This document shows, one piece after another, positions 1 through 64,000 of a stretch of 64,000 nt of DNA. How positions within the stretch are numbered: the first letter of the stretch is position 1; each line of letters begins with the position of its first letter. This stretch comes from Haloglomus halophilum (GTDB taxonomy: Archaea; Halobacteriota; Halobacteria; Halobacteriales; Haloarculaceae). The position numbers and the translations under genes were made by a program. The notes beneath the pieces were generated by a model that was given only the letters and a program-made list of their open reading frames with translations, ran no database searches and was not told the origin of the DNA. The stretch is taken from NCBI RefSeq assembly GCF_024298885.1, contig NZ_CP101166.1, positions 2,170,001 to 2,234,000 of the forward strand. The letters run 5' to 3'.

Positions 1-776
1 GTCTCCCGGACGGCCACGCCGGTGCGGTGGAGGCGTCCCGTCACCGCCGGGCGGGTCAGCAGCACCACGCCGACGGGCAGGAAGCTGTAGAAGCTGCACC
101 GCTCGCAGTCGACGTAGACGAGCGCCGGGTGGTCGCTGGCGAAGTACTCCTCGTACCGGTCCAGCCCCTCGATGACGCCGACGCAGGTACCCTCCTCGGT
201 GGCGGCACCGGTGAACTCCCGGGCGATCCGCCCGGCGCAGAACGGGCAGACCTCGTCGAGCGCACACGACCAGATGAGCCGGGTCCGGCGGTCGAACGCC
301 GCGACGACGCCCTCCGGGTCCCGGTCCGCGACGCCGCCGGGGTCGAACGGCCACTCCAGGGCCCGGTTCCCGCAGTCGGGACACCGGACCCGACCGATGC
401 AGTCGGTTCCGTACTCGAAGGTGAGCCCCGACCCACAGGCACGGCAGTCCGCGGCCAGCCCGAACGGCTCGACGGTCGTCTCCTCGTGGAAGACGCCGCT
501 CTGGATGGCGTCCAGCACCCGGTGGCCGGGGTACTGCAGCTCGTACCCCTCGTCGGTCGCGACGACGAAGTGGTCCTGAAGCTTCCCGAGGTGGTAGTTG
601 AACCGCCCCGAATCCCGCTCGTCGACGGCCTTCCGGAGTTCCGCGAACGAGAGCGAGAACCCCGGCGCCTCCCACAGCGCGAGCAGGATCTCCAGCCGGA
701 GCTCGTGGCTCAGGACGGTGAATGCCGACTCCGCGGCGGCCGTCGGTCGGTCCGTCTCCCCCCGCTCGTGGCTCAT
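1..776 (-). CDS. ArsR-like winged-helix regulator with zinc-ribbon C-terminal part (partial)
   Basis: The frame is open from an ATG at 776 to the left edge, so the C-terminus is missing. Residues about 15-85 read as a winged-helix DNA-binding domain (SAFTVLSHELRLEILLAL, then a RFNYHLGKL recognition-helix segment). The rest carries four CxxC knuckles (CRAC, CPDC, CPFC, CERC), expected to bind zinc. This architecture is common in haloarchaea and is generally annotated as a transcriptional regulator; the ligand is unknown. It lies 106 bases downstream of the MFS gene on the same strand, so cotranscription is possible. Family assignment is by recognition, not search. Confidence 0.85.
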   Translation of the reverse strand, partial: MSHERGETDRPTAAAESAFTVLSHELRLEILLALWEAPGFSLSFAELRKAVDERDSGRFNYHLGKLQDHFVVATDEGYELQYPGHRVLDAIQSGVFHEETTVEPFGLAADCRACGSGLTFEYGTDCIGRVRCPDCGNRALEWPFDPGGVADRDPEGVVAAFDRRTRLIWSCALDEVCPFCAGRIAREFTGAATEEGTCVGVIEGLDRYEEYFASDHPALVYVDCERCSFYSFLPVGVVLLTRPAVTGRLHRTGVAVRE

Positions 777-882
777 GCGTGAGTCGTTCTGCTAGTCGAC
801 GAAAAAGGTTGGTGAGGATGCCCGTTCCCGGACCGGGCACCGGAGGTGGGCGCCGCTGTCCTCCCGGCTGTCCCCCCGGCCG

Positions 883-2169
883 TCAGGCGGACTCCGCGAC
901 CGGGCCGGTCCCGCGGGGAGCGAGGGGGAGCATCGAGAGCACGACCACGACGACGGCCGCGACGCCCGCTGCACCCAGAATCGCCGTCCGGTCGCCCACG
1001 GCGCCGGCGAGGAGGGTGAACGCGACGGGGCCGACTGCCTGACTGACACCGATGGTGGTGGTCTGCAGGCTCATCACGCCGCCCCGGACGTGGTCGGGGG
1101 CCAGGGCACTGACGCCGGCGAACAGCGTGGGCGTCACGAGCCCGTTTCCGGCGCCGAACACGAGGAGCGCGCCGACCAGCAGCGGGAGTTCCCCGGTGAG
1201 CGCGACACCGAGGAAGCCGACCGCGTAGCACGCGAAGCCGGCCGCGAGCAGTTCCGTGCGCGATGCCCGTCCCGCGAGCCGACCGTTCCCCATCGAGACG
1301 GCGGCGGTCACGAGCAACACGGCGCTCGTCACCAGCCCCACGGCCCCGGGCGAGAGGCCGAACGCGGCGTCGAGGTAGAACGGGACGGCGGTGTAGAGCC
1401 CGCCGAACAGGAGGGCGAACGAGACGAACATGACGCCGTAGAGCGCGAGCGCTCGTCGGGTCGGAACCGCCCGGAGCGCCCCCCGAACGTAGCCGGTTTC
1501 GGCAGACGTCGATTCGCGGGTGGCCGAGGCTCCGGCCGACCCACGGTCGTCGAGCGCCACCCAGACGAGGGCGGCAACCGGGAGCGCGAGCGCGTACACC
1601 AGGAACGGCGCGTTCCAGGCTCGCTCGGCGAGGTAGCCGCCGACGAGCGGGTAGACCGCGGTCCCCAGCGACAGCGCCGCCGACGTGACACCCATGACGG
1701 CGTCGTGCCGGGCGCCCTCGTACCGGTCGCCGACGACGGTCATCGCCAGCGCGGCGAACAGGCTGCCGGCGGCGGCCCCCTGGAGGACCCGCAGGCCCAG
1801 CGCCACCGCGAACGCGTCGGTGAAGGCGACGGCCGTCCCGGCCAGTCCGAACAGCACGAGACAGCCCGTCAGGACCGCTCGGCGGCCGACCCGGTCGGCG
1901 AGTGCGCCGACGACAGGGGCCAGGACGATTCCCGGGACGGCGTACAGGGTCACGAGCAGCCCGGCGCTGGACTCGGGGATACCGAACGCGGCCTGTACGC
2001 GTGGGAGGGCGGGGCTGACGAGCGGGACGTCCGTCGGGGTCAACAGTGTGGCCGCGAGGATGGCGACCAGCGCCGGCGACCGCCACGGGATGCTCGCGTC
2101 CGCAGATGCATCCGCGTCTGCATCTGTATCCGCATCCGCGTCGTCAGCCGCGGAGTCGGGGACCGACAT
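883..2169 (-). CDS. MFS transporter
   Basis: This 428-residue protein has about 12 hydrophobic segments and a loop 2-3 signature (GALADRVGRRAVLTG), which marks the major facilitator superfamily. It is probably a proton- or sodium-coupled drug or metabolite exporter in the cytoplasmic membrane. The ATG at 2169 was chosen because residues upstream of it overlap doxX and lack membrane character. Residues 5-25 form an Asp/Ala-rich cytoplasmic tail (DADADTDADADAS) before the first helix, a typical haloarchaeal embellishment. It starts 4 bases after the doxX stop, so the two genes are surely cotranscribed. Substrate unknown. Confidence 0.85.
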   Translation of the reverse strand: MSVPDSAADDADADTDADADASADASIPWRSPALVAILAATLLTPTDVPLVSPALPRVQAAFGIPESSAGLLVTLYAVPGIVLAPVVGALADRVGRRAVLTGCLVLFGLAGTAVAFTDAFAVALGLRVLQGAAAGSLFAALAMTVVGDRYEGARHDAVMGVTSAALSLGTAVYPLVGGYLAERAWNAPFLVYALALPVAALVWVALDDRGSAGASATRESTSAETGYVRGALRAVPTRRALALYGVMFVSFALLFGGLYTAVPFYLDAAFGLSPGAVGLVTSAVLLVTAAVSMGNGRLAGRASRTELLAAGFACYAVGFLGVALTGELPLLVGALLVFGAGNGLVTPTLFAGVSALAPDHVRGGVMSLQTTTIGVSQAVGPVAFTLLAGAVGDRTAILGAAGVAAVVVVVLSMLPLAPRGTGPVAESA

Positions 2170-2173
2170 GGGC

Positions 2174-2590
2174 TCAGAGCCCGATGCCGACCGCCAGCGG
2201 CCACTCGACCGTCGAGAGCGCGAGGAAGACCAGCGTGACACCGACCAGCCCCACGTTCTTCAGGAAGTGGATCTGCTCGTTCTGCCGGTCCTGGCCCTCC
2301 AGTGTCCAGAAGTCGTGCATGATGCCCGTGATGGGCACGAGGAACGCCATCACCGCGAGCGCCCCGACCGCGGGGTAGACCCCCAGCAGGACCGCCAGCG
2401 AGCCGGCGACCAGACCAAGGCTGCCCAGCGGGACGGTGACCGAGGCCAGCGGGGTGCCCTTGCTCTGCGCGTAGCCGACCGAGGCCTCCAGGTCCAGCAG
2501 GTTCCCGAACGCGAGGTACCCGACGACGAGCGCGAACAGCGCCCGGCCGAGCAGGAACGCCACGCCCGAGAGCGTCGAGTCGAACACCAT
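2174..2590 (-). CDS. DoxX family membrane protein
   Basis: The product is 138 residues with four membrane segments. It matches the DoxX family in size and pattern (FLLGRALFALVVGYLAF near the N-terminus, then GSLGLVAGSLAVLLGVYP, then FLKNVGLVGVTLVF). DoxX-type proteins are linked to thiosulfate:quinone oxidoreductase or to redox-stress membrane complexes; the role here is not evident. The ATG overlaps the stop codon of an upstream short ORF (TGATG), suggesting translational coupling. The MFS gene follows 4 bases later. Confidence 0.8.
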   Translation of the reverse strand: MVFDSTLSGVAFLLGRALFALVVGYLAFGNLLDLEASVGYAQSKGTPLASVTVPLGSLGLVAGSLAVLLGVYPAVGALAVMAFLVPITGIMHDFWTLEGQDRQNEQIHFLKNVGLVGVTLVFLALSTVEWPLAVGIGL

Positions 2591-2682
2591 CAGGCGTCAC
2601 CTCCGGCCGGCCGAGCGGCCGCCAGCGGGTCGGTCGTCCGCGTCGATCCCACAGCGTCGTGTCGCACGTCGAGTGCTGACAT
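2590..2682 (-). CDS. short leader ORF (30 aa) in front of doxX
   Basis: A 30-codon ORF starts at the ATG at 2682, runs to a TGA overlapping the doxX ATG by one base, and encodes a hydrophilic peptide (MSALDVRHDAVGST...). A strong TATA box sits 30-37 bases upstream of its ATG, so the transcript should begin a few bases before it, the usual haloarchaeal short-leader arrangement. It is therefore probably the first translated ORF of the doxX-MFS operon. I recognise no domain. It could be a true small protein, a leader peptide coupling translation into doxX, or a chance ORF. Confidence 0.45.
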   Translation of the reverse strand: MSALDVRHDAVGSTRTTDPLAAARPAGGDA

Positions 2683-2711
2683 CGTTGCGTGTGGAGCGAT
2701 GGGATGGAGCG

Positions 2712-2719
2712 ATATATAT
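2712..2719 (-). promoter_or_regulatory. TATA box of the leader ORF-doxX-MFS operon
   Basis: The alternating ATATATAT lies 30-37 bases upstream of the ATG at 2682 in a locally AT-rich patch. Spacing fits an archaeal TATA box giving a leader of under 12 bases. Confidence 0.6.
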
Positions 2720-2911
2720 TTCAGGCAGATTATACTATACCAGGTTTCGCCCGCTAAATCGGGGCATCCTCGACGCACTATCGTACCCTCTTCTGGAGCA
2801 TATGGTGGTTTAGGGAGTTAAGATGCTGAATTCGATACGGGGCGTTGAATGCCGACTTGATATATTGGGATATTGACCATTTCTGGAACGCTCGACCCGA
2901 GGAACAGCGGA

Positions 2912-3028
2912 CTACCGGGGCCTCCGCCGTTTCGGTCCCCACTGGTCTCGAATCAGATGGGCTTGGTAGCCGATGTAGAACCAGATGGTGAAGACGGTCG
3001 CGAGAAATAGGACCAGACTCGGTATCAC
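2912..3028 (-). CDS. small single-pass membrane protein (38 aa)
   Basis: From a GTG at 3028 the frame encodes 38 residues: one hydrophobic helix (SLVLFLATVFTIWFYIGY) followed by a basic tail (GPKRRRPR). That is the expected positive-inside pattern of a small membrane protein. It lies 19 bases after the azlD stop on the same strand and could be the last gene of that operon. I do not recognise a family. The start codon is uncertain because the frame stays open further upstream, where it overlaps azlD. Confidence 0.4.
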   Translation of the reverse strand: MIPSLVLFLATVFTIWFYIGYQAHLIRDQWGPKRRRPR

Positions 3029-3047
3029 GGGCGAGTCCGAGCCGGAC

Positions 3048-3368
3048 TCAGTCGATGCCGGCGATGCCGTGGCGGAGCGCGAGCAGCACGCCGACGCCGG
3101 CCACCATCGCGAGCAGCACGTTGTCGGTCCGGTGGGCGACGGCGACGACGGCGAGGCCGGCGACCCACTCCGGCGGGCCGCCCTCCAGCAGCCGGACGGC
3201 GAGGATGGCGACGATGATGCCACCGGGGAGCGCGTCGAGCGCCTCGCGGACCGACTCCGACGGCTCGACCCGGTCGAGCACCCAGAACCCGCCGGCCTTC
3301 GTCGCGTACGTGACGGCGCTCATGCCGAGGACGACCGCCAGGGCCGTCACCGACACGTCAGCGAACAC
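3048..3368 (-). CDS. azlD: AzlD family branched-chain amino acid transport protein
   Basis: This 106-residue protein has three to four membrane segments and the AzlD pattern (TYATKAGGFWVLDRV near the N-terminus, then LPGGIIVAILAVRLLEGGP). AzlD is the small subunit that works with AzlC in exporting branched-chain amino acids or analogues across the cytoplasmic membrane. It overlaps the end of azlC by 11 bases, consistent with coupled synthesis of a two-subunit carrier. The true substrate is not shown by sequence. Confidence 0.85.
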   Translation of the reverse strand: MFADVSVTALAVVLGMSAVTYATKAGGFWVLDRVEPSESVREALDALPGGIIVAILAVRLLEGGPPEWVAGLAVVAVAHRTDNVLLAMVAGVGVLLALRHGIAGID

Positions 3369-4119
3369 CGCGCATCACCTCCGCGACGCTGGCGGCGACG
3401 CCGCCGGCCAGGATGTACCACCGGCCGGGGAGAGCGGTGTGGACCCCGACGGCGACGAGCGCGGCGACGGCCCACGGGAGGAGCGTCCCGCGACCCTCCC
3501 AGAACCCGACGAGCAGGGCGAGGAAGATGGCCGTCAGGACGAAGTTGAGACCGTAGGCTGCCGGGTCCCCGAGTACGCCACCGGCGACCGCGCCGAGGGC
3601 GGTCGCGGCCACCCAGAACACCCAGATGGCGAGGCCGCTCCCCAGGAGGAAGGCCCCGCGGCCGCTGCCCGAGCGGAGGTCCTCGACCGTGAGCGCCCAG
3701 TTCTCGTCGGCCATGAAGAAGAGGCTCGTGTACGCCTGCTGCGACGAGAGCCGGCTGAACCACGGCCGCAACGAGGCGCCCATCAGGAGGTACCGGAGGT
3801 TGACGACCAGCGTCGTCCCGACGACGGCGACGACGGGGATGGGCCAGTCCCAGAGTCCGACGGCGATGAGCTGGGCGGCCCCCGCCAGCACGGTCGCACT
3901 CATGGCGACCGCCGTGGGAACGCTCAACCCCGCCTCGCGGGCGAGGACGCCGAAGACGATGCCGTAGGCGCCGACCCCGAGCGCGACCGGGACGCACGTG
4001 ACGAAGCCGGCACGGAGGCCGGCGGCCGAGAACTCGAGTCGCCGCTGTCCGTCCGTCGCCGTCGACTCCGCCGGTCGGGAAGTCGAGTCCGCTGGAAGGT
4101 GAGGTTCATCCGGGGACAT
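3358..4119 (-). CDS. azlC: AzlC family branched-chain amino acid transport permease
   Basis: The product is 253 residues with about seven membrane segments and typical AzlC motifs: the GAYGIVFGVLAREAGLS region, SATVLAGAAQLIAVGLW, and NLRYLLMGASLRPWF. Together with AzlD it should form a branched-chain amino acid exporter. The ATG at 4119 is preferred over an upstream in-frame start because residues from there form a plausible hydrophilic N-terminus (MSPDEPHLPADSTS). The gene is divergent from an MFS gene, and their shared 336-base spacer holds a palindromic site pair. Confidence 0.85.
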   Translation of the reverse strand: MSPDEPHLPADSTSRPAESTATDGQRRLEFSAAGLRAGFVTCVPVALGVGAYGIVFGVLAREAGLSVPTAVAMSATVLAGAAQLIAVGLWDWPIPVVAVVGTTLVVNLRYLLMGASLRPWFSRLSSQQAYTSLFFMADENWALTVEDLRSGSGRGAFLLGSGLAIWVFWVAATALGAVAGGVLGDPAAYGLNFVLTAIFLALLVGFWEGRGTLLPWAVAALVAVGVHTALPGRWYILAGGVAASVAEVMRGVR

Positions 4120-4295
4120 CGTACTTACGAGTGGGGAGCAGGGCCGGATAGTCGGTTGCGGTGGTGTGGTCCTGTCCAACGCGTGTCGGGGCCGCCGTGT
4201 GCGGTCCCGGTCGGGGAACCGCAGCGTCTCCCGTCGTCGCGAGCCGTCGCGTGGTCCATTGCAGGTCGACGTTGTGGGACGTTCCGCTAATATCT

Positions 4296-4372
4296 CAGGT
4301 AACGTATGATTCGCCAGGTGTAACCCACCGTACCGACCCGGATATCGACCGCCGGTATCGGTACGTAACCTG
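4296..4372. promoter_or_regulatory. inverted operator-like pair between azlC and MFS genes
   Basis: CAGGTAACGTA at 4296-4306 faces TACGTAACCTG at 4362-4372; the arms match at 10 of 11 positions when one is reversed. They sit between divergent transporter genes and resemble paired binding sites of a dimeric regulator acting on both. The regulator is unknown. Confidence 0.45.
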
Positions 4373-4455
4373 ATTTAGTGGAACCCGCATGAGATATTAC
4401 ACGTCGTAGCGCGACCGACTACCCGTGATGCACACTACGGGGATGGAGGCAACGA

Positions 4456-5679
4456 ATGACGACTGAGGCCGTCTCTCGGCCGGGAACGACCGGCTTCCTC
4501 GCCCAGCGGCGCGCGGTCGGGTGTCTGTTCGGTGCCTGGCTGCTCTCGGTCTTCTCGCAGGGGTACATCATCGTCCCGGCGAGCGTGCTCCCGGTCATCA
4601 CGACGGAGTTCGGCATCACGTCGTCGCGGGCCGTCTGGATCGTCAGTGCGACGCCCGGTGCGTGGGCGCTGACGAACTTCGCGCTCGGGAGCGGCATCGA
4701 CCGGATCGGTGACGTGCGGGCGATCCTCGTCGCCGGGCTCACCGTCGTCGTTGCCTCGATACTCGGCTGGTGGGCCGGCGCACACCACCGGTTCTGGGTC
4801 CTCATCCTGTCCCGGCTCGTCGCCGGGGCCGGCATCGGCATCGTCTGGACCGCGTCGGCGAACGTCGTCGGCCAGGCGTTCACCGGCGACACGCGTGGTA
4901 CCGCGCTGGGGCTGTTCACCACGAGCGCCCCCGCCGGGTTCGCCCTCGCACAGGTCGTGACCCCGCTCGTCGCGGAGACGGACACCTGGGCGGCGACGTT
5001 CCTGCTCGTCGCCGGCTGTGTGCTGGTCTCGCTGGGACTGTTCTGGTACTCGGTGCGTGACCTCCAGTTACAGGCCACCGACACGCCGGGGAACGCGCTC
5101 CAGAACGTGCGGCAGGCGCTCGGCTCGCGGACGGTCCGGTTCGGCTGCGCGATGGCCTTCGCGGCGTACTCGCTGTACCTGTTCATCAACAGCTGGATGC
5201 CGACCTACCTCGCGGAGCAGTTCACCATCTCGCTCGCGCTGAGCGGCCTGCTCTCGGCGCTGTTCCCCGCCGTCGGCATCGTCTCGCGGGCCAGCGGCGG
5301 CTACGTCTCGGACCGACTGCTCGGACAGCGGCGCATCCCCGTCCTCCGGGTGTCGTTCCTCGTGGCGCTCCCCGTCACGGCACTCGTCGCGTACACCACC
5401 AGCGTCCGCGTCATCGCCGCCCTGCTGGTGGTGGCCGGGTTCGTCATCCAGCTCACCTTCGGTATCGTCTACAGCTACGTGCAGGAGTCCGTCGCCCCCG
5501 GTATCTCCGGGACGGCGCTGTCGGTGCTCGGAACCGCGGGCATCTCGGGCGCCTTCACCGCGCCCCTCGTCGCCGGGGCGCTCATCGACGCGACCGGCAC
5601 GTACCTCGCCGCGTTCGGCTACGCGGTCGGCATCGCCTGCCTCGGACTGGTCCTCGCCTGGTTCGCTCCGGAAACGTGA
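4456..5679 (+). CDS. MFS transporter
   Basis: This 407-residue carrier has 12 predicted helices. It shows MFS features: GSGIDRIGDVRAILVAG in loop 2-3, RLVAGAGIGIVWTASANVVGQAF around helix 4, and a second-half equivalent SGGYVSDRLLGQRR. It resembles the group of anion or organic-acid carriers, but the substrate cannot be read from sequence. The ATG at 4456 begins just before the hydrophilic N-terminus; an upstream ATG at 4443 is followed by an early stop. It is transcribed away from azlCD. Confidence 0.85.
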   Translation: MTTEAVSRPGTTGFLAQRRAVGCLFGAWLLSVFSQGYIIVPASVLPVITTEFGITSSRAVWIVSATPGAWALTNFALGSGIDRIGDVRAILVAGLTVVVASILGWWAGAHHRFWVLILSRLVAGAGIGIVWTASANVVGQAFTGDTRGTALGLFTTSAPAGFALAQVVTPLVAETDTWAATFLLVAGCVLVSLGLFWYSVRDLQLQATDTPGNALQNVRQALGSRTVRFGCAMAFAAYSLYLFINSWMPTYLAEQFTISLALSGLLSALFPAVGIVSRASGGYVSDRLLGQRRIPVLRVSFLVALPVTALVAYTTSVRVIAALLVVAGFVIQLTFGIVYSYVQESVAPGISGTALSVLGTAGISGAFTAPLVAGALIDATGTYLAAFGYAVGIACLGLVLAWFAPET

Positions 5680-5829
5680 GCGCTCGAACGCCCCCCGTCC
5701 GGGCGACGCCCGCGAGAGCGTTCCCCGCCCGAACGATGCTCGGACGGCCCCCTCCCCACCACCCTGCCGCCGTCGGTCGGAACAAGAACGAAATAGCACG
5801 GCCACCAGCAGTCAGCACTCCCACGACCG

Positions 5830-6972
5830 ATGAACACGCAACTCACCGAAACGCAGGAACGGCTCCGCGAGGAGGCACGACGGTTCGCACAGGACGAGAT
5901 CCGGCCGCGGGCAATCGAACTGGACCGGAACGAGGACCACCCGACCGAACTCCTCGAGGAGCTCGGGGAGCGCGGCTACGCGGGCCTCACGCTCCCGGAG
6001 CGGTACGGCGGGATGGACGAGGGACTGGTCGAGCTCGCGCTCGTCATCGAGGAGCTGTCGGCGGCGCTCATGCCCGTCGCCAGCGCCCTCGCCCTGCATC
6101 TCGGCGTCGCCGAGGCCATCCAGCGGTTCGGAACCGACACCCAGCGCGAGGAGTTCCTCCCGTCGATGGCCGCGTACGACACCGTCGGCGCCCTCGGCCT
6201 GAGCGAGGCCAACGCCGGGAGCGACAAACTGCGGATGGAGACGACCGCCGAGCGGGCGGGTGACGAGTGGGTACTGAACGGGCACAAGCAGTGGGTCACC
6301 AACCTCCTGCACGCCGACCACGTCCTCACGTACGCGAAGACCGGGCCCGAGGCCGAGCGGCCGCGCAACATCACCGCGTTCCTGGTCCCGGCCGACGCGT
6401 TCGAGGTCGACGAGGTCTGGGACACCCTCGGCGCCCGGACCGTGAAATCCCCGCGAGCCACGCTCTCGGACGTTCGCGTTCCGGACGACCGGCGGGTCGG
6501 CGAGGTTGGGGCAGGCTACGTCCAGCGCGGGGAGCTCCGGACGGGCGTGAACGTCCCCGCCCGCGGGGTCGGCATCGCCCGGGCCGCCCTCGACGACACC
6601 GTCGCGTACACCAGCCAGCGGGAGCAGTTCGACCAGTCGGTCGGCGACTTCCAGGGCGTCCGGTGGGAGGTCGGCGAGATGGCCCAGCGGGTCGACACCG
6701 CCCGGCTCCTGACGTTGCGGGCCGCCGACCGCGCCGACCGGGGGCTCGACACCAGCCGTGAGTTCAGCATGGCCAAGGTACAGGCGACGCAGGCGGCCGT
6801 CGACAACGCCAACCGGGCGATGCAGCTCCACGGCGGCATCGGTTACACGACCGAGCAGCACGTCGAACGCTACCTCCGGGATGCACGGCTCCTGACCATC
6901 GCCGGGGGCCCGAACGAGGGCCACAAGGACACGCTCGGCGAGGCGGTCTACGCCGAACATCCCCGGCGGTAG
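5830..6972 (+). CDS. acyl-CoA dehydrogenase family protein, catalytic Glu apparently absent
   Basis: The 380-residue protein has the full acyl-CoA dehydrogenase fold: N-terminal helices (1-115), a FAD/substrate strand motif (GALGLSEANAGSDKLRMETTAER, near 120-145), and a C-terminal helical domain with SQREQFDQSVGDFQGVRW and MQLHGGIGYTTEQHVERYLRDARL. FAD-dependent alpha,beta-dehydrogenation of an acyl-CoA would be expected. However, where most members have YEGT with the base Glu, this one reads IAGGPNEG. The alternative Glu position of the isovaleryl-CoA class also appears not to be Glu. It may use another base or another reaction. It is a single gene, convergent with the DsbA gene 5 bases away. 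Confidence 0.8.
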   Translation: MNTQLTETQERLREEARRFAQDEIRPRAIELDRNEDHPTELLEELGERGYAGLTLPERYGGMDEGLVELALVIEELSAALMPVASALALHLGVAEAIQRFGTDTQREEFLPSMAAYDTVGALGLSEANAGSDKLRMETTAERAGDEWVLNGHKQWVTNLLHADHVLTYAKTGPEAERPRNITAFLVPADAFEVDEVWDTLGARTVKSPRATLSDVRVPDDRRVGEVGAGYVQRGELRTGVNVPARGVGIARAALDDTVAYTSQREQFDQSVGDFQGVRWEVGEMAQRVDTARLLTLRAADRADRGLDTSREFSMAKVQATQAAVDNANRAMQLHGGIGYTTEQHVERYLRDARLLTIAGGPNEGHKDTLGEAVYAEHPRR

Positions 6973-6977
6973 CCGTC

Positions 6978-7829
6978 CTATCGCTGGGAGGCGCCGCCGG
7001 CGACCGCGTGCCAGAAGTACCCGTTCCCGCGCTGCTCGCGCCGCAGTGCGTCCTCGTCGGTGAGCGACTGGAGCGCCTGTCGTGCCTTCCCGCGGGCGAG
7101 GTCGTACACCGTCGCGACCTCCTGGGTCGCGACCGGGCCGTGGTCGGCGACGAACGCCCGAATCGTCGGCGGTGACGACTGCTCGAGCCCGTCCGCGGCG
7201 GCTTCGAGCCGGTCCGCGAGCGCGTCGAACGACTGGAAGCCGGCGAGCTGGAACGTCTCCTCGGCCCCCTCGATGCGGTAGGTCGGGAAGGCCCGGACGC
7301 CGGCGTTTCGGGTGCGCGCGAGGTCGTCCTCGAAGGCGGCCCGTGCGGTGCCGTCGTCCAGCGCCCCGGTGAAGGCCGCGACATCCAGCCCGACCTGTTC
7401 GGCCAGCGCCACCTGCTCGGCACGCTCGTTGACGTTGCGCGCCTGGGTCGCGTACGCCTCGCGGAGCAGCCGAAGGTACCGGTGGGCCCGCTCGCGGTCC
7501 TGCAGCCGTGCGGCCGCGAAGGCGATGCTGGCGGGGTACGTCGACCGCGCGGGGTTCGTCTCGAAGATGGCCGTCTCGACGGGCATCCCGTGCTGTTCGG
7601 ACGCCTCGCGCCAGTGTGGGCCGACGTCGCTCGGCTCGGCGATGTCGTTGCCGGCGTCGTAGAACGCGTCGAAGTCCTCGACGAGCCCGCCCAGCACGAA
7701 CTCGAGACGGAGCTGGTCACCGTACACGGTTCGGAGCCGGCGCAACACCGGCTCGGACCCCCAGCACCACGTACACATGGGGTCGGTGAACTGGGTCAGC
7801 GTCACACTGGAGTCGACTGTCTCGGGCAT
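6978..7829 (-). CDS. DsbA-family thioredoxin-fold protein fused to a winged-helix domain
   Basis: Of 283 residues, about 1-205 form a DsbA/FrnE-like domain. CTWC at 19-22 (FTDPMCTWCWGSEPVLRRL) is the active-site pair, followed by a long helical insertion and the GVRAFPTYRIEG strand with the cis-proline. Residues about 220-283 look like a small winged helix (IRAFVADHGPVATQEVATVYDLARGKARQALQSL). Proteins of this type are predicted cytoplasmic dithiol oxidoreductases or isomerases; there is no signal peptide. The fused helix domain suggests a redox-dependent DNA- or protein-binding role. The ATG at 7829 is the only reasonable start. Confidence 0.8.
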   Translation of the reverse strand: MPETVDSSVTLTQFTDPMCTWCWGSEPVLRRLRTVYGDQLRLEFVLGGLVEDFDAFYDAGNDIAEPSDVGPHWREASEQHGMPVETAIFETNPARSTYPASIAFAAARLQDRERAHRYLRLLREAYATQARNVNERAEQVALAEQVGLDVAAFTGALDDGTARAAFEDDLARTRNAGVRAFPTYRIEGAEETFQLAGFQSFDALADRLEAAADGLEQSSPPTIRAFVADHGPVATQEVATVYDLARGKARQALQSLTDEDALRREQRGNGYFWHAVAGGASQR

Positions 7830-8213
7830 ACGGGGCCGACTACCGGCCCCTGTCCGGTAAGTTTCAGCTAACTTATACTATGTCACGTCTCCCGCGGCGT
7901 ACCAGGTTTCGGTCCGTTACCGCCGCCGCTTGCCGCCGGTCGCCGGTGTGGAGCGGGTGCTGGGCATGTGCTCCGTGGAGGAGGGCTGCCCCGGTGGTGG
8001 GAGTGGGGCAGGGGTGGAGGGTGGGGGGCAGGGGGGACCAATCCAGGACCGTCCGGGGGGCGGGCAACCCCGGACACTGGATGGTGATGCCGGGCACCGT
8101 TCGGGCGGCTTCCGGCATCCGAGTCGTGTGGCGCGATGGATGTAAAGCTACCAGTAGCTCAAACAGCGTTTTGAGCCACCGTCGTGGCTCAGACCGTCGA
8201 ACCCGTCACCTCC
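7830..8213. other. intergenic region with two hairpins
   Basis: No convincing gene. The left half carries promoter-like AT bases just upstream of the DsbA gene (ACTTATACTATG near 7870). The right part, beyond the surE stop, holds two adjacent inverted repeats (about 8158-8177 and 8172-8191). Confidence 0.5.
8172..8191 (-). terminator. hairpin downstream of surE
   Basis: TGAGCCAC (8172-8179) pairs perfectly with GTGGCTCA (8184-8191) around a 4-base loop, starting 23 bases beyond the surE stop. There is no clear T-run, so a processing or stabilising hairpin is as likely as a true terminator. Confidence 0.4.
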
Positions 8214-9065
8214 TCACACCGTCGAATCTGTCACGCCCGCGAAGACCGTCGCCAGCTGCTCGAACACGGCCTCGTCGATGCCGTGCCGCGGGAGCGTGAG
8301 CGGGGAGATGCTGACGCGGTCGTCGAGCAGTGCCCGCCTGTCGGTGCCTCCCTCGTCGGGGATGTCCCCCTCGGCCATCCCCGCGTGCAGCGGGTTGTGG
8401 AGTGCGAACCGACCGTCTGCGAGGTCGGCGTGCATGTCGTACTGGGGTGTCGGCCGGGTGATGGCCACGCCCGAGAGGTCGCGGTCCGGCCGCGGGACGT
8501 TGACGTTGAGGTAGTCGGTGTGGTCGAAGGCGTCCCCGTCGAGGGCCCGGTCGACGGCGGTCCGGCCGACGCGGGCGGCCCGCTCGAAGTCCTCGGGGGC
8601 GAGCCCGTCCCGGTCCAGCCCGATGACGTCCATCGAGACGGCGATGCCGGGCACGCCGAGCGAGGCGGCCTCGACCGCGGCGCTCGCGGTGCCCGAGCGC
8701 GGGAGGACGTGGATGCCGAGGTTCGCCCCGGCGTTACAGCCCGCGACGACCACGTCGGGGTCGAACGCGCCGATTCCGAGGATGACGCAGTCACAGGGCG
8801 TCCCGTGGACGGCGTACCCGAGTTCGTGTTCCTCGTGTGGGATTGTCACCGTGAACGGGTCCTCGGGGTCCGCACCCAGTCCGAGGTCGCCGTCGTTCCC
8901 GCCGTCGTCGGGGCCCATCCGGCCGTAGGAGAGCCCTCGGCCGACGGCACTCTGGTTCCCGGCTGGTGCCACGACGGTCACCTCGCCCAGTGCTTCGAGC
9001 GCGTCCGCGAGCGCCCGGAGGCCGGGGGCGTCGATGCCGTCGTCGTTCGTGAGCAGGATCTTCAT
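8214..9065 (-). CDS. surE: 5'/3'-nucleotidase SurE
   Basis: This 283-residue protein opens with MKILLTNDDGIDAPGLRAL, the metal-binding NDD motif of SurE. It continues with VVAPAGNQSAVGRGLSYG and GTPCDCVILG...GCNAGANLG, all diagnostic of the family. SurE removes phosphate from nucleoside monophosphates using a divalent metal in the cytosol. The ATG at 9065 is chosen because it immediately precedes the conserved first strand; an upstream extension adds only unconserved residues. The central acidic insertion (DDGGNDGDLGLGADPED, near residue 60) looks like a haloarchaeal surface loop. It stands alone between divergent and convergent neighbours. Confidence 0.95.
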   Translation of the reverse strand: MKILLTNDDGIDAPGLRALADALEALGEVTVVAPAGNQSAVGRGLSYGRMGPDDGGNDGDLGLGADPEDPFTVTIPHEEHELGYAVHGTPCDCVILGIGAFDPDVVVAGCNAGANLGIHVLPRSGTASAAVEAASLGVPGIAVSMDVIGLDRDGLAPEDFERAARVGRTAVDRALDGDAFDHTDYLNVNVPRPDRDLSGVAITRPTPQYDMHADLADGRFALHNPLHAGMAEGDIPDEGGTDRRALLDDRVSISPLTLPRHGIDEAVFEQLATVFAGVTDSTV

Positions 9066-9404
9066 CGTGCACCCGTGATGCAGGAACGGCGAGCCACGGC
9101 CGGTCGTCGTGTCATCGGATTCGTCTCGCCGTCGGACGAACATAAATCGGGTGGCGGTGTCCGGACTGGAGCCTCGTGGTTCCAGACCACTCTCCCCGTT
9201 CGGATGATGATCGTCCGGACAATATTTTTATGCACACTAACTGATGTGTGTCAATACATGGTATCAACACACACGGTCTGTGGGGGGGTCGAGCGAACGG
9301 TGCCCGGGGGGGAACCCACACGGGTCACATGCCACGGGGGCGGTCTGCCCGTCGGCGAGGGGTACGGAGCCGTGACTGGCACAGCCCCGGGGGGTGCGTG
9401 ACCG
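9066..9404. other. divergent intergenic region
   Basis: No gene seen. It contains an AT-rich ATATTTTTATG patch (9220-9231) able to serve as a TATA box, and a GTGTGT...ACACAC inverted repeat around 9246-9278. Promoters of surE (minus) and the zinc-ribbon gene (plus) must lie here. Confidence 0.4.
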
Positions 9405-10052
9405 ATGGCGTACTGTCCGGACTGTGGCGCGGAGGTTTCGAAGGGAGTGAAGTTCTGCTCCGAGTGCGGGACCTCTCTGGAGGACTCGGCGGCGGCGAAC
9501 TCACCGCCCGCGGGAAGCGCCTCCGGTACGTCGGGAACAAACGAGCGCGGTTCCGGGGGGACGACCGCCGCCGATGGGGCTACCGCAAGCACCACGTCGG
9601 CGGGCGGGACGGCCACCGCCGACGCCACGGCGACCACCACGTCGAGTACCGCTGGAACTGCCGATGACCCGGAGAACCAGGAGTCGAGCCTGGACCTGCC
9701 GGCCAATCAGGCTGCTGCGCTCTCGTACGTCCTCGGCCTGCTAACCGGCCTCGTCGTCTTCATCATCGAGGACGAGAACGAGTTCGTGCAGTTCCACGCC
9801 GCACAGAGTATCGTGCTGTCGGTGGCGTTCGGAGGACTGTATCTGGTCTTCGGGGTGCTGACGAGCATCCTGTCGTTCCTCCCGGATGTCATCGGGGTAC
9901 TCCTGATATCCCTGCTGGGTCTCGTCCAGGCGGTGATCGGGCTGGCTGGCTTCGTCGCCTGGGTGTACCTGATGATCCAGGCCTATCAGGGAGAGCGGTT
10001 CGTGGCCCCCGTCATCGGCGGTTTCGCCGAGAACCTCGCCAAGCAGGGATAG
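9405..10052 (+). CDS. zinc-ribbon membrane protein with DUF4870-like domain
   Basis: The 215-residue protein starts with a zinc ribbon (CPDC at 4-7, CSEC near 20-23). A Ser/Thr/Ala-rich flexible linker (about 30-85) follows, then three to four membrane helices with the DUF4870/Tic20-like pattern (NQAAALSYVLGLLTGLVVFIIEDENEFVQFHAAQS). The function of the family is unknown; the domain is often found in small membrane adaptors. The ATG at 9405 directly precedes the ribbon. The next gene encodes a second zinc-ribbon membrane protein 44 bases away, so the two may be made together. Confidence 0.8.
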   Translation: MAYCPDCGAEVSKGVKFCSECGTSLEDSAAANSPPAGSASGTSGTNERGSGGTTAADGATASTTSAGGTATADATATTTSSTAGTADDPENQESSLDLPANQAAALSYVLGLLTGLVVFIIEDENEFVQFHAAQSIVLSVAFGGLYLVFGVLTSILSFLPDVIGVLLISLLGLVQAVIGLAGFVAWVYLMIQAYQGERFVAPVIGGFAENLAKQG

Positions 10053-10096
10053 CACCACCAGAACAAACGAACGACTTCAGGTAGCGGAATCGGACA

Positions 10097-10705
10097 ATGC
10101 CTTACTGTCACGAATGTGGAACGGAGATCGCGGACGGTTCCAGCTTCTGTCCGGAGTGTGGCACGTCGCTGTCGGACAGCAGGAGTCAGAACGACGGGAC
10201 GAGCGGGACGGAGACGCGTGAGGCGTCCCCGACGACGGACGCCGCAGAGACCGACACCGGAGCCCGGGACCAGTCGTCCGGAACGGCCGGTTCGCTGGCG
10301 GGCCGCTTCTGGGTCACCACGCTCGTCGGCGCCGTACTGGCGTTCGTCCTCGGATTGCTCCTCTCCTCGTTCTCTGGGGGCCTCCTCTACTTCGTCGGGG
10401 TCATCGGCGGAGCCTTCGTCGGCGGGGTACTGTACCGGCAGGGACCCGGCGGCGGTGCGAAGGTCGGGGCCGTCTCGGGGGGGCTGTCGACCATCCCGTT
10501 CGCGGTCCTCCTGTTCGGCGTCCTGGCGGTCGGCCTCGGCGGGCTCATCGCCAACACCCCCCTCGCCACGAACTCGCCACAGGGGGAGAACCTCCTCGCC
10601 GCCTACGGGGTCATCGCGGTCGTGATCGTCCTCGCCGCGTTCGTGGCCAACATCGTCTTCGGCGTCATCGGCGGCCTGGTGGGGGGTGCGGTGGCCAGCG
10701 ATTGA
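10097..10705 (+). CDS. zinc-ribbon membrane protein with DUF5518-like domain
   Basis: This 202-residue product has an N-terminal zinc ribbon (MPYCHECGTEI, then FCPECGTSL). A polar linker rich in Thr/Asp follows, then four glycine-rich membrane segments (LVGAVLAFVLGLLLSSF, YFVGVIGGAFVGGVLY) of the DUF5518 type common in haloarchaea. No enzymatic motif is visible. It shares the ribbon-linker-membrane plan of the gene before it, although the membrane parts differ, which suggests similar tethering by zinc ribbons. Confidence 0.8.
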   Translation: MPYCHECGTEIADGSSFCPECGTSLSDSRSQNDGTSGTETREASPTTDAAETDTGARDQSSGTAGSLAGRFWVTTLVGAVLAFVLGLLLSSFSGGLLYFVGVIGGAFVGGVLYRQGPGGGAKVGAVSGGLSTIPFAVLLFGVLAVGLGGLIANTPLATNSPQGENLLAAYGVIAVVIVLAAFVANIVFGVIGGLVGGAVASD

Positions 10706-10759
10706 GGGGAGCGCTCGCAGCCACCGGTCACGCCCGTGGCGCGCTCGTCGCGGGAGCCC

Positions 10760-12049
10760 TCAGTCGGCCCGCGTCGGCGCGGCATCCCCCTCCGCAGGCA
10801 CCGGCTCGTGCGTGCCGAAGTCGGGATGGGTCTCCTCCATCCAGATGTAGACGACCGCCCCCGAGACGAACATCAGGGCCGCGGTCAGGTAGAACGCGGC
10901 TTCGGCGCTCACGAACTCCATCCCGAGCCCGATGACGATGGCGCCGACGCCGTACCCGGCGTCGCGCCACATCCGGTAGACGCCCATCCCGGCGACCCGC
11001 CACGTGGGGTGGGCGGCGTCGCTCGGGACGGTCATCAGGTTGGGGTACAGCAGCGCCATCCCCAGCCCGGAGGCCGCCGAGAGGGCAGCCCACGCGAGGT
11101 AGCCCTCGACCAGTACCATCCCGAGGACGCCCCCGCCGGCCAGGAACATCCCGACCAGGACCGGCGGCCGGCGGCCGATGCGGTCGGCGAGCCCGCCGGT
11201 CCCGACCTGGAGGAAGTACATCGCGCTGTGGATGCCGACGACGAGGCCGACGGCCTCGATGCCCAGTCCCTGGCTGGTGAGATACAGCGGCACCGCCAGC
11301 CAGAACAGCGTGTCCACGAACTTCTCGATGTGGCCGGCCTGGGCCGCCGCGAACAGCGTCCGGTCACCGTAGGTCGCCCGCTTCAGCACCGCGTCGAACG
11401 GCAGGTTCGCGTCGTGGTGGTCCTCGTCGTCGTCGATCTCCGCCTGCGCGTACTGGGCGGTCTCCCTGATGAGGAAGATGGTGATGAGGAACGCCAGCAC
11501 CACGACGACACCGAGGAAGTAGAACGGCTCGGGCCGGAGGCTCCACTGCCCCGCGATGAGGCCGGTCACCCAGGCGCCGACGGCGACGCCACTGTAGCCG
11601 AAGGCCTCGTCGATGCCGACCGCGAGCCCGCGCTGTTCGGGCCCCGCCAGGTCGATCTTGGCGTTGATGGCCATGCTCCACGTCAGCGCCTGGTTGATGC
11701 CCAGCAGGATGTTCCCGACGGTGATCCAGCTCCAGCTGGGGGCGAAGATGAGGATGACCGGCAGCGGCAGCGCGGTCGCCCAGCCGAGGACGAGGACGGG
11801 CTTCCGGCCGTAGGCATCGCCCCACTTGCCGGCGTAGAGGTTGAGCAGGGCCTTGACGAAGCCGAAGGAGACGACGAACGAGCCGATGACGAACAGCGAC
11901 TCGACGCCGAGTACGTCGCGCCCGAGGACGGGCACGACGGCCCGCTCGGAGCCGATGGTCAGCCCGGTCGCGAACACCAGGAGGACGTGCAGCGAGAACT
12001 GCCCGATGTGCTCGCGGATACCCTGTTTGAGTTCAGTCGACGTGCTCAT
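10760..12049 (-). CDS. MFS transporter paired with rhodanese-MBL protein
   Basis: The product is a 429-residue, 12-helix MFS carrier: LYAGKWGDAYGRKPVLVLG in loop 2-3, GGLADRIGRRPPVLVG as the second-half copy, and a charged central loop (AEIDDDEDHHD). It begins only 3 bases after the stop of the rhodanese-metallo-beta-lactamase gene, so the two form one operon. Context suggests export or import of a sulfur compound such as sulfite or thiosulfate, but this is inference only. Confidence 0.85.
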   Translation of the reverse strand: MSTSTELKQGIREHIGQFSLHVLLVFATGLTIGSERAVVPVLGRDVLGVESLFVIGSFVVSFGFVKALLNLYAGKWGDAYGRKPVLVLGWATALPLPVILIFAPSWSWITVGNILLGINQALTWSMAINAKIDLAGPEQRGLAVGIDEAFGYSGVAVGAWVTGLIAGQWSLRPEPFYFLGVVVVLAFLITIFLIRETAQYAQAEIDDDEDHHDANLPFDAVLKRATYGDRTLFAAAQAGHIEKFVDTLFWLAVPLYLTSQGLGIEAVGLVVGIHSAMYFLQVGTGGLADRIGRRPPVLVGMFLAGGGVLGMVLVEGYLAWAALSAASGLGMALLYPNLMTVPSDAAHPTWRVAGMGVYRMWRDAGYGVGAIVIGLGMEFVSAEAAFYLTAALMFVSGAVVYIWMEETHPDFGTHEPVPAEGDAAPTRAD

Positions 12050-12052
12050 CGA

Positions 12053-13159
12053 TCACTCGGCGGCGCAGTTGTTGGGGCCCAGCTCCAGCTCGGCCAGCTC
12101 GTCGTCCGGGACCGCCTCCTGTCCGACGTTCGTCCGCTTGACGCGCTCGAAGTTCGGCGGGTGGTCCGGGATGTCCGCGGCGAGTTCCGCGATGAACGCC
12201 TCGCGGTCACGGCCGAGGTCCTCGTTCCGTTCGTTCACCTCGGCCAGCGTCGCGGTCACCGGCGGCTCGGGTGACCCGGGGTCGTGGGACGGGAGGACGA
12301 CCGCGTCGTCCGGTCGCTCCAGCAGGCGCTGGAGGCTGTCGTAGAGCGTGGCGGCGTTCGCCTCGACGTCCGAATCCTCGATGCCGGCCTCGACGCCGAG
12401 TTCGACACGGCCGACGCTCTCGTGGAACAGCGTATCGCCCGTGAGGAGCGCCGCTCCCTCGATGTCGAACGAGACGCTCCCCTCGCTGTGCCCGGGCGTG
12501 TGGACGACCTCGATATCCACGCTCCCGACCGTGAGCGTCTGGCCGTCCTCGATGGGCGTGACGTCGACGGCGAGTGCATCCTTCGGGTGGAGGTAGTAGG
12601 GCACGTCGTGGCTGGCGGCGAGGTCCGTGCCACCGGAGACGTGGTCGGCGTGCGCGTGCGTGTCGAAGACGCCGACGAGGTCGGCCCCGTACTCGTCGAG
12701 GACCGCCTCGTACTCTGCGGCGTAGTGCGAGGGGTCGAACACCGCCGCCTCGCCGTCCGAGACGAGGACGTGGGAGAGACAGCCCTTGCCCGGCCGGGCG
12801 ACCTGGACCAGGTCGCCGTCGATATCGACCGGCACGGGGGCGCTCCGGTGGACGCGGCTCCAGCCGTCCATCCCGTCGGTGAGCGTGGCGGCCTCGTAGC
12901 CCATCTCCTGGAGGACGTCCGTCGCGGTCTGTGCGACGATGCCCGCGGCACACACGGTGACGACCTCCCGCTCCTCGGGGAGTTCCGAGAGCGCGGGCTT
13001 TGCCGCCTCCGGGTCGTCTTGCAGTTCGTCGTAGACGTCGACGTTGACGCTGCCCGGGACGTGCCAGTCGTCGAAGTCCGCCCGGTGGCGGATGTCAAGC
13101 ACGAGGGGCTCGTCGGTCTGCAGTCGGTCGCCGAGTTCGTCTGGTGCTATCTCCGGCAT
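12053..13159 (-). CDS. rhodanese-metallo-beta-lactamase fusion, persulfide-dioxygenase-like
   Basis: This 368-residue protein has an N-terminal rhodanese domain (1-105; loop Cys in VCAAGIVAQ). The second part is a metallo-beta-lactamase domain with the HxHxDH ligands (DTHAHADHVSGG), a second histidine (HTPGHSEGS), the bridging Asp (LTGDTLF) and a final His (LPSHDPG). The C-terminal segment (DIPDHPPNFERVKRTN ... GPNNCAAE) resembles persulfide dioxygenases and bacterial BigR-associated hydrolases. Expected role: handling sulfane sulfur or glutathione-like persulfides in the cytosol. It is first in an operon with the MFS gene and divergent from a Cys-rich HTH-10 regulator. Confidence 0.85.
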   Translation of the reverse strand: MPEIAPDELGDRLQTDEPLVLDIRHRADFDDWHVPGSVNVDVYDELQDDPEAAKPALSELPEEREVVTVCAAGIVAQTATDVLQEMGYEAATLTDGMDGWSRVHRSAPVPVDIDGDLVQVARPGKGCLSHVLVSDGEAAVFDPSHYAAEYEAVLDEYGADLVGVFDTHAHADHVSGGTDLAASHDVPYYLHPKDALAVDVTPIEDGQTLTVGSVDIEVVHTPGHSEGSVSFDIEGAALLTGDTLFHESVGRVELGVEAGIEDSDVEANAATLYDSLQRLLERPDDAVVLPSHDPGSPEPPVTATLAEVNERNEDLGRDREAFIAELAADIPDHPPNFERVKRTNVGQEAVPDDELAELELGPNNCAAE

Positions 13160-13247
13160 CAGTGGTCTCCGATAGCTACCCTGTCGGAATAGGGGTGGTG
13201 CGGGACATGGCCGGCACCGTTAATCCGCTGGAGGCGAACAGTTCGGT

Positions 13248-13982
13248 ATGAGCCTCCATCAGGCCTCGTTCCGGGTGCGACACGAGTGTCCGTACCGGGA
13301 GCTCTCGGGCCGCTACCCGGACCTCACGATCCGGGAGTGGTATCTGAGCGACTGCCAGGTGCTGGAGATCACCTCGGCGGAGACCCCGACCGAGGAGTTG
13401 CTCGAGGACATCCGCACGCTCGGCACGACGCTCCACGAGTCCGTCGACGACTCCGGACTCCACGTCGTCACGCAGGCGTGTCTCTGCTCGCTCGAGGAGT
13501 CCATCCTCGAGCGGTTCGAGGCACACAACTGCCTCTACCAGCCCCCGACGGTCCACCGCCACGGGTGGGAGCACTACACCGTCATCGCGTTCGACGAGGC
13601 CGACGTCCGGGCACTCCTCAACGACCTCGAGGCCGACCGTGATATCGAGGTGCTCTCGAAGACCGCCATCGCCGACCAGCAACTCCCACACAGCATGCTG
13701 ATGCCGGTCGACCGGTTGTTCGAGGACATCACCGACCGACAGCTGGCCGCGCTGCAGCTCGCCCTCGAGAACGGCTACTACGAACAGCCACGGGGCACGT
13801 CGCTCCGTGAGCTGGCCGACATGACCTCGGTGGCCCGCTCGACGTACGAGGAGCACCTCCGGAAGGCCGAGAACAAGTTCCTCACCAACGCCGGGGCACT
13901 CCTGCGGCTCGTGACCGCGGGCACCGCGACGAACCCGTTACAGGCGGAGCCGTCGCCGACGGCGGAGCAGAACGCGGACTGA
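13248..13982 (+). CDS. HTH-10 (bacterio-opsin activator type) regulator, cysteine-rich sensor part
   Basis: The 244-residue regulator ends in an HTH-10 domain (about 165-220: LTDRQLAALQLALENGYYEQPRGTSLRELADMT, then the recognition helix SVARSTYEEHLRKAE). The N-terminal sensor part carries five cysteines (14, 36, 78, 80, 95), many for a haloarchaeal protein, including HECPY and CLC. It is transcribed divergently from the rhodanese-MBL/MFS operon with 88 bases between starts. I infer that it controls that operon in response to a redox or sulfur signal; the ligand is not known. Confidence 0.8.
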   Translation: MSLHQASFRVRHECPYRELSGRYPDLTIREWYLSDCQVLEITSAETPTEELLEDIRTLGTTLHESVDDSGLHVVTQACLCSLEESILERFEAHNCLYQPPTVHRHGWEHYTVIAFDEADVRALLNDLEADRDIEVLSKTAIADQQLPHSMLMPVDRLFEDITDRQLAALQLALENGYYEQPRGTSLRELADMTSVARSTYEEHLRKAENKFLTNAGALLRLVTAGTATNPLQAEPSPTAEQNAD

Positions 13983-14293
13983 ACGCTGGCGGTCACGAGC
14001 GGCTGTCGGAGTGGAGACTTCCGTCGCCCGGCCTCCCAGTCGGTGCCGTGTGGCAGGGGGCCGTGCCTCCCCGCTGGGACCATCCCCCTCGTCGTGGCCC
14101 CGAACCCCCTTCGATCGGTTGCTATCACGGTGGCCCCTCCTTTTTTAGTCCCATACCACATCGGATATTGGAACCATAGGATTCGCCGGACGTACGAGGT
14201 GGCTCCTATGGGGGGAAACATGATGCACAAGATCGGCTGTAGGGCTGCCCCGGTAGCGTCGGGGCGGCCCCGTAGACGGAGGTATCGACGGCG
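13983..14293. other. intergenic region upstream of Tat lipoprotein
   Basis: No gene is supported. A T-rich run (CCTTTTTTAG near 14138) and a 7-base inverted repeat (CCATAGG at 14174-14180, CCTATGG at 14205-14211) are visible and may mark the end of the regulator transcript or a regulatory site. Confidence 0.35.
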
Positions 14294-14740
14294 ATGACGG
14301 ACGACGACGGCCCGCGTCGTCGAGAGTTGCTCGCCGCGGTGAGCGCGACAATGGTGGTCGGCACCGCCGGGTGTTCGATTCTCACCGGTGACGGGGGTTC
14401 AGACGGCGACCCCGACGGCGACGACACGCCGACGCCGACCTCGTTCGGCTACGGTGGCTCTCCCACCGCCACGGCCACTGCGACCGTGGCCGCTACGGGG
14501 ACAGCGACGGAGGACGCGACTCAGCCGACGGACACGACGGTGCCCGGCGACACGGAGACGCCGACGGACGGGCCGGAGACCGCGACGGATACGCCCGGCG
14601 GCCAGTCGTCGCAGACAGCCACGCCGACCGACACGCCCGCATCCGGGTCCAATGCGACGGATACGCCGACCTCGACCCCGGAGGACGAGTACGGCGAGCA
14701 GGGCTACGGCCAGTACGGCTACGGGGGCGTTGCCCCGTGA
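14294..14740 (+). CDS. Tat lipoprotein with Thr/Pro-rich stalk
   Basis: The 148-residue product begins with a twin-arginine signal and lipobox (RRRELLAAVSATMVVGTAGC, lipidated Cys near residue 27). It continues as a low-complexity Thr/Pro/Gly/Asp stalk and ends in a Gly/Tyr tail (EYGEQGYGQYGYGGVAP). It should be exported folded by Tat and anchored by a lipid outside the cell. No enzymatic domain is present. It ends 22 bases before the first of two tail-fibre-like genes, so it may serve as their cell-surface tether; this is inference from position. Confidence 0.75.
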   Translation: MTDDDGPRRRELLAAVSATMVVGTAGCSILTGDGGSDGDPDGDDTPTPTSFGYGGSPTATATATVAATGTATEDATQPTDTTVPGDTETPTDGPETATDTPGGQSSQTATPTDTPASGSNATDTPTSTPEDEYGEQGYGQYGYGGVAP

Positions 14741-14762
14741 CGCGACGCACGGAGTGACCACC

Positions 14763-15872
14763 ATGCCCGAGACACCCAACCACGGCTACAACGTCCCCGA
14801 CGAGGGCGAGCAGAACTGGCACGAACCGCTGAACGAGAACTTCGAGCAGTACGACACCGACATCGAGATCCGGGACACGGAGGCGAACCTGTCGAACTAC
14901 GACCCGAAGGCGGGCGCGAAGTTCCTCGCGACCGACACCGAAACGGTCTACATCGGTTCTGGGTCGTCGTGGGACCGCCTGGAGACCAGCGGCCGGGCCC
15001 CGAAACTGAGCCGACTCAAAGTCTCGAGCGGAGTGAGTCGGATCGACCTACTGAACGAAGATGGAGACCTCAAAATGATAATGGGGTATCAATCTGGTCC
15101 AGGCCGCTTCCTCGCGACGCTGTTCGACGACGATGGCGATCAGCACAACGTCCTGTCTGTGAACGATGAGGGGCACGACATCGCCGGTGATGGAAAGGTC
15201 GGTATCGGGAAGAGCTCACCAGGTGTGCCATTGGACGTCAACGGGCAGGACAACTGGAACCTCGACAGCAACGACGGTGACCTCCGCATCGGGAACGGGG
15301 ACTACCGGCTCGTGATGGGCGTCGCGCTCGGCGGGGGCGGGGCGGGCGCGTGCAACATCCGGGCGAAAGGCGGCATCCAGCAGCTCCAGCTCGGCGCCGG
15401 AGAGAGCGGGCACACCCTCCGCATCCGCCCGGATACGGTCTCGGTGAACGGTGACTTCGACGTGAGCGGGAACAAGAACTTCGTTCAGTCGGTCGACACC
15501 GACGACGGCGAGCGGGAGGTCGTCTACACCGCCACCGAGGCGGGGACGCCACACACCGAGGCGTCGGGCGTCGCCGAACTGTCGAACGGCCGGGCCGAGG
15601 TCGACCTGCCCGAGCACTTCGCGTGGGTGACCAGCGAGGCGGACCCACTGATGGTCCAGACGACGCCGTACGGTGGGTCGACCGGACTGAAGGTCGTCGA
15701 GCGATCGACCGATCGCATCGTGGTCGAGGCCCTCGACGGCGAGGGGGACTACGAATTCGCCTACACCGTCAAAGGAACCCGCGACGGTCAAGAAAACAAG
15801 CAGATCGTCCGTGAGCCCTCGGCAGCGGACGCTGCGTCCGACAGTACCGAGCGTCCGACCGCCGACGACTGA
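14763..15872 (+). CDS. phage-tail-fibre-like protein 1
   Basis: This 369-residue protein has three parts. Residues 1-75 (MPETPNHGYNVPDEG...NWHEPLNENFEQYDTDIEIRD...GAKFLATDTETVYIG) resemble the opening of phage tail-fibre proteins. Residues about 75-235 are a Gly/Asp-rich beta-type middle (GKVGIGKSSPGVPLDV, like trimeric fibre repeats). Residues about 235-369 form a conserved C-terminal module (PHTEASGVAELSNGRAEVDLPEHFAWV). No signal peptide is seen. The real start is the ATG at 14763, since the same N-terminus starts its paralogue. Role unknown; adhesin, virion-derived fibre or injection-device fibre are possible. Confidence 0.75.
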   Translation: MPETPNHGYNVPDEGEQNWHEPLNENFEQYDTDIEIRDTEANLSNYDPKAGAKFLATDTETVYIGSGSSWDRLETSGRAPKLSRLKVSSGVSRIDLLNEDGDLKMIMGYQSGPGRFLATLFDDDGDQHNVLSVNDEGHDIAGDGKVGIGKSSPGVPLDVNGQDNWNLDSNDGDLRIGNGDYRLVMGVALGGGGAGACNIRAKGGIQQLQLGAGESGHTLRIRPDTVSVNGDFDVSGNKNFVQSVDTDDGEREVVYTATEAGTPHTEASGVAELSNGRAEVDLPEHFAWVTSEADPLMVQTTPYGGSTGLKVVERSTDRIVVEALDGEGDYEFAYTVKGTRDGQENKQIVREPSAADAASDSTERPTADD

Positions 15873-15886
15873 CGATTACGAGATCA

Positions 15887-17068
15887 ATGCCCGAGACACC
15901 CAACCACGGCTACAACGTCCCCGACGAGGGGGCACAGAACTGGCACGAACCGCTGAACGAGAACTTCGAGCAGTACGACACCGACATCGAGATCCGCGAC
16001 GAGGAGGCGAACCGGTCGAACTACGACCCGAAGGCGGGCGCGAAGTTCCTCGCCACCGACACCGAGAACGTATATATCGGGGATGGGTCGAACTGGCAGT
16101 CCCTCGCGACCTCGGGCCTCAGCCCGTCGTTCGACGAACTCAATCCATCCAACAACTTCCTCGGAATCGCCCGGTCCGACCGAATCACCGACGCGGAGTA
16201 CTTCGGCGTCGATGCAACGGTCAAATCGGGGGACTTCGGTGGGATGTACCTCAACACCGCGAGCGGGTCAGCGCGGCCGTTCTACGGCTACGCCACCGAC
16301 GGCGTCTCCAGACTCTGGCACCACTACGATGGGGCGTCGGACGAGTGGCGCCTCGAGGACAACGCCGGGACCCGTCTGGTCGTTCGGGGCGACGGCAGCG
16401 TCGGTATCGGTGCGTCCTCGTTCCCCGACCGGAACAAGCTCCACGTCGATTCGAACAACGAGGGGAGCTATGCGGGCAGTTTCAAGTGGTCGGGGAACAG
16501 TCTGGGTGCAGCCGTGGCTGCAGAGAACACCGGCGATGCCGGCGATGCCATCCAGGCGATTGCAGGTGGTAGCTGCCGGTCGGCGATCCGGGCCAGCGCA
16601 GAGGATAACGCCGACTACGCGCTCCTCACGGACGGCGACATCAGGGTGAACGGCACGCTACAGGCCGATTCCAAGAACTTCGTCCAGTCGGTCGACACCG
16701 ACGACGGCGAACGGGAGGTGGTCTACACGACCGTGGAGGCCGGCACGCCCCACACCGAGGCGTCGGGCGTCGCCGAGCTGGCGGACGGCCGTGCCACGGT
16801 CGGCCTCCCGGAGCACTTCGCGTGGGTCACCGACGCCGACGAGCCGTTGCACGTCCAGACGACGCCGTACGCCGTCGAATCGAACGGCCTTGCGGTCGTC
16901 GAACGGTCCACGGAGCGGCTGGTGTTCGCGGACCTCGACGGCACCGGCGACTACGAGTTCTCCTACACCGTGAAGGGGACCCGTGACGGCCACGCCGACA
17001 AGCGAGTCGTCCGCGAGCCGTCGGCGACCGCACCGGGTGCCGAGGGACCGGCCCCCGCCGACGACTGA
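15887..17068 (+). CDS. phage-tail-fibre-like protein 2
   Basis: This is a 393-residue paralogue of the preceding protein, 14 bases downstream. The first 65 residues and the last 130 are nearly the same in both, at DNA level too. The middle (about 75-255) is different and reads RPFYGYATDGVSRLWHHYDG...GVGIGASSFPDRNKLHV, again a fibre-like beta pattern. The conserved ends with an exchanged centre are what one expects of receptor-binding fibres that diversify by module swapping. There is no secretion signal. No other phage structural gene is nearby. Confidence 0.75.
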   Translation: MPETPNHGYNVPDEGAQNWHEPLNENFEQYDTDIEIRDEEANRSNYDPKAGAKFLATDTENVYIGDGSNWQSLATSGLSPSFDELNPSNNFLGIARSDRITDAEYFGVDATVKSGDFGGMYLNTASGSARPFYGYATDGVSRLWHHYDGASDEWRLEDNAGTRLVVRGDGSVGIGASSFPDRNKLHVDSNNEGSYAGSFKWSGNSLGAAVAAENTGDAGDAIQAIAGGSCRSAIRASAEDNADYALLTDGDIRVNGTLQADSKNFVQSVDTDDGEREVVYTTVEAGTPHTEASGVAELADGRATVGLPEHFAWVTDADEPLHVQTTPYAVESNGLAVVERSTERLVFADLDGTGDYEFSYTVKGTRDGHADKRVVREPSATAPGAEGPAPADD

Positions 17069-17244
17069 CCCCGGCCGAGTTCGGGCAGCCGGTGTCTCTC
17101 GGGAGCCACGGTGAACGACCTCCGGAAGGTGTCCCGCGAGACGGACCGAAACGGTTCCCTGGCACAGCGGACCTGATGTCGGCGGTGTATGGCGTACTGC
17201 GGAGCGTTGTCGGCGATATCGCTTCCCCCGCGGCCGGGTGACCG

Positions 17245-17958
17245 CTAGAAGGGCGAGAGGTCCTGGAGCGTCCGTGTCACCTGCCGCTCGGCCGAGCGCC
17301 CCACCGTGACCCCCGGCCGCGTGGCCGCGTCGACGACCTCCCGCGTGACCGACGGCCCGGGTTCGGCGAACAGGTGGGTGGTCTCGACCTCGGCGGCTAC
17401 CTCGCCGAGTAGCCCGAGCATCGAGGCGTAGCGCAGCAGCCGCACCTGGTTCCCCTGCACCGTCAGGTCGTTGGTCAGGAGCGCCGAGACCGCCGGGCGG
17501 CCGTCGAGGATGCCCTGCCAGGTGGTGAGCGTGCCGTGGATGAGGAAGCCGGCGTCCCGCGCGTCTGGATCCGTCAGGGTCTCGACCTCGGTGACGCTGC
17601 CCTCGCGCAGGCCGATGTGGGCGTGGATGGCGCCGTCGTGGATGTTCTCCTCGATCTGCCGGAGCAGGTCCTGCACGATCTCCGGGAGGGTCGGCCGGAT
17701 GTGCTCGCCGAACCGTTCGGGCGCCTGCGCGAGCGTCACGTCCTCGACGCCAGCGCGGATATCCTCCGGGAGCTCGGCGAGGACCTCCGGCGGGAGGTCC
17801 CCGAGCGTGGTCTCGGCCAGCGGCACGTCGTCGATGACCATGCGGATGTCGCCGTCGAAGCCGACGCCCCAGCCGGCCGAGATGTCGTCGAGCGCGTCGC
17901 TCTCGTCGAGGCGACGGCCGTACTGGGCGAGCCACTGTTCGGTGGGGAAGAGCGTCAT
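17245..17958 (-). CDS. SCP2-like protein, FPTEQWL subtype (A)
   Basis: This 237-residue protein starts with FPTEQWLAQYGRRLDES and the GWGVGFDGDIRMVIDDVPLAETTLGDLPPE segment. It ends in a sterol-carrier-protein-2-like half (GFLIHGTLTTWQGILDGRPAVSALLTNDLTVQGNQ). SCP2 folds bind lipids or acyl-CoAs in a hydrophobic tunnel. The start at 17958 matches paralogues D and E, which begin just before FP(T/S)E. A long C-terminal extension (about 35 residues, to DLSPF) distinguishes it. It is one of five SCP2-like genes in the next 12 kb; exact ligand unknown. Confidence 0.75.
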   Translation of the reverse strand: MTLFPTEQWLAQYGRRLDESDALDDISAGWGVGFDGDIRMVIDDVPLAETTLGDLPPEVLAELPEDIRAGVEDVTLAQAPERFGEHIRPTLPEIVQDLLRQIEENIHDGAIHAHIGLREGSVTEVETLTDPDARDAGFLIHGTLTTWQGILDGRPAVSALLTNDLTVQGNQVRLLRYASMLGLLGEVAAEVETTHLFAEPGPSVTREVVDAATRPGVTVGRSAERQVTRTLQDLSPF

Positions 17959-18498
17959 GTACTGTGTCCTCCGTTCGTGTGTTGGGCTACGCGGCCCCGA
18001 GGAACTCGTCCCAACCGTGGGGAGTGAACACCCTGAGGGACCTGCCACGTTTCTGTGGCTTTTTATAAACCAGCTGGCGGAAGGCGGTCGCTGGCAGCCG
18101 TGACAGCTCGGCCCGGGCTGCCAACCCGCTGTGACATACGAGAGTGATAAATGGCCGCAGGATAGTGGCAGACGACCGATACTAGTGTGGGTGCTGGTCC
18201 CGGATGGTTCCGGCCTCATCCCCGGGCGCCCGTGTCACGCCCGGGCTGTCGACCACTGCCTGGCGGCTTCGACCGCCCGGCGGCTCCATCACCACACAAC
18301 TGTTGTCGCGGCTCCGGGGCCGGACCATCGAGGTTCCCTGGACGCCTCGTAGCGACAGTGCCGTCCCTGTCAGGACCAGTCCCACTCATCGACGCGCATC
18401 TCCGGCGGCCGGTCCATATCACGCGATTCGTGTCCGAGCGTGGCGCTGCCCCGTCTGTCCGGGACCCTCCCGGGCGGCAGACGGGTGTCGTTCGGCAC
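17959..18498. other. intergenic region with promoter elements for SCP2-A
   Basis: No convincing gene in 540 bases. On the minus strand there is TTTATAAA at 18061-18068 with a GCCAC...GTGGC repeat just downstream of it. Further up lies a diverged copy of the island promoter element (18134-18155). Either could drive the SCP2-like gene A. Confidence 0.4.
18134..18155 (-). promoter_or_regulatory. diverged island promoter element upstream of SCP2-A
   Basis: Read on the minus strand: ATTTATCACTCTCGTATG. It keeps the TATA-like part and the CTCNCGTATG end seen at 21905-21930 but is shorter. It is about 180 bases from the gene start, so assignment is weak. Confidence 0.3.
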
Positions 18499-19098
18499 TC
18501 AGAGCGCCGCGCTTTCGGGGTCGAGGTCGCGCATGTGGTCGGTCGCGACCTGCATGGTGGCATCGAGCTGCTGGGCCTTCTGGATGGGCCCCTCGATCTC
18601 GAACTTCCCCTCCAGGAACGCCTGGACGCCCTGGAAATCCGGGTCGTTCAACATGCTGAACAGCACGTCCGTCGGTCCCCGGAAGACGAGTTCGGCATCG
18701 CCATGCGGCCCGAGGCCACCGGTGATACGGCCCGACTCCGCGTCGGTCTCCATGTGGAACGAGACGGGCGAGTCCTCGCACTCCCAGGTGACGGTGAAGG
18801 AGTCGGTGATCTGCTCGCGGACCTCGGGGACGTGTTCCGTGACGAGCTCCTGCCCCGCCCAGAGCACGGTGAGGAACCGTTCGACCGTCTCCGTCTCGTC
18901 GCTGGCGTAGTCGGCGACGCCGTCCAGCGTACTCATCTTCCGGCTCAGATCCTCGTAGGTGTCGGGGTGTTCGAGGAGCAGTTCACCGACGGCTGCCTCG
19001 TCGTCGAGGCCTGCTATCTCGTCCGGCAGGTCGCGCTTGAACTGGTCGTCGTTGGCCGATACGACCGCATCGAGGTCGTCGAACGCTGGGTCCGTCAT
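18499..19098 (-). CDS. SCP2 sterol-binding domain protein (B)
   Basis: The product is a 199-residue acidic protein. Residues 1-85 are helical (LPDEIAGLDDEAAVGELLLEHPDTYEDLSRKMSTL...FLTVLWAGQELV). Residues about 95-195 form an SCP2 domain (VTWECEDSPVSFHMETDAESGRITGGLGPHGDAELVFRGPTDVLFSMLNDPDFQGVQAFLEGKFEIEGPIQKA). Such domains carry lipids or fatty acyl chains in the cytosol. It pairs with paralogue C (25970-26533), which has the same two-part plan. A copy of the island promoter element lies about 52-74 bases upstream of its ATG. Confidence 0.8.
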   Translation of the reverse strand: MTDPAFDDLDAVVSANDDQFKRDLPDEIAGLDDEAAVGELLLEHPDTYEDLSRKMSTLDGVADYASDETETVERFLTVLWAGQELVTEHVPEVREQITDSFTVTWECEDSPVSFHMETDAESGRITGGLGPHGDAELVFRGPTDVLFSMLNDPDFQGVQAFLEGKFEIEGPIQKAQQLDATMQVATDHMRDLDPESAAL

Positions 19099-19149
19099 GT
19101 CGTGTACCTCTACCGACCCCTGCGTGGGTATCTCAATCAGGGTTCGCTG

Positions 19150-19172
19150 TCATATCTGTGGGTGTTTATCTG
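19150..19172 (-). promoter_or_regulatory. island promoter element, SCP2-B
   Basis: Minus strand reads ATAAACACCCACAGATATG: a TATA-like TAAA, then the C-rich block and a TATG end. It lies 52-74 bases upstream of the ATG at 19098. Confidence 0.55.
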
Positions 19173-19330
19173 CGTTCCCCCCTGGCTGATAAATCGGCCC
19201 CGTGTCGGTCGGGCCTCGCGTGGTGTCTCTCGATGGCGATGCAGCCGGTACCGGGGCGACCTATCCCTGCCTCCTTGCTCCGGCTCACGACGGCATTTTA
19301 TAAACTGGCCTGTTCAGAGCGAGTGTCTGT

Positions 19331-19350
19331 AATAAAGCCCCTCCCATGCT
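19331..19350 (+). promoter_or_regulatory. island promoter element, first HTH-10 gene
   Basis: AATAAAGCCCCTCCCATGCT: TAAA, one base, then CCCCTCCCATG. It is almost identical to the element before the acyl-CoA ligase gene at 33545-33564. Confidence 0.65.
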
Positions 19351-19442
19351 AGAAGTCACCGATAATCGTAGCTCCTCGCAACTCCAGGTACGTGGATTCG
19401 GGGTTCACGCACTAGCCCACCCGATATCACGGGGAGGACAGC

Positions 19443-20165
19443 ATGAGCAGGACACAGCACACGGCCACCGACGCAGGCACAGACACAGACACCGACCGCG
19501 ACGAGCTCCAGCCGATGCGGTTCGTCGAGTTCGTCATCGACCCCGACGAGGGCGGGCTCCATCCGACCGACAAGCGAGTCGCCGAGCACCCCGACCTGGA
19601 GCGGGAACTCGTCCACAACATCAACCTCCTGGCCGATGGGACCGCCAGCGCGCTCTACCAGCTCCAGGGCGACCTCGACGAGGCGCGGGCCATCGTCGAC
19701 GACACCGACGAGGTCTACAGCTACACGGTGAGCCAGACCCGTGACAGCATCCACGCCTACGTCCAGTTCGAGCCGACCGACGACGTCCGAACGCTGCTGG
19801 AGGTCCCCAAGACGTACGGCATCATCCCCGACTTCCCGTTCGAGTTCACCAGCCGCGGCGGCATCAAGCTCAGCGTCGTCGGCGAGTACGACGAGATCCG
19901 GCGGGCCGTCGGCGAGGTGCCGAGTTCCTTCTCGCTGCACCTCACCAGCACGGGTGTCTACCGGCCGACCGCCGAGCGTCTGTTCGCCGAACTGACCGAG
20001 CGGCAGCAGGAGACCCTGAAGGCCGCTGTCGAGGCCGGCTACTACGAGGACTCGCGCGAGGCGACCTACAAGGACATCGCCGCCGCCCTCGACCGCACCG
20101 ACGGCACCGTCGGCGAGCACCTCCGGAAGGTCGAGTCGAAGGTGATGGAGGACCTGGTTCCCTGA
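19443..20165 (+). CDS. HTH-10 (bacterio-opsin activator type) regulator, island copy 1
   Basis: This 240-residue regulator has a conserved opening (MRFVEFVIDPDEGGLHPTDKRVAEHPDLERELVHNINLLADGTASALYQLQGD), an alpha/beta sensor part, and a C-terminal HTH-10 domain (LTERQQETLKAAVEAGYYEDSREATYKDIAAALDRTDGTVGEHLRKVES). The second copy at 27644 shares the EGGLHP and LLxDGTAxxLYQL signatures, so both probably sense related ligands. Each is divergent from an SCP2-like gene, and both carry the shared promoter element. I infer local control of the SCP2/oxidase island, possibly autoregulated. Confidence 0.8.
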   Translation: MSRTQHTATDAGTDTDTDRDELQPMRFVEFVIDPDEGGLHPTDKRVAEHPDLERELVHNINLLADGTASALYQLQGDLDEARAIVDDTDEVYSYTVSQTRDSIHAYVQFEPTDDVRTLLEVPKTYGIIPDFPFEFTSRGGIKLSVVGEYDEIRRAVGEVPSSFSLHLTSTGVYRPTAERLFAELTERQQETLKAAVEAGYYEDSREATYKDIAAALDRTDGTVGEHLRKVESKVMEDLVP

Positions 20166-20260
20166 CGCCAGGTCGCTCGCTGCCGGCGGCTCCGCGTCCA
20201 GTTCCTCCACCGCTTGACATCGCTTCTCCGTGGGTTCGTGCTGCAGAGGCAGGCGGGTCG

Positions 20261-21865
20261 TCACCCGCGGTCGTTCCGGCGCACGACGAGCAGCGCACTC
20301 CCGAGCAGCGCCAGCACCGCGGCCAGCGCCCCGAAGCCCGGCCCGTCGGCGATGGTCGGTGTCCGTAGCTGGCCGCTGTCGGTCCGCTGTGCGGTGCCGC
20401 CACTTCGGGTGGCCGTCGCCGTCCGGCGCGAGGTGGCCGTCCGGGTGGCGGTCGGTGCTGCCGTTGCGGTCCGGGTCGCCGTGGCGGACGAGGTGGGAGC
20501 GGCCGTGGCGGTCGGCGTCGCGGTGGCCGTGCGCGTCGCCGTCGGGGAGGCGGTTGCCGTGGCCGTCGTCGCGCTCCCGGGGGTGGCCGTGGCGGTGGGG
20601 GTCGAACTCCCCTGGTTCGGGGTCGGCGTCGATTCGCCCGACTGCCCCGGCGGGCCGAGTTTCCGTTCGGCCTCGGCGCGGGAGTCACAGTCACAGACGT
20701 AGAAGTATCGGGACTCCAGTGCCATCGATTGCTCCCGGCCACCACCGGCCCCGCGCACCTCGACACTCACGGTGTACCAGCCCGGCTCGCTGGGGTTCTG
20801 AACGCAGTCGACCGTCTCGAATACCACCTGGTCGCCACCGTTGAAGGTGGTCGAGGGGCCGGGCTCCGAGCGGTCCCAGAAATCGGCAGCGAAGACGTCC
20901 GCCGTGGTGTACGGCGACCCCTGGATGTGCTCCGTGTACGACTCGTCGATGGCGAGACTGCCTGCGTCGTTGCGACGGTCGAGGCCGAACTCCGTGACGG
21001 CGGCCGACGAGCAGGCCGAGAAGTCCGACGCGTTCCCGTAGAGGAGGAACCGGTCAACCTCGGCGAAGTCGGTCGCCACCGTCGAACCGGCCGCGGTGGC
21101 GTACGTCGTGTAGCGGGTGGTCGCCCCCGGTCGGTGGGTCCCCAGGTCGACGGTCGTGTTCCCGACCTGTTCGGCGTCGGGCGCCTCGAACTCCGGTGTC
21201 GGCTCCTCGTTCGCCGAGGGCGGCGGCCCCAGCTTCTCGACAGCCTCCTCGCGGGACTCGCAGTCACAGATGGCGAAGTAGTGCGACTGCTGGGCGACGC
21301 CCGCCGGGCTCCCACCCGAACGGGTACCGTTGAGCTTGCCGGTGATCTGGTACCAGCCCGCCTCGTCGGGGTTCTCGATGCAGCCCGCGATGACCGCCAC
21401 CAGCTGGTCGTCGGTCTCGAACGCGACGGCGTCGTCGCCCGAGTCGACCATGTCGATGAATATCTCGTCCTCGTTGAACTCCACCCGCTCGGCGTTGGCG
21501 AGCAGGTTCACGTCGGTCTGGGTCCCGGGGTCGTCGTTACCCTTGTCGAGGCCGAACACGCGCGTGTCGAGCTGGTTGCACCCGTCGAAGTCGAAGTCCT
21601 GCGAGGACGCCCGGATGAACTCCAGCGTCCGCAATCCGTTCGACGGGTGGATGTCCCCGTCGCTCGTGACGAGGACCTCCGTCCCCGCCGCGTCCGTCCC
21701 CGGCTGGCGGTCGCTCGCCGACGGGAGGTTGATGGTGAAGTTGCCGATCATGTCGTGGTCGGCCGACGCGGTTCCGACGAAGTCCGTCACGACGACCAGT
21801 CCGGCGAACGCCGTCAGGACCACGGCGAGCGACAGCAACGCGCCAAGCGCTCGGCTTCGGAGCAT
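20261..21865 (-). CDS. secreted PGF-CTERM surface protein with two CDC-SR repeats
   Basis: The 534-residue protein has a Sec signal (LGALLSLAVVLTAFAGLVVV...ASA, cut near 35) and two related domains of about 170-190 residues. Each has an early Cys, a F(G)LDxxND segment, a CxxNPxExGWY segment, and the ending CDCxSRxEAxxKLGPP. A Thr/Ala/Pro-rich stretch (about 415-500) and PGFGALAAVLALLGSALLVVRR then close the protein. That tail is a PGF-CTERM signal processed by archaeosortase with lipid attachment. The paired cysteines suggest disulfides outside the cell. A one-domain homologue is at 48431. The function is not known. It is divergent from the LivK-like gene. Confidence 0.8.
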   Translation of the reverse strand: MLRSRALGALLSLAVVLTAFAGLVVVTDFVGTASADHDMIGNFTINLPSASDRQPGTDAAGTEVLVTSDGDIHPSNGLRTLEFIRASSQDFDFDGCNQLDTRVFGLDKGNDDPGTQTDVNLLANAERVEFNEDEIFIDMVDSGDDAVAFETDDQLVAVIAGCIENPDEAGWYQITGKLNGTRSGGSPAGVAQQSHYFAICDCESREEAVEKLGPPPSANEEPTPEFEAPDAEQVGNTTVDLGTHRPGATTRYTTYATAAGSTVATDFAEVDRFLLYGNASDFSACSSAAVTEFGLDRRNDAGSLAIDESYTEHIQGSPYTTADVFAADFWDRSEPGPSTTFNGGDQVVFETVDCVQNPSEPGWYTVSVEVRGAGGGREQSMALESRYFYVCDCDSRAEAERKLGPPGQSGESTPTPNQGSSTPTATATPGSATTATATASPTATRTATATPTATAAPTSSATATRTATAAPTATRTATSRRTATATRSGGTAQRTDSGQLRTPTIADGPGFGALAAVLALLGSALLVVRRNDRG

Positions 21866-21904
21866 GCCCGGGGCTATCCGGAGACACCGGCAACTCGGTG
21901 TCTC

Positions 21905-21930
21905 CTCATACGAGTGGGAGTTTATATCGG
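21905..21930 (-). promoter_or_regulatory. island promoter element, PGF-CTERM protein
   Basis: Minus strand ATAAACTCCCACTCGTATG. The 50-base stretch to 21957 resembles 19151-19199 closely, including the distal TGATAAATCGGCC box at nearly the same distance. Confidence 0.55.
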
Positions 21931-22100
21931 ATTCTCCGATGGCCTGATAAATCGGCCGCGTTCTGCCGCCCCGGACGTGTCCGATACGCCATGCCCAAAA
22001 TCACATGTGGGCTAAATAAATTGAGAATGTGGGGAATAGTTGGTTTGTTATGGGAATTCGGTCTGTGTCGGGCGGATTTCCGAATCCATCTCCCGAGGGG

Positions 22101-22122
22101 GTTATGAATGTCCTAGCATGGG
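22101..22122 (+). promoter_or_regulatory. island promoter element, LivK-like operon
   Basis: TATGAATGTCCTAGCATGGG matches the oxidase-operon element (TATGAATGCCCTCTCATG) in layout, about 75-95 bases before the ATG at 22195. Confidence 0.5.
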
Positions 22123-22194
22123 AGAGCATAGACCTACCGAGGTGGCTCCGCCTGTTCCGCCAGAGCGGCCGCGACGCGGCCGATCCACAGAACC

Positions 22195-23676
22195 ATGGAC
22201 GACACGCACACGACACGCACACGGCACTCGGTGGCCCGGCGCCGGTTCATCCAGGCCGCGGGAACCGGCGTTGTCGCATCGTTCGCTGGCTGCTCGGGGG
22301 ACTCAGACGGTGGCGGCGGGGTCACGACATCGCCCGGGACCTCGAACGGGACGAAGCCACCGCGGAACAAGTTCGAGGGCGAGACGATCAAGATCGGCGT
22401 CCTCGGTCCGCTACCCCAGGAGAACCCGCTCGGGAAGTCGATGGCCAACTCCGCGAAGCTCGCCGCGAAGTACATCCGCGACCAGGAGCAGGAGGCCGAT
22501 TCGGACTTCCTCGAACAGTACGTGGAAGGCAGCATCGACCGCGCGGCGCTCGCGAAGAACTACCACTACAAGTACGAGCACATGCTCGGCGCCGACATCG
22601 AGGTCGTCGTCGGGAACACCGAGGCCACGCCCGCGACCGCGAAGCAGGAGTATCTCCGGCTGACGTCCGAGGAGAACGTCGACCTCACGGTCGGGGTGTT
22701 CTTCAGCTCGGTCATCAACGGGCTGATGGACCTCATCGCCCAGCAGGGGGTGCCACACTTCACGACGGGCGCGGCCGCGCCCCAGCCCGCCCGCCTCGTC
22801 TCGCAGGAGTACGAGAAGTACAAGTACCACTTCCGGGTGGGGCCGTTCAACTCCGTCGCGCTGGCGAAGGCCCAGCTCGAGTTCATCGACCTGTATGCCG
22901 ACCAGCTCGGCTGGAACAAGGTGGGGGTGCTCGTCGAGGACATCGCGGACCTGAAGCCGTTCCACGACTACCTGAAGGGCCGCATCGGGAAGCACATCGA
23001 CACGCCCGTCATCAAGGTCACCTCCAGCGGCCAGACCAACTGGACGCCGATCTACGACGACCTCGAGAGTGCGGGCGTGGACGTGGCGCTCGTCGGGCTG
23101 GCGCTGACGGGCCAGTCCGCCGCGAAGCAGTGGGCCGACCAGCAGCGCCCCTTCGAGTTCGGCGGTATCCACGTCTTCAGCCAGTTCCCCGGCTTCTGGG
23201 AGGACCTCAGCGGGAAGGCCCGCTACATCTTCACGATGAACTCGGTGACGCCGCAGACGGAGAACACGCAGTTCACCCAGCCGCTGATGAAGGCGTACAA
23301 CGCTAACTTCGACAGCTACCCCGTCTACTCCGGTCCCATCACGTTCGACGCGGTCCGGCTGTTCGCCGCCGCTATCCGCGAGACGGGGACCCTGAACCCG
23401 GACCGGCTCGTCAACTTCGTCGAGAGCCGCCGGTTCGAGGGCGTCAGCACCATCGTCCCGTTCGCGGAGTTCACCGGCCCCGACGCGAAGTACGCCCACG
23501 AGCCGAAGTTCACCTGCATGTCGGGAGACACCTGTGACAGCCCCATCGGCGTCCCGCTGTGGCAGCAGTGGCAGAAGGGCAAGCAAGGCGAGGGCGTCGA
23601 GGGCGCTGGCGTGATGGAGTGTTTCGCCCCGGGACCGGTCAAGACTGCCGACTACCAGAAGCCACACTGGATCTGA
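22195..23676 (+). CDS. LivK-type ABC substrate-binding lipoprotein
   Basis: This 493-residue protein has a Tat lipoprotein signal (RRRFIQAAGTGVVASFAGC) followed by a Gly/Thr spacer. The type I periplasmic-binding fold comes next (ETIKIGVLGPLPQENPLGKSMANSAKLAAKYI, then VVVGNTEATPATAKQEYLRLTSEENVDLTVG, then GWNKVGVLVEDIADLKPF). It belongs to the branched-chain amino acid/amide-binding group, but that group also takes aromatic acids, urea and other organics. Cys pairs near the C-terminus (CMSGDTCDSP) may form a disulfide. It leads an operon with the two permeases and carries the island promoter element. Confidence 0.85.
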   Translation: MDDTHTTRTRHSVARRRFIQAAGTGVVASFAGCSGDSDGGGGVTTSPGTSNGTKPPRNKFEGETIKIGVLGPLPQENPLGKSMANSAKLAAKYIRDQEQEADSDFLEQYVEGSIDRAALAKNYHYKYEHMLGADIEVVVGNTEATPATAKQEYLRLTSEENVDLTVGVFFSSVINGLMDLIAQQGVPHFTTGAAAPQPARLVSQEYEKYKYHFRVGPFNSVALAKAQLEFIDLYADQLGWNKVGVLVEDIADLKPFHDYLKGRIGKHIDTPVIKVTSSGQTNWTPIYDDLESAGVDVALVGLALTGQSAAKQWADQQRPFEFGGIHVFSQFPGFWEDLSGKARYIFTMNSVTPQTENTQFTQPLMKAYNANFDSYPVYSGPITFDAVRLFAAAIRETGTLNPDRLVNFVESRRFEGVSTIVPFAEFTGPDAKYAHEPKFTCMSGDTCDSPIGVPLWQQWQKGKQGEGVEGAGVMECFAPGPVKTADYQKPHWI

Positions 23677-23678
23677 CG

Positions 23679-24539
23679 ATGGTCGATGTCCTCAACATCG
23701 CGCTGAACGCCGCGGCCATCAGCGCGCTGTACGCGCTGGTGGCGCTGGGCTTCACGCTCATCTTCGGCGTCGGCGGCGTCCTCAACCTCGCACACGGCGC
23801 GCTCATCACCGTGGGCGCGTTCGCGGCCCAGCAGGTCTTCCGGGTGCTGGGGCTCCCGCTCCCGCTGGCCGTGCTCGGCGGTATCCTCGCCGCGGGCACG
23901 GTGAGTGGACTCCTCTATCTGGGAGTCGTGCGCTTCATCCAGGACCAGACCGTGAAGGTCATCCTCTCGACGGTCATCATCGGTTTCCTCGTGCGCCACG
24001 CGGTCCGCATCGTCTTCGGCACCGGGACCCTCACGCTGCCACAGCTGTTCCCGGGGTCGGCCGGTATCCTGGGCGAGTCCGTCCAGAACAACATGGTGTT
24101 CGTGTTCTGTTCGTCGTGGGTGCTCATCCTCGCACTGTTCGCGCTGGTGAACTACACCACGCTCGGGAAGGCCATCCTCGCGACGAGCATGAGCGACCGC
24201 GGCGCCGCGCTCGTCGGCATCGACGCGACCCGCATCAACACGTACACCTGGTTGCTCGCCGGCATGTTCGCCGGTTTCGCCGGCGTGTTGCTCACCTCCT
24301 TCCGGAGCGGCGGCTGGCGGATGGGACTCGACCCGATGGTCCTCTCCTTCGCCATCGTCGTGCTCGGGGGGCTGGGCTCCATCCGTGGAAGCGTCCTCGG
24401 CGCGTACATCATCGGCACCATCGAGACGGTCACCGTCTCCGTGGTCGACACCCGCCTGACCGGTGTCGTCCCGCTGCTCATCCTCATCGCCGTGCTCGTC
24501 GTCAGACCACAGGGTCTCTTCGGGAGGGCGGAAGCATGA
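23679..24539 (+). CDS. LivH-type ABC permease
   Basis: This 286-residue permease has eight or more membrane segments and the LivH pattern: ALYALVALGFTLIFGVGGVLNLAHGALITVGAF at the start, and AGFAGVLLTSF...VLSFAIVVLGGLGSIRGSVLGAYIIG later. It starts 2 bases after the substrate-binding protein gene and overlaps the next permease by the usual ATGA. It should form the membrane channel with the LivM-like partner. Substrate follows that of the binding protein and is unknown. Confidence 0.88.
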   Translation: MVDVLNIALNAAAISALYALVALGFTLIFGVGGVLNLAHGALITVGAFAAQQVFRVLGLPLPLAVLGGILAAGTVSGLLYLGVVRFIQDQTVKVILSTVIIGFLVRHAVRIVFGTGTLTLPQLFPGSAGILGESVQNNMVFVFCSSWVLILALFALVNYTTLGKAILATSMSDRGAALVGIDATRINTYTWLLAGMFAGFAGVLLTSFRSGGWRMGLDPMVLSFAIVVLGGLGSIRGSVLGAYIIGTIETVTVSVVDTRLTGVVPLLILIAVLVVRPQGLFGRAEA

Positions 24540-25786
24540 GCACTGGCGACTCCAGCGCCGACACGACGATGGACGCGTCCGGTGACGCGCCGCTCGATTT
24601 CGGCGCCGTCGAGAAGCGACCGAGCCTCGCCGAACTGCGCGACGCCGTAGCGCCGACACCGAAGCGCATCGTCGGACTCGTCGGACTGGCCGGCCTCGCC
24701 GCGGTCCCACTGGCAGCCTCGCTGACGGACCTCATCGAACTCATCGGGCTGCTGTACCTGATGCTGTTCGCGATGAGCTGGGACGTGGTCTCGGGGTACA
24801 CCGGCCAGCTCAGTCTCGGCCACGCGTTCTTCTTCGGGCTCGGCGGCTACACGACGACGGTGGCGAACGTCCAGCACGGCATCTCCCCGGCGCTGTCGAT
24901 CCCGCTGGGCGTCCTCGTGGCGGTGGTCGGCGGATTGCTCATCGGCGTGCCAGCGTTGCGCATCCGCGGGCCGTACCTCGCCCTGGTCACGCTCATCGCG
25001 CCCATCATCCTGCTCCAGCTGTTCGTCCTCTTCAGTTCGCGCCTACCCGTGCTCGCGCCCGCGGGTCTGAAGGGGCAGAACGGCTTCGCCACCTCGCCGG
25101 CACCGGTCGTCGGCTCCGGGTCGGAGGCACTCATCCAGATCGAGGGCTTCCGCGCCGCACTCATGGGTCAGTACTACCTCTCGTTCGTACTGCTCGTCGT
25201 CGTCCTCGCGGTCCTGCTGGCGGTCACCCGCTCGTCTGCGGGCTCGGTGTTCACCGCCATCCGCGAGGACGAACGCGCGGTGTCGGCGGCGGGGCTGAAC
25301 CCGGCGAAGTTCAAGATCTTCGCGTTCACCCTCAGCGCTGCGGTCGGCGGACTGGCCGGCGCCATGTTCGTCCACACGACCGCCGGTGGCGCCCAGCCCT
25401 CGCAACTGCTGGAGGTGCTCGTCAGTGTGCGTGTCATCATCCTCGTCGTCCTCGGCGGGATGGGCACTATCGTCGGCGGCATCGTCGGGGGCGTCTTCTT
25501 CATGCTCACGACGCTCGTGCTGGGGGCGCTCGACAGTGCGGTCGGGACGGTCCCCGTGCTGGACACCGGCATCGCCAACCTCCGGCCGGTTCCGCTGCTG
25601 TCGATCGCGCTCGTGACGGTCATCTTCGCGCCCAGGGGTATCCTCGGCTGGTTCGACCGGCTCTGGGCCGAACACGTGAGCGGCGAGGCCGTCCCGGACC
25701 GCGAGACGGCGCCGCTCGTGCTCGTCGTCCGGCGCTACCGGCAGCAGATTCGTGATCTCGGCGTCTTCGGTGACGAGGAGCGGTAA
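24536..25786 (+). CDS. LivM-type ABC permease
   Basis: The 416-residue permease has the LivM signature (YTGQLSLGHAFFFGLGGYTTTVANVQHG; later AIREDERAVSAAGLNPAKFKIFAFTLSAAVGGLAGAMFVHTTAGGAQPS). An N-terminal hydrophilic extension of about 55 residues (MSTGDSSADTTMDASGDAP) precedes the first helix. It ends the operon. No LivG or LivF ATPase gene follows or occurs anywhere in the window, so the transporter must borrow ATPases from another locus or they have been lost. Confidence 0.88.
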   Translation: MSTGDSSADTTMDASGDAPLDFGAVEKRPSLAELRDAVAPTPKRIVGLVGLAGLAAVPLAASLTDLIELIGLLYLMLFAMSWDVVSGYTGQLSLGHAFFFGLGGYTTTVANVQHGISPALSIPLGVLVAVVGGLLIGVPALRIRGPYLALVTLIAPIILLQLFVLFSSRLPVLAPAGLKGQNGFATSPAPVVGSGSEALIQIEGFRAALMGQYYLSFVLLVVVLAVLLAVTRSSAGSVFTAIREDERAVSAAGLNPAKFKIFAFTLSAAVGGLAGAMFVHTTAGGAQPSQLLEVLVSVRVIILVVLGGMGTIVGGIVGGVFFMLTTLVLGALDSAVGTVPVLDTGIANLRPVPLLSIALVTVIFAPRGILGWFDRLWAEHVSGEAVPDRETAPLVLVVRRYRQQIRDLGVFGDEER

Positions 25787-25969
25787 GCCCTGGCCTCGGC
25801 CGTTTCACCTCCCCCCGGCTCGCCCGACCCCCTGTACCACTCTGACCCAGGCGTCGATACGGTCGGCTCGGAGAAGGAGTACCGCCCGGATATCGCCCGG
25901 CGAACGGCCGAGCGTGGTCGGCGTCCTGTCCTGCGGGTGCCTCCCCGTCCCCTCACGACCCCCGCTGGC

Positions 25970-26533
25970 TCAGCCGGGGATACTGCTCGAGAGGTCGTCG
26001 ATGAGGGGGGCCAGCTGGGTGCCGTGCTGGATGGAGCCGTCCATCTGGTACTGGCCGCTCATGAAGCCCGGGATGGGCTCGACGCGACCGGACAGCAGCC
26101 CCACGAGCACGTTCGCGGGGCCGGTGATCTCCAGCGTGGCGTCGTCTAGGTGGCCGGCGCCGCCGGTTACGACCTGCTCGTCGGCGTCGACGCGCAGGTG
26201 GCCGGTCATCGGGCAGTCGTTGGCCTCGAAGTTGACCGTGATGTTCTGCGCGATTCTCTGCTGGACCGACTCGTTCTGCTCGACGACGACTTCGGCGCCG
26301 CTCCACAGTAGCTGCTGGAACTGGTCGGCGGTCTCCGGGTTCGACTCGACGAACGCCGCGATGTCCATCGACTCCATCCGCTCGACGATGCGACCGAACA
26401 CGACGGGGTGCTCCCGCAGGAGTTCGCCCGTCTGCCCCTCGGCCTCCTCGAGCAGCCCGGGCAGTTCCTCCTCCAGTTCCGCCTGTGGCTTGTCGAGCGA
26501 TGCCTCGATTCGTTCGATGAGGTCCTCTGTCAT
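25970..26533 (-). CDS. SCP2 sterol-binding domain protein (C)
   Basis: This 187-residue acidic protein has the same plan as B: an N-terminal helical half (LPGLLEEAEGQTGELLREHPVVFGRIVERMESMDIAAFVESNPETADQFQQLLWSGAEVV) and an SCP2 half (VDADEQVVTGGAGHLDDATLEITGPANVLVGLLSGRVEPIPGFMSGQYQMDGSIQHGTQLAPL). It is likely a cytosolic lipid or acyl-chain carrier. The ATG at 26533 was chosen because residues upstream are unlike the paralogue and would begin before the predicted transcript start. It lies 237 bases from gene D, same strand. Confidence 0.78.
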   Translation of the reverse strand: MTEDLIERIEASLDKPQAELEEELPGLLEEAEGQTGELLREHPVVFGRIVERMESMDIAAFVESNPETADQFQQLLWSGAEVVVEQNESVQQRIAQNITVNFEANDCPMTGHLRVDADEQVVTGGAGHLDDATLEITGPANVLVGLLSGRVEPIPGFMSGQYQMDGSIQHGTQLAPLIDDLSSSIPG

Positions 26534-26603
26534 GGGTTCTCGACGGGACGGCTGCCCCGTCGTGGCTCCGGCTTGGTCGAGCGGCCCGTTCGGGATTGCT
26601 CCT

Positions 26604-26628
26604 CCCGTGTGAGGGGATTTATATTGTC
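26604..26628 (-). promoter_or_regulatory. island promoter element, SCP2-C
   Basis: Minus strand ATATAAATCCCCTCACACGG: a strong TATA box followed at the usual spacing by CCCCTCACACG. Confidence 0.6.
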
Positions 26629-26769
26629 TCTTGTGCCGATCCAAATCTACGCCGGCTTCGAGGCCACTATAACTCGAAATTTCTGGATACAATGCTACAA
26701 CGTTCGAAGAAATGGATATATCAGCTGTTTCCGACTGGAATAGGACTGCCCCTTCTTCACCGTGCCGAC

Positions 26770-27498
26770 CTAGAGGATGAACCGCGTCTCCTGGTCGGCG
26801 GCGAGCTCCGTCAGCGCGACCGCGCCGTCGGTGTACTGGAGGATCTTCTGCATGTCGCCGTCCACGTCGAACTCGCCGGCCATCAGCATGCTGACGATGT
26901 CGCCGTCACCGTTGACGAGCTCCCGCCAGCTCCCGTACGCGCCGATGATGCGGAAGCCGTGGTCGCGCTCGTCCGGCGACTGGACGACGTCCACCTCCCG
27001 GCAGCCGCCGTCGTACACGTCGAGATACGCGTAGACGGTGTCGCTGTCGACGAGGCTCTCCTCGAGCTGGGTCAGTAGCTCCCGGAGGACCTCCGGAATC
27101 TCCTCGCGGAGCTCCGGCCAGATGCGGTCGGGCCCCTCGGCGAGGTTCGTCTCGTGGAGTTCGGCCAGCGCCTGCTCGTGGATGTCGCCGTCTCGGGCGC
27201 GGACGTCGGCCTGGACCTCGTCGGGGGCGGCGTCGATGATGGCCTCGACCTCCTCGGCGCTGCGCGACCGGAGTTCCGCGTCCAGCGCGGCGATAATCTC
27301 CTCGGGGAGGTCGGCGATGGTGCGCTCGGCCAGCGGGATGTCCTGGATGTGGAAGATGAACGCTCCCTCCCAGTCGACGCCCCAGCCGGCGCCCTTCTCG
27401 GCGTACTCGTCGGAGGCCTCGATGGCATCACGGTAGCGCTCCAGCCACGGTTCCGTCGGGAAGTACTGCTCGATGTCGCGGACCTGTTGGGTGCTCAT
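26770..27498 (-). CDS. SCP2-like protein, FPTEQWL subtype (D)
   Basis: The product is 242 residues. It carries the subtype opening (YFPTEPWLERYRDAIEASDEYAEKGAGWGVDWEGAFIFHIQDIPLAERTIADLPEE), a charged central helix region (about 70-150), and the SCP2-like end (YLDVYDGGCREVDVVQSPDERDHGFRIIGAYGSWRELVNGDGDIVSMLMAGEFDVDGDMQKIL). Homologues in this window are A and E. The acidic middle is longer than in A. It is divergent from the second HTH-10 gene, with TATA boxes only about 10 bases apart, so the two promoters must influence each other. Confidence 0.78.
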   Translation of the reverse strand: MSTQQVRDIEQYFPTEPWLERYRDAIEASDEYAEKGAGWGVDWEGAFIFHIQDIPLAERTIADLPEEIIAALDAELRSRSAEEVEAIIDAAPDEVQADVRARDGDIHEQALAELHETNLAEGPDRIWPELREEIPEVLRELLTQLEESLVDSDTVYAYLDVYDGGCREVDVVQSPDERDHGFRIIGAYGSWRELVNGDGDIVSMLMAGEFDVDGDMQKILQYTDGAVALTELAADQETRFIL

Positions 27499-27587
27499 GG
27501 TTGGTCTGGCGGCCGGTGCCCGGCTCTCTCGGCCGGTGGCCTGCTGCAGTGGCGGTCGCGGGGAGCCCCGGTGGGTCTTGGTCCACC

Positions 27588-27607
27588 GATATGAGGGGGT
27601 TTATGAG
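27588..27607 (-). promoter_or_regulatory. island promoter element, SCP2-D
   Basis: Minus strand CATAAACCCCCTCATATC. It lies back to back with the plus-strand element at 27610-27630, so both cannot easily be occupied at once. Confidence 0.6.
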
Positions 27608-27609
27608 AG

Positions 27610-27630
27610 GTATTAACACTCTCCCTTGTG
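27610..27630 (+). promoter_or_regulatory. island promoter element, second HTH-10 gene
   Basis: TTAACACTCTCCCTTGTG, a looser match. It predicts a transcript start near 27638, a few bases before the ATG at 27644. Confidence 0.45.
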
Positions 27631-27643
27631 AGGGACGAGGCCC

Positions 27644-28342
27644 ATGCCCCACGACGCCCCAGCACCGGGACGAGGAGACACGCATCCGATGCGCTACGCC
27701 AGGGGTGTCCTGCTTCCAGACGAGGGCGGGCTCCATCCGGTCGACGAGCTGTTCGCGAACGACCCCGACGTGACTCGCGAACTTCTGCGGAGCATCAGCC
27801 TCCTCGAGGACGGGACAGCCGCGGTCCTCTACCAGCTCGTGGGCGATATCGACCGCATCCGCGAGGTCGGCGAGACCAGCCCGGAGGTGCTGGACTACCA
27901 GCTCTCGGCCACCGGCGCGACCGTCACGGTGTACGCGCACATCGAGGCATCCCCGCTACTGACCGAGCTGATGGGCGTGCTCCGGCAGCACGAACTCGTG
28001 CTGGACATGCCGCTGACGTTCACCGAGGACGGGGGGCTGCGCGGCGCCGTCATCGGGAGCGACGAGACCATCCGTAACGCGGCTGCGGACCTCCCGGACA
28101 GCGTCGCCATCCATCTCGAGGGTATCGGCGAGTACGAACCGGAGGACCGGCGCGTGTTCGCCTCGCTCACCGAGCGCCAGCAGGAGACACTCCTGACGGC
28201 GCTGGACCTGGGCTACTACGAGGTCCCCCGGGAGGCCACCCACCAGGACATCGCCGACGAACTCGGGCGGACCGCCGCCACGGTCGGCGAGCACCTCCGC
28301 CGCATCGAGCGGACGGTCTTCCGGGAGATCGCGCCGCGGTGA
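27644..28342 (+). CDS. HTH-10 (bacterio-opsin activator type) regulator, island copy 2
   Basis: This 232-residue regulator resembles the copy at 19443: MRYARGVLLPDEGGLHPVDELFANDPDVTRELLRSISLLEDGTAAVLYQLVGD at the front and the HTH-10 end (LTERQQETLLTALDLGYYEVPREATHQDIADELGRTAATVGEHLRRIER). The ATG at 27644 gives a nearly leaderless mRNA; the ATG at 27689 (MRYARG) is an alternative that matches the paralogue better. It sits between SCP2-like genes D and E, and E starts 63 bases after its stop. Confidence 0.8.
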   Translation: MPHDAPAPGRGDTHPMRYARGVLLPDEGGLHPVDELFANDPDVTRELLRSISLLEDGTAAVLYQLVGDIDRIREVGETSPEVLDYQLSATGATVTVYAHIEASPLLTELMGVLRQHELVLDMPLTFTEDGGLRGAVIGSDETIRNAAADLPDSVAIHLEGIGEYEPEDRRVFASLTERQQETLLTALDLGYYEVPREATHQDIADELGRTAATVGEHLRRIERTVFREIAPR

Positions 28343-28362
28343 CTGATATACGCCCTCATATC
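28343..28362 (+). promoter_or_regulatory. island promoter element, SCP2-E
   Basis: GATATACGCCCTCATATC, immediately after the HTH-10 stop. It predicts a start near 28372, which excludes the ATG at 28364 and supports the one at 28406. Confidence 0.6.
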
Positions 28363-28405
28363 CGTGGAGGTGGGGTTAGGCGGCTCTCGGTCCTCGGACC
28401 GTCCC

Positions 28406-29095
28406 ATGACCGAGTGGTTCCCCTCGGAGCAGTGGCTCGAGCGCTACCGCGAGCAACTCAACGCGAACGAGCGATACGCCGCGGACAGCGAGGGCTGGGG
28501 CGTCGACTTCGACGGCGACTTCCTGTTCGTCGTGCAGAACCTGCCGCTCGAGGAGACGACCGTGGGCGACCTCCCGGACGACCTCGTGGACCCGCTGGTC
28601 GGCGAGCTCGAGACGCTCGACGACGACGAGCTGGCTGCCCTCCGTGCGAGTGCGACCGACGACTTCGCCGCGCGGCTCGACGGCGAGGGGCACGACACGT
28701 TCGTCGGGACGATGCTCGCGACGCCGCTCGACGACGTGCCCGCGGAGGTGTGGCCCGGCCTCCGCGCCTATTTCCCCGACGAACTGGACGACCTGCTCGG
28801 GCAACTGGAGGCGTACGTCGACGACGGCACTGCCGTGGTCCACGTCGCGCTCGAGGACGGCGAGTGCCAGGCCATCGACCTCCTGGCCGACCCCGACGGC
28901 GTCGAGACGGGCTTCGAGCTACGCGGGCGCTACCCGGTCTGGAAGGAGCTCATCGAGGGCGCCGACGTCATCGAGTCGGTGATGTCCCGGGACATGCAGT
29001 TCGACGGGAGCGTCACGACCGTGCTCGAGTACGACGACGCGGCCGCGGAGATGGGCGACACCGCCGGCGAGACGCCCGCCCGATACCTGTTCTGA
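28406..29095 (+). CDS. SCP2-like protein, FPSEQWL subtype (E)
   Basis: The 229-residue, very acidic protein begins MTEWFPSEQWLERYREQLNANERYAADSEGWGVDFDGDFLFVVQNLPLEETTVGDLPDD. It ends with the SCP2-like half (VVHVALEDGECQAIDLLADPDGVETGFELRGRYPVWKELIEGADVIESVMSRDMQFDGSVTTV). It is closest to D and A. SCP2 folds deliver lipids or acyl-CoA to enzymes. Here the gene directly precedes the oxidase operon (98 bases), which makes a substrate-presenting role for the oxidase an attractive but unproven idea. Confidence 0.78.
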   Translation: MTEWFPSEQWLERYREQLNANERYAADSEGWGVDFDGDFLFVVQNLPLEETTVGDLPDDLVDPLVGELETLDDDELAALRASATDDFAARLDGEGHDTFVGTMLATPLDDVPAEVWPGLRAYFPDELDDLLGQLEAYVDDGTAVVHVALEDGECQAIDLLADPDGVETGFELRGRYPVWKELIEGADVIESVMSRDMQFDGSVTTVLEYDDAAAEMGDTAGETPARYLF

Positions 29096-29130
29096 CCGTA
29101 TTCAGCTAGCCGTGTAGTAACGCCCTACAA

Positions 29131-29150
29131 CATATGAATGCCCTCTCATG
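29131..29150 (+). promoter_or_regulatory. island promoter element, oxidase operon
   Basis: CATATGAATGCCCTCTCATG: the clearest example of the element. It predicts transcription from about 29158, so the ATG at 29148 cannot be the start and the ATG at 29193 is preferred. Confidence 0.65.
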
Positions 29151-29192
29151 AAAGAAGTCAGTGCCAACCGCGCGTGGCCCCGTAGTCCTGGT

Positions 29193-30248
29193 ATGGCACG
29201 GCAAGCGACTCCGACCTACCGGGCGGAGCGGATCGACACCACGAGCAAGTGGTACGACCTGTTCCAGAAGGGGGTCGAACTCGGGACGTGGAACGTCGAG
29301 AAGCTGTTCGACGAGGTCGGCTTCGAGCAGGACCGCGAGACGTGGGCCGAACTCGACGACGACGAGCGCAAGCAGATCCGCTTCCTCCTCTCGGGCTTCC
29401 TCGACGGGGAGTTCGCGGTCGGTGAGGACGCCAGCCATCACCTCCAGCGCATCATGGACGCGGACTGCTTCGACGACAACGAGGAGATGGCGATGTACAT
29501 GACGATGTTCACGCTGACCGAACACAAGCACACCCAGTTCGTGGACACGTACATGCACGAGGTGATGGGCGACCAGGACATGTACGCCGAGCTGAACCCG
29601 AACCGCGGTGGCGCCCGCGTCCCCGTCGTGCAGGCGACCGGACTCAACGAGATCTTCGACCGGCAGGGGATGCTGACGGCGCGGGCGGCCCACTCGGAGG
29701 ACCCCGTCGACATCGCCCGGGCACTCACGGTCTACCACATGACCGTCGAGGGGCTGCTCGCCCGCGCGGGCTTCTACGCCATCAACAAGCTCTCCGTGAA
29801 CGCCGACCTGCCGCTGCTGAACCACGGCTTCAAGTTCATCAGCACGGACGAGGGCCGGCACATCACCCACGGCGTGGAGGCGTTGACGCAGCTCATCGAG
29901 AAGGAGGAGGCCGGCAAGCCCGAGTTCCAGGGTGTCCAGCAGGGCATCCTCGACGAGCTGTACGAGACGGTCCCCGCGGTCGCGGACTTCGGCTACATGT
30001 TCACCGACGCCGTCGACGACCCGCTGGAGATCGGCTACGACGACCTCATCCTCCGGGTCGGCAACCTCATCGACGGCCTCTACAACGAGACGCTGGGGCT
30101 CGACATCGCCTACCGCGATGTCGTCGGTCGGGTACAGGACCGCTACCTGGAGTGTCTGGAGATGGACCTCGACGCCGAGATCGAGCAGTACCAGGAGGTC
30201 TACCAGAAGAAACGCGGTGTCGCCGCTGATGGTGGGGTGGGACGATGA
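29193..30248 (+). CDS. R2-like ligand-binding oxidase (ferritin-like di-metal protein)
   Basis: This 351-residue protein resembles the ribonucleotide reductase R2 superfamily. Probable metal ligands are E73 (in DGEFAV), E110 and H113 (TEHKH), E186 (TVEG), and E220 and H223 (DEGRH). V76, three residues after the first Glu, and Y181, five before the fourth ligand, match the Val-Tyr ether-crosslink pair known in R2lox proteins. R2lox enzymes hold a Mn/Fe centre and a bound long-chain fatty acid and carry out two-electron oxidations; true substrates are unknown. No RNR large subunit is adjacent. It heads an operon with a small acidic protein and a ferredoxin. Databases may label it RNR beta. Confidence 0.78.
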   Translation: MARQATPTYRAERIDTTSKWYDLFQKGVELGTWNVEKLFDEVGFEQDRETWAELDDDERKQIRFLLSGFLDGEFAVGEDASHHLQRIMDADCFDDNEEMAMYMTMFTLTEHKHTQFVDTYMHEVMGDQDMYAELNPNRGGARVPVVQATGLNEIFDRQGMLTARAAHSEDPVDIARALTVYHMTVEGLLARAGFYAINKLSVNADLPLLNHGFKFISTDEGRHITHGVEALTQLIEKEEAGKPEFQGVQQGILDELYETVPAVADFGYMFTDAVDDPLEIGYDDLILRVGNLIDGLYNETLGLDIAYRDVVGRVQDRYLECLEMDLDAEIEQYQEVYQKKRGVAADGGVGR

Positions 30249-30532
30249 CGGGCCCGCTCGAGGACCTGAAGCTGGACCGCGGCGCGGAGTACACGGCCTC
30301 CGAGGCGGAGGTCGAGGCGGCCATCGAGGACGCGGCCGAGGAACTCGACCAGAGCGTCGAGGAGGTCAGCGAGAACGTCGCGTACATCATGGATTCGACG
30401 TTCGAGGAGGAGGGTGTCTCCACCTCGTTCAACGAGAGCGTCAGCGGCGCCAGCCTCGACCACGACGAGACCGGCACCGGTGACCCGCGTCTGGAAGCCC
30501 TGGAGCTGTACAAACTGCGCCAGCGCATCTGA
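30245..30532 (+). CDS. small acidic protein between oxidase and ferredoxin
   Basis: The 95-residue, strongly acidic, mostly helical product (EAEVEAAIEDAAEELDQSVEEVSENVAYIMDSTFEEEGVS) ends in LEALELYKLRQRI. Its ATG overlaps the oxidase stop (ATGA) and the ferredoxin gene begins 1 base after its stop, so it is made with both. I recognise no family. Its place in the operon suggests an accessory subunit or a link between oxidase and ferredoxin. Confidence 0.75.
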   Translation: MTGPLEDLKLDRGAEYTASEAEVEAAIEDAAEELDQSVEEVSENVAYIMDSTFEEEGVSTSFNESVSGASLDHDETGTGDPRLEALELYKLRQRI

Positions 30533-30533
30533 G

Positions 30534-30872
30534 ATGGCCGCGAACGACGCTGCGCGCGACGGCGACCACGAGGTCACCTTCCGGGTCGACGGCGAGCCCG
30601 TGACGACCGAGGTCGATGCCGACGAGTACCTGCTCGACGCGGCCGAACGCGCCGGACTCGACCTGCCGTACTCCTGCCGGAACGGGATGTGCACGTCCTG
30701 TGTCGGCGAACTGGAGGCGGGGACGGTCGACGACAGCGAGGCGACCGCGCTCGACCCCGGCCAGGTCGATGACGGCTACGTCCTGCTGTGCTGTTCGCGC
30801 CCGACTGCGGACTGCGATATCGTGGCCGGCGATGGCGTGCAGGAGGAGATGCTGGGGCTGGACGTGTTCTGA
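30534..30872 (+). CDS. [2Fe-2S] ferredoxin
   Basis: This 112-residue plant-type ferredoxin shows the cluster motif CRNGMCTSC (CX4CX2C) followed by a fourth Cys about 30 residues later (VLLCCSRP). The N-terminal strand pattern EVTFRVDGEPVTTEVDADEYLLDAAERAGLDLPYS fits the fold. It carries single electrons in the cytosol. Position as third gene of the oxidase operon suggests it is the electron donor of the oxidase. A start further upstream is in frame but would overlap the small acidic protein, so the ATG at 30534 was chosen. Confidence 0.88.
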   Translation: MAANDAARDGDHEVTFRVDGEPVTTEVDADEYLLDAAERAGLDLPYSCRNGMCTSCVGELEAGTVDDSEATALDPGQVDDGYVLLCCSRPTADCDIVAGDGVQEEMLGLDVF

Positions 30873-31069
30873 GCGGCGGGCTCTACTGAGGTTCTCAGCA
30901 ACTGCTAGGAACGACCGCAAGATACAGAGGGTGCATCCACCGAAGTCCAGAGCCAGTCGTACGGGAGCGGTTCGAGTCGGGGGTCATTCTCGCGTGCTCG
31001 TAATCGGGACGATATCCTGTCGAGGGTGCTATCGACGAGGCCCGTGAACGCCGTGCAGACGGACGAGGG

Positions 31070-31939
31070 TCACTCCGGCTCCGCGACGGTCATGACGGGG
31101 ACCGGGGCGGAGCGGACGGTCTTCTCGGCGACACTGCCGAGCAGGATACGATCCGTCCCACGTCGTCCCGTCGTCCCCATCCCGACGGCATGTACATCGT
31201 TCGTCTCGATACAGTCGAGGATCGCTTCCGCGGGTCGCCCGTGTTCGACGTGCCGGACGACATCCGTGAGCCCGTGCGCCTCGGCGGCCGAGGCAACGGT
31301 TTCGACGGCCTCCCCCGCGGCCTGCTCGCTCTCCTCCCCGGCGATCGCCGACCGGACGTCCGGCCCCAGTGCGGAGTCGTCGACGACCGAGAGCACGTGG
31401 ACGGTCGCGTCGAGTGCCGCCGCGAACGCGAGAAGGTGGTCGGCGGCGTGTGTCGCGGCGTCACTGCCGTCGGTCGGGACGAGGACGGTCTCGTACGGGA
31501 ACGTGAGCAGTTCGTCGGCCTGCATCCGGACGGAGAGGACGGGCACCGAGGAGAGCCGGACGACCTTCTCGGCGACGCTCCCGACGACGTACCGGGAGAG
31601 TCCCTCGCGCCCGTGGGTCGGCATCACGATCAGGTCCTGGTCGTACTCCTCGGCGTACTCTGCGATGGTGGGGGCAGGGTTCCCCTGAACGACGTCGGTT
31701 CGGCACGAGACACCGAGGGTCTCCAGCGTCTTCTCGGCCTCTTCGACGATATCCCGTCCCTCGCGTTCGAGGACGTCGACGGTCTGTCCCCCGACGACGG
31801 TGACGCTGTCCCGGTTCGTGTCCGCCACGTACAGTACGCGGACGGTCGCGTCGGCCCAGTTCGCGATCTCGGCGGCGTGGTGGAGCACCTCGGCGGCACC
31901 ATCGCTGTCGTCGAACGGGAGGAGGATGTGCTCGTACAT
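31070..31939 (-). CDS. tandem universal stress protein (UspA) domains
   Basis: This 289-residue protein consists of two Usp domains. The first (MYEHILLPFDDSDGAAEVLHHA...) ends with the nucleotide-binding loop THGREGLSRYVVGSVAEKVVRLSSVPVL. The second (YETVLVPTDGSDAATHAADHLL...) ends with GTTGRRGTDRILLGSVAEKTVRSAPVPVM. Both loops fit the GX2GX9G(S/T) ATP-binding type. It is cytosolic, with roles in stress and energy status. It is convergent with the oxidase operon and does not carry the island promoter element. Confidence 0.9.
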   Translation of the reverse strand: MYEHILLPFDDSDGAAEVLHHAAEIANWADATVRVLYVADTNRDSVTVVGGQTVDVLEREGRDIVEEAEKTLETLGVSCRTDVVQGNPAPTIAEYAEEYDQDLIVMPTHGREGLSRYVVGSVAEKVVRLSSVPVLSVRMQADELLTFPYETVLVPTDGSDAATHAADHLLAFAAALDATVHVLSVVDDSALGPDVRSAIAGEESEQAAGEAVETVASAAEAHGLTDVVRHVEHGRPAEAILDCIETNDVHAVGMGTTGRRGTDRILLGSVAEKTVRSAPVPVMTVAEPE

Positions 31940-32028
31940 GATTCAGTGCGGCGGGATACGTCGGCCGCCCGTCTAATGTTTTCCACCGGTGACCGATCGG
32001 TCACCGACGGCTGCTCGGTCACCGGCGG

Positions 32029-33417
32029 TCACTCGGGGTCGCCCTCCTCGACCGACGTGCGCTCGTCGACGGCTCGGTCGACCGGCCGGTCGATAGTCAC
32101 CCGCACCTTCTGGATGCGGGTGTCCTCCACCTGTTCGGCCCGTAGCGTCACGTTCTCGTAGTCGAACGTCTCGCCCTGCTCTACGAGCCGACCGGCACGG
32201 TTGAAGATGAAGCCGGCGATGGTCTCGAACTCCTCGCCTTCGGGCAGGTCGATGCCGAGGGCCTCGTTGACCTCGTCGATGTTGACTCCCCCACGGACCA
32301 GCACCTCCGTCTCGTCGATGACCTCGATCGGGTGTTCCTCGTCGCCGACCAGTATCTCGCCGACGATCTCCTCGAGGACGTCCTCCATCGTGATGAGGCC
32401 CCCGGTCGCGCCGAACTCGTCGATGACGATGACCATGTGGAGTCGCTTCTCGCGCATCTCCGTGAGCAGTTCGTCGACGTTCTTCGACTCGGGGATCTGG
32501 AGCGTCGGCGTGACGACGTCGCTCACCTCGAGGTCGGTCGCGTCGTCGTAGTCGATGTCCTCCAGATTGCGGATGTCGAAGATGCCGATGATGTTGTCCA
32601 GCGACCCGTCGTAGGCCGGCAGGCGGGCGTGCCCCGACTGGATGCACTGCTCGACCGCCGCCTGGACGGTCGCGTCCCCGGAGATGCCTTCCATGTCGAG
32701 CCGCGGGGTCATCACCTCCTTGGCAGATGCGTCCGTGAACCGGAGGGCGCGCTGGAGGAGCTGGCGTTCCTCCTCGTCGAGCACGCCCTCGCGCTCGCCC
32801 GTCTTGATGATGTTCCGGATCTCGTCACGGGTGACGTACGTCGACTCGATCGACGGGTTACCGCCGGTGATCCTGTTCACGAGGCCGGTCAGGTAGTAGA
32901 ACAGGGTGATGAGGGGCCACAGTACCTTCTCGACGACCTTCAGCCCCCGGGCGACACGCCGGGCGTGGACCTCGGTGTTCTCGACGGCGTAGGACTTCGG
33001 CGCGCTCTCGCCGAATATCAGCACCATCGAGGTGATTCCGAGCGACGAGACGACGACCGCCGTGCCAGCGTCGAAGTAGAAGCCGACGATGGTCGTCGAG
33101 ATGGAGGACATCGTGATGTTGACCATGTTGTTCCCCACGAGGATCGTCACGAGCAGGCGATGGGGGTCCTCCTTGAGGGATTTGACCGCCCGTGCGCCGC
33201 GCAAGCCCTGATCGACCATCGCGTCGATCTGGTGGGCCGGCAGGGAGAACATCGCGATCTCCGACGAGGAGAAGAACCCCGACCCCAGGAGGAGCAGCAA
33301 GATCAGCCCGATGCCGATAGCGGTGACTGCAGACTGTCCCAGTTCGACACCGGCGATCGGAACAGTGTACTGTAGGAGACCGGCCGCAGATGCTCCTGTG
33401 GGCAGGAATAGCCACAT
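32029..33417 (-). CDS. CNNM/CorC-type membrane protein with CBS domains
   Basis: The 462-residue protein contains a DUF21/CNNM transmembrane domain (about 25-210: SGFFSSSEIAMFSLPAHQIDAMV, ILVGNNMVNITMSSISTT, VLIFGESAPKSYAVEN). A CBS pair (about 235-355: VMTPRLDMEGISGDATVQAAVEQCIQSGHARLPAY; MVIVIDEFGATGGLITMEDVLEEIVGEI) and a CorC_HlyC C-terminal domain follow. Family members are linked to Mg2+ or Co2+ handling. The ATG at 33417 is preferred because it begins just before the first helix; upstream residues are Arg-rich and not conserved-looking. It is divergent from the acyl-CoA ligase gene. Confidence 0.88.
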   Translation of the reverse strand: MWLFLPTGASAAGLLQYTVPIAGVELGQSAVTAIGIGLILLLLLGSGFFSSSEIAMFSLPAHQIDAMVDQGLRGARAVKSLKEDPHRLLVTILVGNNMVNITMSSISTTIVGFYFDAGTAVVVSSLGITSMVLIFGESAPKSYAVENTEVHARRVARGLKVVEKVLWPLITLFYYLTGLVNRITGGNPSIESTYVTRDEIRNIIKTGEREGVLDEEERQLLQRALRFTDASAKEVMTPRLDMEGISGDATVQAAVEQCIQSGHARLPAYDGSLDNIIGIFDIRNLEDIDYDDATDLEVSDVVTPTLQIPESKNVDELLTEMREKRLHMVIVIDEFGATGGLITMEDVLEEIVGEILVGDEEHPIEVIDETEVLVRGGVNIDEVNEALGIDLPEGEEFETIAGFIFNRAGRLVEQGETFDYENVTLRAEQVEDTRIQKVRVTIDRPVDRAVDERTSVEEGDPE

Positions 33418-33544
33418 ACCGCCACCGAACACCCGAACGGAAAAGTAACTCCTGATACCCCCCTTATCCAGCAGCGTCGCCGAACCCGCTCTCCGGCTGG
33501 GGGTTCGACGAGGCCGAGTGACGGGACCCCGTCGACCTCGCCGG

Positions 33545-33564
33545 GGTAAAACCCCTCCCATGAG
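33545..33564 (+). promoter_or_regulatory. island promoter element, acyl-CoA ligase
   Basis: GTAAAACCCCTCCCATGAG, 41-60 bases before the chosen ATG at 33605. Confidence 0.65.
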
Positions 33565-33604
33565 AGAGGTGACCGATTAGCGAGAGGCCGTCGATGTGTC
33601 CTCC

Positions 33605-35284
33605 ATGACCGACCCCGAGCGCCCGTGGCTTCGGGAGTACGAGACGTACGGCATCGACGAGACGCTCGAGCCGTACCCTGATCACCCGGTCCACGGCTTT
33701 CTCGAGACCGCCGCTACGGAGTATCCCGAGCAGGGCCTCGTCCAGCACGGGGCAAGGTTCACCTACGAGTCCGTTCTCGCCGATGTCGAGCGGCTGGCGA
33801 CCGCACTCCACGAGCGCGGCGTCGGGCAGGGCGACCGCGTCGCCACCGTCCTCCCCACGTCGGTCCAGTTCGTCGTGGTGACGAACGCCGTCTCCCGGCT
33901 CGGTGCGGTCCACATCCCGAACGACTTCCTCGAATCCACCGCGGACCTCGTCGGCCGGCTGGAGCGTGGCGACCCGGACGTCCTCGTCGGGGACGCCGCC
34001 CACCGCGACCTGCTGACCTCGCTACGGGACGAACTCGGGCTGGAGTCGGTCGTCCTGACCGACATCGAGGACTACTCCGCCGACCCGCCGAGCCACGAGC
34101 CCGAGCCGGGTGTCGAGTGGCTTCCCCACGTCGTCGACGACGCTCCGCGTGACCCGCCTGTGGTGGATATCGCTCCCGACGACACCCACACGCTGCTGTT
34201 CACCGGCGGCACCACGGGACGGCCGAAAGGCTGCCTGCTGACCCATCGGAACCTGGTGGCGAACGCGCTCCAGGCGACGGCCGCACAGTCGCGGCTCCCA
34301 CAGCTGCTGCGCGGGAGCGAGGCTGCGGTGTTCGCACTGCCGATGTACCACGCCTACGGCTACTCCACGGTGAACAGCCTCGTCGAACTCGGGCTGGACC
34401 TGCTGCTGGTGCCCGACGCCCGCGACAGCGGGACGATGCGTGACCTCGTCGCCGAGTACGAGCCGATGCTCATGCTCGGCGTGCCGACCCAGTACATGGA
34501 GCTCGTGGACGAAGAACTGGATCACGATGTCATCGGTCTTTCGGGATCGGCGCCGCTGGCCAGCGAGACGCGAGACGAGTTCAGCGAGCGCGCTGCCGGC
34601 ATCTCGCAGGGGTACGGCCTCTCCGAGATGTCGCCAGTCACGCATTTCAACGTCGCTGGCATCCAGGCTTCGCTCCTGGGTCGGTCGGTCGACGACGGCG
34701 GCTTCGACCAGCCGACCATCGGCGTTCCCGTTCCGGACACCGAGGTCGAACTCCGTGACCCCGACAGCGGCGAGCCGGTCCCCGTCTCCGAGGCCGTCGC
34801 CGACGAGCGGGAGGCCGAGCTGCTGGTGAACGGCCCCCAGCGGATGGCGGGCTACCTCGATGACCCGGACCCGTTCGACGCGGACGGGTTCGTGGCGACC
34901 GGCGACGTGGTCAAGGTCGACGAACGAGGCCGGTTCTACGTCGTCGACCGCGTGAAGAACATGATCAACGTCTCCGGCCTGAAGGTGTACACCGAGGAGG
35001 TCGACGACGTGTTGTTCGGGATGGATGGGGTCCGACGCCCGGCAACGGTCGGCGTTCCCGACCCCGAGCGCCCGGGCAGCGAGCGCGTGAAGGTCTACGT
35101 CGAGCCCGAGCCGGGCACGACGGTCACGCCCGAGGCCGTGCGGGAGTACCTGGAGGGGCGTGTCCCCCGACAGGCCATCCCCGATGAGGTCGAACTGCTC
35201 GAGGAGTTGCCCCTCACCGATATCGGGAAGACGGACAAGGTGGCGCTACGGGAGCGTCACGAGCACGGGGATGTCGGGGACTGA
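33605..35284 (+). CDS. AMP-dependent acyl-CoA ligase
   Basis: This 559-residue ANL-family enzyme has the A3 loop TLLFTGGTTGRPKG (around 197-210), the A5 motif YGLSEMSPVTHFN, the A7/A8 hinge ATGDVVKVDERGRFYVVDRVKNMINVSGLKVY, and the A10 catalytic Lys (LPLTDIGKTDKVAL). It should activate a carboxylic acid with ATP to an acyl-adenylate and then to an acyl-CoA. Fatty or aromatic acids are both possible; the substrate pocket cannot be read reliably. An alternative start is the ATG at 33596. It carries the island promoter element, linking it to the SCP2/oxidase genes. Confidence 0.88.
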   Translation: MTDPERPWLREYETYGIDETLEPYPDHPVHGFLETAATEYPEQGLVQHGARFTYESVLADVERLATALHERGVGQGDRVATVLPTSVQFVVVTNAVSRLGAVHIPNDFLESTADLVGRLERGDPDVLVGDAAHRDLLTSLRDELGLESVVLTDIEDYSADPPSHEPEPGVEWLPHVVDDAPRDPPVVDIAPDDTHTLLFTGGTTGRPKGCLLTHRNLVANALQATAAQSRLPQLLRGSEAAVFALPMYHAYGYSTVNSLVELGLDLLLVPDARDSGTMRDLVAEYEPMLMLGVPTQYMELVDEELDHDVIGLSGSAPLASETRDEFSERAAGISQGYGLSEMSPVTHFNVAGIQASLLGRSVDDGGFDQPTIGVPVPDTEVELRDPDSGEPVPVSEAVADEREAELLVNGPQRMAGYLDDPDPFDADGFVATGDVVKVDERGRFYVVDRVKNMINVSGLKVYTEEVDDVLFGMDGVRRPATVGVPDPERPGSERVKVYVEPEPGTTVTPEAVREYLEGRVPRQAIPDEVELLEELPLTDIGKTDKVALRERHEHGDVGD

Positions 35285-35306
35285 GCCCGGACTTCCGGCC
35301 CTCGAA

Positions 35307-35327
35307 CATTAAACACCCGCTCATGTG
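35307..35327 (+). promoter_or_regulatory. island promoter element, enoyl-CoA hydratase
   Basis: ATTAAACACCCGCTCATGTG. It predicts a start near 35337, supporting the ATG at 35371 rather than 35323. Confidence 0.6.
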
Positions 35328-35370
35328 CCGAACAATGCACTTGACGGGTGTGGCCGTTGGGTGTGACCGC

Positions 35371-36177
35371 ATGACGGACGACCCCGACTTCGACACCATC
35401 CGCCTCGAATCGCCGGCCGACTACCTCGCCGAAATCGTCCTCGACCGGCCGGACAGCCTGAACACGGTCAACGACGGGATGCTGGAGGACCTGGACGAGG
35501 CCATCGACCTGCTGGAGGCCAACGAGGGCGTCGACACGGACGTGCGGGCCATCCTCATCCGCGGGGAGGGCGAGAAGGCGTTCTCCGCGGGCGCTGACGT
35601 GCAGTCCTCGGGCGCGATGAGCAACCGCGAGGGTGTCGAGCACTCGCGGAAGGGCCAGCGCGTCTTCGGCAAGCTCCGCGAGAGCGACCTCCCCGTCGTG
35701 GCGGCCATCCAGGGGTACGCACTCGGCGGCGGCCTCGAACTGTCGATGTGTGCGGACCTCCGGGTCGCCAGCGAGGACTCCGAGTTCGGCCTCCCCGAGC
35801 ACAACCTCGGGCTGCTGCCGGGCTGGGGTGGCACCCAGCGCCTCCAGCGGCTCATCGGCGAGAGCGCCGCCAAACAGGTCGTCTTCACCGCCGAGCGGTT
35901 CGACCCCGAACGGATGCACGAACTCGGCTTCCTCTGTGAGGTGTACGACGACGACGAGTTCGACGAGCGAGCGGTCGAGTTCGCCGCCAACATCGCAGGC
36001 GGGCCGCCCATCGCCCAGCGCTACACCAAGCGCGCGATGCGCGAGGGCTGGGACAGCATGGACGCCGGGCTCGAGATCGAGGCGACGGCCTTCGGCCACC
36101 TGCTCGACACCGACGACCTCGCCGCCGGCGTGACGGCGTTCGTGACCGACCAGGAACCCGAGTTCGAGGGCGAGTAG
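35371..36177 (+). CDS. enoyl-CoA hydratase/isomerase (crotonase) family protein
   Basis: The 268-residue enzyme has the crotonase oxyanion-hole segments (RGEGEKAFSAGADVQS and GYALGGGLELSMCADLRVA) and two acidic residues near the active site (SEDSEFGLPEHNLGLLPGWGGTQRL). Two active-site Glu residues plus the GGTQRL loop favour hydration of a 2-enoyl-CoA over isomerisation. It acts in the cytosol in beta-oxidation-like steps. It has its own copy of the island promoter element and follows the CoA ligase by 86 bases. Confidence 0.88.
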   Translation: MTDDPDFDTIRLESPADYLAEIVLDRPDSLNTVNDGMLEDLDEAIDLLEANEGVDTDVRAILIRGEGEKAFSAGADVQSSGAMSNREGVEHSRKGQRVFGKLRESDLPVVAAIQGYALGGGLELSMCADLRVASEDSEFGLPEHNLGLLPGWGGTQRLQRLIGESAAKQVVFTAERFDPERMHELGFLCEVYDDDEFDERAVEFAANIAGGPPIAQRYTKRAMREGWDSMDAGLEIEATAFGHLLDTDDLAAGVTAFVTDQEPEFEGE

Positions 36178-36230
36178 GGTCGCCCGCGACGTTCGTTCTC
36201 CGTCTCGTTCCGGTTCGTCCGGCGACCGGC

Positions 36231-37088
36231 CTACCGCCGCCCGGCCAGCGCCACGCCCGCCGTCAGGACGAGCGCCCAGAGCCACTCGAACGCGCCGAGG
36301 AGCGAGGTCCAGCCGGCCGCTGCGAAGCTGTTCGAGCCGCCACCCGTCGGGGTGGCTGTCGCCGTCGGGGTGGCTGTCGTGGTCGCCGTCTGGGTGGGCG
36401 TGGGCGTCGACGTGCTGGTGGTCCGTGTGGCTGTCGTGGTCGCCGTCTGGGTGGGCGTGGGCGTCGACGTGCTGGTGGTCCGTGTGGCCGTCGCCGTCCG
36501 GGTGGGGGTCGGCGTGGGGGTCGGTGTCGAGTCATCCCCGCCGAAGTCGAAGATGCCATCGTCGTCATCGCCACCATCGGTCGTCTGGGTGGGTGTCGGC
36601 GTGGGCGTCGTGGTCGAGGTGTTCCCGCCGCCGGTGTTGTTCCCGGCTGTCGAGGTCCGGTTCGGCGTCGCGGTGGCGTTGTTCCCGCCGGTCCAGCTGA
36701 AGTTGCCACCGCCGCCGGAGGTGGTCGCCGTCCCGGTCGGCGCGGGGGTCGACCCGCCGTTGCCGCCACCACCGGAGGTGGGCGTTCCGGCGCCCTGCTG
36801 TGAGGGGCCGGCGGTGCTCGTCGCGCTACCCCCCGTCCCTGCCGAGGTGGGTGTGTCGTCCCCGCCCACCGACGGCGCGTCCGGCGCGACCGAGCCACCA
36901 CCCCCCATCCCGATGACGACGGCGACACCGGCGACGAACAGGAGCGTCCCGGCGAGGAACAGCAGGAGCTGCCCCGGCGCACCGGCCGAGGCACTGCCGC
37001 TCGGGTCGGCGTCGGCTGTCGAACCCTGCTCCCTCCCGCTGGGGGTGCCGCCCTGGTTCCCCCCCTGGTGTCCTGCAGTCGCGTCCAT
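36231..37088 (-). CDS. Thr/Pro-rich membrane protein with two anchors
   Basis: The 285-residue protein has a short hydrophilic N-terminus, a helix (QLLLFLAGTLLFVAGVAVVIGMG, about 37-59), a long Gly/Ser/Thr/Pro region (TATPTPTPT types, about 65-245) with an acidic patch (DGGDDDDGIFDFGGDD), and a second helix ending in RR (WLWALVLTAGVALAGRR). The middle is presumably outside the cell and O-glycosylated. The same plan recurs in the flippase tail and at 52758. The ATG at 37088 lies 30 bases from a surface-type promoter. Function unknown. Confidence 0.7.
   Translation of the reverse strand: MDATAGHQGGNQGGTPSGREQGSTADADPSGSASAGAPGQLLLFLAGTLLFVAGVAVVIGMGGGGSVAPDAPSVGGDDTPTSAGTGGSATSTAGPSQQGAGTPTSGGGGNGGSTPAPTGTATTSGGGGNFSWTGGNNATATPNRTSTAGNNTGGGNTSTTTPTPTPTQTTDGGDDDDGIFDFGGDDSTPTPTPTPTRTATATRTTSTSTPTPTQTATTTATRTTSTSTPTPTQTATTTATPTATATPTGGGSNSFAAAGWTSLLGAFEWLWALVLTAGVALAGRR
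36370..36483. repeat. two identical 57-bp tandem units in the Thr/Pro-rich gene
   Basis: The same 57-base unit occurs twice in succession inside the coding region for the Thr/Pro/Ser stretch. Perfect identity points to recent slippage or unequal recombination. Confidence 0.8.
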
Positions 37089-37117
37089 CCTTCCGGGCCG
37101 TAGGATGTCCCCTCCAA

Positions 37118-37135
37118 TTGTTACCGGGCCGGTAA
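37118..37135 (-). promoter_or_regulatory. surface-type promoter element, Thr/Pro-rich gene
   Basis: Minus strand TTAC-N7-GTAACAA, with the TATA-like part 30-36 bases from the ATG at 37088. Confidence 0.5.
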
Positions 37136-37183
37136 TCCTGCCTCTCGAGCCCTCCTCCCGGTACTCGGCTGCCGTTCCGTGGA

Positions 37184-37201
37184 TTGGGCGGTGCGTAACT
37201 A
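37184..37201 (+). promoter_or_regulatory. surface-type promoter element, capA-like gene
   Basis: TTGG-N7-GTAACTA, a diverged upstream box with a good downstream box, 39-45 bases from the ATG at 37240. Confidence 0.4.
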
Positions 37202-37239
37202 AGCCCGTCGCTACCCTCCCGCGAGGTAGACACCTGCCT

Positions 37240-38610
37240 ATGACCGTCTCCTCTCCAGCAGCGTCGCCAGATGACGAGTCCGACGTGCCCCGGCTGTTCG
37301 TCGGGGGCGATTTCGTGCTTCCGGAGCCGGGCGGCCGGGAGGTGCTCGCCCCGGGACTCCGCGAGCGTGTCGAGGGGGCCGATCTCGCCATGGTGAACCT
37401 CGAGGCGCCCATCGACCCGGACTGTGACCCCATCGAGAAGTCCGGGCCGGCCAAGGCGTCCGCGGCGGGGACGGCGGATGTCCTCGCCGACTTCGGCGTG
37501 GACGCCGTCACGCTCGCGAACAACCACGCCATGGACTACGGAGCGGCGGGGCTTCGGCGGACGCAGCGCCAGTGTGGTCGCCGGGGCGTCGCCACCTGTG
37601 GCGCCGGTGAGGACCGCGATGCGGCCATGGAGCCACACCGGGCCGACCTCGACGGTACCTCCGTCGCCGTCTTCAGTTTCTGCGAGCAGGAGTTCGGCAT
37701 CGCCGACGCGGGCTCGGCCGGGACGGCGTGGGTCTCGCACCCCGACGCCCGACAGCGGGTCGCGGCCGAGGCCGAGCGCTCGGACGTGACCGTCGTCGTG
37801 GCCCACGGGGGCGTGGAGTACGTCCCCTTCCCGCCCCTGTCGCGCCAGACCCAGCTCCGCGGGTTCGTCGAGGCCGGCGCCGACATCGTGGTCGGCCACC
37901 ACCCGCACGTGCCCCAGGGGTGGGAGGTCCACCAGGGGACACCCATCTTCTACAGCCTCGGGAACTTCCGCTTCGAGCAGCCCAGCCGGGAGAAGACGGA
38001 CTGGGGGCTCGCGCTCGACCTCACCATCGAGGACGGCGAGCCGACCAGCGTCGACCTCGTCCCGACCGAGCAGCGTGACGGCACCGTCCACGAGATCGAC
38101 CGCGACCGGGCGCTCGACGAGCAGCTCCAGTACCTCTACCGGGTGACCGAGCGGACCGCGCAGCGCGAGCAGCTCCGGGCCCACTGGCAGGAGACCGCCG
38201 CCCGGCTGTTCGAGCAGCGCTACACCGGCTGGCTCCGCCAGGGGACCGGTGCCCGCCTCCGCGACCAGATTCGCGACCCCGGCCAGCACGTCAGCCGGGA
38301 CGCCGCGTGGGACGGCGACCGGCAGGACGAGATGCTCGTCCTCCTCAACGTCCTCCGCAACGAGTCCCACCGGGCGGTCATCGAGACGGCGCTCGGCCTC
38401 AAGACCGGCGAGTGCGAGGACGTACGCACCGAGGAGGTCCGTGGCACCGTCCGCGAACTCGTCCAGTGGACCGAGGACCGCCAGCTCTACGACCGCCCCT
38501 CGCCCGCCCGGGCGAACCTCGGGATGCTCGCGACACGCGTCTCGGAGTGGCTCCCCACGCTCTCCGACGACACCGGCTCCCGGGCCGGCGGCGACAGCGA
38601 GAGCGTCTGA
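37240..38610 (+). CDS. CapA-like metallophosphoesterase-fold protein
   Basis: The 456-residue protein has CapA/PGA_cap motifs: FVGGDFVL, MVNLEAPI, VTLANNHAMDYGAAGL, VVVAHGGVEYVPFPPLSRQTQLRGFVEAGADIVVGHHPHVPQGWE and FYSLGNFRF. The fold is a calcineurin-like phosphoesterase. In bacteria CapA takes part in poly-gamma-glutamate capsule synthesis or release; here surface-polymer work is the likely theme. The C-terminal 170 residues are helical and unusual for the family. No signal peptide is visible. A 39-codon membrane ORF follows 8 bases downstream. Confidence 0.82.
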   Translation: MTVSSPAASPDDESDVPRLFVGGDFVLPEPGGREVLAPGLRERVEGADLAMVNLEAPIDPDCDPIEKSGPAKASAAGTADVLADFGVDAVTLANNHAMDYGAAGLRRTQRQCGRRGVATCGAGEDRDAAMEPHRADLDGTSVAVFSFCEQEFGIADAGSAGTAWVSHPDARQRVAAEAERSDVTVVVAHGGVEYVPFPPLSRQTQLRGFVEAGADIVVGHHPHVPQGWEVHQGTPIFYSLGNFRFEQPSREKTDWGLALDLTIEDGEPTSVDLVPTEQRDGTVHEIDRDRALDEQLQYLYRVTERTAQREQLRAHWQETAARLFEQRYTGWLRQGTGARLRDQIRDPGQHVSRDAAWDGDRQDEMLVLLNVLRNESHRAVIETALGLKTGECEDVRTEEVRGTVRELVQWTEDRQLYDRPSPARANLGMLATRVSEWLPTLSDDTGSRAGGDSESV

Positions 38611-38618
38611 GGGTCCGC

Positions 38619-38738
38619 ATGCCCCTCTCCGACCCGGTCGTGTTCGGCCTCGCGCTCGTCGGGTACTGGATCGCCCTGTACGTTATCGCCAAGGTATCCA
38701 TCCTGTTCTATTCGTATATTGGCAATGGGGGAGATTGA
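38619..38738 (+). CDS. small single-pass membrane protein (39 aa)
   Basis: The 39-residue product has a single hydrophobic helix (VVFGLALVGYWIALYVIAKVSILFY) between short polar ends. Its ATG is 8 bases after the capA-like stop, so it should be cotranslated with it. I know no family for it. It may be a small partner that ties the CapA-like protein to the membrane; that is inference. Confidence 0.45.
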   Translation: MPLSDPVVFGLALVGYWIALYVIAKVSILFYSYIGNGGD

Positions 38739-38858
38739 TCGTCTATGGTCAGGCGGTGACGGGTTTCGATACCTGCTGACGTTGGTTCCGGTGATGCCAC
38801 CGATGTCGAACGGGCGCGGCGTCGGTCGGGGTCCGGCGCGCGGGAGACTGCCCGTTCT

Positions 38859-41204
38859 CTAGCGCCGCCACACGAGCAGTGCGCCCGCGACGGTCGTCAG
38901 CACGCCCGTCAGCTCCCGAAGAAGGTCGGCGAGCCACCAGAGTCCCGGGGTCGGTGTCGGCGACGAGGTCGATGTCGGTGTCGTGGTGGGTGTCGGCGTC
39001 GCGGTGGGTGTCGGCGTGGCCGCCGGCGTCGCGGTGGGTGTTGTGGTGGTTGTCTTGGTGGCTGTCGGCGTGGCCGTGGCCGTGGTGGTTGCGGTGGCCG
39101 TCGGCGTTGCGGTCGCTGTCGCGGTCGGCGTCGCGGTGGGTGTCGCGGTGGGTGTCTGTGTGGCCGTGGGTGTCGACCCGCCGCCGCTGGTCGGTGTCGG
39201 CGTCGAGCCACCGCCGCTCGTGGGCGTCGCGGTGGCCGTGGGGGTCGAGCCGCCACCGCCGCCGCTGGTCGGCGTGGGCGTCGGTGTCGCACCGCTACCA
39301 CTGGTCGGCGTGGGCGTCCCACCCGTGGGGGTCGGGCCGTCCCCGTCCGTCGGCGAGCCGGTGGCTGTCGGTGAGTCCGTCGGGCCGCCGGTCGGCTCAC
39401 CGCCGTCGGTCGGTGACGGCGACGACTGGCCGCCACGGGTGGTGTCGGTGGAGGTCGGCGTCGCGGTCGAGCCACCACCGCCCCCGCTACCGCCACCGCC
39501 GCCCGGTGCCGGCTCCGGGGGCTCGGTCGGCGTCGAGCGGACGGTCGGCTCCGAGCCGAGGTCCGGGGTGTGGATGCCGGCGGCGACCGCGATGCCGGCG
39601 ACGAACGCCACGAGCCCCACGAGGAGAAGGAACCGGGTGAACAGCCACCGGCCGCGACTCCGTGTGAACGGTGACACCGAGCCCGACGGCCGCTCCAGCC
39701 GGGTGCGGAGCGACCGGGCCCTCGGCCCGATGGGGGCCGGCAGCGCCACCAGCACCGAGAGGACCTCCTCCGTGTCGATGGCGCCGGTGAGGAGCGCGAC
39801 GGTCGCGTACAGCAGGAAGCCGACCGGCGGGACGACCAGCAGGGCGAGCCACCCGCGCTCGAAGGTGAGTGCGAGCGCGACCGTCGGGACGCCCGCGACG
39901 AGGCCCGTGAGCGCGATACGCGGGAGCCGCGCGTCGGCGAACGGCTCGTAGCCGATCTGCCGGGCGCCCCAGTAGTGGAAGACCGGGAGTGACCCGTAGC
40001 CGACACTGGTCGCGATGGCGGCGCCGATCATCCCGTACTGCGGGATGAGCAGTACGTTCAGCGCGAGGTTGATGACCGCCGCCGCGCCCGTCGCCGCGAT
40101 GACGACCTTCAACTCACCCTTCGCGTGGCTGATGGCGAAGATGGGCCGCGCGACGGCGAAGCCGAGCGTCCCCGGGAGCAACAGCAGCACCGGGAGGGCG
40201 GCGGACGCGTAGTCCTGGCCCAGGTAGATGGGGACGAACTCCGTCGCGAGCGCGCCCAGGCCGATAGCCAGCAGGAGCGTGAACAGCAGGGTGTAGCGGG
40301 TCGCCTTCGAGGCCATCTCGTTGACCCGCTCGATGTCGTTGTCGGCCCACAGCCCGGACGTCGACTGGATGAGCACCGACTGGACGGAGCGGGGCACCAG
40401 CCAGAGGAACTGGACGATGACGAGCGCGCCCTTGTAGACGCCGGCGGTCTGGCTGTTCACGAACTCGTTGACCATCAGCACGTCGACGTGGTACATCGAC
40501 GTCAGCAGGAAGATGTAGACGACCGTGAGGTAGTTGAAGTTGAACAGCTCGCGCCGCGGGAAGGAGGGCGCGGTCCCGGTGAGTGCCTCTCTGATGGAGA
40601 TCTTCTGGACGATGAAGTAGAACGCGACCACGAACGCGAGCGAACTCGCGATGATCTCGCCGGCGAGGACGCCCTTGACGCCGAAGCCGAGCGCCGCCAG
40701 CGCCACCGCCGCGACCCCGAACGCCACCTTGTGGAGGACCTTGATGGGCTCGGAGATGTGCTCGAGTTCGAGCCCCATCAGCGCCCGGCGGACGTACTCG
40801 CGGAACTGCGCGGCGAGTGTGAGCACCGCCAGCAGGTAGAAGTACGGCTCGAACTTCGGGCCCATGAACCGGCCGATGATGCCGGTGTAGGCCGCCAGCG
40901 CCAGCAGCACTGCCGGGATGACCGCCAGCGCCAGCGCCACGCGGAAGTAGAAGCCGAACACCTCGCTGGCCCAGTCCTCGTGACCGTCGCGCTCCTCCGC
41001 GAGGAACTTCCGGACACCGCTGTTGATGCCGGAGCTGACGAGGATCATCAGCATCCCGAACACCGCCATCACGACCCCGTAGGCCCCGTACTCCGCCTGG
41101 CTCAGGAAGTAGACGAGGGCGGGCGTGATGAGGAAGGAGACCAGGATGACCGCGATACGGCCCCCCGCGATGGAGAAGAACGCGGTGACGGTGTTGCGTT
41201 TCAT
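38859..41204 (-). CDS. polysaccharide flippase (Wzx/MATE-like) with Thr/Pro-rich C-terminal extension
   Basis: In this 781-residue protein, residues 1-490 form a 12-14-helix oligosaccharide flippase (NTVTAFFSIAGGRIAVILVSFLITPALVYFLSQAEYGAYG at the front, TAGVYKGALVIVQFLWLVPRSVQSVLIQSTS centrally). It then adds a further helix (FLLLVGLVAFVAGIAVAAG, about 520-540), a long Gly/Ser/Thr/Pro region, and a final LWWLADLL...LTTVAGALLVWRR anchor. The extension repeats the plan of the separate protein at 36231. It should move lipid-linked glycans across the membrane. It lies 37 bases downstream of the nucleotidyltransferase gene in one operon. Confidence 0.85.
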   Translation of the reverse strand: MKRNTVTAFFSIAGGRIAVILVSFLITPALVYFLSQAEYGAYGVVMAVFGMLMILVSSGINSGVRKFLAEERDGHEDWASEVFGFYFRVALALAVIPAVLLALAAYTGIIGRFMGPKFEPYFYLLAVLTLAAQFREYVRRALMGLELEHISEPIKVLHKVAFGVAAVALAALGFGVKGVLAGEIIASSLAFVVAFYFIVQKISIREALTGTAPSFPRRELFNFNYLTVVYIFLLTSMYHVDVLMVNEFVNSQTAGVYKGALVIVQFLWLVPRSVQSVLIQSTSGLWADNDIERVNEMASKATRYTLLFTLLLAIGLGALATEFVPIYLGQDYASAALPVLLLLPGTLGFAVARPIFAISHAKGELKVVIAATGAAAVINLALNVLLIPQYGMIGAAIATSVGYGSLPVFHYWGARQIGYEPFADARLPRIALTGLVAGVPTVALALTFERGWLALLVVPPVGFLLYATVALLTGAIDTEEVLSVLVALPAPIGPRARSLRTRLERPSGSVSPFTRSRGRWLFTRFLLLVGLVAFVAGIAVAAGIHTPDLGSEPTVRSTPTEPPEPAPGGGGGSGGGGGSTATPTSTDTTRGGQSSPSPTDGGEPTGGPTDSPTATGSPTDGDGPTPTGGTPTPTSGSGATPTPTPTSGGGGGSTPTATATPTSGGGSTPTPTSGGGSTPTATQTPTATPTATPTATATATPTATATTTATATPTATKTTTTTPTATPAATPTPTATPTPTTTPTSTSSPTPTPGLWWLADLLRELTGVLTTVAGALLVWRR

Positions 41205-41241
41205 GGAGGGAGAGAGCGGCGGTCGGGTGTCGGGCGTACTG

Positions 41242-42423
41242 TCACCGGTCGCGTGCGACCGTCTCGCCGGCCCCGGTCGTCGCCCCGACCGAGAGGGTGA
41301 CGCCCGGTTCGAGGCTGGCGTTGATGCCGGTCTTGCTCTCGTGGCCGCAGACGACGCCGAACTTCCGGCGGCCGGTCGAGACGCGCTCGCCCTTCACCGT
41401 CAGCTCGACGTCGGCCCCGTCGTGGCGCAGGTTCGCCACCTGGGTCCCGGCCCCGAAGTTCACGTCGCGGCCGAGGATGCTGTCGCCGACGTACGAGAGG
41501 TGTGCGACCGTCGCCCCGCGCATGAGGAGGCTGTTCTTCACCTCGACCGAGTGGCCGACCGTCGCGTCGGGGCCGACGACGGTCGACCCGCGGATGTAGG
41601 CGTTCGGACCGACCGAGGCCCCCGACTGGACGAGCGCTGGCCCCTCGACGACGACGCCCGCGTCGATGGACGCGCCGTCCTCGACGACGACCGGGCCGCG
41701 AAGCTCGGCGTCCTCGTGGACCTCGCCCGCGACGGCGCGCTCGGCGTCCGCGAGGTAGCGCTCGTTGGCCTCCAGCAGCTCCCACGGCCGCCCGACGTCC
41801 ATCCACCGCTCCATCTCGACCGGCCGGACGGTGTGGGTGTCCGTGACCTCGGCCAGCACGTCCGTGAGTTCGCGCTCGCCGCGCTCGCTCGCGGATACCT
41901 CGAGCAGGTCCGCCGCCTCGCCCGGGAACCGGTAGGCGCCCGTGTTGACGAGGTCCGACGGCGGCTGGTCGGGTTTCTCCTCGATGCCCGTCACGACGCC
42001 GTCGTCGAGCGTGAGTACCCCGTAGTTCGTGGGGTCGTCGACGTGCTGTGCGCCGACGGCCGGGCCGCCCTCGAAGAACGCCGAGAGCGGCTCGGGGTCG
42101 TAGCAGTTGTCGCCGTTCAGGACGACGAACGGGCCGTCGATGTGTTCGCGCGCGGCGTGGACGGCGTCGGCAGTGCCGCGCTGTTCGTCCTGTTCGGCGT
42201 AGTGGACCGGCACACCCGCGTGGCTGTCGCCGAAGTGCTCGCGGACGGCCTCGCCGCGGTAGCCCACGACGAAGACGAGTTCGTCCGCGCCCGCCGCGAC
42301 CGCGGCGTCGGCGACGTGGGCCGACAGCGGCTGGCCGGCGACCGGAAGCATCGGTTTCGGGACCCCCCGTGATAACGGCCGGATCCGTGTCCCCTCGCCG
42401 GCCGCAAGGATGACTGCCAACAT
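41242..42423 (-). CDS. GlmU-like sugar-1-phosphate nucleotidyltransferase/left-handed beta-helix
   Basis: This 393-residue protein has an N-terminal nucleotidyltransferase domain (LAAGEGTRIRPLSRGVPKPMLPVAG, NGDNCYDPEPL, GIEEKP) and a C-terminal hexapeptide left-handed beta-helix (about 235-393; VVVEDGASIDAGVVVEGPALVQSGASVGPNAYI). Archaeal members make UDP-GlcNAc or dTDP/UDP-glucose from sugar-1-phosphates and may acetylate. It supplies activated sugars for the flippase-linked glycan. The ATG is 32 bases from a surface-type promoter, giving a very short leader. Confidence 0.88.
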   Translation of the reverse strand: MLAVILAAGEGTRIRPLSRGVPKPMLPVAGQPLSAHVADAAVAAGADELVFVVGYRGEAVREHFGDSHAGVPVHYAEQDEQRGTADAVHAAREHIDGPFVVLNGDNCYDPEPLSAFFEGGPAVGAQHVDDPTNYGVLTLDDGVVTGIEEKPDQPPSDLVNTGAYRFPGEAADLLEVSASERGERELTDVLAEVTDTHTVRPVEMERWMDVGRPWELLEANERYLADAERAVAGEVHEDAELRGPVVVEDGASIDAGVVVEGPALVQSGASVGPNAYIRGSTVVGPDATVGHSVEVKNSLLMRGATVAHLSYVGDSILGRDVNFGAGTQVANLRHDGADVELTVKGERVSTGRRKFGVVCGHESKTGINASLEPGVTLSVGATTGAGETVARDR

Positions 42424-42454
42424 GGAGTTGTCACCCCTTGCAGGGTCAGGGGGT

Positions 42455-42472
42455 TTATTATCGCGCGGCTAA
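42455..42472 (-). promoter_or_regulatory. surface-type promoter element, GlmU-like/flippase operon
   Basis: Minus strand TTAG-N7-ATAATAA with the TATA-like part 32-38 bases upstream of the ATG at 42423. Confidence 0.5.
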
Positions 42473-42570
42473 GCGACACGACGGATTCCCCCGTGGCTAT
42501 TGCGTGGTCCCGGCCGCCCCAGCTGCCGGTAGCGAGCGTCCTTCTCCGGCCTGTTCCCCGGAACTGCGGG

Positions 42571-42588
42571 TTACGGTGCCGATAATAA
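42571..42588 (+). promoter_or_regulatory. surface-type promoter element, DUF4129-DUF58 operon
   Basis: TTAC-N7-ATAATAA, the canonical form, 69-75 bases before the ATG at 42657. Confidence 0.55.
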
Positions 42589-42656
42589 TGCCCGATTCCC
42601 CGCGTGTGAGAGACGAGTGACTGTAGTCTCGCGACGCTCGACGGAGGTGCACCGCG

Positions 42657-43514
42657 ATGAACCGGGATAGCTACCTCGCCCTGCTGCTCGCCGTCTGCTG
42701 TATCGGCGCGGCGGGGGTCTCGGCGACGACGCTGAGCTCCACGCTCGAGCAGGAACCCGACGACGTCGTCGATATCGACTTCTCGAAGCTCCCCATCGGC
42801 GAGGAAGGGGGCGAGGCCGCCAAGGGCGCGCTCGACGAGGAGAGCACGGAGAAGGCGAAGGTGGCGAAAGAGGGCTCGGAGGACGACTCGGACCTGCAGA
42901 CACGCGGGTCCTCGAACGAGGAGGGCCAGGACGCCCCGAGTTCCGAGTCGGACGACGAGGGGAAGGAAGGGCCCGCCAAGAGCTCCGAGCAGGAGGCCGA
43001 GTCCAAGGCCGCCCAGTCGGGAGACAGCGGTCGGCAGTTCGGGGCGGGCGACGGCAAGGGGATGGGCACCGGCGGGGAGCCGAGCCTCATCCAGCGGCTG
43101 CTGAACCTGCTGATGGATCTCCTGCCGCTGCTCCTCCTCGCTCTCGCGCTGGCGCTGGCGTACCGGTACCGCTACCACCTGCTCGCGCTGGCGCTCGCGA
43201 TCAAGGGCTTCCTCGTCGGTGACGAGGTGGCATCGTCCTCGAGCACGACGGCGTGGCCGAAGGGGACGCCGTCCAACGAGGTCCACCGCGCGTGGCTGTC
43301 GATGGTCTCCACGGCTGGCATCGACGAACCCCAGCGGCGGACGCCCTCGGAGTGTGCGACGGCCGCCATCGAGGAGGGCCACGATCCTGGTGCCGTCCAG
43401 ACGCTGACCGAGACGTTCGAGGAGGTCCGCTACGGCGGGAAACCCGTGACCGACGAGCGGCGTGAACGGGCCCGGAAGGGGCTCGACCGCATCGGCGGAG
43501 GTGGGACCGTATGA
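42657..43514 (+). CDS. DUF4129 domain membrane protein
   Basis: This 285-residue protein has an N-terminal signal/anchor (ALLLAVCCIGAAGVSATTL), a long acidic Ser/Lys/Glu linker (about 45-135), and a Leu-rich helix (LLNLLMDLLPLLLLALALALAYRY). The C-terminal DUF4129 domain is STTAWPKGTPSNEVHRAWLSMVSTAGIDEPQRRTPSECATAAIEEG...VRYGGKPVTDERRERARKGL. The domain always travels with MoxR and DUF58 genes. The next gene starts inside its stop codon (ATGA). The set is thought to assemble or protect surface protein complexes; direct function is unknown. Confidence 0.85.
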   Translation: MNRDSYLALLLAVCCIGAAGVSATTLSSTLEQEPDDVVDIDFSKLPIGEEGGEAAKGALDEESTEKAKVAKEGSEDDSDLQTRGSSNEEGQDAPSSESDDEGKEGPAKSSEQEAESKAAQSGDSGRQFGAGDGKGMGTGGEPSLIQRLLNLLMDLLPLLLLALALALAYRYRYHLLALALAIKGFLVGDEVASSSSTTAWPKGTPSNEVHRAWLSMVSTAGIDEPQRRTPSECATAAIEEGHDPGAVQTLTETFEEVRYGGKPVTDERRERARKGLDRIGGGGTV

Positions 43515-44104
43515 GCCGGGCCCGGACCCTGCTCGGCACGCTGGGCCTCGTGGCCTTCGTGGTGGGCGTGTTCACCGTATTCAACCCGGCGTTCGCGGCT
43601 GCCGTCCCCGTCCAGGGTGTCGCCGAGTCCATCGGCGGGCCGTGGGTGTTCGTGGCCGCGTTCGGCGTCCTCGCGGTCGCCGTCGTGGTCGCGGTGCTGC
43701 TCGCCCGCGGTGTCGAGGGCATCGACGAGTCCCGGCCTCCGGACCCGGAGGACGTCTACCGCGTTCCGCACCCGGGCCAGGAGTTCGACGACTTCGTCGA
43801 GGACGGCGTGGGCGTCCGCGAGCGACTGTTCGGCGACCGCCACCAGCAGACTCGCGAGCGGGTCGCGGCGGCGGCGCTCACGACGCTCGAGCGCACGCGG
43901 GGGCTGAGCCGTGACGAGGCGCGCGACGCCATCGCCCGGGGGACCTGGACCGAGGATGCCGCCGCGGCGTCGTTCCTCTCCAGCCGCCGGACGCCCGGCC
44001 TGAGCGAGCGCCTGGTCGCCGTCTTCCGCGGCGAGTCGACCTTCCAGCACGGCGCCCGACGCGCCGCCCGGGAGGTCTCGCGGCTCCACGGGGGGGACCG
44101 ATGA
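43511..44104 (+). CDS. DUF7269-type membrane protein
   Basis: The 197-residue protein has two helices near the N-terminus (TLLGTLGLVAFVVGVFTVF; WVFVAAFGVLAVAVVVAVLLARG) and a cytoplasmic, Arg-rich C-terminal half (VYRVPHPGQEFDDFVEDGVGVRERL...RTRGLSRDEARDAIARGTWTEDAAAASFL). This matches the haloarchaeal family found between DUF4129 and DUF58 genes. It overlaps both neighbours by 4 bases (ATGA). Molecular function unknown. Confidence 0.8.
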   Translation: MSRARTLLGTLGLVAFVVGVFTVFNPAFAAAVPVQGVAESIGGPWVFVAAFGVLAVAVVVAVLLARGVEGIDESRPPDPEDVYRVPHPGQEFDDFVEDGVGVRERLFGDRHQQTRERVAAAALTTLERTRGLSRDEARDAIARGTWTEDAAAASFLSSRRTPGLSERLVAVFRGESTFQHGARRAAREVSRLHGGDR

Positions 44105-45372
44105 CGACCACTCGCAGGACGCGCCGCTGGCGTGGTGTCATCGCGGTCGCGCTGTTCGCCGGCGCGGCCGGCCTGCTGTTCAAGCGCCCCTCGGTCCTGC
44201 TGCTGTCGGTGGTCGGCGTCGCCTACGCCGCCTACCCGCAGCTCCCCACCGAACCGACCGTCTCGCTCGACCTCGAGCGGCGGCTCTCCGACGAGGACCC
44301 GAGCGACGGCGACGAGGTGACCGTCCGGGTCACGGTCCGCAACACCGGGACCGGCATCCTCCCCGACCTGCGCCTCGTCGACGGCGTGCCGCCGATGCTG
44401 TCGGTGACCGGCGGCACGCCGCGCCACGCCGCGACGCTCCGCCCGGGCGAGTCGACCAGCTTCTCGTACACGGTGACGGCGACGCAGGGGACCCACCGGT
44501 TCGAGCCCGCGACGGTCATCGCCCGCGATATCGCCGGCGCCGCCGAGGTGGAGACGGAGGTCGCCGCCGAGACCACCATCGAGTGCGTCGCGGAGGTGCC
44601 GGAGGTGCCGCTGCGCGACCAGACGAGCCAGCTCGTCGGCCGCATCGTCACCGATCAGGGTGGCAGCGGCGTCGAGTTCCACCGCACGCGCGAGTACGAG
44701 CGCGGCGACGACATGAGCCGTATCGACTGGCGCCGCTTCGCCCGGACCGGCGACCTCACGACGACGGAGTACCGGGAGGAGCGGGCGGCCTCGGTCGTCC
44801 TCTGTCTGGACGTGCGGGCGTCGGCCTACCGCTCGCCCGGCGAGGGTGAGCCACACGCCGTCGCGCACTCGCTCGCGGCGGCCGAACAGCTCCTCTCGTC
44901 GCTGGCCGAGACGACCGACTCCGTCGGGCTGGCGTCGCTGGGCGGTTCCGAGGCGTGCTGGCTCCCGCCGGGGACCGGCCGCGACCAGGTGACGCGGGCC
45001 CGGAAGCTGCTCGCGACGCACCCGTCGCTCTCGCCGTACCCGCCGGACGAACCCGCGGCGGCCGACCACAGCAGCGCGCTGACGGACCTCCGGCGGCGCC
45101 TCGGCAACGAGACGCAGGTCGTCCTGTTCTCGCCGCTCCTCGACGCGTTCGCCGTCGAGGCGGCGATGCAACTGGAGGCGACCGACCACGCCACGACGGT
45201 CGTCAGTCCGGACGTGACCAGCCCGGAGACGCCGGGTGGCCGGCTGGCCACGACCGAGCGGGCCAATCGCATCACCACGCTGCGCGAGTCGGGCATCCGG
45301 ACCGTGGACTGGGACCCGTCGGAGCCGCTGGGGACCGCACTCATCCACGCACAGGAGCGGTGGTCGCGATGA
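44101..45372 (+). CDS. DUF58 domain protein
   Basis: This 423-residue protein has two N-terminal helices (about 12-48), an extracytoplasmic Ig-like part (TVRVTVRNTGTGILPDLRLVDGVPP...STSFSYTVTATQGTHRFEPATVIA), and the DUF58 motif (GSGVEFHRTREYERGDDMSRIDWRRFARTGDLTTTEY) leading into a von Willebrand-A-like domain (VVLCLDVRASAY). DUF58 proteins work with MoxR ATPases in complex assembly and metal insertion. It overlaps the genes on both sides by 4 bases. The MoxR partner is likely the gene at 47029. Confidence 0.88.
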   Translation: MTTTRRTRRWRGVIAVALFAGAAGLLFKRPSVLLLSVVGVAYAAYPQLPTEPTVSLDLERRLSDEDPSDGDEVTVRVTVRNTGTGILPDLRLVDGVPPMLSVTGGTPRHAATLRPGESTSFSYTVTATQGTHRFEPATVIARDIAGAAEVETEVAAETTIECVAEVPEVPLRDQTSQLVGRIVTDQGGSGVEFHRTREYERGDDMSRIDWRRFARTGDLTTTEYREERAASVVLCLDVRASAYRSPGEGEPHAVAHSLAAAEQLLSSLAETTDSVGLASLGGSEACWLPPGTGRDQVTRARKLLATHPSLSPYPPDEPAAADHSSALTDLRRRLGNETQVVLFSPLLDAFAVEAAMQLEATDHATTVVSPDVTSPETPGGRLATTERANRITTLRESGIRTVDWDPSEPLGTALIHAQERWSR

Positions 45373-46043
45373 CCGACCGCAACCCCCTCGCGGTCAGTAG
45401 CGTGGCCTCGGTGCTGGCGGGGCTGCTGGCCATCTGGTTCGTCGCCACGTCGAGCCTCCAGCGGAACGCGCTGCTGGTCGCCGCGCTGGGGCTCGCCGGC
45501 GTCGGCATCGGCATCCGGCTCGCCCGCTACGACCACCGCCTCGTCGGTGCCATCCTCGGCGCCGGGGGACTGGGTGGGCTCGCGGTCGCGTTCTCGCGAC
45601 TCGGGCGTGGCTCGCTGGCCCAGCAACTGGAGTTCTATCCCGGGGTCATCGGGCTGCTCGTGCTGACGGCCGGGCTCGCGCCCGTCTACCGCAAGTACGA
45701 GCGCCCGTACGTCACCGTCGGCACCGCGCTGGTCTTCGTGAGCGTCGTCACCGCCGGGGTCGTCCAGAGCGCGACCATCTGGAACCTCCTCGCCGGGGGC
45801 GTCGCCACGGTCGTCGCGTGGGACCTCGGCGAGCAGGCCATCAACCTGCGCAACCACGTCGGCGGCGACGCCCGGACGTGGCCCGTCGAACTCACGCACG
45901 CCAGCGCGGCGGCCGCGGTCGGCGGCGGGGCGATGTTCCTCGCCATCTTCGTCGAGAACGCGAACGTGACGGGCGTGCCGCTGGCCGGCCTCGGCGTCAT
46001 GCTCGGCGCCGCGGTCGTACTGACGACGGCGCTGTACAACTGA
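45369..46043 (+). CDS. DUF7519-type polytopic membrane protein
   Basis: This 224-residue protein has about seven hydrophobic segments with short loops (ASVLAGLLAIWFVATSSLQRNALLVAALGLAGVGIGIRLARYDHR; FVSVVTAGVVQSATIWNLLAGGVATVVAWDLGEQAINLRNHVG). It fits the DUF7519 family that closes DUF58 operons in haloarchaea. The ATG overlaps the DUF58 stop (ATGA). The function is unknown; membrane anchoring of the MoxR/DUF58 machine is a reasonable guess. Confidence 0.8.
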   Translation: MTDRNPLAVSSVASVLAGLLAIWFVATSSLQRNALLVAALGLAGVGIGIRLARYDHRLVGAILGAGGLGGLAVAFSRLGRGSLAQQLEFYPGVIGLLVLTAGLAPVYRKYERPYVTVGTALVFVSVVTAGVVQSATIWNLLAGGVATVVAWDLGEQAINLRNHVGGDARTWPVELTHASAAAAVGGGAMFLAIFVENANVTGVPLAGLGVMLGAAVVLTTALYN

Positions 46044-46252
46044 CTGGCCTCCCCCCGTCGGTCGGGGCCGCCCGACACGGCTCGGGCCGCCCTGCTCGCC
46101 TGCCCGGGCGTCGGCCGGGCGTGTCGGCCGGAGACGACCGGCGTACGGGGCCCCTCGGAATCGCGCCGGCAGCTATCCGCTCCCGACGCTCGGAACGGTG
46201 TTTCTGTGCTATCGAATATGTCTGGTTATTGTAGTTCGGTATCGGAAAATAT

Positions 46253-46263
46253 GGGGGGGGGGG
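46253..46263. repeat. run of eleven G
   Basis: An uninterrupted G11 lies in the spacer between convergent genes, following an AT-rich ATCGGAAAATAT. Such a run slips easily and is also prone to sequencing error. Confidence 0.8.
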
Positions 46264-46327
46264 TTATTGCCCTGTGTGGGTGTTTCTCCCATTCCGGGGC
46301 CACTGTGACGGCCGCCCCCCCGTCCAC

Positions 46328-46960
46328 TCAGAACTCGTAGTTCTCGAACTGCGTCGGCTCCTCGCCCTGGTCCTCGGTCGTGAGGTTACCGCCCTCCAGA
46401 TCGGCGAGGATGACCTGCCCGCCGTAGCCGAACTCCGTGTCGTGGCCACGGACGACGACCTTCGAGCTGTCCGGGTCCACGGTCCGGGCGGTCATGAAGC
46501 GGTCGGTGGTCCGGGGCTCGTCGAACGATTCGCGGACGATGCGTTCGCCGTCGAGCGTCTCCAGTTGCCACCAGTCCGCGCCGCCGGCATCGGCCGGTGG
46601 GCTCAGGGTGACCGACAACTCGTAGCCGCCCCCGGTCTCGTCGAGGGACAGTCCGACCACGTCCGTCTCGGGCGTCGGCGTTCTGGTGGCAGTCCCGGAC
46701 GGGGTCGCCTCCTCGCCCGTCCCCCCCTCCGAGCCCCCGGAGCCCCCGGAGCCCCCGGAGCTGCCGTCCCCGAACTCACTGCCGCCGAGGCTCTTGACCT
46801 GCTCCGGGACGAGGCCGGAACAGCCCGCGAGGAGGGTCGCGGCGACGCCGCCACTCGCGGTCAGGAGGCGTCTGCGGGTGGCCGACCGCGGCGCTGTGCG
46901 GTCGGACTCGGCGTCGGCGTTCACGTGCGAGTCGGCGCCGGTACCGGTGGAATCAGGCAT
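46328..46960 (-). CDS. Tat lipoprotein, unknown C-terminal domain
   Basis: This 210-residue product has a twin-arginine lipoprotein signal (RRRLLTASGGVAATLLAGC, Cys near 48), a Gly/Ser/Thr linker (about 60-95), and a compact C-terminal domain (VVGLSLDETGGGYELSVTLSPPADAGGADWWQLETLDGERIVRESFDEPRTTDRFMTARTVDPDSSKVVVRGHDTEFGYGGQVILADLEGG). It is exported folded and lipid-anchored outside. The domain looks all-beta; I recognise it only as a recurrent haloarchaeal hypothetical. Its promoter is of the surface type. Confidence 0.78.
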   Translation of the reverse strand: MPDSTGTGADSHVNADAESDRTAPRSATRRRLLTASGGVAATLLAGCSGLVPEQVKSLGGSEFGDGSSGGSGGSGGSEGGTGEEATPSGTATRTPTPETDVVGLSLDETGGGYELSVTLSPPADAGGADWWQLETLDGERIVRESFDEPRTTDRFMTARTVDPDSSKVVVRGHDTEFGYGGQVILADLEGGNLTTEDQGEEPTQFENYEF

Positions 46961-46986
46961 CGTCGAGGATGAGACGGACAGCCGGT

Positions 46987-47004
46987 TTGTTATGCGGAAG
47001 ATAA
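46987..47004 (-). promoter_or_regulatory. surface-type promoter element, Tat lipoprotein
   Basis: Minus strand TTAT-N7-ATAACAA, with the TATA-like part 27-33 bases from the ATG at 46960. Confidence 0.45.
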
Positions 47005-47028
47005 CGGCGCTCCGGTCGCGAGGCCGCC

Positions 47029-47997
47029 TCAGGCGGATGCGCGGGCGGTCTCGTAGTCGACCGTCGGAACCGGGAGGTCGTTCAGCAGGTCGCGGACGAC
47101 CTCGTCCTTCCCGACGTTGTTGACGCGGGCGTCGGCCGTGAGGACCAGCCGGTGCGAGAGGACGGACGGGGCGATGGTCGTCACGTCGTCGGGCGTCGCG
47201 TAGCCGCGACCACGGATGGCCGCCAGGGACCGGGCCGCCTCGAACAGCCGCTGGGTGCCACGCGGGGAGACGCCGGCCTTCACGCGCTCGTCCTCGCGGG
47301 TCGCTCGCGAGAGGTCCGCGACGTACCGCCGCAGGTCACGCTCCATGTGGACCTGTTCGGGGCTCTGCTGGAGCTTCTCGGGCGCGCCCTCCGAGCAGAC
47401 CCGCGACACCGTCGGGGACTGGTTCGTCCGGTCGGCCCGGCGGTCCAGCAGCTCGAGCTCGCCATCGTCGTCGGGGTAGCCCAGACTCGTCTTGATGACG
47501 AAGCGGTCCTTCTGTGCCTCGGGCAGCGGGAAGGTCCCCTCCTGCTCGACGGGGTTCTGCGTCGCGATGACGAAGAAGGGGTCCGGGAGGTCGTGGGTCT
47601 CCCCGTCGATGGTGACCTGCCCCTCCTCCATCGCCTCCAGCAGGGCCGCCTGTGTCTTCGGGGAGGCGCGGTTGATCTCGTCGGCCAGCACGATGTTCGC
47701 GAAGATGGGGCCGGGATTGAACTCGAACTCGCGGGTCTGCTCGTTGAACACGTGCGTCCCGGTGACGTCGTTCGGGAGCAGGTCGGGCGTGAACTGGATG
47801 CGCGAGAACGAGAGACCGAGTGCCTTCGCGAAGCTCCGCGCTGTCAGGGTCTTTCCCGTCCCCGGGACGTCCTCGAGCAGCACGTGTCCCCGGGAGACGA
47901 AGCCCGTGAGGACGGTCTCGAGGACCTGCTCGTCCACGATGACCGCGTTGGATATCTCGTCGAGAATCCGGTCGCACTCCTGCTGGACCTTGTCCAT
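47029..47997 (-). CDS. MoxR-type AAA+ ATPase
   Basis: This 322-residue ATPase shows Walker A (EDVPGTGKTLTARSF), Walker B (IVLADEINRASPKTQAALLEAMEEGQ), sensor 1 (FFVIATQNPVEQEGTFPLPEAQKDRF) and the C-terminal helical lid (VKAGVSPRGTQRLFEAARSLAAIRGRGYATPDDV). MoxR proteins act as chaperone-like ATPases with DUF58/VWA partners. Here it is on the opposite strand and about 1 kb from the DUF58 operon, yet its promoter has the same element. The ATG at 47997 gives a very short leader. Confidence 0.93.
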   Translation of the reverse strand: MDKVQQECDRILDEISNAVIVDEQVLETVLTGFVSRGHVLLEDVPGTGKTLTARSFAKALGLSFSRIQFTPDLLPNDVTGTHVFNEQTREFEFNPGPIFANIVLADEINRASPKTQAALLEAMEEGQVTIDGETHDLPDPFFVIATQNPVEQEGTFPLPEAQKDRFVIKTSLGYPDDDGELELLDRRADRTNQSPTVSRVCSEGAPEKLQQSPEQVHMERDLRRYVADLSRATREDERVKAGVSPRGTQRLFEAARSLAAIRGRGYATPDDVTTIAPSVLSHRLVLTADARVNNVGKDEVVRDLLNDLPVPTVDYETARASA

Positions 47998-48022
47998 GGC
48001 TGGACGAGGCCGTCAGTCTAGG

Positions 48023-48040
48023 TTATTATCGGTCACGTAA
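48023..48040 (-). promoter_or_regulatory. surface-type promoter element, moxR
   Basis: Minus strand TTAC-N7-ATAATAA, TATA-like part 26-32 bases from the ATG at 47997. Confidence 0.55.
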
Positions 48041-48149
48041 CCGGCGCTCCTCCGCTCCGCCGCGGATCTGCCGCCCGACGACCGATACTCCGGGTGACTG
48101 CATCGGGACGGCGAATATCCCTCTGCGCCGGCGCTGTGGATACCGGGAT

Positions 48150-48197
48150 GACGGCGGCGGCGGGGATACTGACGGCGGCGGGGATACTGACGGCGGG
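48150..48197. repeat. short tandem repeat (GACGGCGGCGGGGATACT unit)
   Basis: There are two units of 21 and 18 bases plus a partial third. They are non-coding and located between divergent promoters. Confidence 0.6.
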
Positions 48198-48371
48198 TCC
48201 CGAGTCCGACCGAACGGTGGCGACGGCCTGATCAACTGCGGGTCGGGCACCCCTCGGCGGCGATACGCCAGCGGGGCATAACCGGTCTCCCGGTCTGCCC
48301 CGGGTATTTATGCCAACCACTCCGACTGCCCGGAATGCTTTATACAGGCCGTTAGACGCCCGTTTTCGGCA

Positions 48372-48389
48372 TTACCTTGCCCATAACTA
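48372..48389 (+). promoter_or_regulatory. surface-type promoter element, PGF-CTERM protein
   Basis: TTAC-N7-ATAACTA, 42-48 bases before the ATG at 48431. It is nearly identical in form to that of the Hsp70 gene. Confidence 0.5.
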
Positions 48390-48430
48390 CCCCTGTGTCT
48401 CTCCCACGTACGGGATGCGATTACACACAA

Positions 48431-49573
48431 ATGACACGAACGATAAACAGCATCGCGATGGCGACCGCCCTGGTCCTCTCGGCAGCCCTCGTGGGTGTCT
48501 TCGCGACGGCACCCCCGGTAGTTGGGACCGCCGACGCGACGACCAGTAGTACGTCACCGCACGGTGCGGACGCGAACTTCACGACCCGTCTGGACAACAA
48601 CGCCCCCGGAGTCACGACGGCGAACGAGTACTACGCCTCGGGGCTCCGCAAGGACATGCAGGCGATGCACACCATCGTGCTCACGTCCGAAGCGTTCCAG
48701 TTCGACAGCTGTAGTTCCTCCCAGGTTCGGGCCTTCGGTATCGACCGGGGCAACGACGACCCCGGCACACAGACCGACGAGAGTCTGCTCTCGGCGTACA
48801 AGAGCATCTCCTTCGAGAAACACCAGATAACGGTGAAGTTCTACAAGGAGGACCAGCTCGCCGGCGGGCCGGTCGGCGTGAAGTCCGCCGACCAGATCGT
48901 CGCCCGCGGGGACAACTGTATCCAGAACCCCAGCGAGCCCGGCTGGTACCAGATCAGCGGCAAGATCAACGGCAGCACGAACGGCGACACCACGACGGAC
49001 TTCTCGCAGGACACCACCAGCCACTACATCTACGTCTGTGACTGTGAGAGCCGGCAGGAGGCCGAGGAGAAGCTCGGCCCGCCGCCGGGCAGTGACGGTG
49101 GCGAGTCGACGGCGACCCCGACCGAGAGCGGCGGTGGCGAGTCGACGGCGACCCCGACCGAGAGCGGTGGCGGTGAGTCGACGGCGACCCCGACCGAGAG
49201 CGGTGGTGGCGAGTCGACGGCCACTCCGACCGACGGCGGTGGCGGTGAGTCGACGGCGACCCCGACCGAGAGCGGTGGTGGCGAATCGACGGCCACTCCG
49301 ACCGACAGCAACAGGCAAGGTCAGGGAACGACCACCGGCACGAGCACGTCCACGGGCAACACCACCGGGACGGCGAACGCGACCTCGACCGGGAACACCA
49401 CCGGGACGGCGAACGCGACCTCGACCGGGAACGGCGGTGGCTTCACGGGCGGCGGCTCGCAGAACGACTCGCCCTCGCCCACCAACTCCGGCGGGCAGCC
49501 CGGCTTCGGTCTCGCGGCAGCGCTCGGCGCGCTCGCCCTTGCCGGCCTGCTCGCTCGCCGCCAGCACGACTGA
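48431..49573 (+). CDS. secreted PGF-CTERM surface protein with one CDC-SR domain
   Basis: This 380-residue protein has a Sec signal (AMATALVLSAALVGVFATAPPVVGTADA) and one domain of the kind found twice at 20261: SCSSSQVRAFGIDRGNDDPGTQTD, NCIQNPSEPGWYQISGKING, then YVCDCESRQEAEEKLGPP. Six GGESTATPTES repeats and two further repeats follow, then a PGFGLAAALGALALAGLLARR tail. The tail is a PGF-CTERM signal for archaeosortase processing. The Thr-rich stalk is probably glycosylated and spans the S-layer. The ATG at 48431 precedes the signal peptide. Confidence 0.82.
   Translation: MTRTINSIAMATALVLSAALVGVFATAPPVVGTADATTSSTSPHGADANFTTRLDNNAPGVTTANEYYASGLRKDMQAMHTIVLTSEAFQFDSCSSSQVRAFGIDRGNDDPGTQTDESLLSAYKSISFEKHQITVKFYKEDQLAGGPVGVKSADQIVARGDNCIQNPSEPGWYQISGKINGSTNGDTTTDFSQDTTSHYIYVCDCESRQEAEEKLGPPPGSDGGESTATPTESGGGESTATPTESGGGESTATPTESGGGESTATPTDGGGGESTATPTESGGGESTATPTDSNRQGQGTTTGTSTSTGNTTGTANATSTGNTTGTANATSTGNGGGFTGGGSQNDSPSPTNSGGQPGFGLAAALGALALAGLLARRQHD
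49097..49312. repeat. six 36-bp coding repeats (GGESTATPTES type)
   Basis: Six consecutive 12-codon units differ by a few synonymous or conservative changes and encode the stalk of the surface protein. Copy number is likely to vary between strains. Confidence 0.85.
49358..49429. repeat. two identical 36-bp coding repeats
   Basis: Two perfectly identical units encode NTTGTANATSTG, directly after the first repeat array in the same gene. Confidence 0.8.
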
Positions 49574-49725
49574 CTCCTGGCCCACACGCTGAGCGACGCT
49601 CCCTTCTTTTCGCGCCACGCCACGGAGCCACGTGGTCGGTGGTCGGGTTCTCACGCGAGCTGGACCCCGCCCTGTCCGGCGACGCCGCGTCGACACGCCC
49701 CGTGATATCGACCATCCGGAGCGAT

Positions 49726-49743
49726 TTACCCTCCGAATAACTA
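49726..49743 (+). promoter_or_regulatory. orphan surface-type promoter element
   Basis: TTAC-N7-ATAACTA. The nearest ATG (49749) is only 6 bases after the TATA-like part and so upstream of any transcript start. Confidence 0.4.
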
Positions 49744-49862
49744 CACACATGGCCGGTATACCGACGGATGGCGCTCGGCAGCGAGCGTCACTGGCTGTCA
49801 GCGCCCGATGCGACCGCGTTTCCGCGTTCGCACGGGTGCATCGACCCCCCCCACCCCACACC

Positions 49863-49929
49863 ACCACACCGCTACCACCACCACCACAGCACGGTGTGGT
49901 CCCCCCGGCAGTGCCCCCCCGCTGCCGGG
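49863..49929 (+). ncRNA. possible structured RNA (two adjacent hairpins)
   Basis: A perfect 9-bp stem (ACCACACCG/CGGTGTGGT, 20-base loop) is followed 3 bases later by a perfect 8-bp stem (CCCGGCAG/CTGCCGGG, 10-base loop). An apparent promoter lies about 120 bases upstream. This could be a small RNA, a 5' leader of the Hsp70-like gene, or a terminator of the preceding gene. Confidence 0.3.
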
Positions 49930-50010
49930 TTCTACTTCGACGCCCGACGGGCCTACCCACCGACCGGGTGTCGCGTGTCCCGAGACCCCACGGAACGCTC
50001 GTTCTGCCTG

Positions 50011-50028
50011 TTACGACGGCCATAACTA
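50011..50028 (+). promoter_or_regulatory. surface-type promoter element, Hsp70-like gene
   Basis: TTAC-N7-ATAACTA, 35-41 bases before the ATG at 50063. Confidence 0.5.
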
Positions 50029-50062
50029 CCAGTCCCGACCGGCTAGTCGGTTCCAGATACAG

Positions 50063-51580
50063 ATGACTCGAGGCCACGCCGTCGGCATCGACTTCGGGAC
50101 GACCAACAGCGTCGTCGCACACGGGACCGTCGCCACGGCCGGAGTGCTATCCGGCACGTCCGAGGGCCCGCTCCTGCCGTCGGTCGTCTCCCTCACCGAC
50201 GACGGGGCGCTGGTCGGCCGCGAGGCGACGGAACGGGCGGTGGAGCGCCCTGCCGAGACGGTGGCGGGCATCAAGCGCCACCTCGGCGAGGAACACACCG
50301 GCGTGACCGCCCCGGACGGGACCGAGTACACGCCCGAACAGGTCGCCGCACTCGTCTTCTCGCGGCTCCGGGGGCGCGCCGAGGCCGCCCTCGACGGGCC
50401 GGTCGCCGACGCCGTCGTGACGGTGCCGGCGTACTTCGGCCACCGCCAGCGGACGGCGGTCCGCCGGGCCGCCGAGATCGCCGGGCTGGACGTCCGGCGG
50501 CTCCTCAGCGAGCCGACCGCTGCCTGCCTCGCCTACGGGGTCGGCGCCGCCGACGGGAGCGGGGCCGAACTGGTCCTCGTCTACGACCTCGGCGGCGGGA
50601 CGTTCGATGTCTCGCTGGTCGACGTCAGCGATGGCGTCTACGACGTGCTCGCCTCGAAGGGCGACACGCGGCTCGGTGGCAACGACTGGGACGACCACAT
50701 CATCGAGTGGTATCGCTCGCAGCTCGACTCGTCGGCGACCGAGACGCCCGGGACCAGCGCACGCCTGCGCAAGCTCGCGAAGCAGGCCCGCCACGACCTG
50801 ACCGAGCAGGAGTCCACGACGGTCGAACTCCCGGCGCTCGGGATGAACGACGCGGTCGAGGCGACGCTCACGCGAGAGACCCTCGACGACCTGACCGGCG
50901 ACCTCGTCGACCGGACGCTCGACATCTGCGACGACGTGCTGGCCTCGGCCGGCCGGAACCCGTGGTCCATCGACCGGCTCCTGCTGGTCGGCGGCGCGAC
51001 CCGGATGCCACAGATCCGCGAGGCCGTCTACGACTTCTTCGGCGATGTCCCCTCCGAAGACGTCGACCCGGACCAGGTGGTGGCGACCGGCGCCGCCATC
51101 CAGGCCAGCATCATCCACGACGGGCCCGAGACGAGCGACGGGTCGGACGCCGTGATGGTCGACGTGGCGCCCCGTCCGCTCGGGGTCGAGACGATGGTCG
51201 ACGGCGAGGCGGGCTACTTCTCGCCGGTCATCGAGGCCCAGACCTCCATCCCGGCCTCGCGGACACGCCACTACCGGACCGTGCGTGACGACCAGCGCTC
51301 GGTCTCCGTCCGCGTCTACAGCGGCGAGGCCGAGCGCGTCGCGGACAACGAGTACCTCGGCTCGTTCGTGCTCCGGGGGCTCCCGAGGGCTCCCGCGGGC
51401 GAGGTCGGTGTCGACGTGACGTTCACGGTCACCGAGAACGGCCTGCTGGAGGTGGAAGCCGCCGAGAACGAGACGGGCCGGGCCGTCGACGTGACCATCG
51501 AGTCCCCGTTCGACGGGCCCGACGGCGAGGTCCGAAAGGCCCGTGAACAGCTCCCGACCCTCGAGCACGCCGATGCGTGA
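50063..51580 (+). CDS. Hsp70/DnaK-like ATPase lacking the C-terminal lid
   Basis: This 505-residue protein has the complete Hsp70 ATPase domain: GIDFGTTNSVVAHG (phosphate 1), VVTVPAYFGHRQRTAVRRAAEIAGLDVRRLLSEPTAACLAYG, YDLGGGTFDVSLVD (phosphate 2), and LLLVGGATRMPQIREAV (adenosine). A beta-type substrate domain follows (RPLGVETMVDGEAGYFSPVIEAQTSIPASRTRHYRT). It ends near residue 505, about 100 residues shorter than DnaK, so the helical lid is missing. It overlaps a membrane J-protein gene by 8 bases. It is not the general DnaK, which is normally near grpE; I infer a specialised chaperone for membrane or surface clients. Confidence 0.85.
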   Translation: MTRGHAVGIDFGTTNSVVAHGTVATAGVLSGTSEGPLLPSVVSLTDDGALVGREATERAVERPAETVAGIKRHLGEEHTGVTAPDGTEYTPEQVAALVFSRLRGRAEAALDGPVADAVVTVPAYFGHRQRTAVRRAAEIAGLDVRRLLSEPTAACLAYGVGAADGSGAELVLVYDLGGGTFDVSLVDVSDGVYDVLASKGDTRLGGNDWDDHIIEWYRSQLDSSATETPGTSARLRKLAKQARHDLTEQESTTVELPALGMNDAVEATLTRETLDDLTGDLVDRTLDICDDVLASAGRNPWSIDRLLLVGGATRMPQIREAVYDFFGDVPSEDVDPDQVVATGAAIQASIIHDGPETSDGSDAVMVDVAPRPLGVETMVDGEAGYFSPVIEAQTSIPASRTRHYRTVRDDQRSVSVRVYSGEAERVADNEYLGSFVLRGLPRAPAGEVGVDVTFTVTENGLLEVEAAENETGRAVDVTIESPFDGPDGEVRKAREQLPTLEHADA

Positions 51581-52679
51581 GGACGCGACGTTCTACGAGG
51601 TGCTGGATGTCGACGCCGACGCCAGTACCGAGACCATCGAGGCCGCCTACCGCGAACAGGTGAAGGAGTACCACCCGGACGTGAGCGACCGGCCGAACGC
51701 CCGCGAGGCGTTCCAGCGCATCAACCGGGCTCGCGAGGTCCTCACCGACCCGACCGAGCGCGCACGCTACGACCGACTCGGGCACGAGACGTACCTCGCC
51801 CGCCAGCGCCGCGGGCAGTCATCGGCCGACGACACGGACGCCGGCGAGTCGCCGCCGCAGCGACGCGAACCGGCCACGAGCGGGACGGCCGAGGACGACC
51901 GCCGGACCCGAACCGGGCAGGACAGCCGCCGGACTCGGGGCCGGGAGGACGACCGTCGGACCCGGACCCGAACGGGGAACGGAGCGACCGACGACCGCTC
52001 GGGGCGGCCGGGCGCCGGTGGTCCCGGTCGGCCGGGAACGGACACGGCGGACGGGCGCCGCGCGGCGGGCGCCTCGGGCGGGGCGACACCGGGGTGGTTC
52101 GCGCTCCACGAGGCACTCTCGGCGACGGCGCTGCTGGCGCTCGCTGGCGGTGCCGTGGCAGCCGCGGCCCTCCTCGGCGGGACGCTGTCCGCGGCGACGA
52201 ACGCGCGACTGTTCCTCGTCGGGTGCTGGACGGTGGTGGCGGTCCTCGCGGGGACGCTCGCCGCGCGAAGCGGACGGGCGCTCCCGGACGATGTCGTTCG
52301 GGTCCACGCGTTCCCGCTCGCGCTGTTCGTGGGTGCCTGGTACCTCCGCCGGGTCGACGGAGTGGACCTGCTCATCGGTGGTCTCCTCGCGTACGGGGCG
52401 TTCGCCGCACTGTTCCGGACCTCGGCGCTGGTGGGGCGGGACAGGGGGTCGACGCTCCGCCCGGCGCTCGTCTGGTTCCTCGGGACGGCACCGGCCGTGC
52501 TGGTGCTCCCCGCGTCGCGGGTCCCGGTCGCCGGACGGGTCGCCCCCGTCCGCTCCGTGGAACTCGGCAGCGGGGTGGGCGGCCTCGGTCCCACGATGGC
52601 AGCGGTGCTCGCACTCGGGGCGCCCGTCGCCGTCGCGCTCGGCTACGCGTTCGTGCGACTGGGTCGGGCACTGGTCTGA
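51573..52679 (+). CDS. membrane-anchored J-domain protein
   Basis: The 368-residue protein has an N-terminal J domain (1-65; catalytic His-Pro-Asp at 34-36 in VKEYHPDVSDRPN). A long Arg/Asp/Gly/Thr disordered linker follows (about 75-180), then six or so membrane helices (about 190-365; LSATALLALAGGAVAAAALLGGT...). J domains stimulate Hsp70 ATP hydrolysis, and this one would hold the adjacent Hsp70-like protein at the membrane. The ATG at 51573 lies inside the Hsp70 gene end and directly precedes the J domain. I know no characterised protein with this arrangement. Confidence 0.85.
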   Translation: MREDATFYEVLDVDADASTETIEAAYREQVKEYHPDVSDRPNAREAFQRINRAREVLTDPTERARYDRLGHETYLARQRRGQSSADDTDAGESPPQRREPATSGTAEDDRRTRTGQDSRRTRGREDDRRTRTRTGNGATDDRSGRPGAGGPGRPGTDTADGRRAAGASGGATPGWFALHEALSATALLALAGGAVAAAALLGGTLSAATNARLFLVGCWTVVAVLAGTLAARSGRALPDDVVRVHAFPLALFVGAWYLRRVDGVDLLIGGLLAYGAFAALFRTSALVGRDRGSTLRPALVWFLGTAPAVLVLPASRVPVAGRVAPVRSVELGSGVGGLGPTMAAVLALGAPVAVALGYAFVRLGRALV

Positions 52680-52757
52680 GTCGCGGGCGGCCGGGAGAAT
52701 GTGGGTCAGTGTCGAGCCGCGTCGGGGGCGTGACCCGGGCGGTGATTCGACCGCTCT

Positions 52758-53609
52758 CTAGAGCCCGATGGGGTCCAGGATGGGGTCGAGCGGCGATGTC
52801 GGCGCCGGTGTCGGTGTCGAGGTGCTCGGTGGTGTCGGCGTTCCACCGTCGCCCGGAAGGGTCGGTGTCCCACCGCCGCCCGGCGGAGTCGGCGTTCCGC
52901 CCGGCAGGGTCGGTTCCGGCGTCGGGGTGGGTGTCGGAGTGGGGTTCGGGGTCGGGGTCGCCGTCGGCGTCGGTGAGTCGGTGGCCGTCGGTGTGGGGCT
53001 CGAGGTCGCCGTCGGCGTCGGTGAGTCGGTGGCCGTCGCGGTCGGCGAGGCCGTCCCCGTCGGGGATGGTGTTCCCGTCGGTGTGGCTGTCGCCGTCGAT
53101 GTCGGTGTGTTCGTCGCGGTCGGCGAGGCCGTGCTGGTCGCCGTGCCGTTGGCCGTCGCGTTGGCCGTGCCGTTCGGGGTGGGTGTCGGGGTCGCGGTGG
53201 CGTTCGGTGCGGCCGCGCCACCGCCGCTGCCGCCGGTGCCACTACCTGTGCCCGCGCCGTCCGAGAGGGTGAACAGGTTGAACGGGCCGACCCACGGGCC
53301 GGCGAGCGCGAGCAGGGCGAAGAACACGACGGCCGCGAGGACGGCGAGGACGGGGAGCAGCGGCCCGTCCCCGTCGAAGAGCCGCTCCTCGACCGCCGCG
53401 AGCCCCGCGATGCCGGTCGCTGTGCCGGCTGCACTGCCGGCCGCCCCACCGCCCCCCGAACTGGCTGGTTCGGCCGGCGCCTCCTCCATCAGGTCCGGCT
53501 CGGTGGTGTCGCCGCTGGCGAGCCAGCCCTCGAAGTCGAAGCCGTCGACCTCGAACGGCTCCTCGTGGGCGGCGGGCTCCTCGTCCCCGCCGGGAAGCCA
53601 GTCCCCCAC
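52758..53609 (-). CDS. Thr/Pro-rich single-anchor membrane protein
   Basis: This 283-residue protein has an acidic cytoplasmic part ([38 protein letters not shown]), one helix ([24 protein letters not shown]), and then a Thr/Pro/Ser-rich outer region ending in [11 protein letters not shown]. The GTG at 53609 was chosen because GGAGGTGGAGG, a strong ribosome-binding site, lies about 9 bases before it. A GTG at 53720 would precede the predicted transcript start. It resembles the outer parts of the proteins at 36231 and 38859. Function unknown. Confidence 0.6.
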
Positions 53610-53957
53610 GGTTACCCCCTCCACCTCCGGCGGGCCGGCAGCCCCGCTGACGGTCGACGCGCGATTCCCTCGCTGAGGCGTATCAGGGCTCCAATATGTT
53701 GCACGAGTACAACCTGTCACCGGAACCGTTTGCTTATGCTCCGGGTATGGCCGCGAAACTGTTCGGGTAATCGCTCATGCCCTTTTTGTACCGTGGGCGT
53801 ACCAACCGTTCGCCGGGACTGCTGGCCGACCGACCAGTCATCTGCCTCCGACCAGTCATCCGCCTCCGACCGACCGCTTTCCACGGGGTAACTCGACCCA
53901 CTTACTGATATGTAAGATAGAGTATATGTCTGGTGGTGGTTTTGGTTCGGGTACGAG
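53610..53957. other. divergent intergenic region
   Basis: No gene. It contains the minus-strand promoter at 53731-53748, a repeated CGACCAGTCATC(T/C)GCCTC (about 53831-53868), and an AT-rich CTTACTGATATGTAAGATAGAG stretch before the plus-strand gene. Confidence 0.45.
53731..53748 (-). promoter_or_regulatory. surface-type promoter element, Thr/Pro-rich protein
   Basis: Minus strand ATAC-N7-ATAAGCA, a diverged match that gives a leader of about 100 bases to the GTG at 53609. Confidence 0.35.
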
Positions 53958-55583
53958 ATGCGCGACACACCCACCACCCCGAACCCGACCGGTACCGCGG
54001 ACGCGAGCAGCGAGAACTCCGGTCTCTCCCGCCGGAGCTTCGTGAAGGCGGCCGGCGTCGTCGGCCTCGGCGCCGCCGCCCTCTCCAGCGGCGCCGCGCC
54101 GGCCCGTGCCGCCCCGAGCTCCGACTACACCATCTTCGAGGGGACCGACCACGAGCAGACCGTTCACGTCTACGAGGCCGCGCGTGACGGCCCGACCACG
54201 ATGGTCGTCGGCGGCGTCCACGGCGACGAGCAGGCCGGCTACCGCGCGGCCGACCGGATCGCCGAGTGGACCGTCGACCGCGGGAAGCTCGTGGTCGTCC
54301 CCCGGGCGAACCCGCAGGCCATCGCCGCCGACCACCGGCCGTGGAGCAACGACCTCAACCGGCAGTTCCCGCCGACGGACGAGGAGTGTTACTCCCGGCT
54401 GGCGCGAGGGCTCTGGGCCACCGTCGAGTGGCACGACCCCGACTGGGTGTTCGACCTCCACTCCTCGCGTGGCATCTACAAGTCCGGCGACGGCGGCGTC
54501 GGGCAGGCGCTGTTCCCGACGTGGACGGACCCGTCGCGCTCCAGCGGGGAGCAGACGGTCGCGGCGCTCAACGAGCGGTTCGACCTCTCGGGCGACATGG
54601 CCTACCGGATGGGCAACACGCTCGACGCCGACCGCGACCTGCTGATGCACCGGGTCGCCGGTGCCCTCGACCGGCCGGGGTTCCTCTGTGAGACGACCGA
54701 GAAGGCGCCGCTCGACGAGCAGGTCGCCTGGCACCTGTTCACCGTCGAGCACGTGATGGCCCAGTACGGCCAGTCCCGCGGTGTCTCCGGGACCAGCGCC
54801 GCCGGCCCGGTCGCGGAACGCCGGACCCTCTCCCTCGACGACCCGTGGGCCTCGTACTCGCTCTCCGGCGACTACGAGAACCCGGTCGTGCTGGCGCCGG
54901 CGCTCTCCTACGCCGGGCCGCAGCCGGCCCACAGCCGCATCCGCAACGTCTCCCCCGACGGCTTCGAGGCGAGGGTCGAGGAGTGGCTCTACCAGAACGA
55001 CGTTCACTACCCCGAGACGGCAGGGATGCTGGCCCTCGAGGAGGGCTCGTACACGCTCTCGGACGGCCGCTGTGTCGAGGTCGGCACCACGACGGTCGGC
55101 CACCAGTTCGGGAGCGTCTCGTTCGGGGCCGACTTCGGGACGACGCCCGTGGTGCTGACCCAGAGCCAGACCGTCGACAGCGACGGCGACCCCATCGTGA
55201 CCCGAACTCACGACGTCTCGACCGCCGGGTTCGATGTCTGTGTCCAGGAGGAGGACGGCGAGGAGAACGGCGGCTACCACTCCCCCGAGACGGTCGCCTA
55301 CGTCGCCATCGAACCGGGGCTCGGGGCCGTCAGTAACTGCTCCTCCGAGGCCGGGCGGACGACGGCCGACGAGAACTGGACCCGCATCGAGTTCGACCAG
55401 TCCTACTCGAACCCGGTGTTCCTCGCGTCGGTCGAGTCATACGCGGGCTGGAACTCCGTCAGCGTCCGCTACCGGAACCTGACCGGCTCCAGCGTGGAGG
55501 TCATGCTGGGGGAGGAGCAGAGCGCCGACGAGGAGATGGGCCACGTCGACGAGTCCGTCGGCTACCTCGTCCTCGAGGGCTGA
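53958..55583 (+). CDS. secreted M14/AspA-like zinc protein with two lectin-like repeats
   Basis: This 541-residue protein has a Tat signal (RRSFVKAAGVVGLGAAALSSGAAPARA, cleavable, no lipobox Cys). Residues about 55-260 form a succinylglutamate-desuccinylase/aspartoacylase-like domain (VVGGVHGDEQAGYRAAD with the His/Glu zinc ligands; NDLNRQFP; FDLHSSRG with the third ligand His). Two repeats of about 130 residues follow, each with WxxxxF/YSxxYxNPVVLA...SYAG...R and HxxETxGxLxLE, resembling H-type lectin domains. It would act outside the cell on acylated amino acids or peptides bound to glycans. The combination is unusual. Confidence 0.75.
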   Translation: MRDTPTTPNPTGTADASSENSGLSRRSFVKAAGVVGLGAAALSSGAAPARAAPSSDYTIFEGTDHEQTVHVYEAARDGPTTMVVGGVHGDEQAGYRAADRIAEWTVDRGKLVVVPRANPQAIAADHRPWSNDLNRQFPPTDEECYSRLARGLWATVEWHDPDWVFDLHSSRGIYKSGDGGVGQALFPTWTDPSRSSGEQTVAALNERFDLSGDMAYRMGNTLDADRDLLMHRVAGALDRPGFLCETTEKAPLDEQVAWHLFTVEHVMAQYGQSRGVSGTSAAGPVAERRTLSLDDPWASYSLSGDYENPVVLAPALSYAGPQPAHSRIRNVSPDGFEARVEEWLYQNDVHYPETAGMLALEEGSYTLSDGRCVEVGTTTVGHQFGSVSFGADFGTTPVVLTQSQTVDSDGDPIVTRTHDVSTAGFDVCVQEEDGEENGGYHSPETVAYVAIEPGLGAVSNCSSEAGRTTADENWTRIEFDQSYSNPVFLASVESYAGWNSVSVRYRNLTGSSVEVMLGEEQSADEEMGHVDESVGYLVLEG

Positions 55584-55704
55584 ACCGTAGCGTCACGACC
55601 GTGGTGGGTCGAGGCCGCCTGGGGGCGGCTGCCAGTGCGTTTCGCTGTCGAACTGTTTTCGCCGCTGCCGGTTTTCCGCTGCATGTGCTCGTGCGCCCAG
55701 CGAC

Positions 55705-55776
55705 GACGCTCCTCGTCCAGTTGACGCTCCTCGTCCAGCTGACGCTCCTCATCCAGCCGACCCTTCTCGCCCAGCC
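55705..55776. repeat. four 18-bp tandem units
   Basis: GACGCTCCTCGTCCAGTT and three variants follow one another just beyond the stop of the two-helix protein gene. Read on the minus strand they give LDEERQ repeats in another frame. Confidence 0.75.
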
Positions 55777-55781
55777 GACCC

Positions 55782-56039
55782 TCAGGACGAGGCCGACCTG
55801 GCGCTGCGGTACGTGGTGGCCACGCTGACCGCGGCAGCGACCAGCAGGAGCGCGACGGCGAGAAGGGCAGCGGTGTCGGCCATCGACTCGACCCACGCCC
55901 GGAAGTCCCGCCAGTAGCCCGTCTCGAACGCGAGCCAGCCGCCGAGGACGACGCCCGCGGCGAGAGCACTGACCGCGACGACGAGATGGCTGGCGAGCAG
56001 GACGACAGCGTTTGTTACGGTGGAATCGTTCTCGTTCAT
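55782..56039 (-). CDS. small two-helix membrane protein, possibly frameshifted
   Basis: The 85-residue protein has two helices (VVLLASHLVVAVSALAAGVVLGGWLAF; TAALLAVALLLVAAAVSVAT) and ends TYRSARSASS. One base out of frame directly after the stop, the minus strand continues as an amphipathic repeat (RLDEERQLDEERQLDEERRRW...) with haloarchaeal codon use. The gene may thus have lost a coiled-coil tail through a frameshift in the 18-base repeat zone. I do not recognise the family. Confidence 0.6.
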   Translation of the reverse strand: MNENDSTVTNAVVLLASHLVVAVSALAAGVVLGGWLAFETGYWRDFRAWVESMADTAALLAVALLLVAAAVSVATTYRSARSASS

Positions 56040-56093
56040 AGGTTATTGGCGTGATTGTGTTGGAATTTCTCTGGTTGCTCGGCTATCGGTGCG

Positions 56094-57746
56094 TTACGGC
56101 AGCCACCAGCGGAGGTCGTTCGCCCGGAGCTTCTGCCGGGCCGGGAGGTCCCGGACCGCCCGGTCGTCCGGGAAGAACTTCTCGTCGAGGTCGTGTTCCT
56201 CGTACAGCGTCTCCCGGTCGGGCCACGCCGGTTCGATGGGGCCGACGAGCGGGAGCTTGCGCCGGGCGAACCGCTCGATCTGGTTGAGCAACTCGATGCG
56301 GTGGGGTCGGCCGGGCGGCCGGTGTTCGAGGAGCCGGTCGTCCATCATCGCCAGCGCGTCGGCGACCGTCCCGTAGTGGCGGTGTTCGGGCGGGGTCTCG
56401 AGGTGCCACTGGAGCAGCTCGCGGTCGATGGCCACGAACGATTCCAGGTAGTTGTCCGCCAGCTGGGTCCGGAAGTGCGTCACCGGCTGGTTCCGCAGCA
56501 CCAGCAGGTCCATCGCGTTGTGGGCGGAGTCGACCCGTGACCGGCCGGCCGCGAGCTCCGCCTGCAGCCGGTCGGCGATGAACGCCCGGGGGTCCTCGAG
56601 GTCGAGGTCGAGGCCCGGGAACAGCCCCGCGATGCGGTCGGCGAGCCGGTCGCTCCCCTCGGGCATGAACCCGAGCGTGTCGATGAGTTCGGCCACGGGC
56701 TGTGGGTCGTCGACGAGCTGGCGCTGGGGCACCTCCACCCCCAGGACGGACTTCGAGTCCCACTCCAGGAAGTACCCCTTCAGCAGCGTATCGTACAGGA
56801 GGCCGTGGTACATCGTGTCCGCCTCCAGTTCGTCGTCGTAGCCGCCGTGGTGGACGTGCAGCGACTCCCGCAGCCCCTGCGTGTACGGCACCTTGCAGTC
56901 GACGTCGCCGAGGTAGCGCGCCGCGGGCGCCAGCACCGTGTGGTCGGCATCGAACTGGTCGGCGATGCGACGGGCGACCGCCACCTCCTGGGAGTCCGGC
57001 GCGCCGACGGTGTAGCACTCGGTGATATCGGGCTCGCCGGCGAGGATGGTCCGGGAGTCCTGCCCGGCCGACAGCAACAGCCCCTTCCGGCCGGGGTAGC
57101 CGGCCCGCCGGTCGATGGCGCGGTCGAGCCGGTCGGCAAGCACGGCTGCGTGGTCGCCCGGCTGCGGGTCGTAGACGAAGCGGTCGAACTCGCCGACCGA
57201 CGCCGTGCGGAGGTAGCCGTCGAACGGAACCCGCTCGAGCGACTCGAACAGCGTCCGCTCGCCCAGCACCGTCCCGAGGTGGAGGAACTCCAGCACCGCG
57301 GTGCGGTCCGGAGCGGGGTCGCCCAGCAGCCCCCGGAAGACGGACGCGTCCGTTCCGAAGGCGCGCGGTCCGAGCGCGTCCGTGTAGAAGCACTCCCACG
57401 AGCGCAGCGGGTCCGTCGCCACCAGGGCGTCACCGTCGACCTCGACCACCGCGAGATACGACCCGTTGAGCCGGTCGAGTGCCCCGTCGTTGCCGGCGAC
57501 GTGGTTCTCGAGCAGCCACGCTGCGGGGTCCGCCTCGGCTGCGTCCGGCGTGAACGCCTCGCCCCAGACGACACAGACCCCGCGGTCGGACTCGGCGACG
57601 GCCGTCCGGTCGGCCACCCCGAGTGCGGGGTCACGGACGCCGACGGTCACGGACTCGCCCTCGACGACGGTGTGGAACTCCGACTCGTCGCGGTGGTCGG
57701 TGAAGGCGTCGCGGTCGCCGAAGACGCCGAACAGCTCCTTGTTCAT
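56094..57746 (-). CDS. asparagine-synthase-like protein, glutaminase Cys absent
   Basis: This 550-residue protein has an N-terminal half like the Ntn-amidotransferase of AsnB (MNKELFGVFGD...) but no Cys at position 2. The C-terminal half is synthetase-like, with a PP-loop reading LLSAGQDSRTIL and AVARRIADQFDADHTVL. It should activate a carboxylate with ATP but cannot hydrolyse glutamine itself. The preferred ATG is at 57746; an ATG at 57800 overlapping the stop of the next gene would add 18 residues. Together with the neighbour it may form an amide or peptide-like bond in a surface polymer. Confidence 0.75.
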   Translation of the reverse strand: MNKELFGVFGDRDAFTDHRDESEFHTVVEGESVTVGVRDPALGVADRTAVAESDRGVCVVWGEAFTPDAAEADPAAWLLENHVAGNDGALDRLNGSYLAVVEVDGDALVATDPLRSWECFYTDALGPRAFGTDASVFRGLLGDPAPDRTAVLEFLHLGTVLGERTLFESLERVPFDGYLRTASVGEFDRFVYDPQPGDHAAVLADRLDRAIDRRAGYPGRKGLLLSAGQDSRTILAGEPDITECYTVGAPDSQEVAVARRIADQFDADHTVLAPAARYLGDVDCKVPYTQGLRESLHVHHGGYDDELEADTMYHGLLYDTLLKGYFLEWDSKSVLGVEVPQRQLVDDPQPVAELIDTLGFMPEGSDRLADRIAGLFPGLDLDLEDPRAFIADRLQAELAAGRSRVDSAHNAMDLLVLRNQPVTHFRTQLADNYLESFVAIDRELLQWHLETPPEHRHYGTVADALAMMDDRLLEHRPPGRPHRIELLNQIERFARRKLPLVGPIEPAWPDRETLYEEHDLDEKFFPDDRAVRDLPARQKLRANDLRWWLP

Positions 57747-57799
57747 CCGTCCCCGCTCGGCCTCGGGCGCCGCGCACCGCGTGGCCTCTCCCCGCATCA

Positions 57800-59686
57800 T
57801 CACTGTTCGACCACCGTTCGTCGCTCGCTCGCCTCGTCGTCCGATTCCCCCATCCGGTCGAGGACCGGGGTCTCCAGGAACGTGAGGAGCGAGTACAGGA
57901 CCGGCGACCTGTCGTCGCCGGCCATGTGCGCCCGGTAGCTGTCGAGTGCTCCGCCGTAGTCGAGGAACGGCAACTCGCGGATGGGGTCCCGGTTCTCGAC
58001 GATGGTCTCTATCGGGAAGTTCCGGGCCCGCAACAGCGCTGCGCGGTCGGGCCACGGGCTGTGGTCGAGGTGGTCCTCCGGCGGCGTCTCGTCGCCGACG
58101 TGCTTGCGCCAGAGGACCTTCAGGTTCCCGCCGACCCAGTCGACGGGGAAGCGGTGCTTGAGGGGCATCCCGGTCCGCGCGTGGGGAATCTCGGCCAGCG
58201 CCGGCGAAAGCTGCTCGACCGCCCGGTCGACGAAGTCACGCTGGAGGAAGTACCGCATCGGGACCTGCTGCTGGAGGTCCAGCAGGCGGTTGTCGAGGAA
58301 CGGTGTCCGGTAGGGGCGCATGTGCATCAGGCTGCGCGAGAAGGTCGCGTCCGTGTCCGCCCCCATCGGATAGAAATCGCCGTACAGCACGAGGTCCTGG
58401 AGCGAGCCGTACTCGACGCCGTGGCTCACCACGCCGTCCCGGGTCTCCCGGATGTTGTCGGCGATGACCGAGTCGATGGGCGGTCGCCCCGGCAGGTACG
58501 ACACCGGGTCGACCACCTCCGTCGTCTGGAGCGCGACGTAGTCCTCGACGGACTCGACCGGGTTCCTGGTCGGGAGCTTCAGGGTCCCGACCGAGCCCAG
58601 CGAGAGCGAGCGCGCGTCGAGCTTGCTGCCCTTGAACAGCGAGTCCGCGTACAGCCCGGAGACGAGGACATCGACCTCCTCGCAGATCTCGTCCTCGAAC
58701 CCGGTGAAGTACGCCTGGTCGAACCAGCCGCTGAAGTTCGAGATGGCGGGGTTGCGCTCGAGCGCGGCGGCCTCGTGGTCCGGGTCGCGCTGGAGCAGGT
58801 GGAACTCGTCGCCGGCGGTCTCGGCGGCCTCGAGGGCGACGTTCGCCTCCCGGCTCATCCAGTCGGCGATGTGGAACGCGGTGACCGGCTGGTCCATCGC
58901 GGCCTGCACGAGCCGGGAGTCGCTCCCCCCACTCAGGAGGATGCCGTAGTCGAGGTCGTCGCGCGTCCACTCCTCGACCACGGTCTGGAACGTGTCGGTG
59001 AACCGGTCGAGGTACGTCTCGAAGTCCTCGTCGACCGGCTCGTAGCTGGGGCGCCAGTACGTGTCCACCGAGAGCGACCCGTCCGCGAGGTCGACCGTGG
59101 CGATGGAGCCGGGCGGCACCTCGCGCACGCCCGAGAGCGGCGTCTCGACGCCGAACACCCGGCGGAGCTGGAAGTACTCCTGGAGGTACGGCGCCTCGAA
59201 CTGGGGGTCCACGTCCGGATGGAGCGGCAGCGCCTGCAGCAGCGAGGAGAAGACGAGCCGCTCCCCGTCGGGACGCGATACGAAGAACGGGCGCGTCGCC
59301 ACGCGGTCGGTGACGAGCGACACCGTCCCCGCGGTGCGGTCGTAGACGACGAGCCCGAAGTCGCCGTTCAACTCGCGGACGAAGTCCATCCCGTACTGGT
59401 CGTACAGGTCCGCACAGTAGCGGGCGCTCCCGTCCGGCGGGCCGTCCCGGGGGACGTAGCTCTCGTCGGCCCCGAAACCGTAGACGTCCCCCCAGACCCA
59501 GACCAGCGCCTCCCCGTTGCGGGCCCGGGCCGGCTGCTCCCCCGACAGCAGCGGGTGGAAGGAGCCGAACACCGACAGCCCGTCGTCGACGAACCGGTGG
59601 GCCACCTCGTCGTCGCGCCAGGCGATGGCGTCGACGAACTCGTCGGGCGGCGTGCGGTCGTCGACTGCACCACAGAGTCCTACCAT
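57800..59686 (-). CDS. asparagine-synthase (glutamine-hydrolysing)-like protein
   Basis: This 628-residue AsnB-like protein starts MVGLCGAV, where active enzymes start MCGI; the nucleophile Cys at position 2 is replaced by Val. The rest of the amidotransferase fold is present (ELNGDFGLVVYDRTAGTVSLVTDRVATRPFF). The synthetase half keeps the ATP loop SGGSDSRLVQAAM. It likely uses free ammonia or an amine, or serves as an acyl-adenylate former. Such proteins often lie in haloarchaeal polysaccharide loci. It is first of the pair, and its promoter has the surface-type element. Confidence 0.82.
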   Translation of the reverse strand: MVGLCGAVDDRTPPDEFVDAIAWRDDEVAHRFVDDGLSVFGSFHPLLSGEQPARARNGEALVWVWGDVYGFGADESYVPRDGPPDGSARYCADLYDQYGMDFVRELNGDFGLVVYDRTAGTVSLVTDRVATRPFFVSRPDGERLVFSSLLQALPLHPDVDPQFEAPYLQEYFQLRRVFGVETPLSGVREVPPGSIATVDLADGSLSVDTYWRPSYEPVDEDFETYLDRFTDTFQTVVEEWTRDDLDYGILLSGGSDSRLVQAAMDQPVTAFHIADWMSREANVALEAAETAGDEFHLLQRDPDHEAAALERNPAISNFSGWFDQAYFTGFEDEICEEVDVLVSGLYADSLFKGSKLDARSLSLGSVGTLKLPTRNPVESVEDYVALQTTEVVDPVSYLPGRPPIDSVIADNIRETRDGVVSHGVEYGSLQDLVLYGDFYPMGADTDATFSRSLMHMRPYRTPFLDNRLLDLQQQVPMRYFLQRDFVDRAVEQLSPALAEIPHARTGMPLKHRFPVDWVGGNLKVLWRKHVGDETPPEDHLDHSPWPDRAALLRARNFPIETIVENRDPIRELPFLDYGGALDSYRAHMAGDDRSPVLYSLLTFLETPVLDRMGESDDEASERRTVVEQ

Positions 59687-59716
59687 CAGTTGTCCACTCC
59701 TGACACTCCAGAGGCT

Positions 59717-59734
59717 TTATTATCGGAGCCGTAA
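59717..59734 (-). promoter_or_regulatory. surface-type promoter element, asparagine-synthase-like pair
   Basis: Minus strand TTAC-N7-ATAATAA, 31-37 bases from the ATG at 59686. Confidence 0.55.
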
Positions 59735-59783
59735 TCCCGATTCACGGCCGCCTCGAGGGATAGAGCGGGCGTTTCGGCGCTGC

Positions 59784-61250
59784 CTAGAGGTAGCCCAGCG
59801 TCTGGAGGCGCTCCTCGACCTCGTCGTCGAACGCCATGTCCTGTGTCTCGTCGCCCAGCCGCTGCTTGTACGTCGTGATGGCCGTGTCGAAGCGGCCACG
59901 CGCGAAGCCCGGGGTCTGGATGTCCGTCCCGCTCACTTCCTGCCAGCAGGGCCGGTTCGGGTCGAGTCGGAACCGACGCTGGCTCCCCAGCGAGTCCCAC
60001 TCGAACTTCGACCCGGTGCCGTCGTAGACGGTGCGGAGCATCCGGTTCCAGTGGGCGTACTCCGCCTCGTCGAAGTCCAGCCCCCACGTCCCGTCGTCGG
60101 TCCCGAGCAGGCCGACCGTCTCGGCAGCCGCGTGGTCGTCACAGTGGTCGTCGTCGAACGGCTCCCCGTTGGCGAGCCGGCGGACGACCGCACCGAGTTC
60201 CACCTGCGAGAGGAGCCCGGTCTCCGTTTCCGGCCAGCCCTCGGGCGGGTTGATGATCTCGAGGGGCACGTGCAGGAGCGCCTCGCTCTGGCTCCCGGTG
60301 TGGTGGAACAGGCCGTCCTCGGCGGCGAAGCCGAGATTGTGTCCGTGGTCGGCCGTGACGACGACCGTCGTCTCGTGGTCGGTCTCGGTGCGGATGCGCT
60401 CGATGGTCTCGGTCACCTGCCGGTCGAGGTAGTCGATGGCCGCACCGTAGAGGTCCCGATAGTGCTGGGCGTAGTCGGCGGTGGCGGCAGCGTCGCGGTT
60501 CAGTTCCCACTTGTTCAGCTCTGTCGACGACCAGGAGTTCGGCGCCGTGTGGAGCGAGTCGTCGTACTGGAGCAGGTTCCGCAGCGGCGTGTGGGCGTCC
60601 ATGTAGTTCGCGAACGCGAAGACGGGGGCGCCCGCGTCGTCGGTGACCTCCTCGGTCAGCGTCGCCGAGATGGTGCTCGCGCCGTCGTCGACGAACTCCG
60701 GCACCGGGAGGTCCTTGAAGCGGTGGCCGACCTGTGACCAGACGCCGTTCGCGAGGCTCCGGACCGGCTTCTCGTGGCCGGCCGCCGCGCGGAGGAAGCC
60801 GAGGTGTCGCCGGAGCGAGCTGTCGGCCTCGGCCGCGGCCATGTAGTCCTGTACCGTCAGGCCGTCGGGGAACAGCGACTCGTTCGTGTGCGAGCCGATG
60901 GAGAAGTCGTGGAAGGAGTCGAACAGCGCGTCGAAGCCGAACAGGGAGTTGATGTACGCGTTCGCGCTCAGCCCCACGGTCCGGTGGTTGGGCAGGTCGC
61001 CGAGGAAGGTGTCCTCGTGGTCGAGCGCGTCCCCGAAGTCGAACGAGGCGTCGAACGACTCCGCGTGGACGCCGTGCCGATGCAGGAGTTCGCCCGTGAA
61101 GATGCTCGTGTGGCTGGGGACGCTCCAGGAACTCGCGGTGCGACAGCCCTCGAACGAGCAGTCCGAGGCCTCGCGCAGCCGGGGGGCGTACTCGTCGAAG
61201 TAGTCCTTCCGGACGGTGTCGAGGACGACGAGGACGACGTTCCGCGTCAT
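59784..61250 (-). CDS. sulfatase/alkaline-phosphatase superfamily hydrolase
   Basis: This 488-residue enzyme opens with NVVLVVLDTVRKDYFDEYAPRLREASDCSFEGCRTASSWSVPSHTSIFTGEL. That contains the metal Asp (LD), and SVPSHTS replaces the CXPSR nucleophile motif, as in many haloarchaeal sulfatases. It continues with VVTADHGHNLGF (metal ligands). It may remove sulfate, or transfer phospho-alcohol groups, on surface glycans; cytoplasmic or membrane-peripheral, with no signal peptide. It lies 97 bases upstream of the asparagine-synthase-like genes, same direction. Confidence 0.85.
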   Translation of the reverse strand: MTRNVVLVVLDTVRKDYFDEYAPRLREASDCSFEGCRTASSWSVPSHTSIFTGELLHRHGVHAESFDASFDFGDALDHEDTFLGDLPNHRTVGLSANAYINSLFGFDALFDSFHDFSIGSHTNESLFPDGLTVQDYMAAAEADSSLRRHLGFLRAAAGHEKPVRSLANGVWSQVGHRFKDLPVPEFVDDGASTISATLTEEVTDDAGAPVFAFANYMDAHTPLRNLLQYDDSLHTAPNSWSSTELNKWELNRDAAATADYAQHYRDLYGAAIDYLDRQVTETIERIRTETDHETTVVVTADHGHNLGFAAEDGLFHHTGSQSEALLHVPLEIINPPEGWPETETGLLSQVELGAVVRRLANGEPFDDDHCDDHAAAETVGLLGTDDGTWGLDFDEAEYAHWNRMLRTVYDGTGSKFEWDSLGSQRRFRLDPNRPCWQEVSGTDIQTPGFARGRFDTAITTYKQRLGDETQDMAFDDEVEERLQTLGYL

Positions 61251-61946
61251 GCGATTGCTCCGGGCTGTGGGTGGTCCGTCGTCGGTGTCGGTCCCGTCCG
61301 CGAGCCCCGGCGTAGCTGGACGCGACGGTGCGGAAGCATACCCACACCCAGAACCCCGCGGCTCGTTGTTATCGGCGTCGTAAGGGCATGGAGGCCGAAC
61401 AGCCGCTCTACCCCGTAGAGCGGACTGCCGGGGTGGTAGATGGCCCCCGTCGGGTCTCTCGGCGGGCGAGTGTCCAGTCCTCCGCCGTCCCCGGTATGCT
61501 GTGCTCGACTCCGTGGGGGTATTGTTAGTGTCGGCGTTAGCCTGATATCTTCACCCCCGGCCGCCGTGATGGCTCACACGTCACGTACTCGTTCTGGGGT
61601 ACATCCTGTACCTCCCTCTCGGGCCTCCTCGCTCGCTCCTGTCCCACTAATTTAACAACCCGGCTATATCCGGCAAAGCGGCGATAATCGCAAGATGGCG
61701 GCGGGGTGTAACGGTGTGGAACGGTCGATTTACGCGGTGGGTAAGGGGGTGAAACGGTCCGCGATGGGGTCTGATGCCATGCAGAGGCTGTGGTAGCGGG
61801 GAGTGAATGGGAACCTCTCGCACCGATCCACGGAACAGAATACAACACACCCCGTAACGGTTCAACGCCACTCCACAACGGTCTGAAAGTCCTAGAACCG
61901 AGATTTCCATTTATGCCCTCGAATCCAGTTGGGTTGGGTGACGACA
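61251..61946. other. long intergenic region before the DUF7344 gene
   Basis: No gene is supported by codon pattern. It holds the sulfatase promoter (61366-61383) and a TATA-like TCCATTTATGCC at 61907-61918, 29-40 bases upstream of the ATG at 61947. The rest is less GC-rich than its surroundings and non-repetitive. Confidence 0.45.
61366..61383 (-). promoter_or_regulatory. surface-type promoter element, sulfatase
   Basis: Minus strand TTAC-N7-ATAACAA. It predicts a leader of about 90 bases to the ATG at 61250. Confidence 0.5.
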
Positions 61947-62432
61947 ATGAGTGTCCAGACAGAGCGGACGGCCGACGACGGCGATTCGAGTTCGAGTACA
62001 GAGGCGGACGCGGGCACGAGTATCTCGAAGGACGACGCGTTCCACATCCTGCAGAACTCCCGGCGCCGTGCGGTCCTGCGGTATCTCGCTGCCCACGACG
62101 AGGAGGAGCGGTTCGTGATGCGCGATCTCGCGGAGGAGGTCGCGGCGTGGGAGCACGATACGACGGTCCAGCAGCTGGTCTCGGACGAGCGCCAGCGGGT
62201 CTACATCGCGCTGTACCAGTCCCATCTCCCGAAGCTCGACGACCACGATATCATCGAGTACAACCAGTCCCGCGGGGTCGTCGAGCCGACCGAACTCGTC
62301 GACGCGCTCGCGCCCTACCTCGACGAGGGGCTCCACTCCGACACCGACCTCACCGTCGAGGCGGAGTCCGAGTCGACCGAGGCAGAGGGCGAGAGCATCA
62401 CCGAGACGGTCTCTGCGCTCTTCTCCCGGTGA
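61947..62432 (+). CDS. DUF7344 winged-helix protein
   Basis: This 161-residue protein has a Ser/Asp-rich N-terminus (1-27) followed by a DUF7344 winged-helix domain (DDAFHILQNSRRRAVLRYLAAHDEEERFVMRDLAEEVAAWEHDTTVQQLVSDERQRVYIALYQSHLPKLDDHDIIEYNQSRGVVEPT). A polyacidic tail follows. The family is common in haloarchaea, predicted to bind DNA and often near signalling genes. The ATG at 61947 gives a short leader from the TATA-like site near 61912. Confidence 0.82.
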   Translation: MSVQTERTADDGDSSSSTEADAGTSISKDDAFHILQNSRRRAVLRYLAAHDEEERFVMRDLAEEVAAWEHDTTVQQLVSDERQRVYIALYQSHLPKLDDHDIIEYNQSRGVVEPTELVDALAPYLDEGLHSDTDLTVEAESESTEAEGESITETVSALFSR

Positions 62433-62680
62433 CCCTGCTGCACACCGCGCTCACGGTGTGACCGAGCCCGGAGGCGTTGCCGGTCTGCCTGGAATTTTCT
62501 GGAAAACGGCGCTACAACTGGCTAACTCTACGAACCATTTGTAAAATCCGCGAGAGTACTGGCGAAAGTTGGTTATGGACAGATAGCTACCGACTCTGGT
62601 GGAGATTCCGACCGGTCGGCGCGGGGGCTCGGCGGTCGTGGGGTGCAGTGGTGAACCGCGCGCGGCGCGCGAGCGCGCCG

Positions 62681-63040
62681 TTACTCTCGAATCTCGATGC
62701 GGCCGGTGTTGAAGATCTCCACGTCGAACTCCTCGATGGAGAACTGGAACGGGCCGCCCTTGCGCAGGTCCCCGTTCGGCTGCGGCCGGAACATCCGGTC
62801 GAGCGCGTCGGGGTCGACGTACTCCTGGAACCGCGGGAGGAACTCTGTCGGGGAACTGTCGGCTGCGGCGGCGAGCGCGAGGGAGAGGGTCACCGTCAGC
62901 CCGTCCTCCTCGATGTCGTGGTGGGCGATGTAGAGCGTGCTCCCGTCCTCTACCTGCGCTACTTCCTCTATCACGTCGCCCGGGTCCGCCCGATCCAGGC
63001 TCGACGCGCCCCCCGGGGTCCTGCTACTTTCAGATGCCAT
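62681..63040 (-). CDS. HalOD1 output-domain protein
   Basis: This 119-residue protein fits the HalOD1 domain: an N-terminal helix (DRADPGDVIEEVAQVED), a strand-helix unit (LYIAHHDIEEDGLTVTLSLALAAAADSSPTEFLPRFQEYVDPDALDRMF), and a final hairpin (GPFQFSIEEFDVEIFNTGRIEIRE). HalOD1 domains are output modules of haloarchaeal signal transduction, often alone as small proteins. The ATG at 63040 was chosen because upstream residues are absent in frame. Confidence 0.8.
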   Translation of the reverse strand: MASESSRTPGGASSLDRADPGDVIEEVAQVEDGSTLYIAHHDIEEDGLTVTLSLALAAAADSSPTEFLPRFQEYVDPDALDRMFRPQPNGDLRKGGPFQFSIEEFDVEIFNTGRIEIRE

Positions 63041-63147
63041 CGTGGATTAGTTCTGGATTCACGTTGGCCCCTCGAACGTAAAAATCATCCAGCTATTCTC
63101 TGGTTCTGATAACAGTGCTGAACGCCCGGTAACCGTGGTCTCCCTTG

Positions 63148-63474
63148 CTACTCGCTCTTAGAGACGATACCCCGGCCAGTATCGAACGACACGATGCCCG
63201 CTCTGTCGAGCACGGGCAGGTCGACGAGGTACAGTTCCTCGTGAATATCGAACCAGGTCCGGTCGCTCGCCGACTCCGTATGCTCGTGTTCCCACTCGTG
63301 TACGGCGTCGGTCACCCGGTCGATGGTCACCTGTCCCTCGAGCCGTCCGAGAAGCGCGATGAGGTAGCTGTAGCGTGTTCCCGGCGGTCGGTCGGTAGCG
63401 GACTCCCCGCCTGCAGTGACCGCTGTCTCCTCCACGAACTCGGTCTCGGGTCGGGTGCAGTTTGACGCGATCAT
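63148..63474 (-). CDS. DUF7344-like protein
   Basis: This 108-residue product contains the DUF7344 pattern (RYSYLIALLGRLEGQVTIDRVTDAVHEWEHEHTESASDRTWFDIHEELYLVDLPVLDRAGIVSFDTGRGIVSKSE) of the gene at 61947, with the two-helix front partly shortened. The start is uncertain: the ATG at 63474 (MIASNCTRPE) is used here, one at 63543 is also possible. It may have a divided or divergent DNA-binding helix. It lies 107 bases from the HalOD1 gene on the same strand. Confidence 0.65.
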   Translation of the reverse strand: MIASNCTRPETEFVEETAVTAGGESATDRPPGTRYSYLIALLGRLEGQVTIDRVTDAVHEWEHEHTESASDRTWFDIHEELYLVDLPVLDRAGIVSFDTGRGIVSKSE

Positions 63475-64000
63475 CGGTGAGAGCGGACGGTAGGTGATAC
63501 AGTGGCATCGGCGCGGCCGCCGAGTGTGGACCCCTGCGGACATCGTCCTCACCTGCACTCTCGGCGACCAGGTCCTTTGTAATCGGCTGGATAACCCCCC
63601 ACTCTGGTTTATACCACCCCGTGGCATTGTCTCCCAATAACAGGTATAGTATTTATTATATAATGTGTCCCAACACAGTGACAGACCCTCGCTCTGTGGC
63701 GGCTTCCGACAGAATTCGAGAACCGGTGAGACCCGTCCGACCGAACAGAACGAACTCTTGAGGCCGCTCTTCGTGATTCTGGACGTTCAGCCGACCTGTA
63801 CCACCGGTTGCGGAGAACTGGTCAGTGGCGGTGACTGATGTTCCGATTCGGACTGTTTCATTATGATGGGTTAATGATATATTTCTACGGAATACATAAT
63901 CTGCCGTCACTCCTAGGGAACACTCTTATCCGCGCGTCCCGCCAGCATCCACACGACCAATCGTTACCGCCTCCGATGACTCCCACTCTCCCCGCGCTCC
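63475..64000. other. AT-rich right-end region
   Basis: Around 63640-63670 and 63860-63905 the sequence is unusually AT-rich for this window (GTATTTATTATATAATG; GATATATTTCTACGG). An 84-codon minus-strand ORF exists but has no convincing features. The last bases hold an ATG (63976) that could begin a gene beyond the edge. Confidence 0.4.

What the first reader, a model, noticed from the sequence alone, without database searches (positions are those of the whole stretch)
17959..35327. One promoter element shared by eleven or twelve transcription units defines a 19-kb lipid/oxidase regulon
Seen directly: in gene sense, a TATA-like TRAA plus one base is followed at fixed distance by about NCCCTCNCATR. 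Clear copies: 19331 AATAAAGCCCCTCCCATGCT, 33545 GTAAAACCCCTCCCATGAG, 35307 ATTAAACACCCGCTCATGTG, 29131 CATATGAATGCCCTCTCATG, 22101 TATGAATGTCCTAGCATGGG, 28343 GATATACGCCCTCATATC, 27588(-) CATAAACCCCCTCATATC, 26604(-) ATATAAATCCCCTCACACGG. Looser copies: 19150(-), 21905(-), 27610, 18134(-). They head SCP2-like genes, both HTH-10 regulators, the surface protein, the LivKHM operon, the oxidase operon, the CoA ligase and the enoyl-CoA hydratase. UspA and CNNM genes inside the same stretch lack it. A conserved site between TATA box and start point is a classical place for a repressor or special initiation factor. This ties otherwise unrelated genes into one programme.
Basis: seen in the sequence. 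Interest (0 to 1): 0.93.

Follow-up and report, generated by a model that had tools for sequence, protein, structure and literature searches.

The report
Shared promoter switch for lipid genes
In a salt-loving archaeon, eleven promoters of one gene cluster, predicted to break down fats or alkanes, carry the same short two-part DNA signal, which also precedes the matching genes in related species and is likely the docking site of a repressor encoded in the cluster.

Summary
The element is a rigid core promoter: TATAAA, 3 bases, a 14-bp dyad (CCnCnnATnnGnGG), then preferred A at 27-28, T at 32 and A at 34. A matrix trained only on other genomes gives, as its 11 best hits in the whole 64-kb window, exactly 11 cluster promoters. 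Genome-wide the element is near background outside the cluster. It precedes orthologous genes across the order, including 17 of 20 held-out SCP2b loci. In 25 of 25 oxidase-bearing genomes examined, an HTH-10 gene lies within 5 kb of element-bearing family genes. Inferred mechanism: an HTH-10 dimer on the dyad, between TATA box and start site, blocks RNA polymerase and leaves when a lipid- or alkane-derived ligand arrives. Activation through the same site is the main rival. The oxidase keeps the eight key R2lox residues; a published R2lox is an alkane hydroxylase, and an R2lox gene is reported hexadecane-induced in a haloarchaeon. Binding, ligand, direction and transcript starts are untested.

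The parts
18044..18067 (-). element before the 17245-17958(-) gene
   Evidence: 17.6 bits, relatives-only matrix; same element before the G048 orthologue
19147..19170 (-). element before SCP2a (18499-19098)
   Evidence: 17.0 bits
19331..19354 (+). element before HTH-10 gene 1 (19443-20165)
   Evidence: 16.2 bits
21903..21926 (-). element before the PGF-CTERM surface protein (20261-21865)
   Evidence: 19.2 bits
22103..22126 (+). element before LivK-LivH-LivM (22195-25786)
   Evidence: 15.4 bits
26600..26623 (-). element before SCP2b (25970-26533)
   Evidence: 18.6 bits; SCP2b loci of other genomes carry it too
27582..27605 (-). element before SCP2c (26770-27498)
   Evidence: 25.9 bits, the best hit of the window
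27611..27634 (+). weak element before HTH-10 gene 2 (27644-28342)
   Evidence: 7.3 bits, 10.9 with the 36-bp matrix
28345..28368 (+). element before SCP2d-like gene (28406-29095)
   Evidence: 24.0 bits
29133..29156 (+). element before the R2lox-type oxidase operon (29193-30872)
   Evidence: 19.6 bits
33545..33568 (+). element before the acyl-CoA ligase (33605-35284)
   Evidence: 13.0 bits, 11.2 with the 36-bp matrix
35308..35331 (+). element before the enoyl-CoA hydratase (35371-36177)
   Evidence: 19.9 bits
17245..17958 (-). SCP2c-like protein, no Pfam match at 0.001
   Evidence: 31% identical to SCP2c; no family
18499..19098 (-). SCP2a
   Evidence: Pfam SCP2, E 1.8e-07
19443..20165 (+). HTH-10 regulator 1
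   Evidence: HVO_0513_N and HTH_10
20261..21865 (-). surface protein with PGF-CTERM
   Evidence: Pfam PGF-CTERM, E 1.8e-04
22195..25786 (+). LivK, LivH, LivM uptake genes
   Evidence: Peripla_BP_6 and two BPD_transp_2
25970..26533 (-). SCP2b
   Evidence: Pfam SCP2, E 4.1e-06
26770..27498 (-). SCP2c
   Evidence: Pfam SCP2, E 1e-04
27644..28342 (+). HTH-10 regulator 2
   Evidence: HVO_0513_N and HTH_10; model
28406..29095 (+). SCP2d, SCP2c-like
   Evidence: 34% identical to SCP2c; no Pfam match at 0.001
29193..30872 (+). R2lox-type oxidase, 95-aa protein, 2Fe-2S ferredoxin
   Evidence: Ribonuc_red_sm and Fer2; R2lox alignment
33605..35284 (+). acyl-CoA ligase (AMP-binding)
   Evidence: E 3e-67
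35371..36177 (+). enoyl-CoA hydratase
   Evidence: ECH_1, E 1.4e-52

Best explanation
Eleven promoters of one haloarchaeal gene cluster, predicted to oxidise lipids or alkanes, share a rigid TATA-plus-dyad core promoter that also precedes the same gene families in related species, and the dyad is likely the operator of an HTH-10 repressor encoded in the cluster. Shown: the element, its spacing, its near-confinement to the cluster in this genome, its conservation, and the linkage of HTH-10 genes to it. Inferred: an HTH-10 dimer binds CCnCnnATnnGnGG between TATA box and start site and keeps RNA polymerase from loading; when a lipid- or alkane-derived ligand binds its N-terminal ACT-like domains it would leave, and the oxidase, SCP2 proteins, acyl-CoA ligase, hydratase and uptake genes would be switched on together.
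For: Relatives-only matrix: 11 best window hits are 11 cluster promoters. Genome-wide near-confinement. Held-out SCP2b promoters: 17 of 20 at 17 bits or more, null 0 of 307 at 16. Fixed TATA-dyad gap of 3 in 103 of 127 relatives' and 8 of 11 window promoters. No conserved position upstream of TATA in 99 sites. HTH-10 gene near element-bearing family genes in 24 of 25 oxidase-bearing genomes, the 25th by coordinates. Linked HTH-10 proteins cluster in the tree: 5 changes against 12.4 in shuffles. Model with a sigma4/LuxR-like HTH and a possible ACT-like N-terminal part. [quoted passage not shown]
Against: No binding, expression or transcript-start data. The TATA part is weak (CTTCAA) at the oxidase and ligase promoters of Natrialba and Natrinema, which fits activation better. 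Upstream regions of HTH-10 genes in relatives rarely carry the element: 1 of 12 at 11 bits. Half-sites do not match within single sites beyond shuffles. Held-out failures: G229, G215, G074. Three of 32 oxidase upstream regions fall under 11 bits. Two of 18 paralogue loci have one hit of 16 bits or more. The linkage does not exclude an unlinked regulator.
Confidence: 0.55

Rival explanations
1. The HTH-10 protein is an activator or promoter-selectivity factor: bound just downstream of the TATA box it would help TBP and TFB load on promoters with weak TATA boxes and no A-rich TFB recognition element.
For: CTTCAA at oxidase and ligase promoters in Natrialba and Natrinema; nothing conserved before TATA. 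A at -4 to -2 is 9-26% in regulon promoters against 33-38% in 42 generic ones. Bat activates bop, whose TATA box deviates from consensus (PMC1447603 and PMC3184054, passages). NarO activates nar and represses dms (PMC10062603, passages); that NarO and Bat belong to the HTH-10 family is recalled.
Against: The site lies where a bound dimer would be in the way of polymerase; the bop UAS lies 5' of the promoter. Other promoters of the set have good TATAAA boxes. The generic sample is small.
Confidence: 0.27
2. The dyad is the operator of another regulator encoded elsewhere, and the HTH-10 genes are regulon members or neighbours only.
For: No binding data. HTH-10 genes are not beside the oxidase in Halocatena-type genomes. 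Two unlinked paralogues fall inside the main linked clade.
Against: Where oxidase and HTH-10 are apart, the HTH-10 gene goes with other element-bearing family genes; linkage in 25 of 25 genomes examined.
Confidence: 0.13
3. The element is only the ordinary haloarchaeal core promoter, or chance.
For: TATA and the start-site region are general features; the 36-bp matrix also finds ordinary promoters.
Against: 42 generic TATA promoters show none of the dyad, A28 or A34 preferences. Window shuffles 1.8 against 10. Null 1 of 307 at 13 bits.
Confidence: 0.02
4. The inverted repeat acts as an RNA hairpin in the 5' leader.
For: The consensus is an inverted repeat.
Against: No compensatory change: covariation score 0.051 against 0.104 in shuffles. 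The dyad is locked to the TATA box and lies upstream of the expected start.
Confidence: 0.02

Closest known systems
TrmB/TrmBL1-type archaeal regulons (PMC10817205, passages read)
   Same: Palindromic site; position relative to TATA decides direction; downstream sites inhibit polymerase recruitment
   Different: Other protein family (HTH-10 here, inferred), other motif, lipid/alkane genes instead of sugar metabolism, one rigid TATA-dyad spacing
Bat and the bop UAS of Halobacterium (PMC1447603 and PMC3184054, passages read)
   Same: Haloarchaeal regulator with a C-terminal HTH and a TATA box off consensus. The recalled UAS consensus also has CC and GG ten bases apart (from memory, no call)
   Different: The UAS lies 5' of the promoter; here the dyad lies downstream of TATA. 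Bat has GAF and PAS domains
R2lox alkane cluster of Geobacillus kaustophilus (PMC10867098, abstract and passages read)
   Same: R2lox oxidase with acyl-CoA ligase and enoyl-CoA hydratase; in relatives also acyl-CoA dehydrogenase and, in Natrialba, aldehyde and alcohol dehydrogenases
   Different: The haloarchaeal cluster has several SCP2 proteins, a ferredoxin, a 95-aa partner and this promoter element

Membership tests
Archaeal repressor operator between TATA box and start site | Dyad-symmetric site at fixed distance downstream of the TATA box | tested here: met
   Gap 3 best in 103 of 127 relatives' and 8 of 11 window promoters; consensus symmetric, 58.8% standard pairs against 29-45% when slid
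Archaeal repressor operator between TATA box and start site | Start site downstream of the dyad | not testable with these tools
   No 5'-end data; element-to-start-codon distance is 59-62 in 48 of 99 relatives' sites, which leaves room for a short leader
Archaeal repressor operator between TATA box and start site | Loss of regulator raises expression | not testable with these tools
   Needs a deletion strain
HTH-10 regulators (HVO_0513 type) | HVO_0513_N plus HTH_10 domains | tested here: met
   Both cluster proteins, E 1e-15 or better for each domain
HTH-10 regulators (HVO_0513 type) | Binds the dyad | not testable with these tools
   Linkage only
ACT-domain sensor proteins | ACT-like sensor fold in the N-terminal part | tested here: inconclusive
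R2lox oxidases | Six metal ligands and the Val/Tyr pair (E69, V72, E102, H105, Y162, E167, E202, H205; list from PMC10867098) | tested here: met
   All eight aligned to identical residues, read by eye in the alignment with 4hr0
R2lox oxidases | Oxidises alkanes or fatty acids | not testable with these tools
   Needs enzyme assay
Bat-type upstream activating sequence | Site upstream of the TATA box | tested here: not met
   No position at -19 to -1 exceeds 0.13 bits in 99 sites; dyad is downstream

The most novel reading that the evidence does not exclude
The HTH-10 protein is a dedicated promoter-recognition factor: a rigid composite promoter (TATA, 3 bases, dyad, AA, initiator) without a TFB recognition element is read jointly by TBP/TFB and a sigma-region-4-like HTH-10 dimer on the dyad. 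The regulator would work inside the core promoter and switch an alkane/lipid programme on rather than block it.
Probability: 0.2. Interest if true: 0.8.

Novelty: new variant of a known kind. Interest (0 to 1): 0.63.

Why it matters
It gives an exact, testable candidate operator for a large haloarchaeal regulator family (16 homologues at E 1e-25 in this genome); none of the 15 papers listed in one search holds the name HVO_0513. It ties an R2lox oxidase, SCP2 proteins of unknown role and acyl-CoA enzymes into one programme, which makes the function of each easier to test. Its fixed geometry with the TATA box offers a clean system for asking how archaeal regulators act inside the core promoter.

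Tried and rejected
The bare palindrome CTCNYATGNGAG with 2 mismatches is not enriched in the window (82 against 95 expected); the version tied to TATA is. The whole-genome profile search (R1) scored only 150 of about 400-1000 candidates per genome, so it is not a census; its strongest hits fall in the clusters. The 36-bp matrix was meant to sharpen the test but also picks up ordinary promoters (9 hits of 16 bits or more in 400 kb), so the 24-bp matrix discriminates better. RNA hairpin: rejected. The window's spelling of the element searched in 146 family genomes gave scattered hits at about the level of the reversed control; relatives spell the half-sites differently. Own-genome site C1:2269898 (1 mismatch) lies in the overlap of two coding regions and was dropped. 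Gene starts come from a home-made caller and some are wrong; it missed the HTH-10 genes in L119 and L130, which one search recovered. Linked and unlinked labels for the tree were set by hand; L181_478 lies in a cluster stretch but was labelled unlinked.

I found no paper that describes this element or regulon in searches (listings only, apart from the passages cited). Kumar et al. 2020 on haloarchaeal alkane degradation and Baliga and DasSarma 1999 are not held, so a description there cannot be excluded.
Full report
What was checked. The window lies in a 4.45-Mb haloarchaeal genome (C1:2170001-2234000). Genome-wide, TRAANNCCCTCNCATGNGAG with at most 2 mismatches has 6 sites: 5 in this cluster, one in a coding overlap. 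At exactly 3 mismatches there are 33 more, 4 of them in the cluster; the total of 39 is close to the reversed control of 34. Outside the cluster the element is therefore near background.

What the element is. Loci around orthologues of the oxidase (12 named records; 20 further stretches) carry the same arrangement with other letters in the dyad. The consensus is TATAAA, three free bases, then the 14-bp dyad CCnCnnATnnGnGG. Across 99 relatives' sites A28 stands in 95% (84% after down-weighting near-copies), and T32 and A34 are preferred. In the window A28 is kept in 9 of 11 strong sites and A34 in 8 of 11. No position from -19 to -1 before the TATA box exceeds 0.13 bits. When TATA and dyad parts are scored apart and gaps from -2 to 11 compete, gap 3 wins in 103 of 127 relatives' promoters and in 8 of 11 window promoters (both parts come from gap-3 sites, which favours 3 somewhat). 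42 generic TATA promoters from the same sequences show none of the dyad, A28 or A34 preferences, and a weak A preference before TATA that the regulon promoters lack.

Independent test on the window. A 24-bp matrix trained only on other genomes (122 sites, about 48 after down-weighting; seeds chosen by eye after I had seen the window motif) was run over both strands of the window. Its 11 best hits are exactly 11 cluster promoters, 25.9 down to 13.0 bits; the next two hits score 12.8. In 400 kb of flanking own-genome DNA 12 hits reach 13 bits and 1 reaches 16; the cluster has 11 and 9. UspA scores -1.1 and CNNM -1.7 (3.6 from an earlier start). The second HTH-10 gene has only a weak copy, 7.3. 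The site of the 17245 gene is 18067, not 18134.

Held-out test. SCP2b orthologues were found in 43 of 392 genomes. Of the 30 loci returned, 20 lie outside the training stretches (own genome included); 17 of these 20 score 17.0 bits or more, and G229 (8.4), G215 (0.4) and G074 (10.6) fail. Of the 7 from genomes without the oxidase, 5 carry it. Null: of 307 upstream regions of the own genome 1 reaches 13 bits and none 16. In the training loci, upstream regions at 11 bits or more are: oxidase 29 of 32, SCP2d 21 of 21, SCP2c 15 of 16, SCP2b 15 of 16, X219 13 of 13, acyl-CoA ligase 9 of 12, HTH-10 genes 1 of 12, other genes 25 of 399. The dyad pattern with at most one mismatch in 40 whole genomes gives 79 matches against 27 in the reversed control in 24 oxidase-bearing genomes, and 17 against 11 in 16 others; in the own genome 6 against 0, five of them in the cluster. 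Isolated family genes keep it: the 98%-identical orthologue of the 17245 gene in G048 and an SCP2-like gene in G051. Some matches are unexplained: C1:1346594 before a hemL-like gene, also found in G048, and a G047 site before another gene.

How it most likely works (inferred). A dimer on a dyad between TATA box and start site would block polymerase loading. That is the rule stated for TrmB-type regulators: sites downstream of TATA inhibit polymerase recruitment, upstream ones activate (PMC10817205, passages). Release by a lipid-derived ligand would switch on the whole set. Activation is kept as the main rival because the TATA part is weak (CTTCAA) at oxidase and ligase promoters of Natrialba and Natrinema and the A preference before TATA is missing. 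The half-sites are symmetric on average (58.8% standard pairs against 29-45% when slid) but match within single sites slightly less than in shuffles, which speaks against an RNA hairpin.

What the programme does (inferred). The oxidase keeps the six metal ligands and the Val/Tyr pair of R2lox (alignment, residue list). In Geobacillus an R2lox is reported as an alkane hydroxylase inside a beta-oxidation cluster, and the same paper cites up-regulation of an R2lox gene by hexadecane in the haloarchaeon Halorientalis hydrocarbonoclasticus (PMC10867098, abstract and passages; the original is not held). Relatives add acyl-CoA dehydrogenase, an SDR, and in Natrialba aldehyde and alcohol dehydrogenases. 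A lipid or alkane oxidation regulon is therefore likely; no substrate is shown.

Verdict. The shared promoter is real, conserved and more precise than first described. Regulator, ligand, direction and start sites are inferred or untested.

Noticed in passing
30245-30532: 95-aa protein between oxidase and ferredoxin, 71-84% identical in 11 of the 12 named relatives' loci (not called in the 12th, L119), more conserved there than the ferredoxin (56-61%); no confident Pfam match. It may be an oxidase partner.
   Followed up: partly
L115:1515-2717, and stretches of L128, L129: A DUF6230 gene beside a DUF6114 gene in a Natrinema, with a strong copy of the element upstream of the pair (33.1 bits); they look like further members of the programme there (Pfam).
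   Followed up: partly
about 19184-19200 and 21941-21957: The same CTGATAAATCGGCC (plus strand) stands upstream of the elements at 19170(-) and 21926(-): a possible second TATA box or another shared site.
   Followed up: no
own genome C1:1346594 (L227) and G048 C1:1373016 (L226): A dyad-pattern match 210-270 bases before a gene that looks like hemL, present in both genomes of the genus.
   Followed up: partly
own genome C1:2071011(-), L038: Element-like site (23.6 bits with the 36-mer, 15.0 with the 24-mer) whose positions 34-36 are an ATG: a possible further member with a leaderless transcript.
   Followed up: partly
L113:7394-8053 and orthologues (X219): About 220-aa protein without Pfam match, hydrophobic by eye, with one of the best elements in every Natrialba and Natrinema locus looked at; not found among the window's cluster genes.
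   Followed up: partly
14763-15872 and 15887-17068: Two adjacent genes with nearly identical N-termini, just outside the cluster; apparently a tandem duplicate.
   Followed up: no
G047 C1:3425667 (L229): A perfect dyad-pattern match 61 bases before a gene with a Tat-type leader (by eye) in a same-genus genome where the oxidase was not found.
   Followed up: partly
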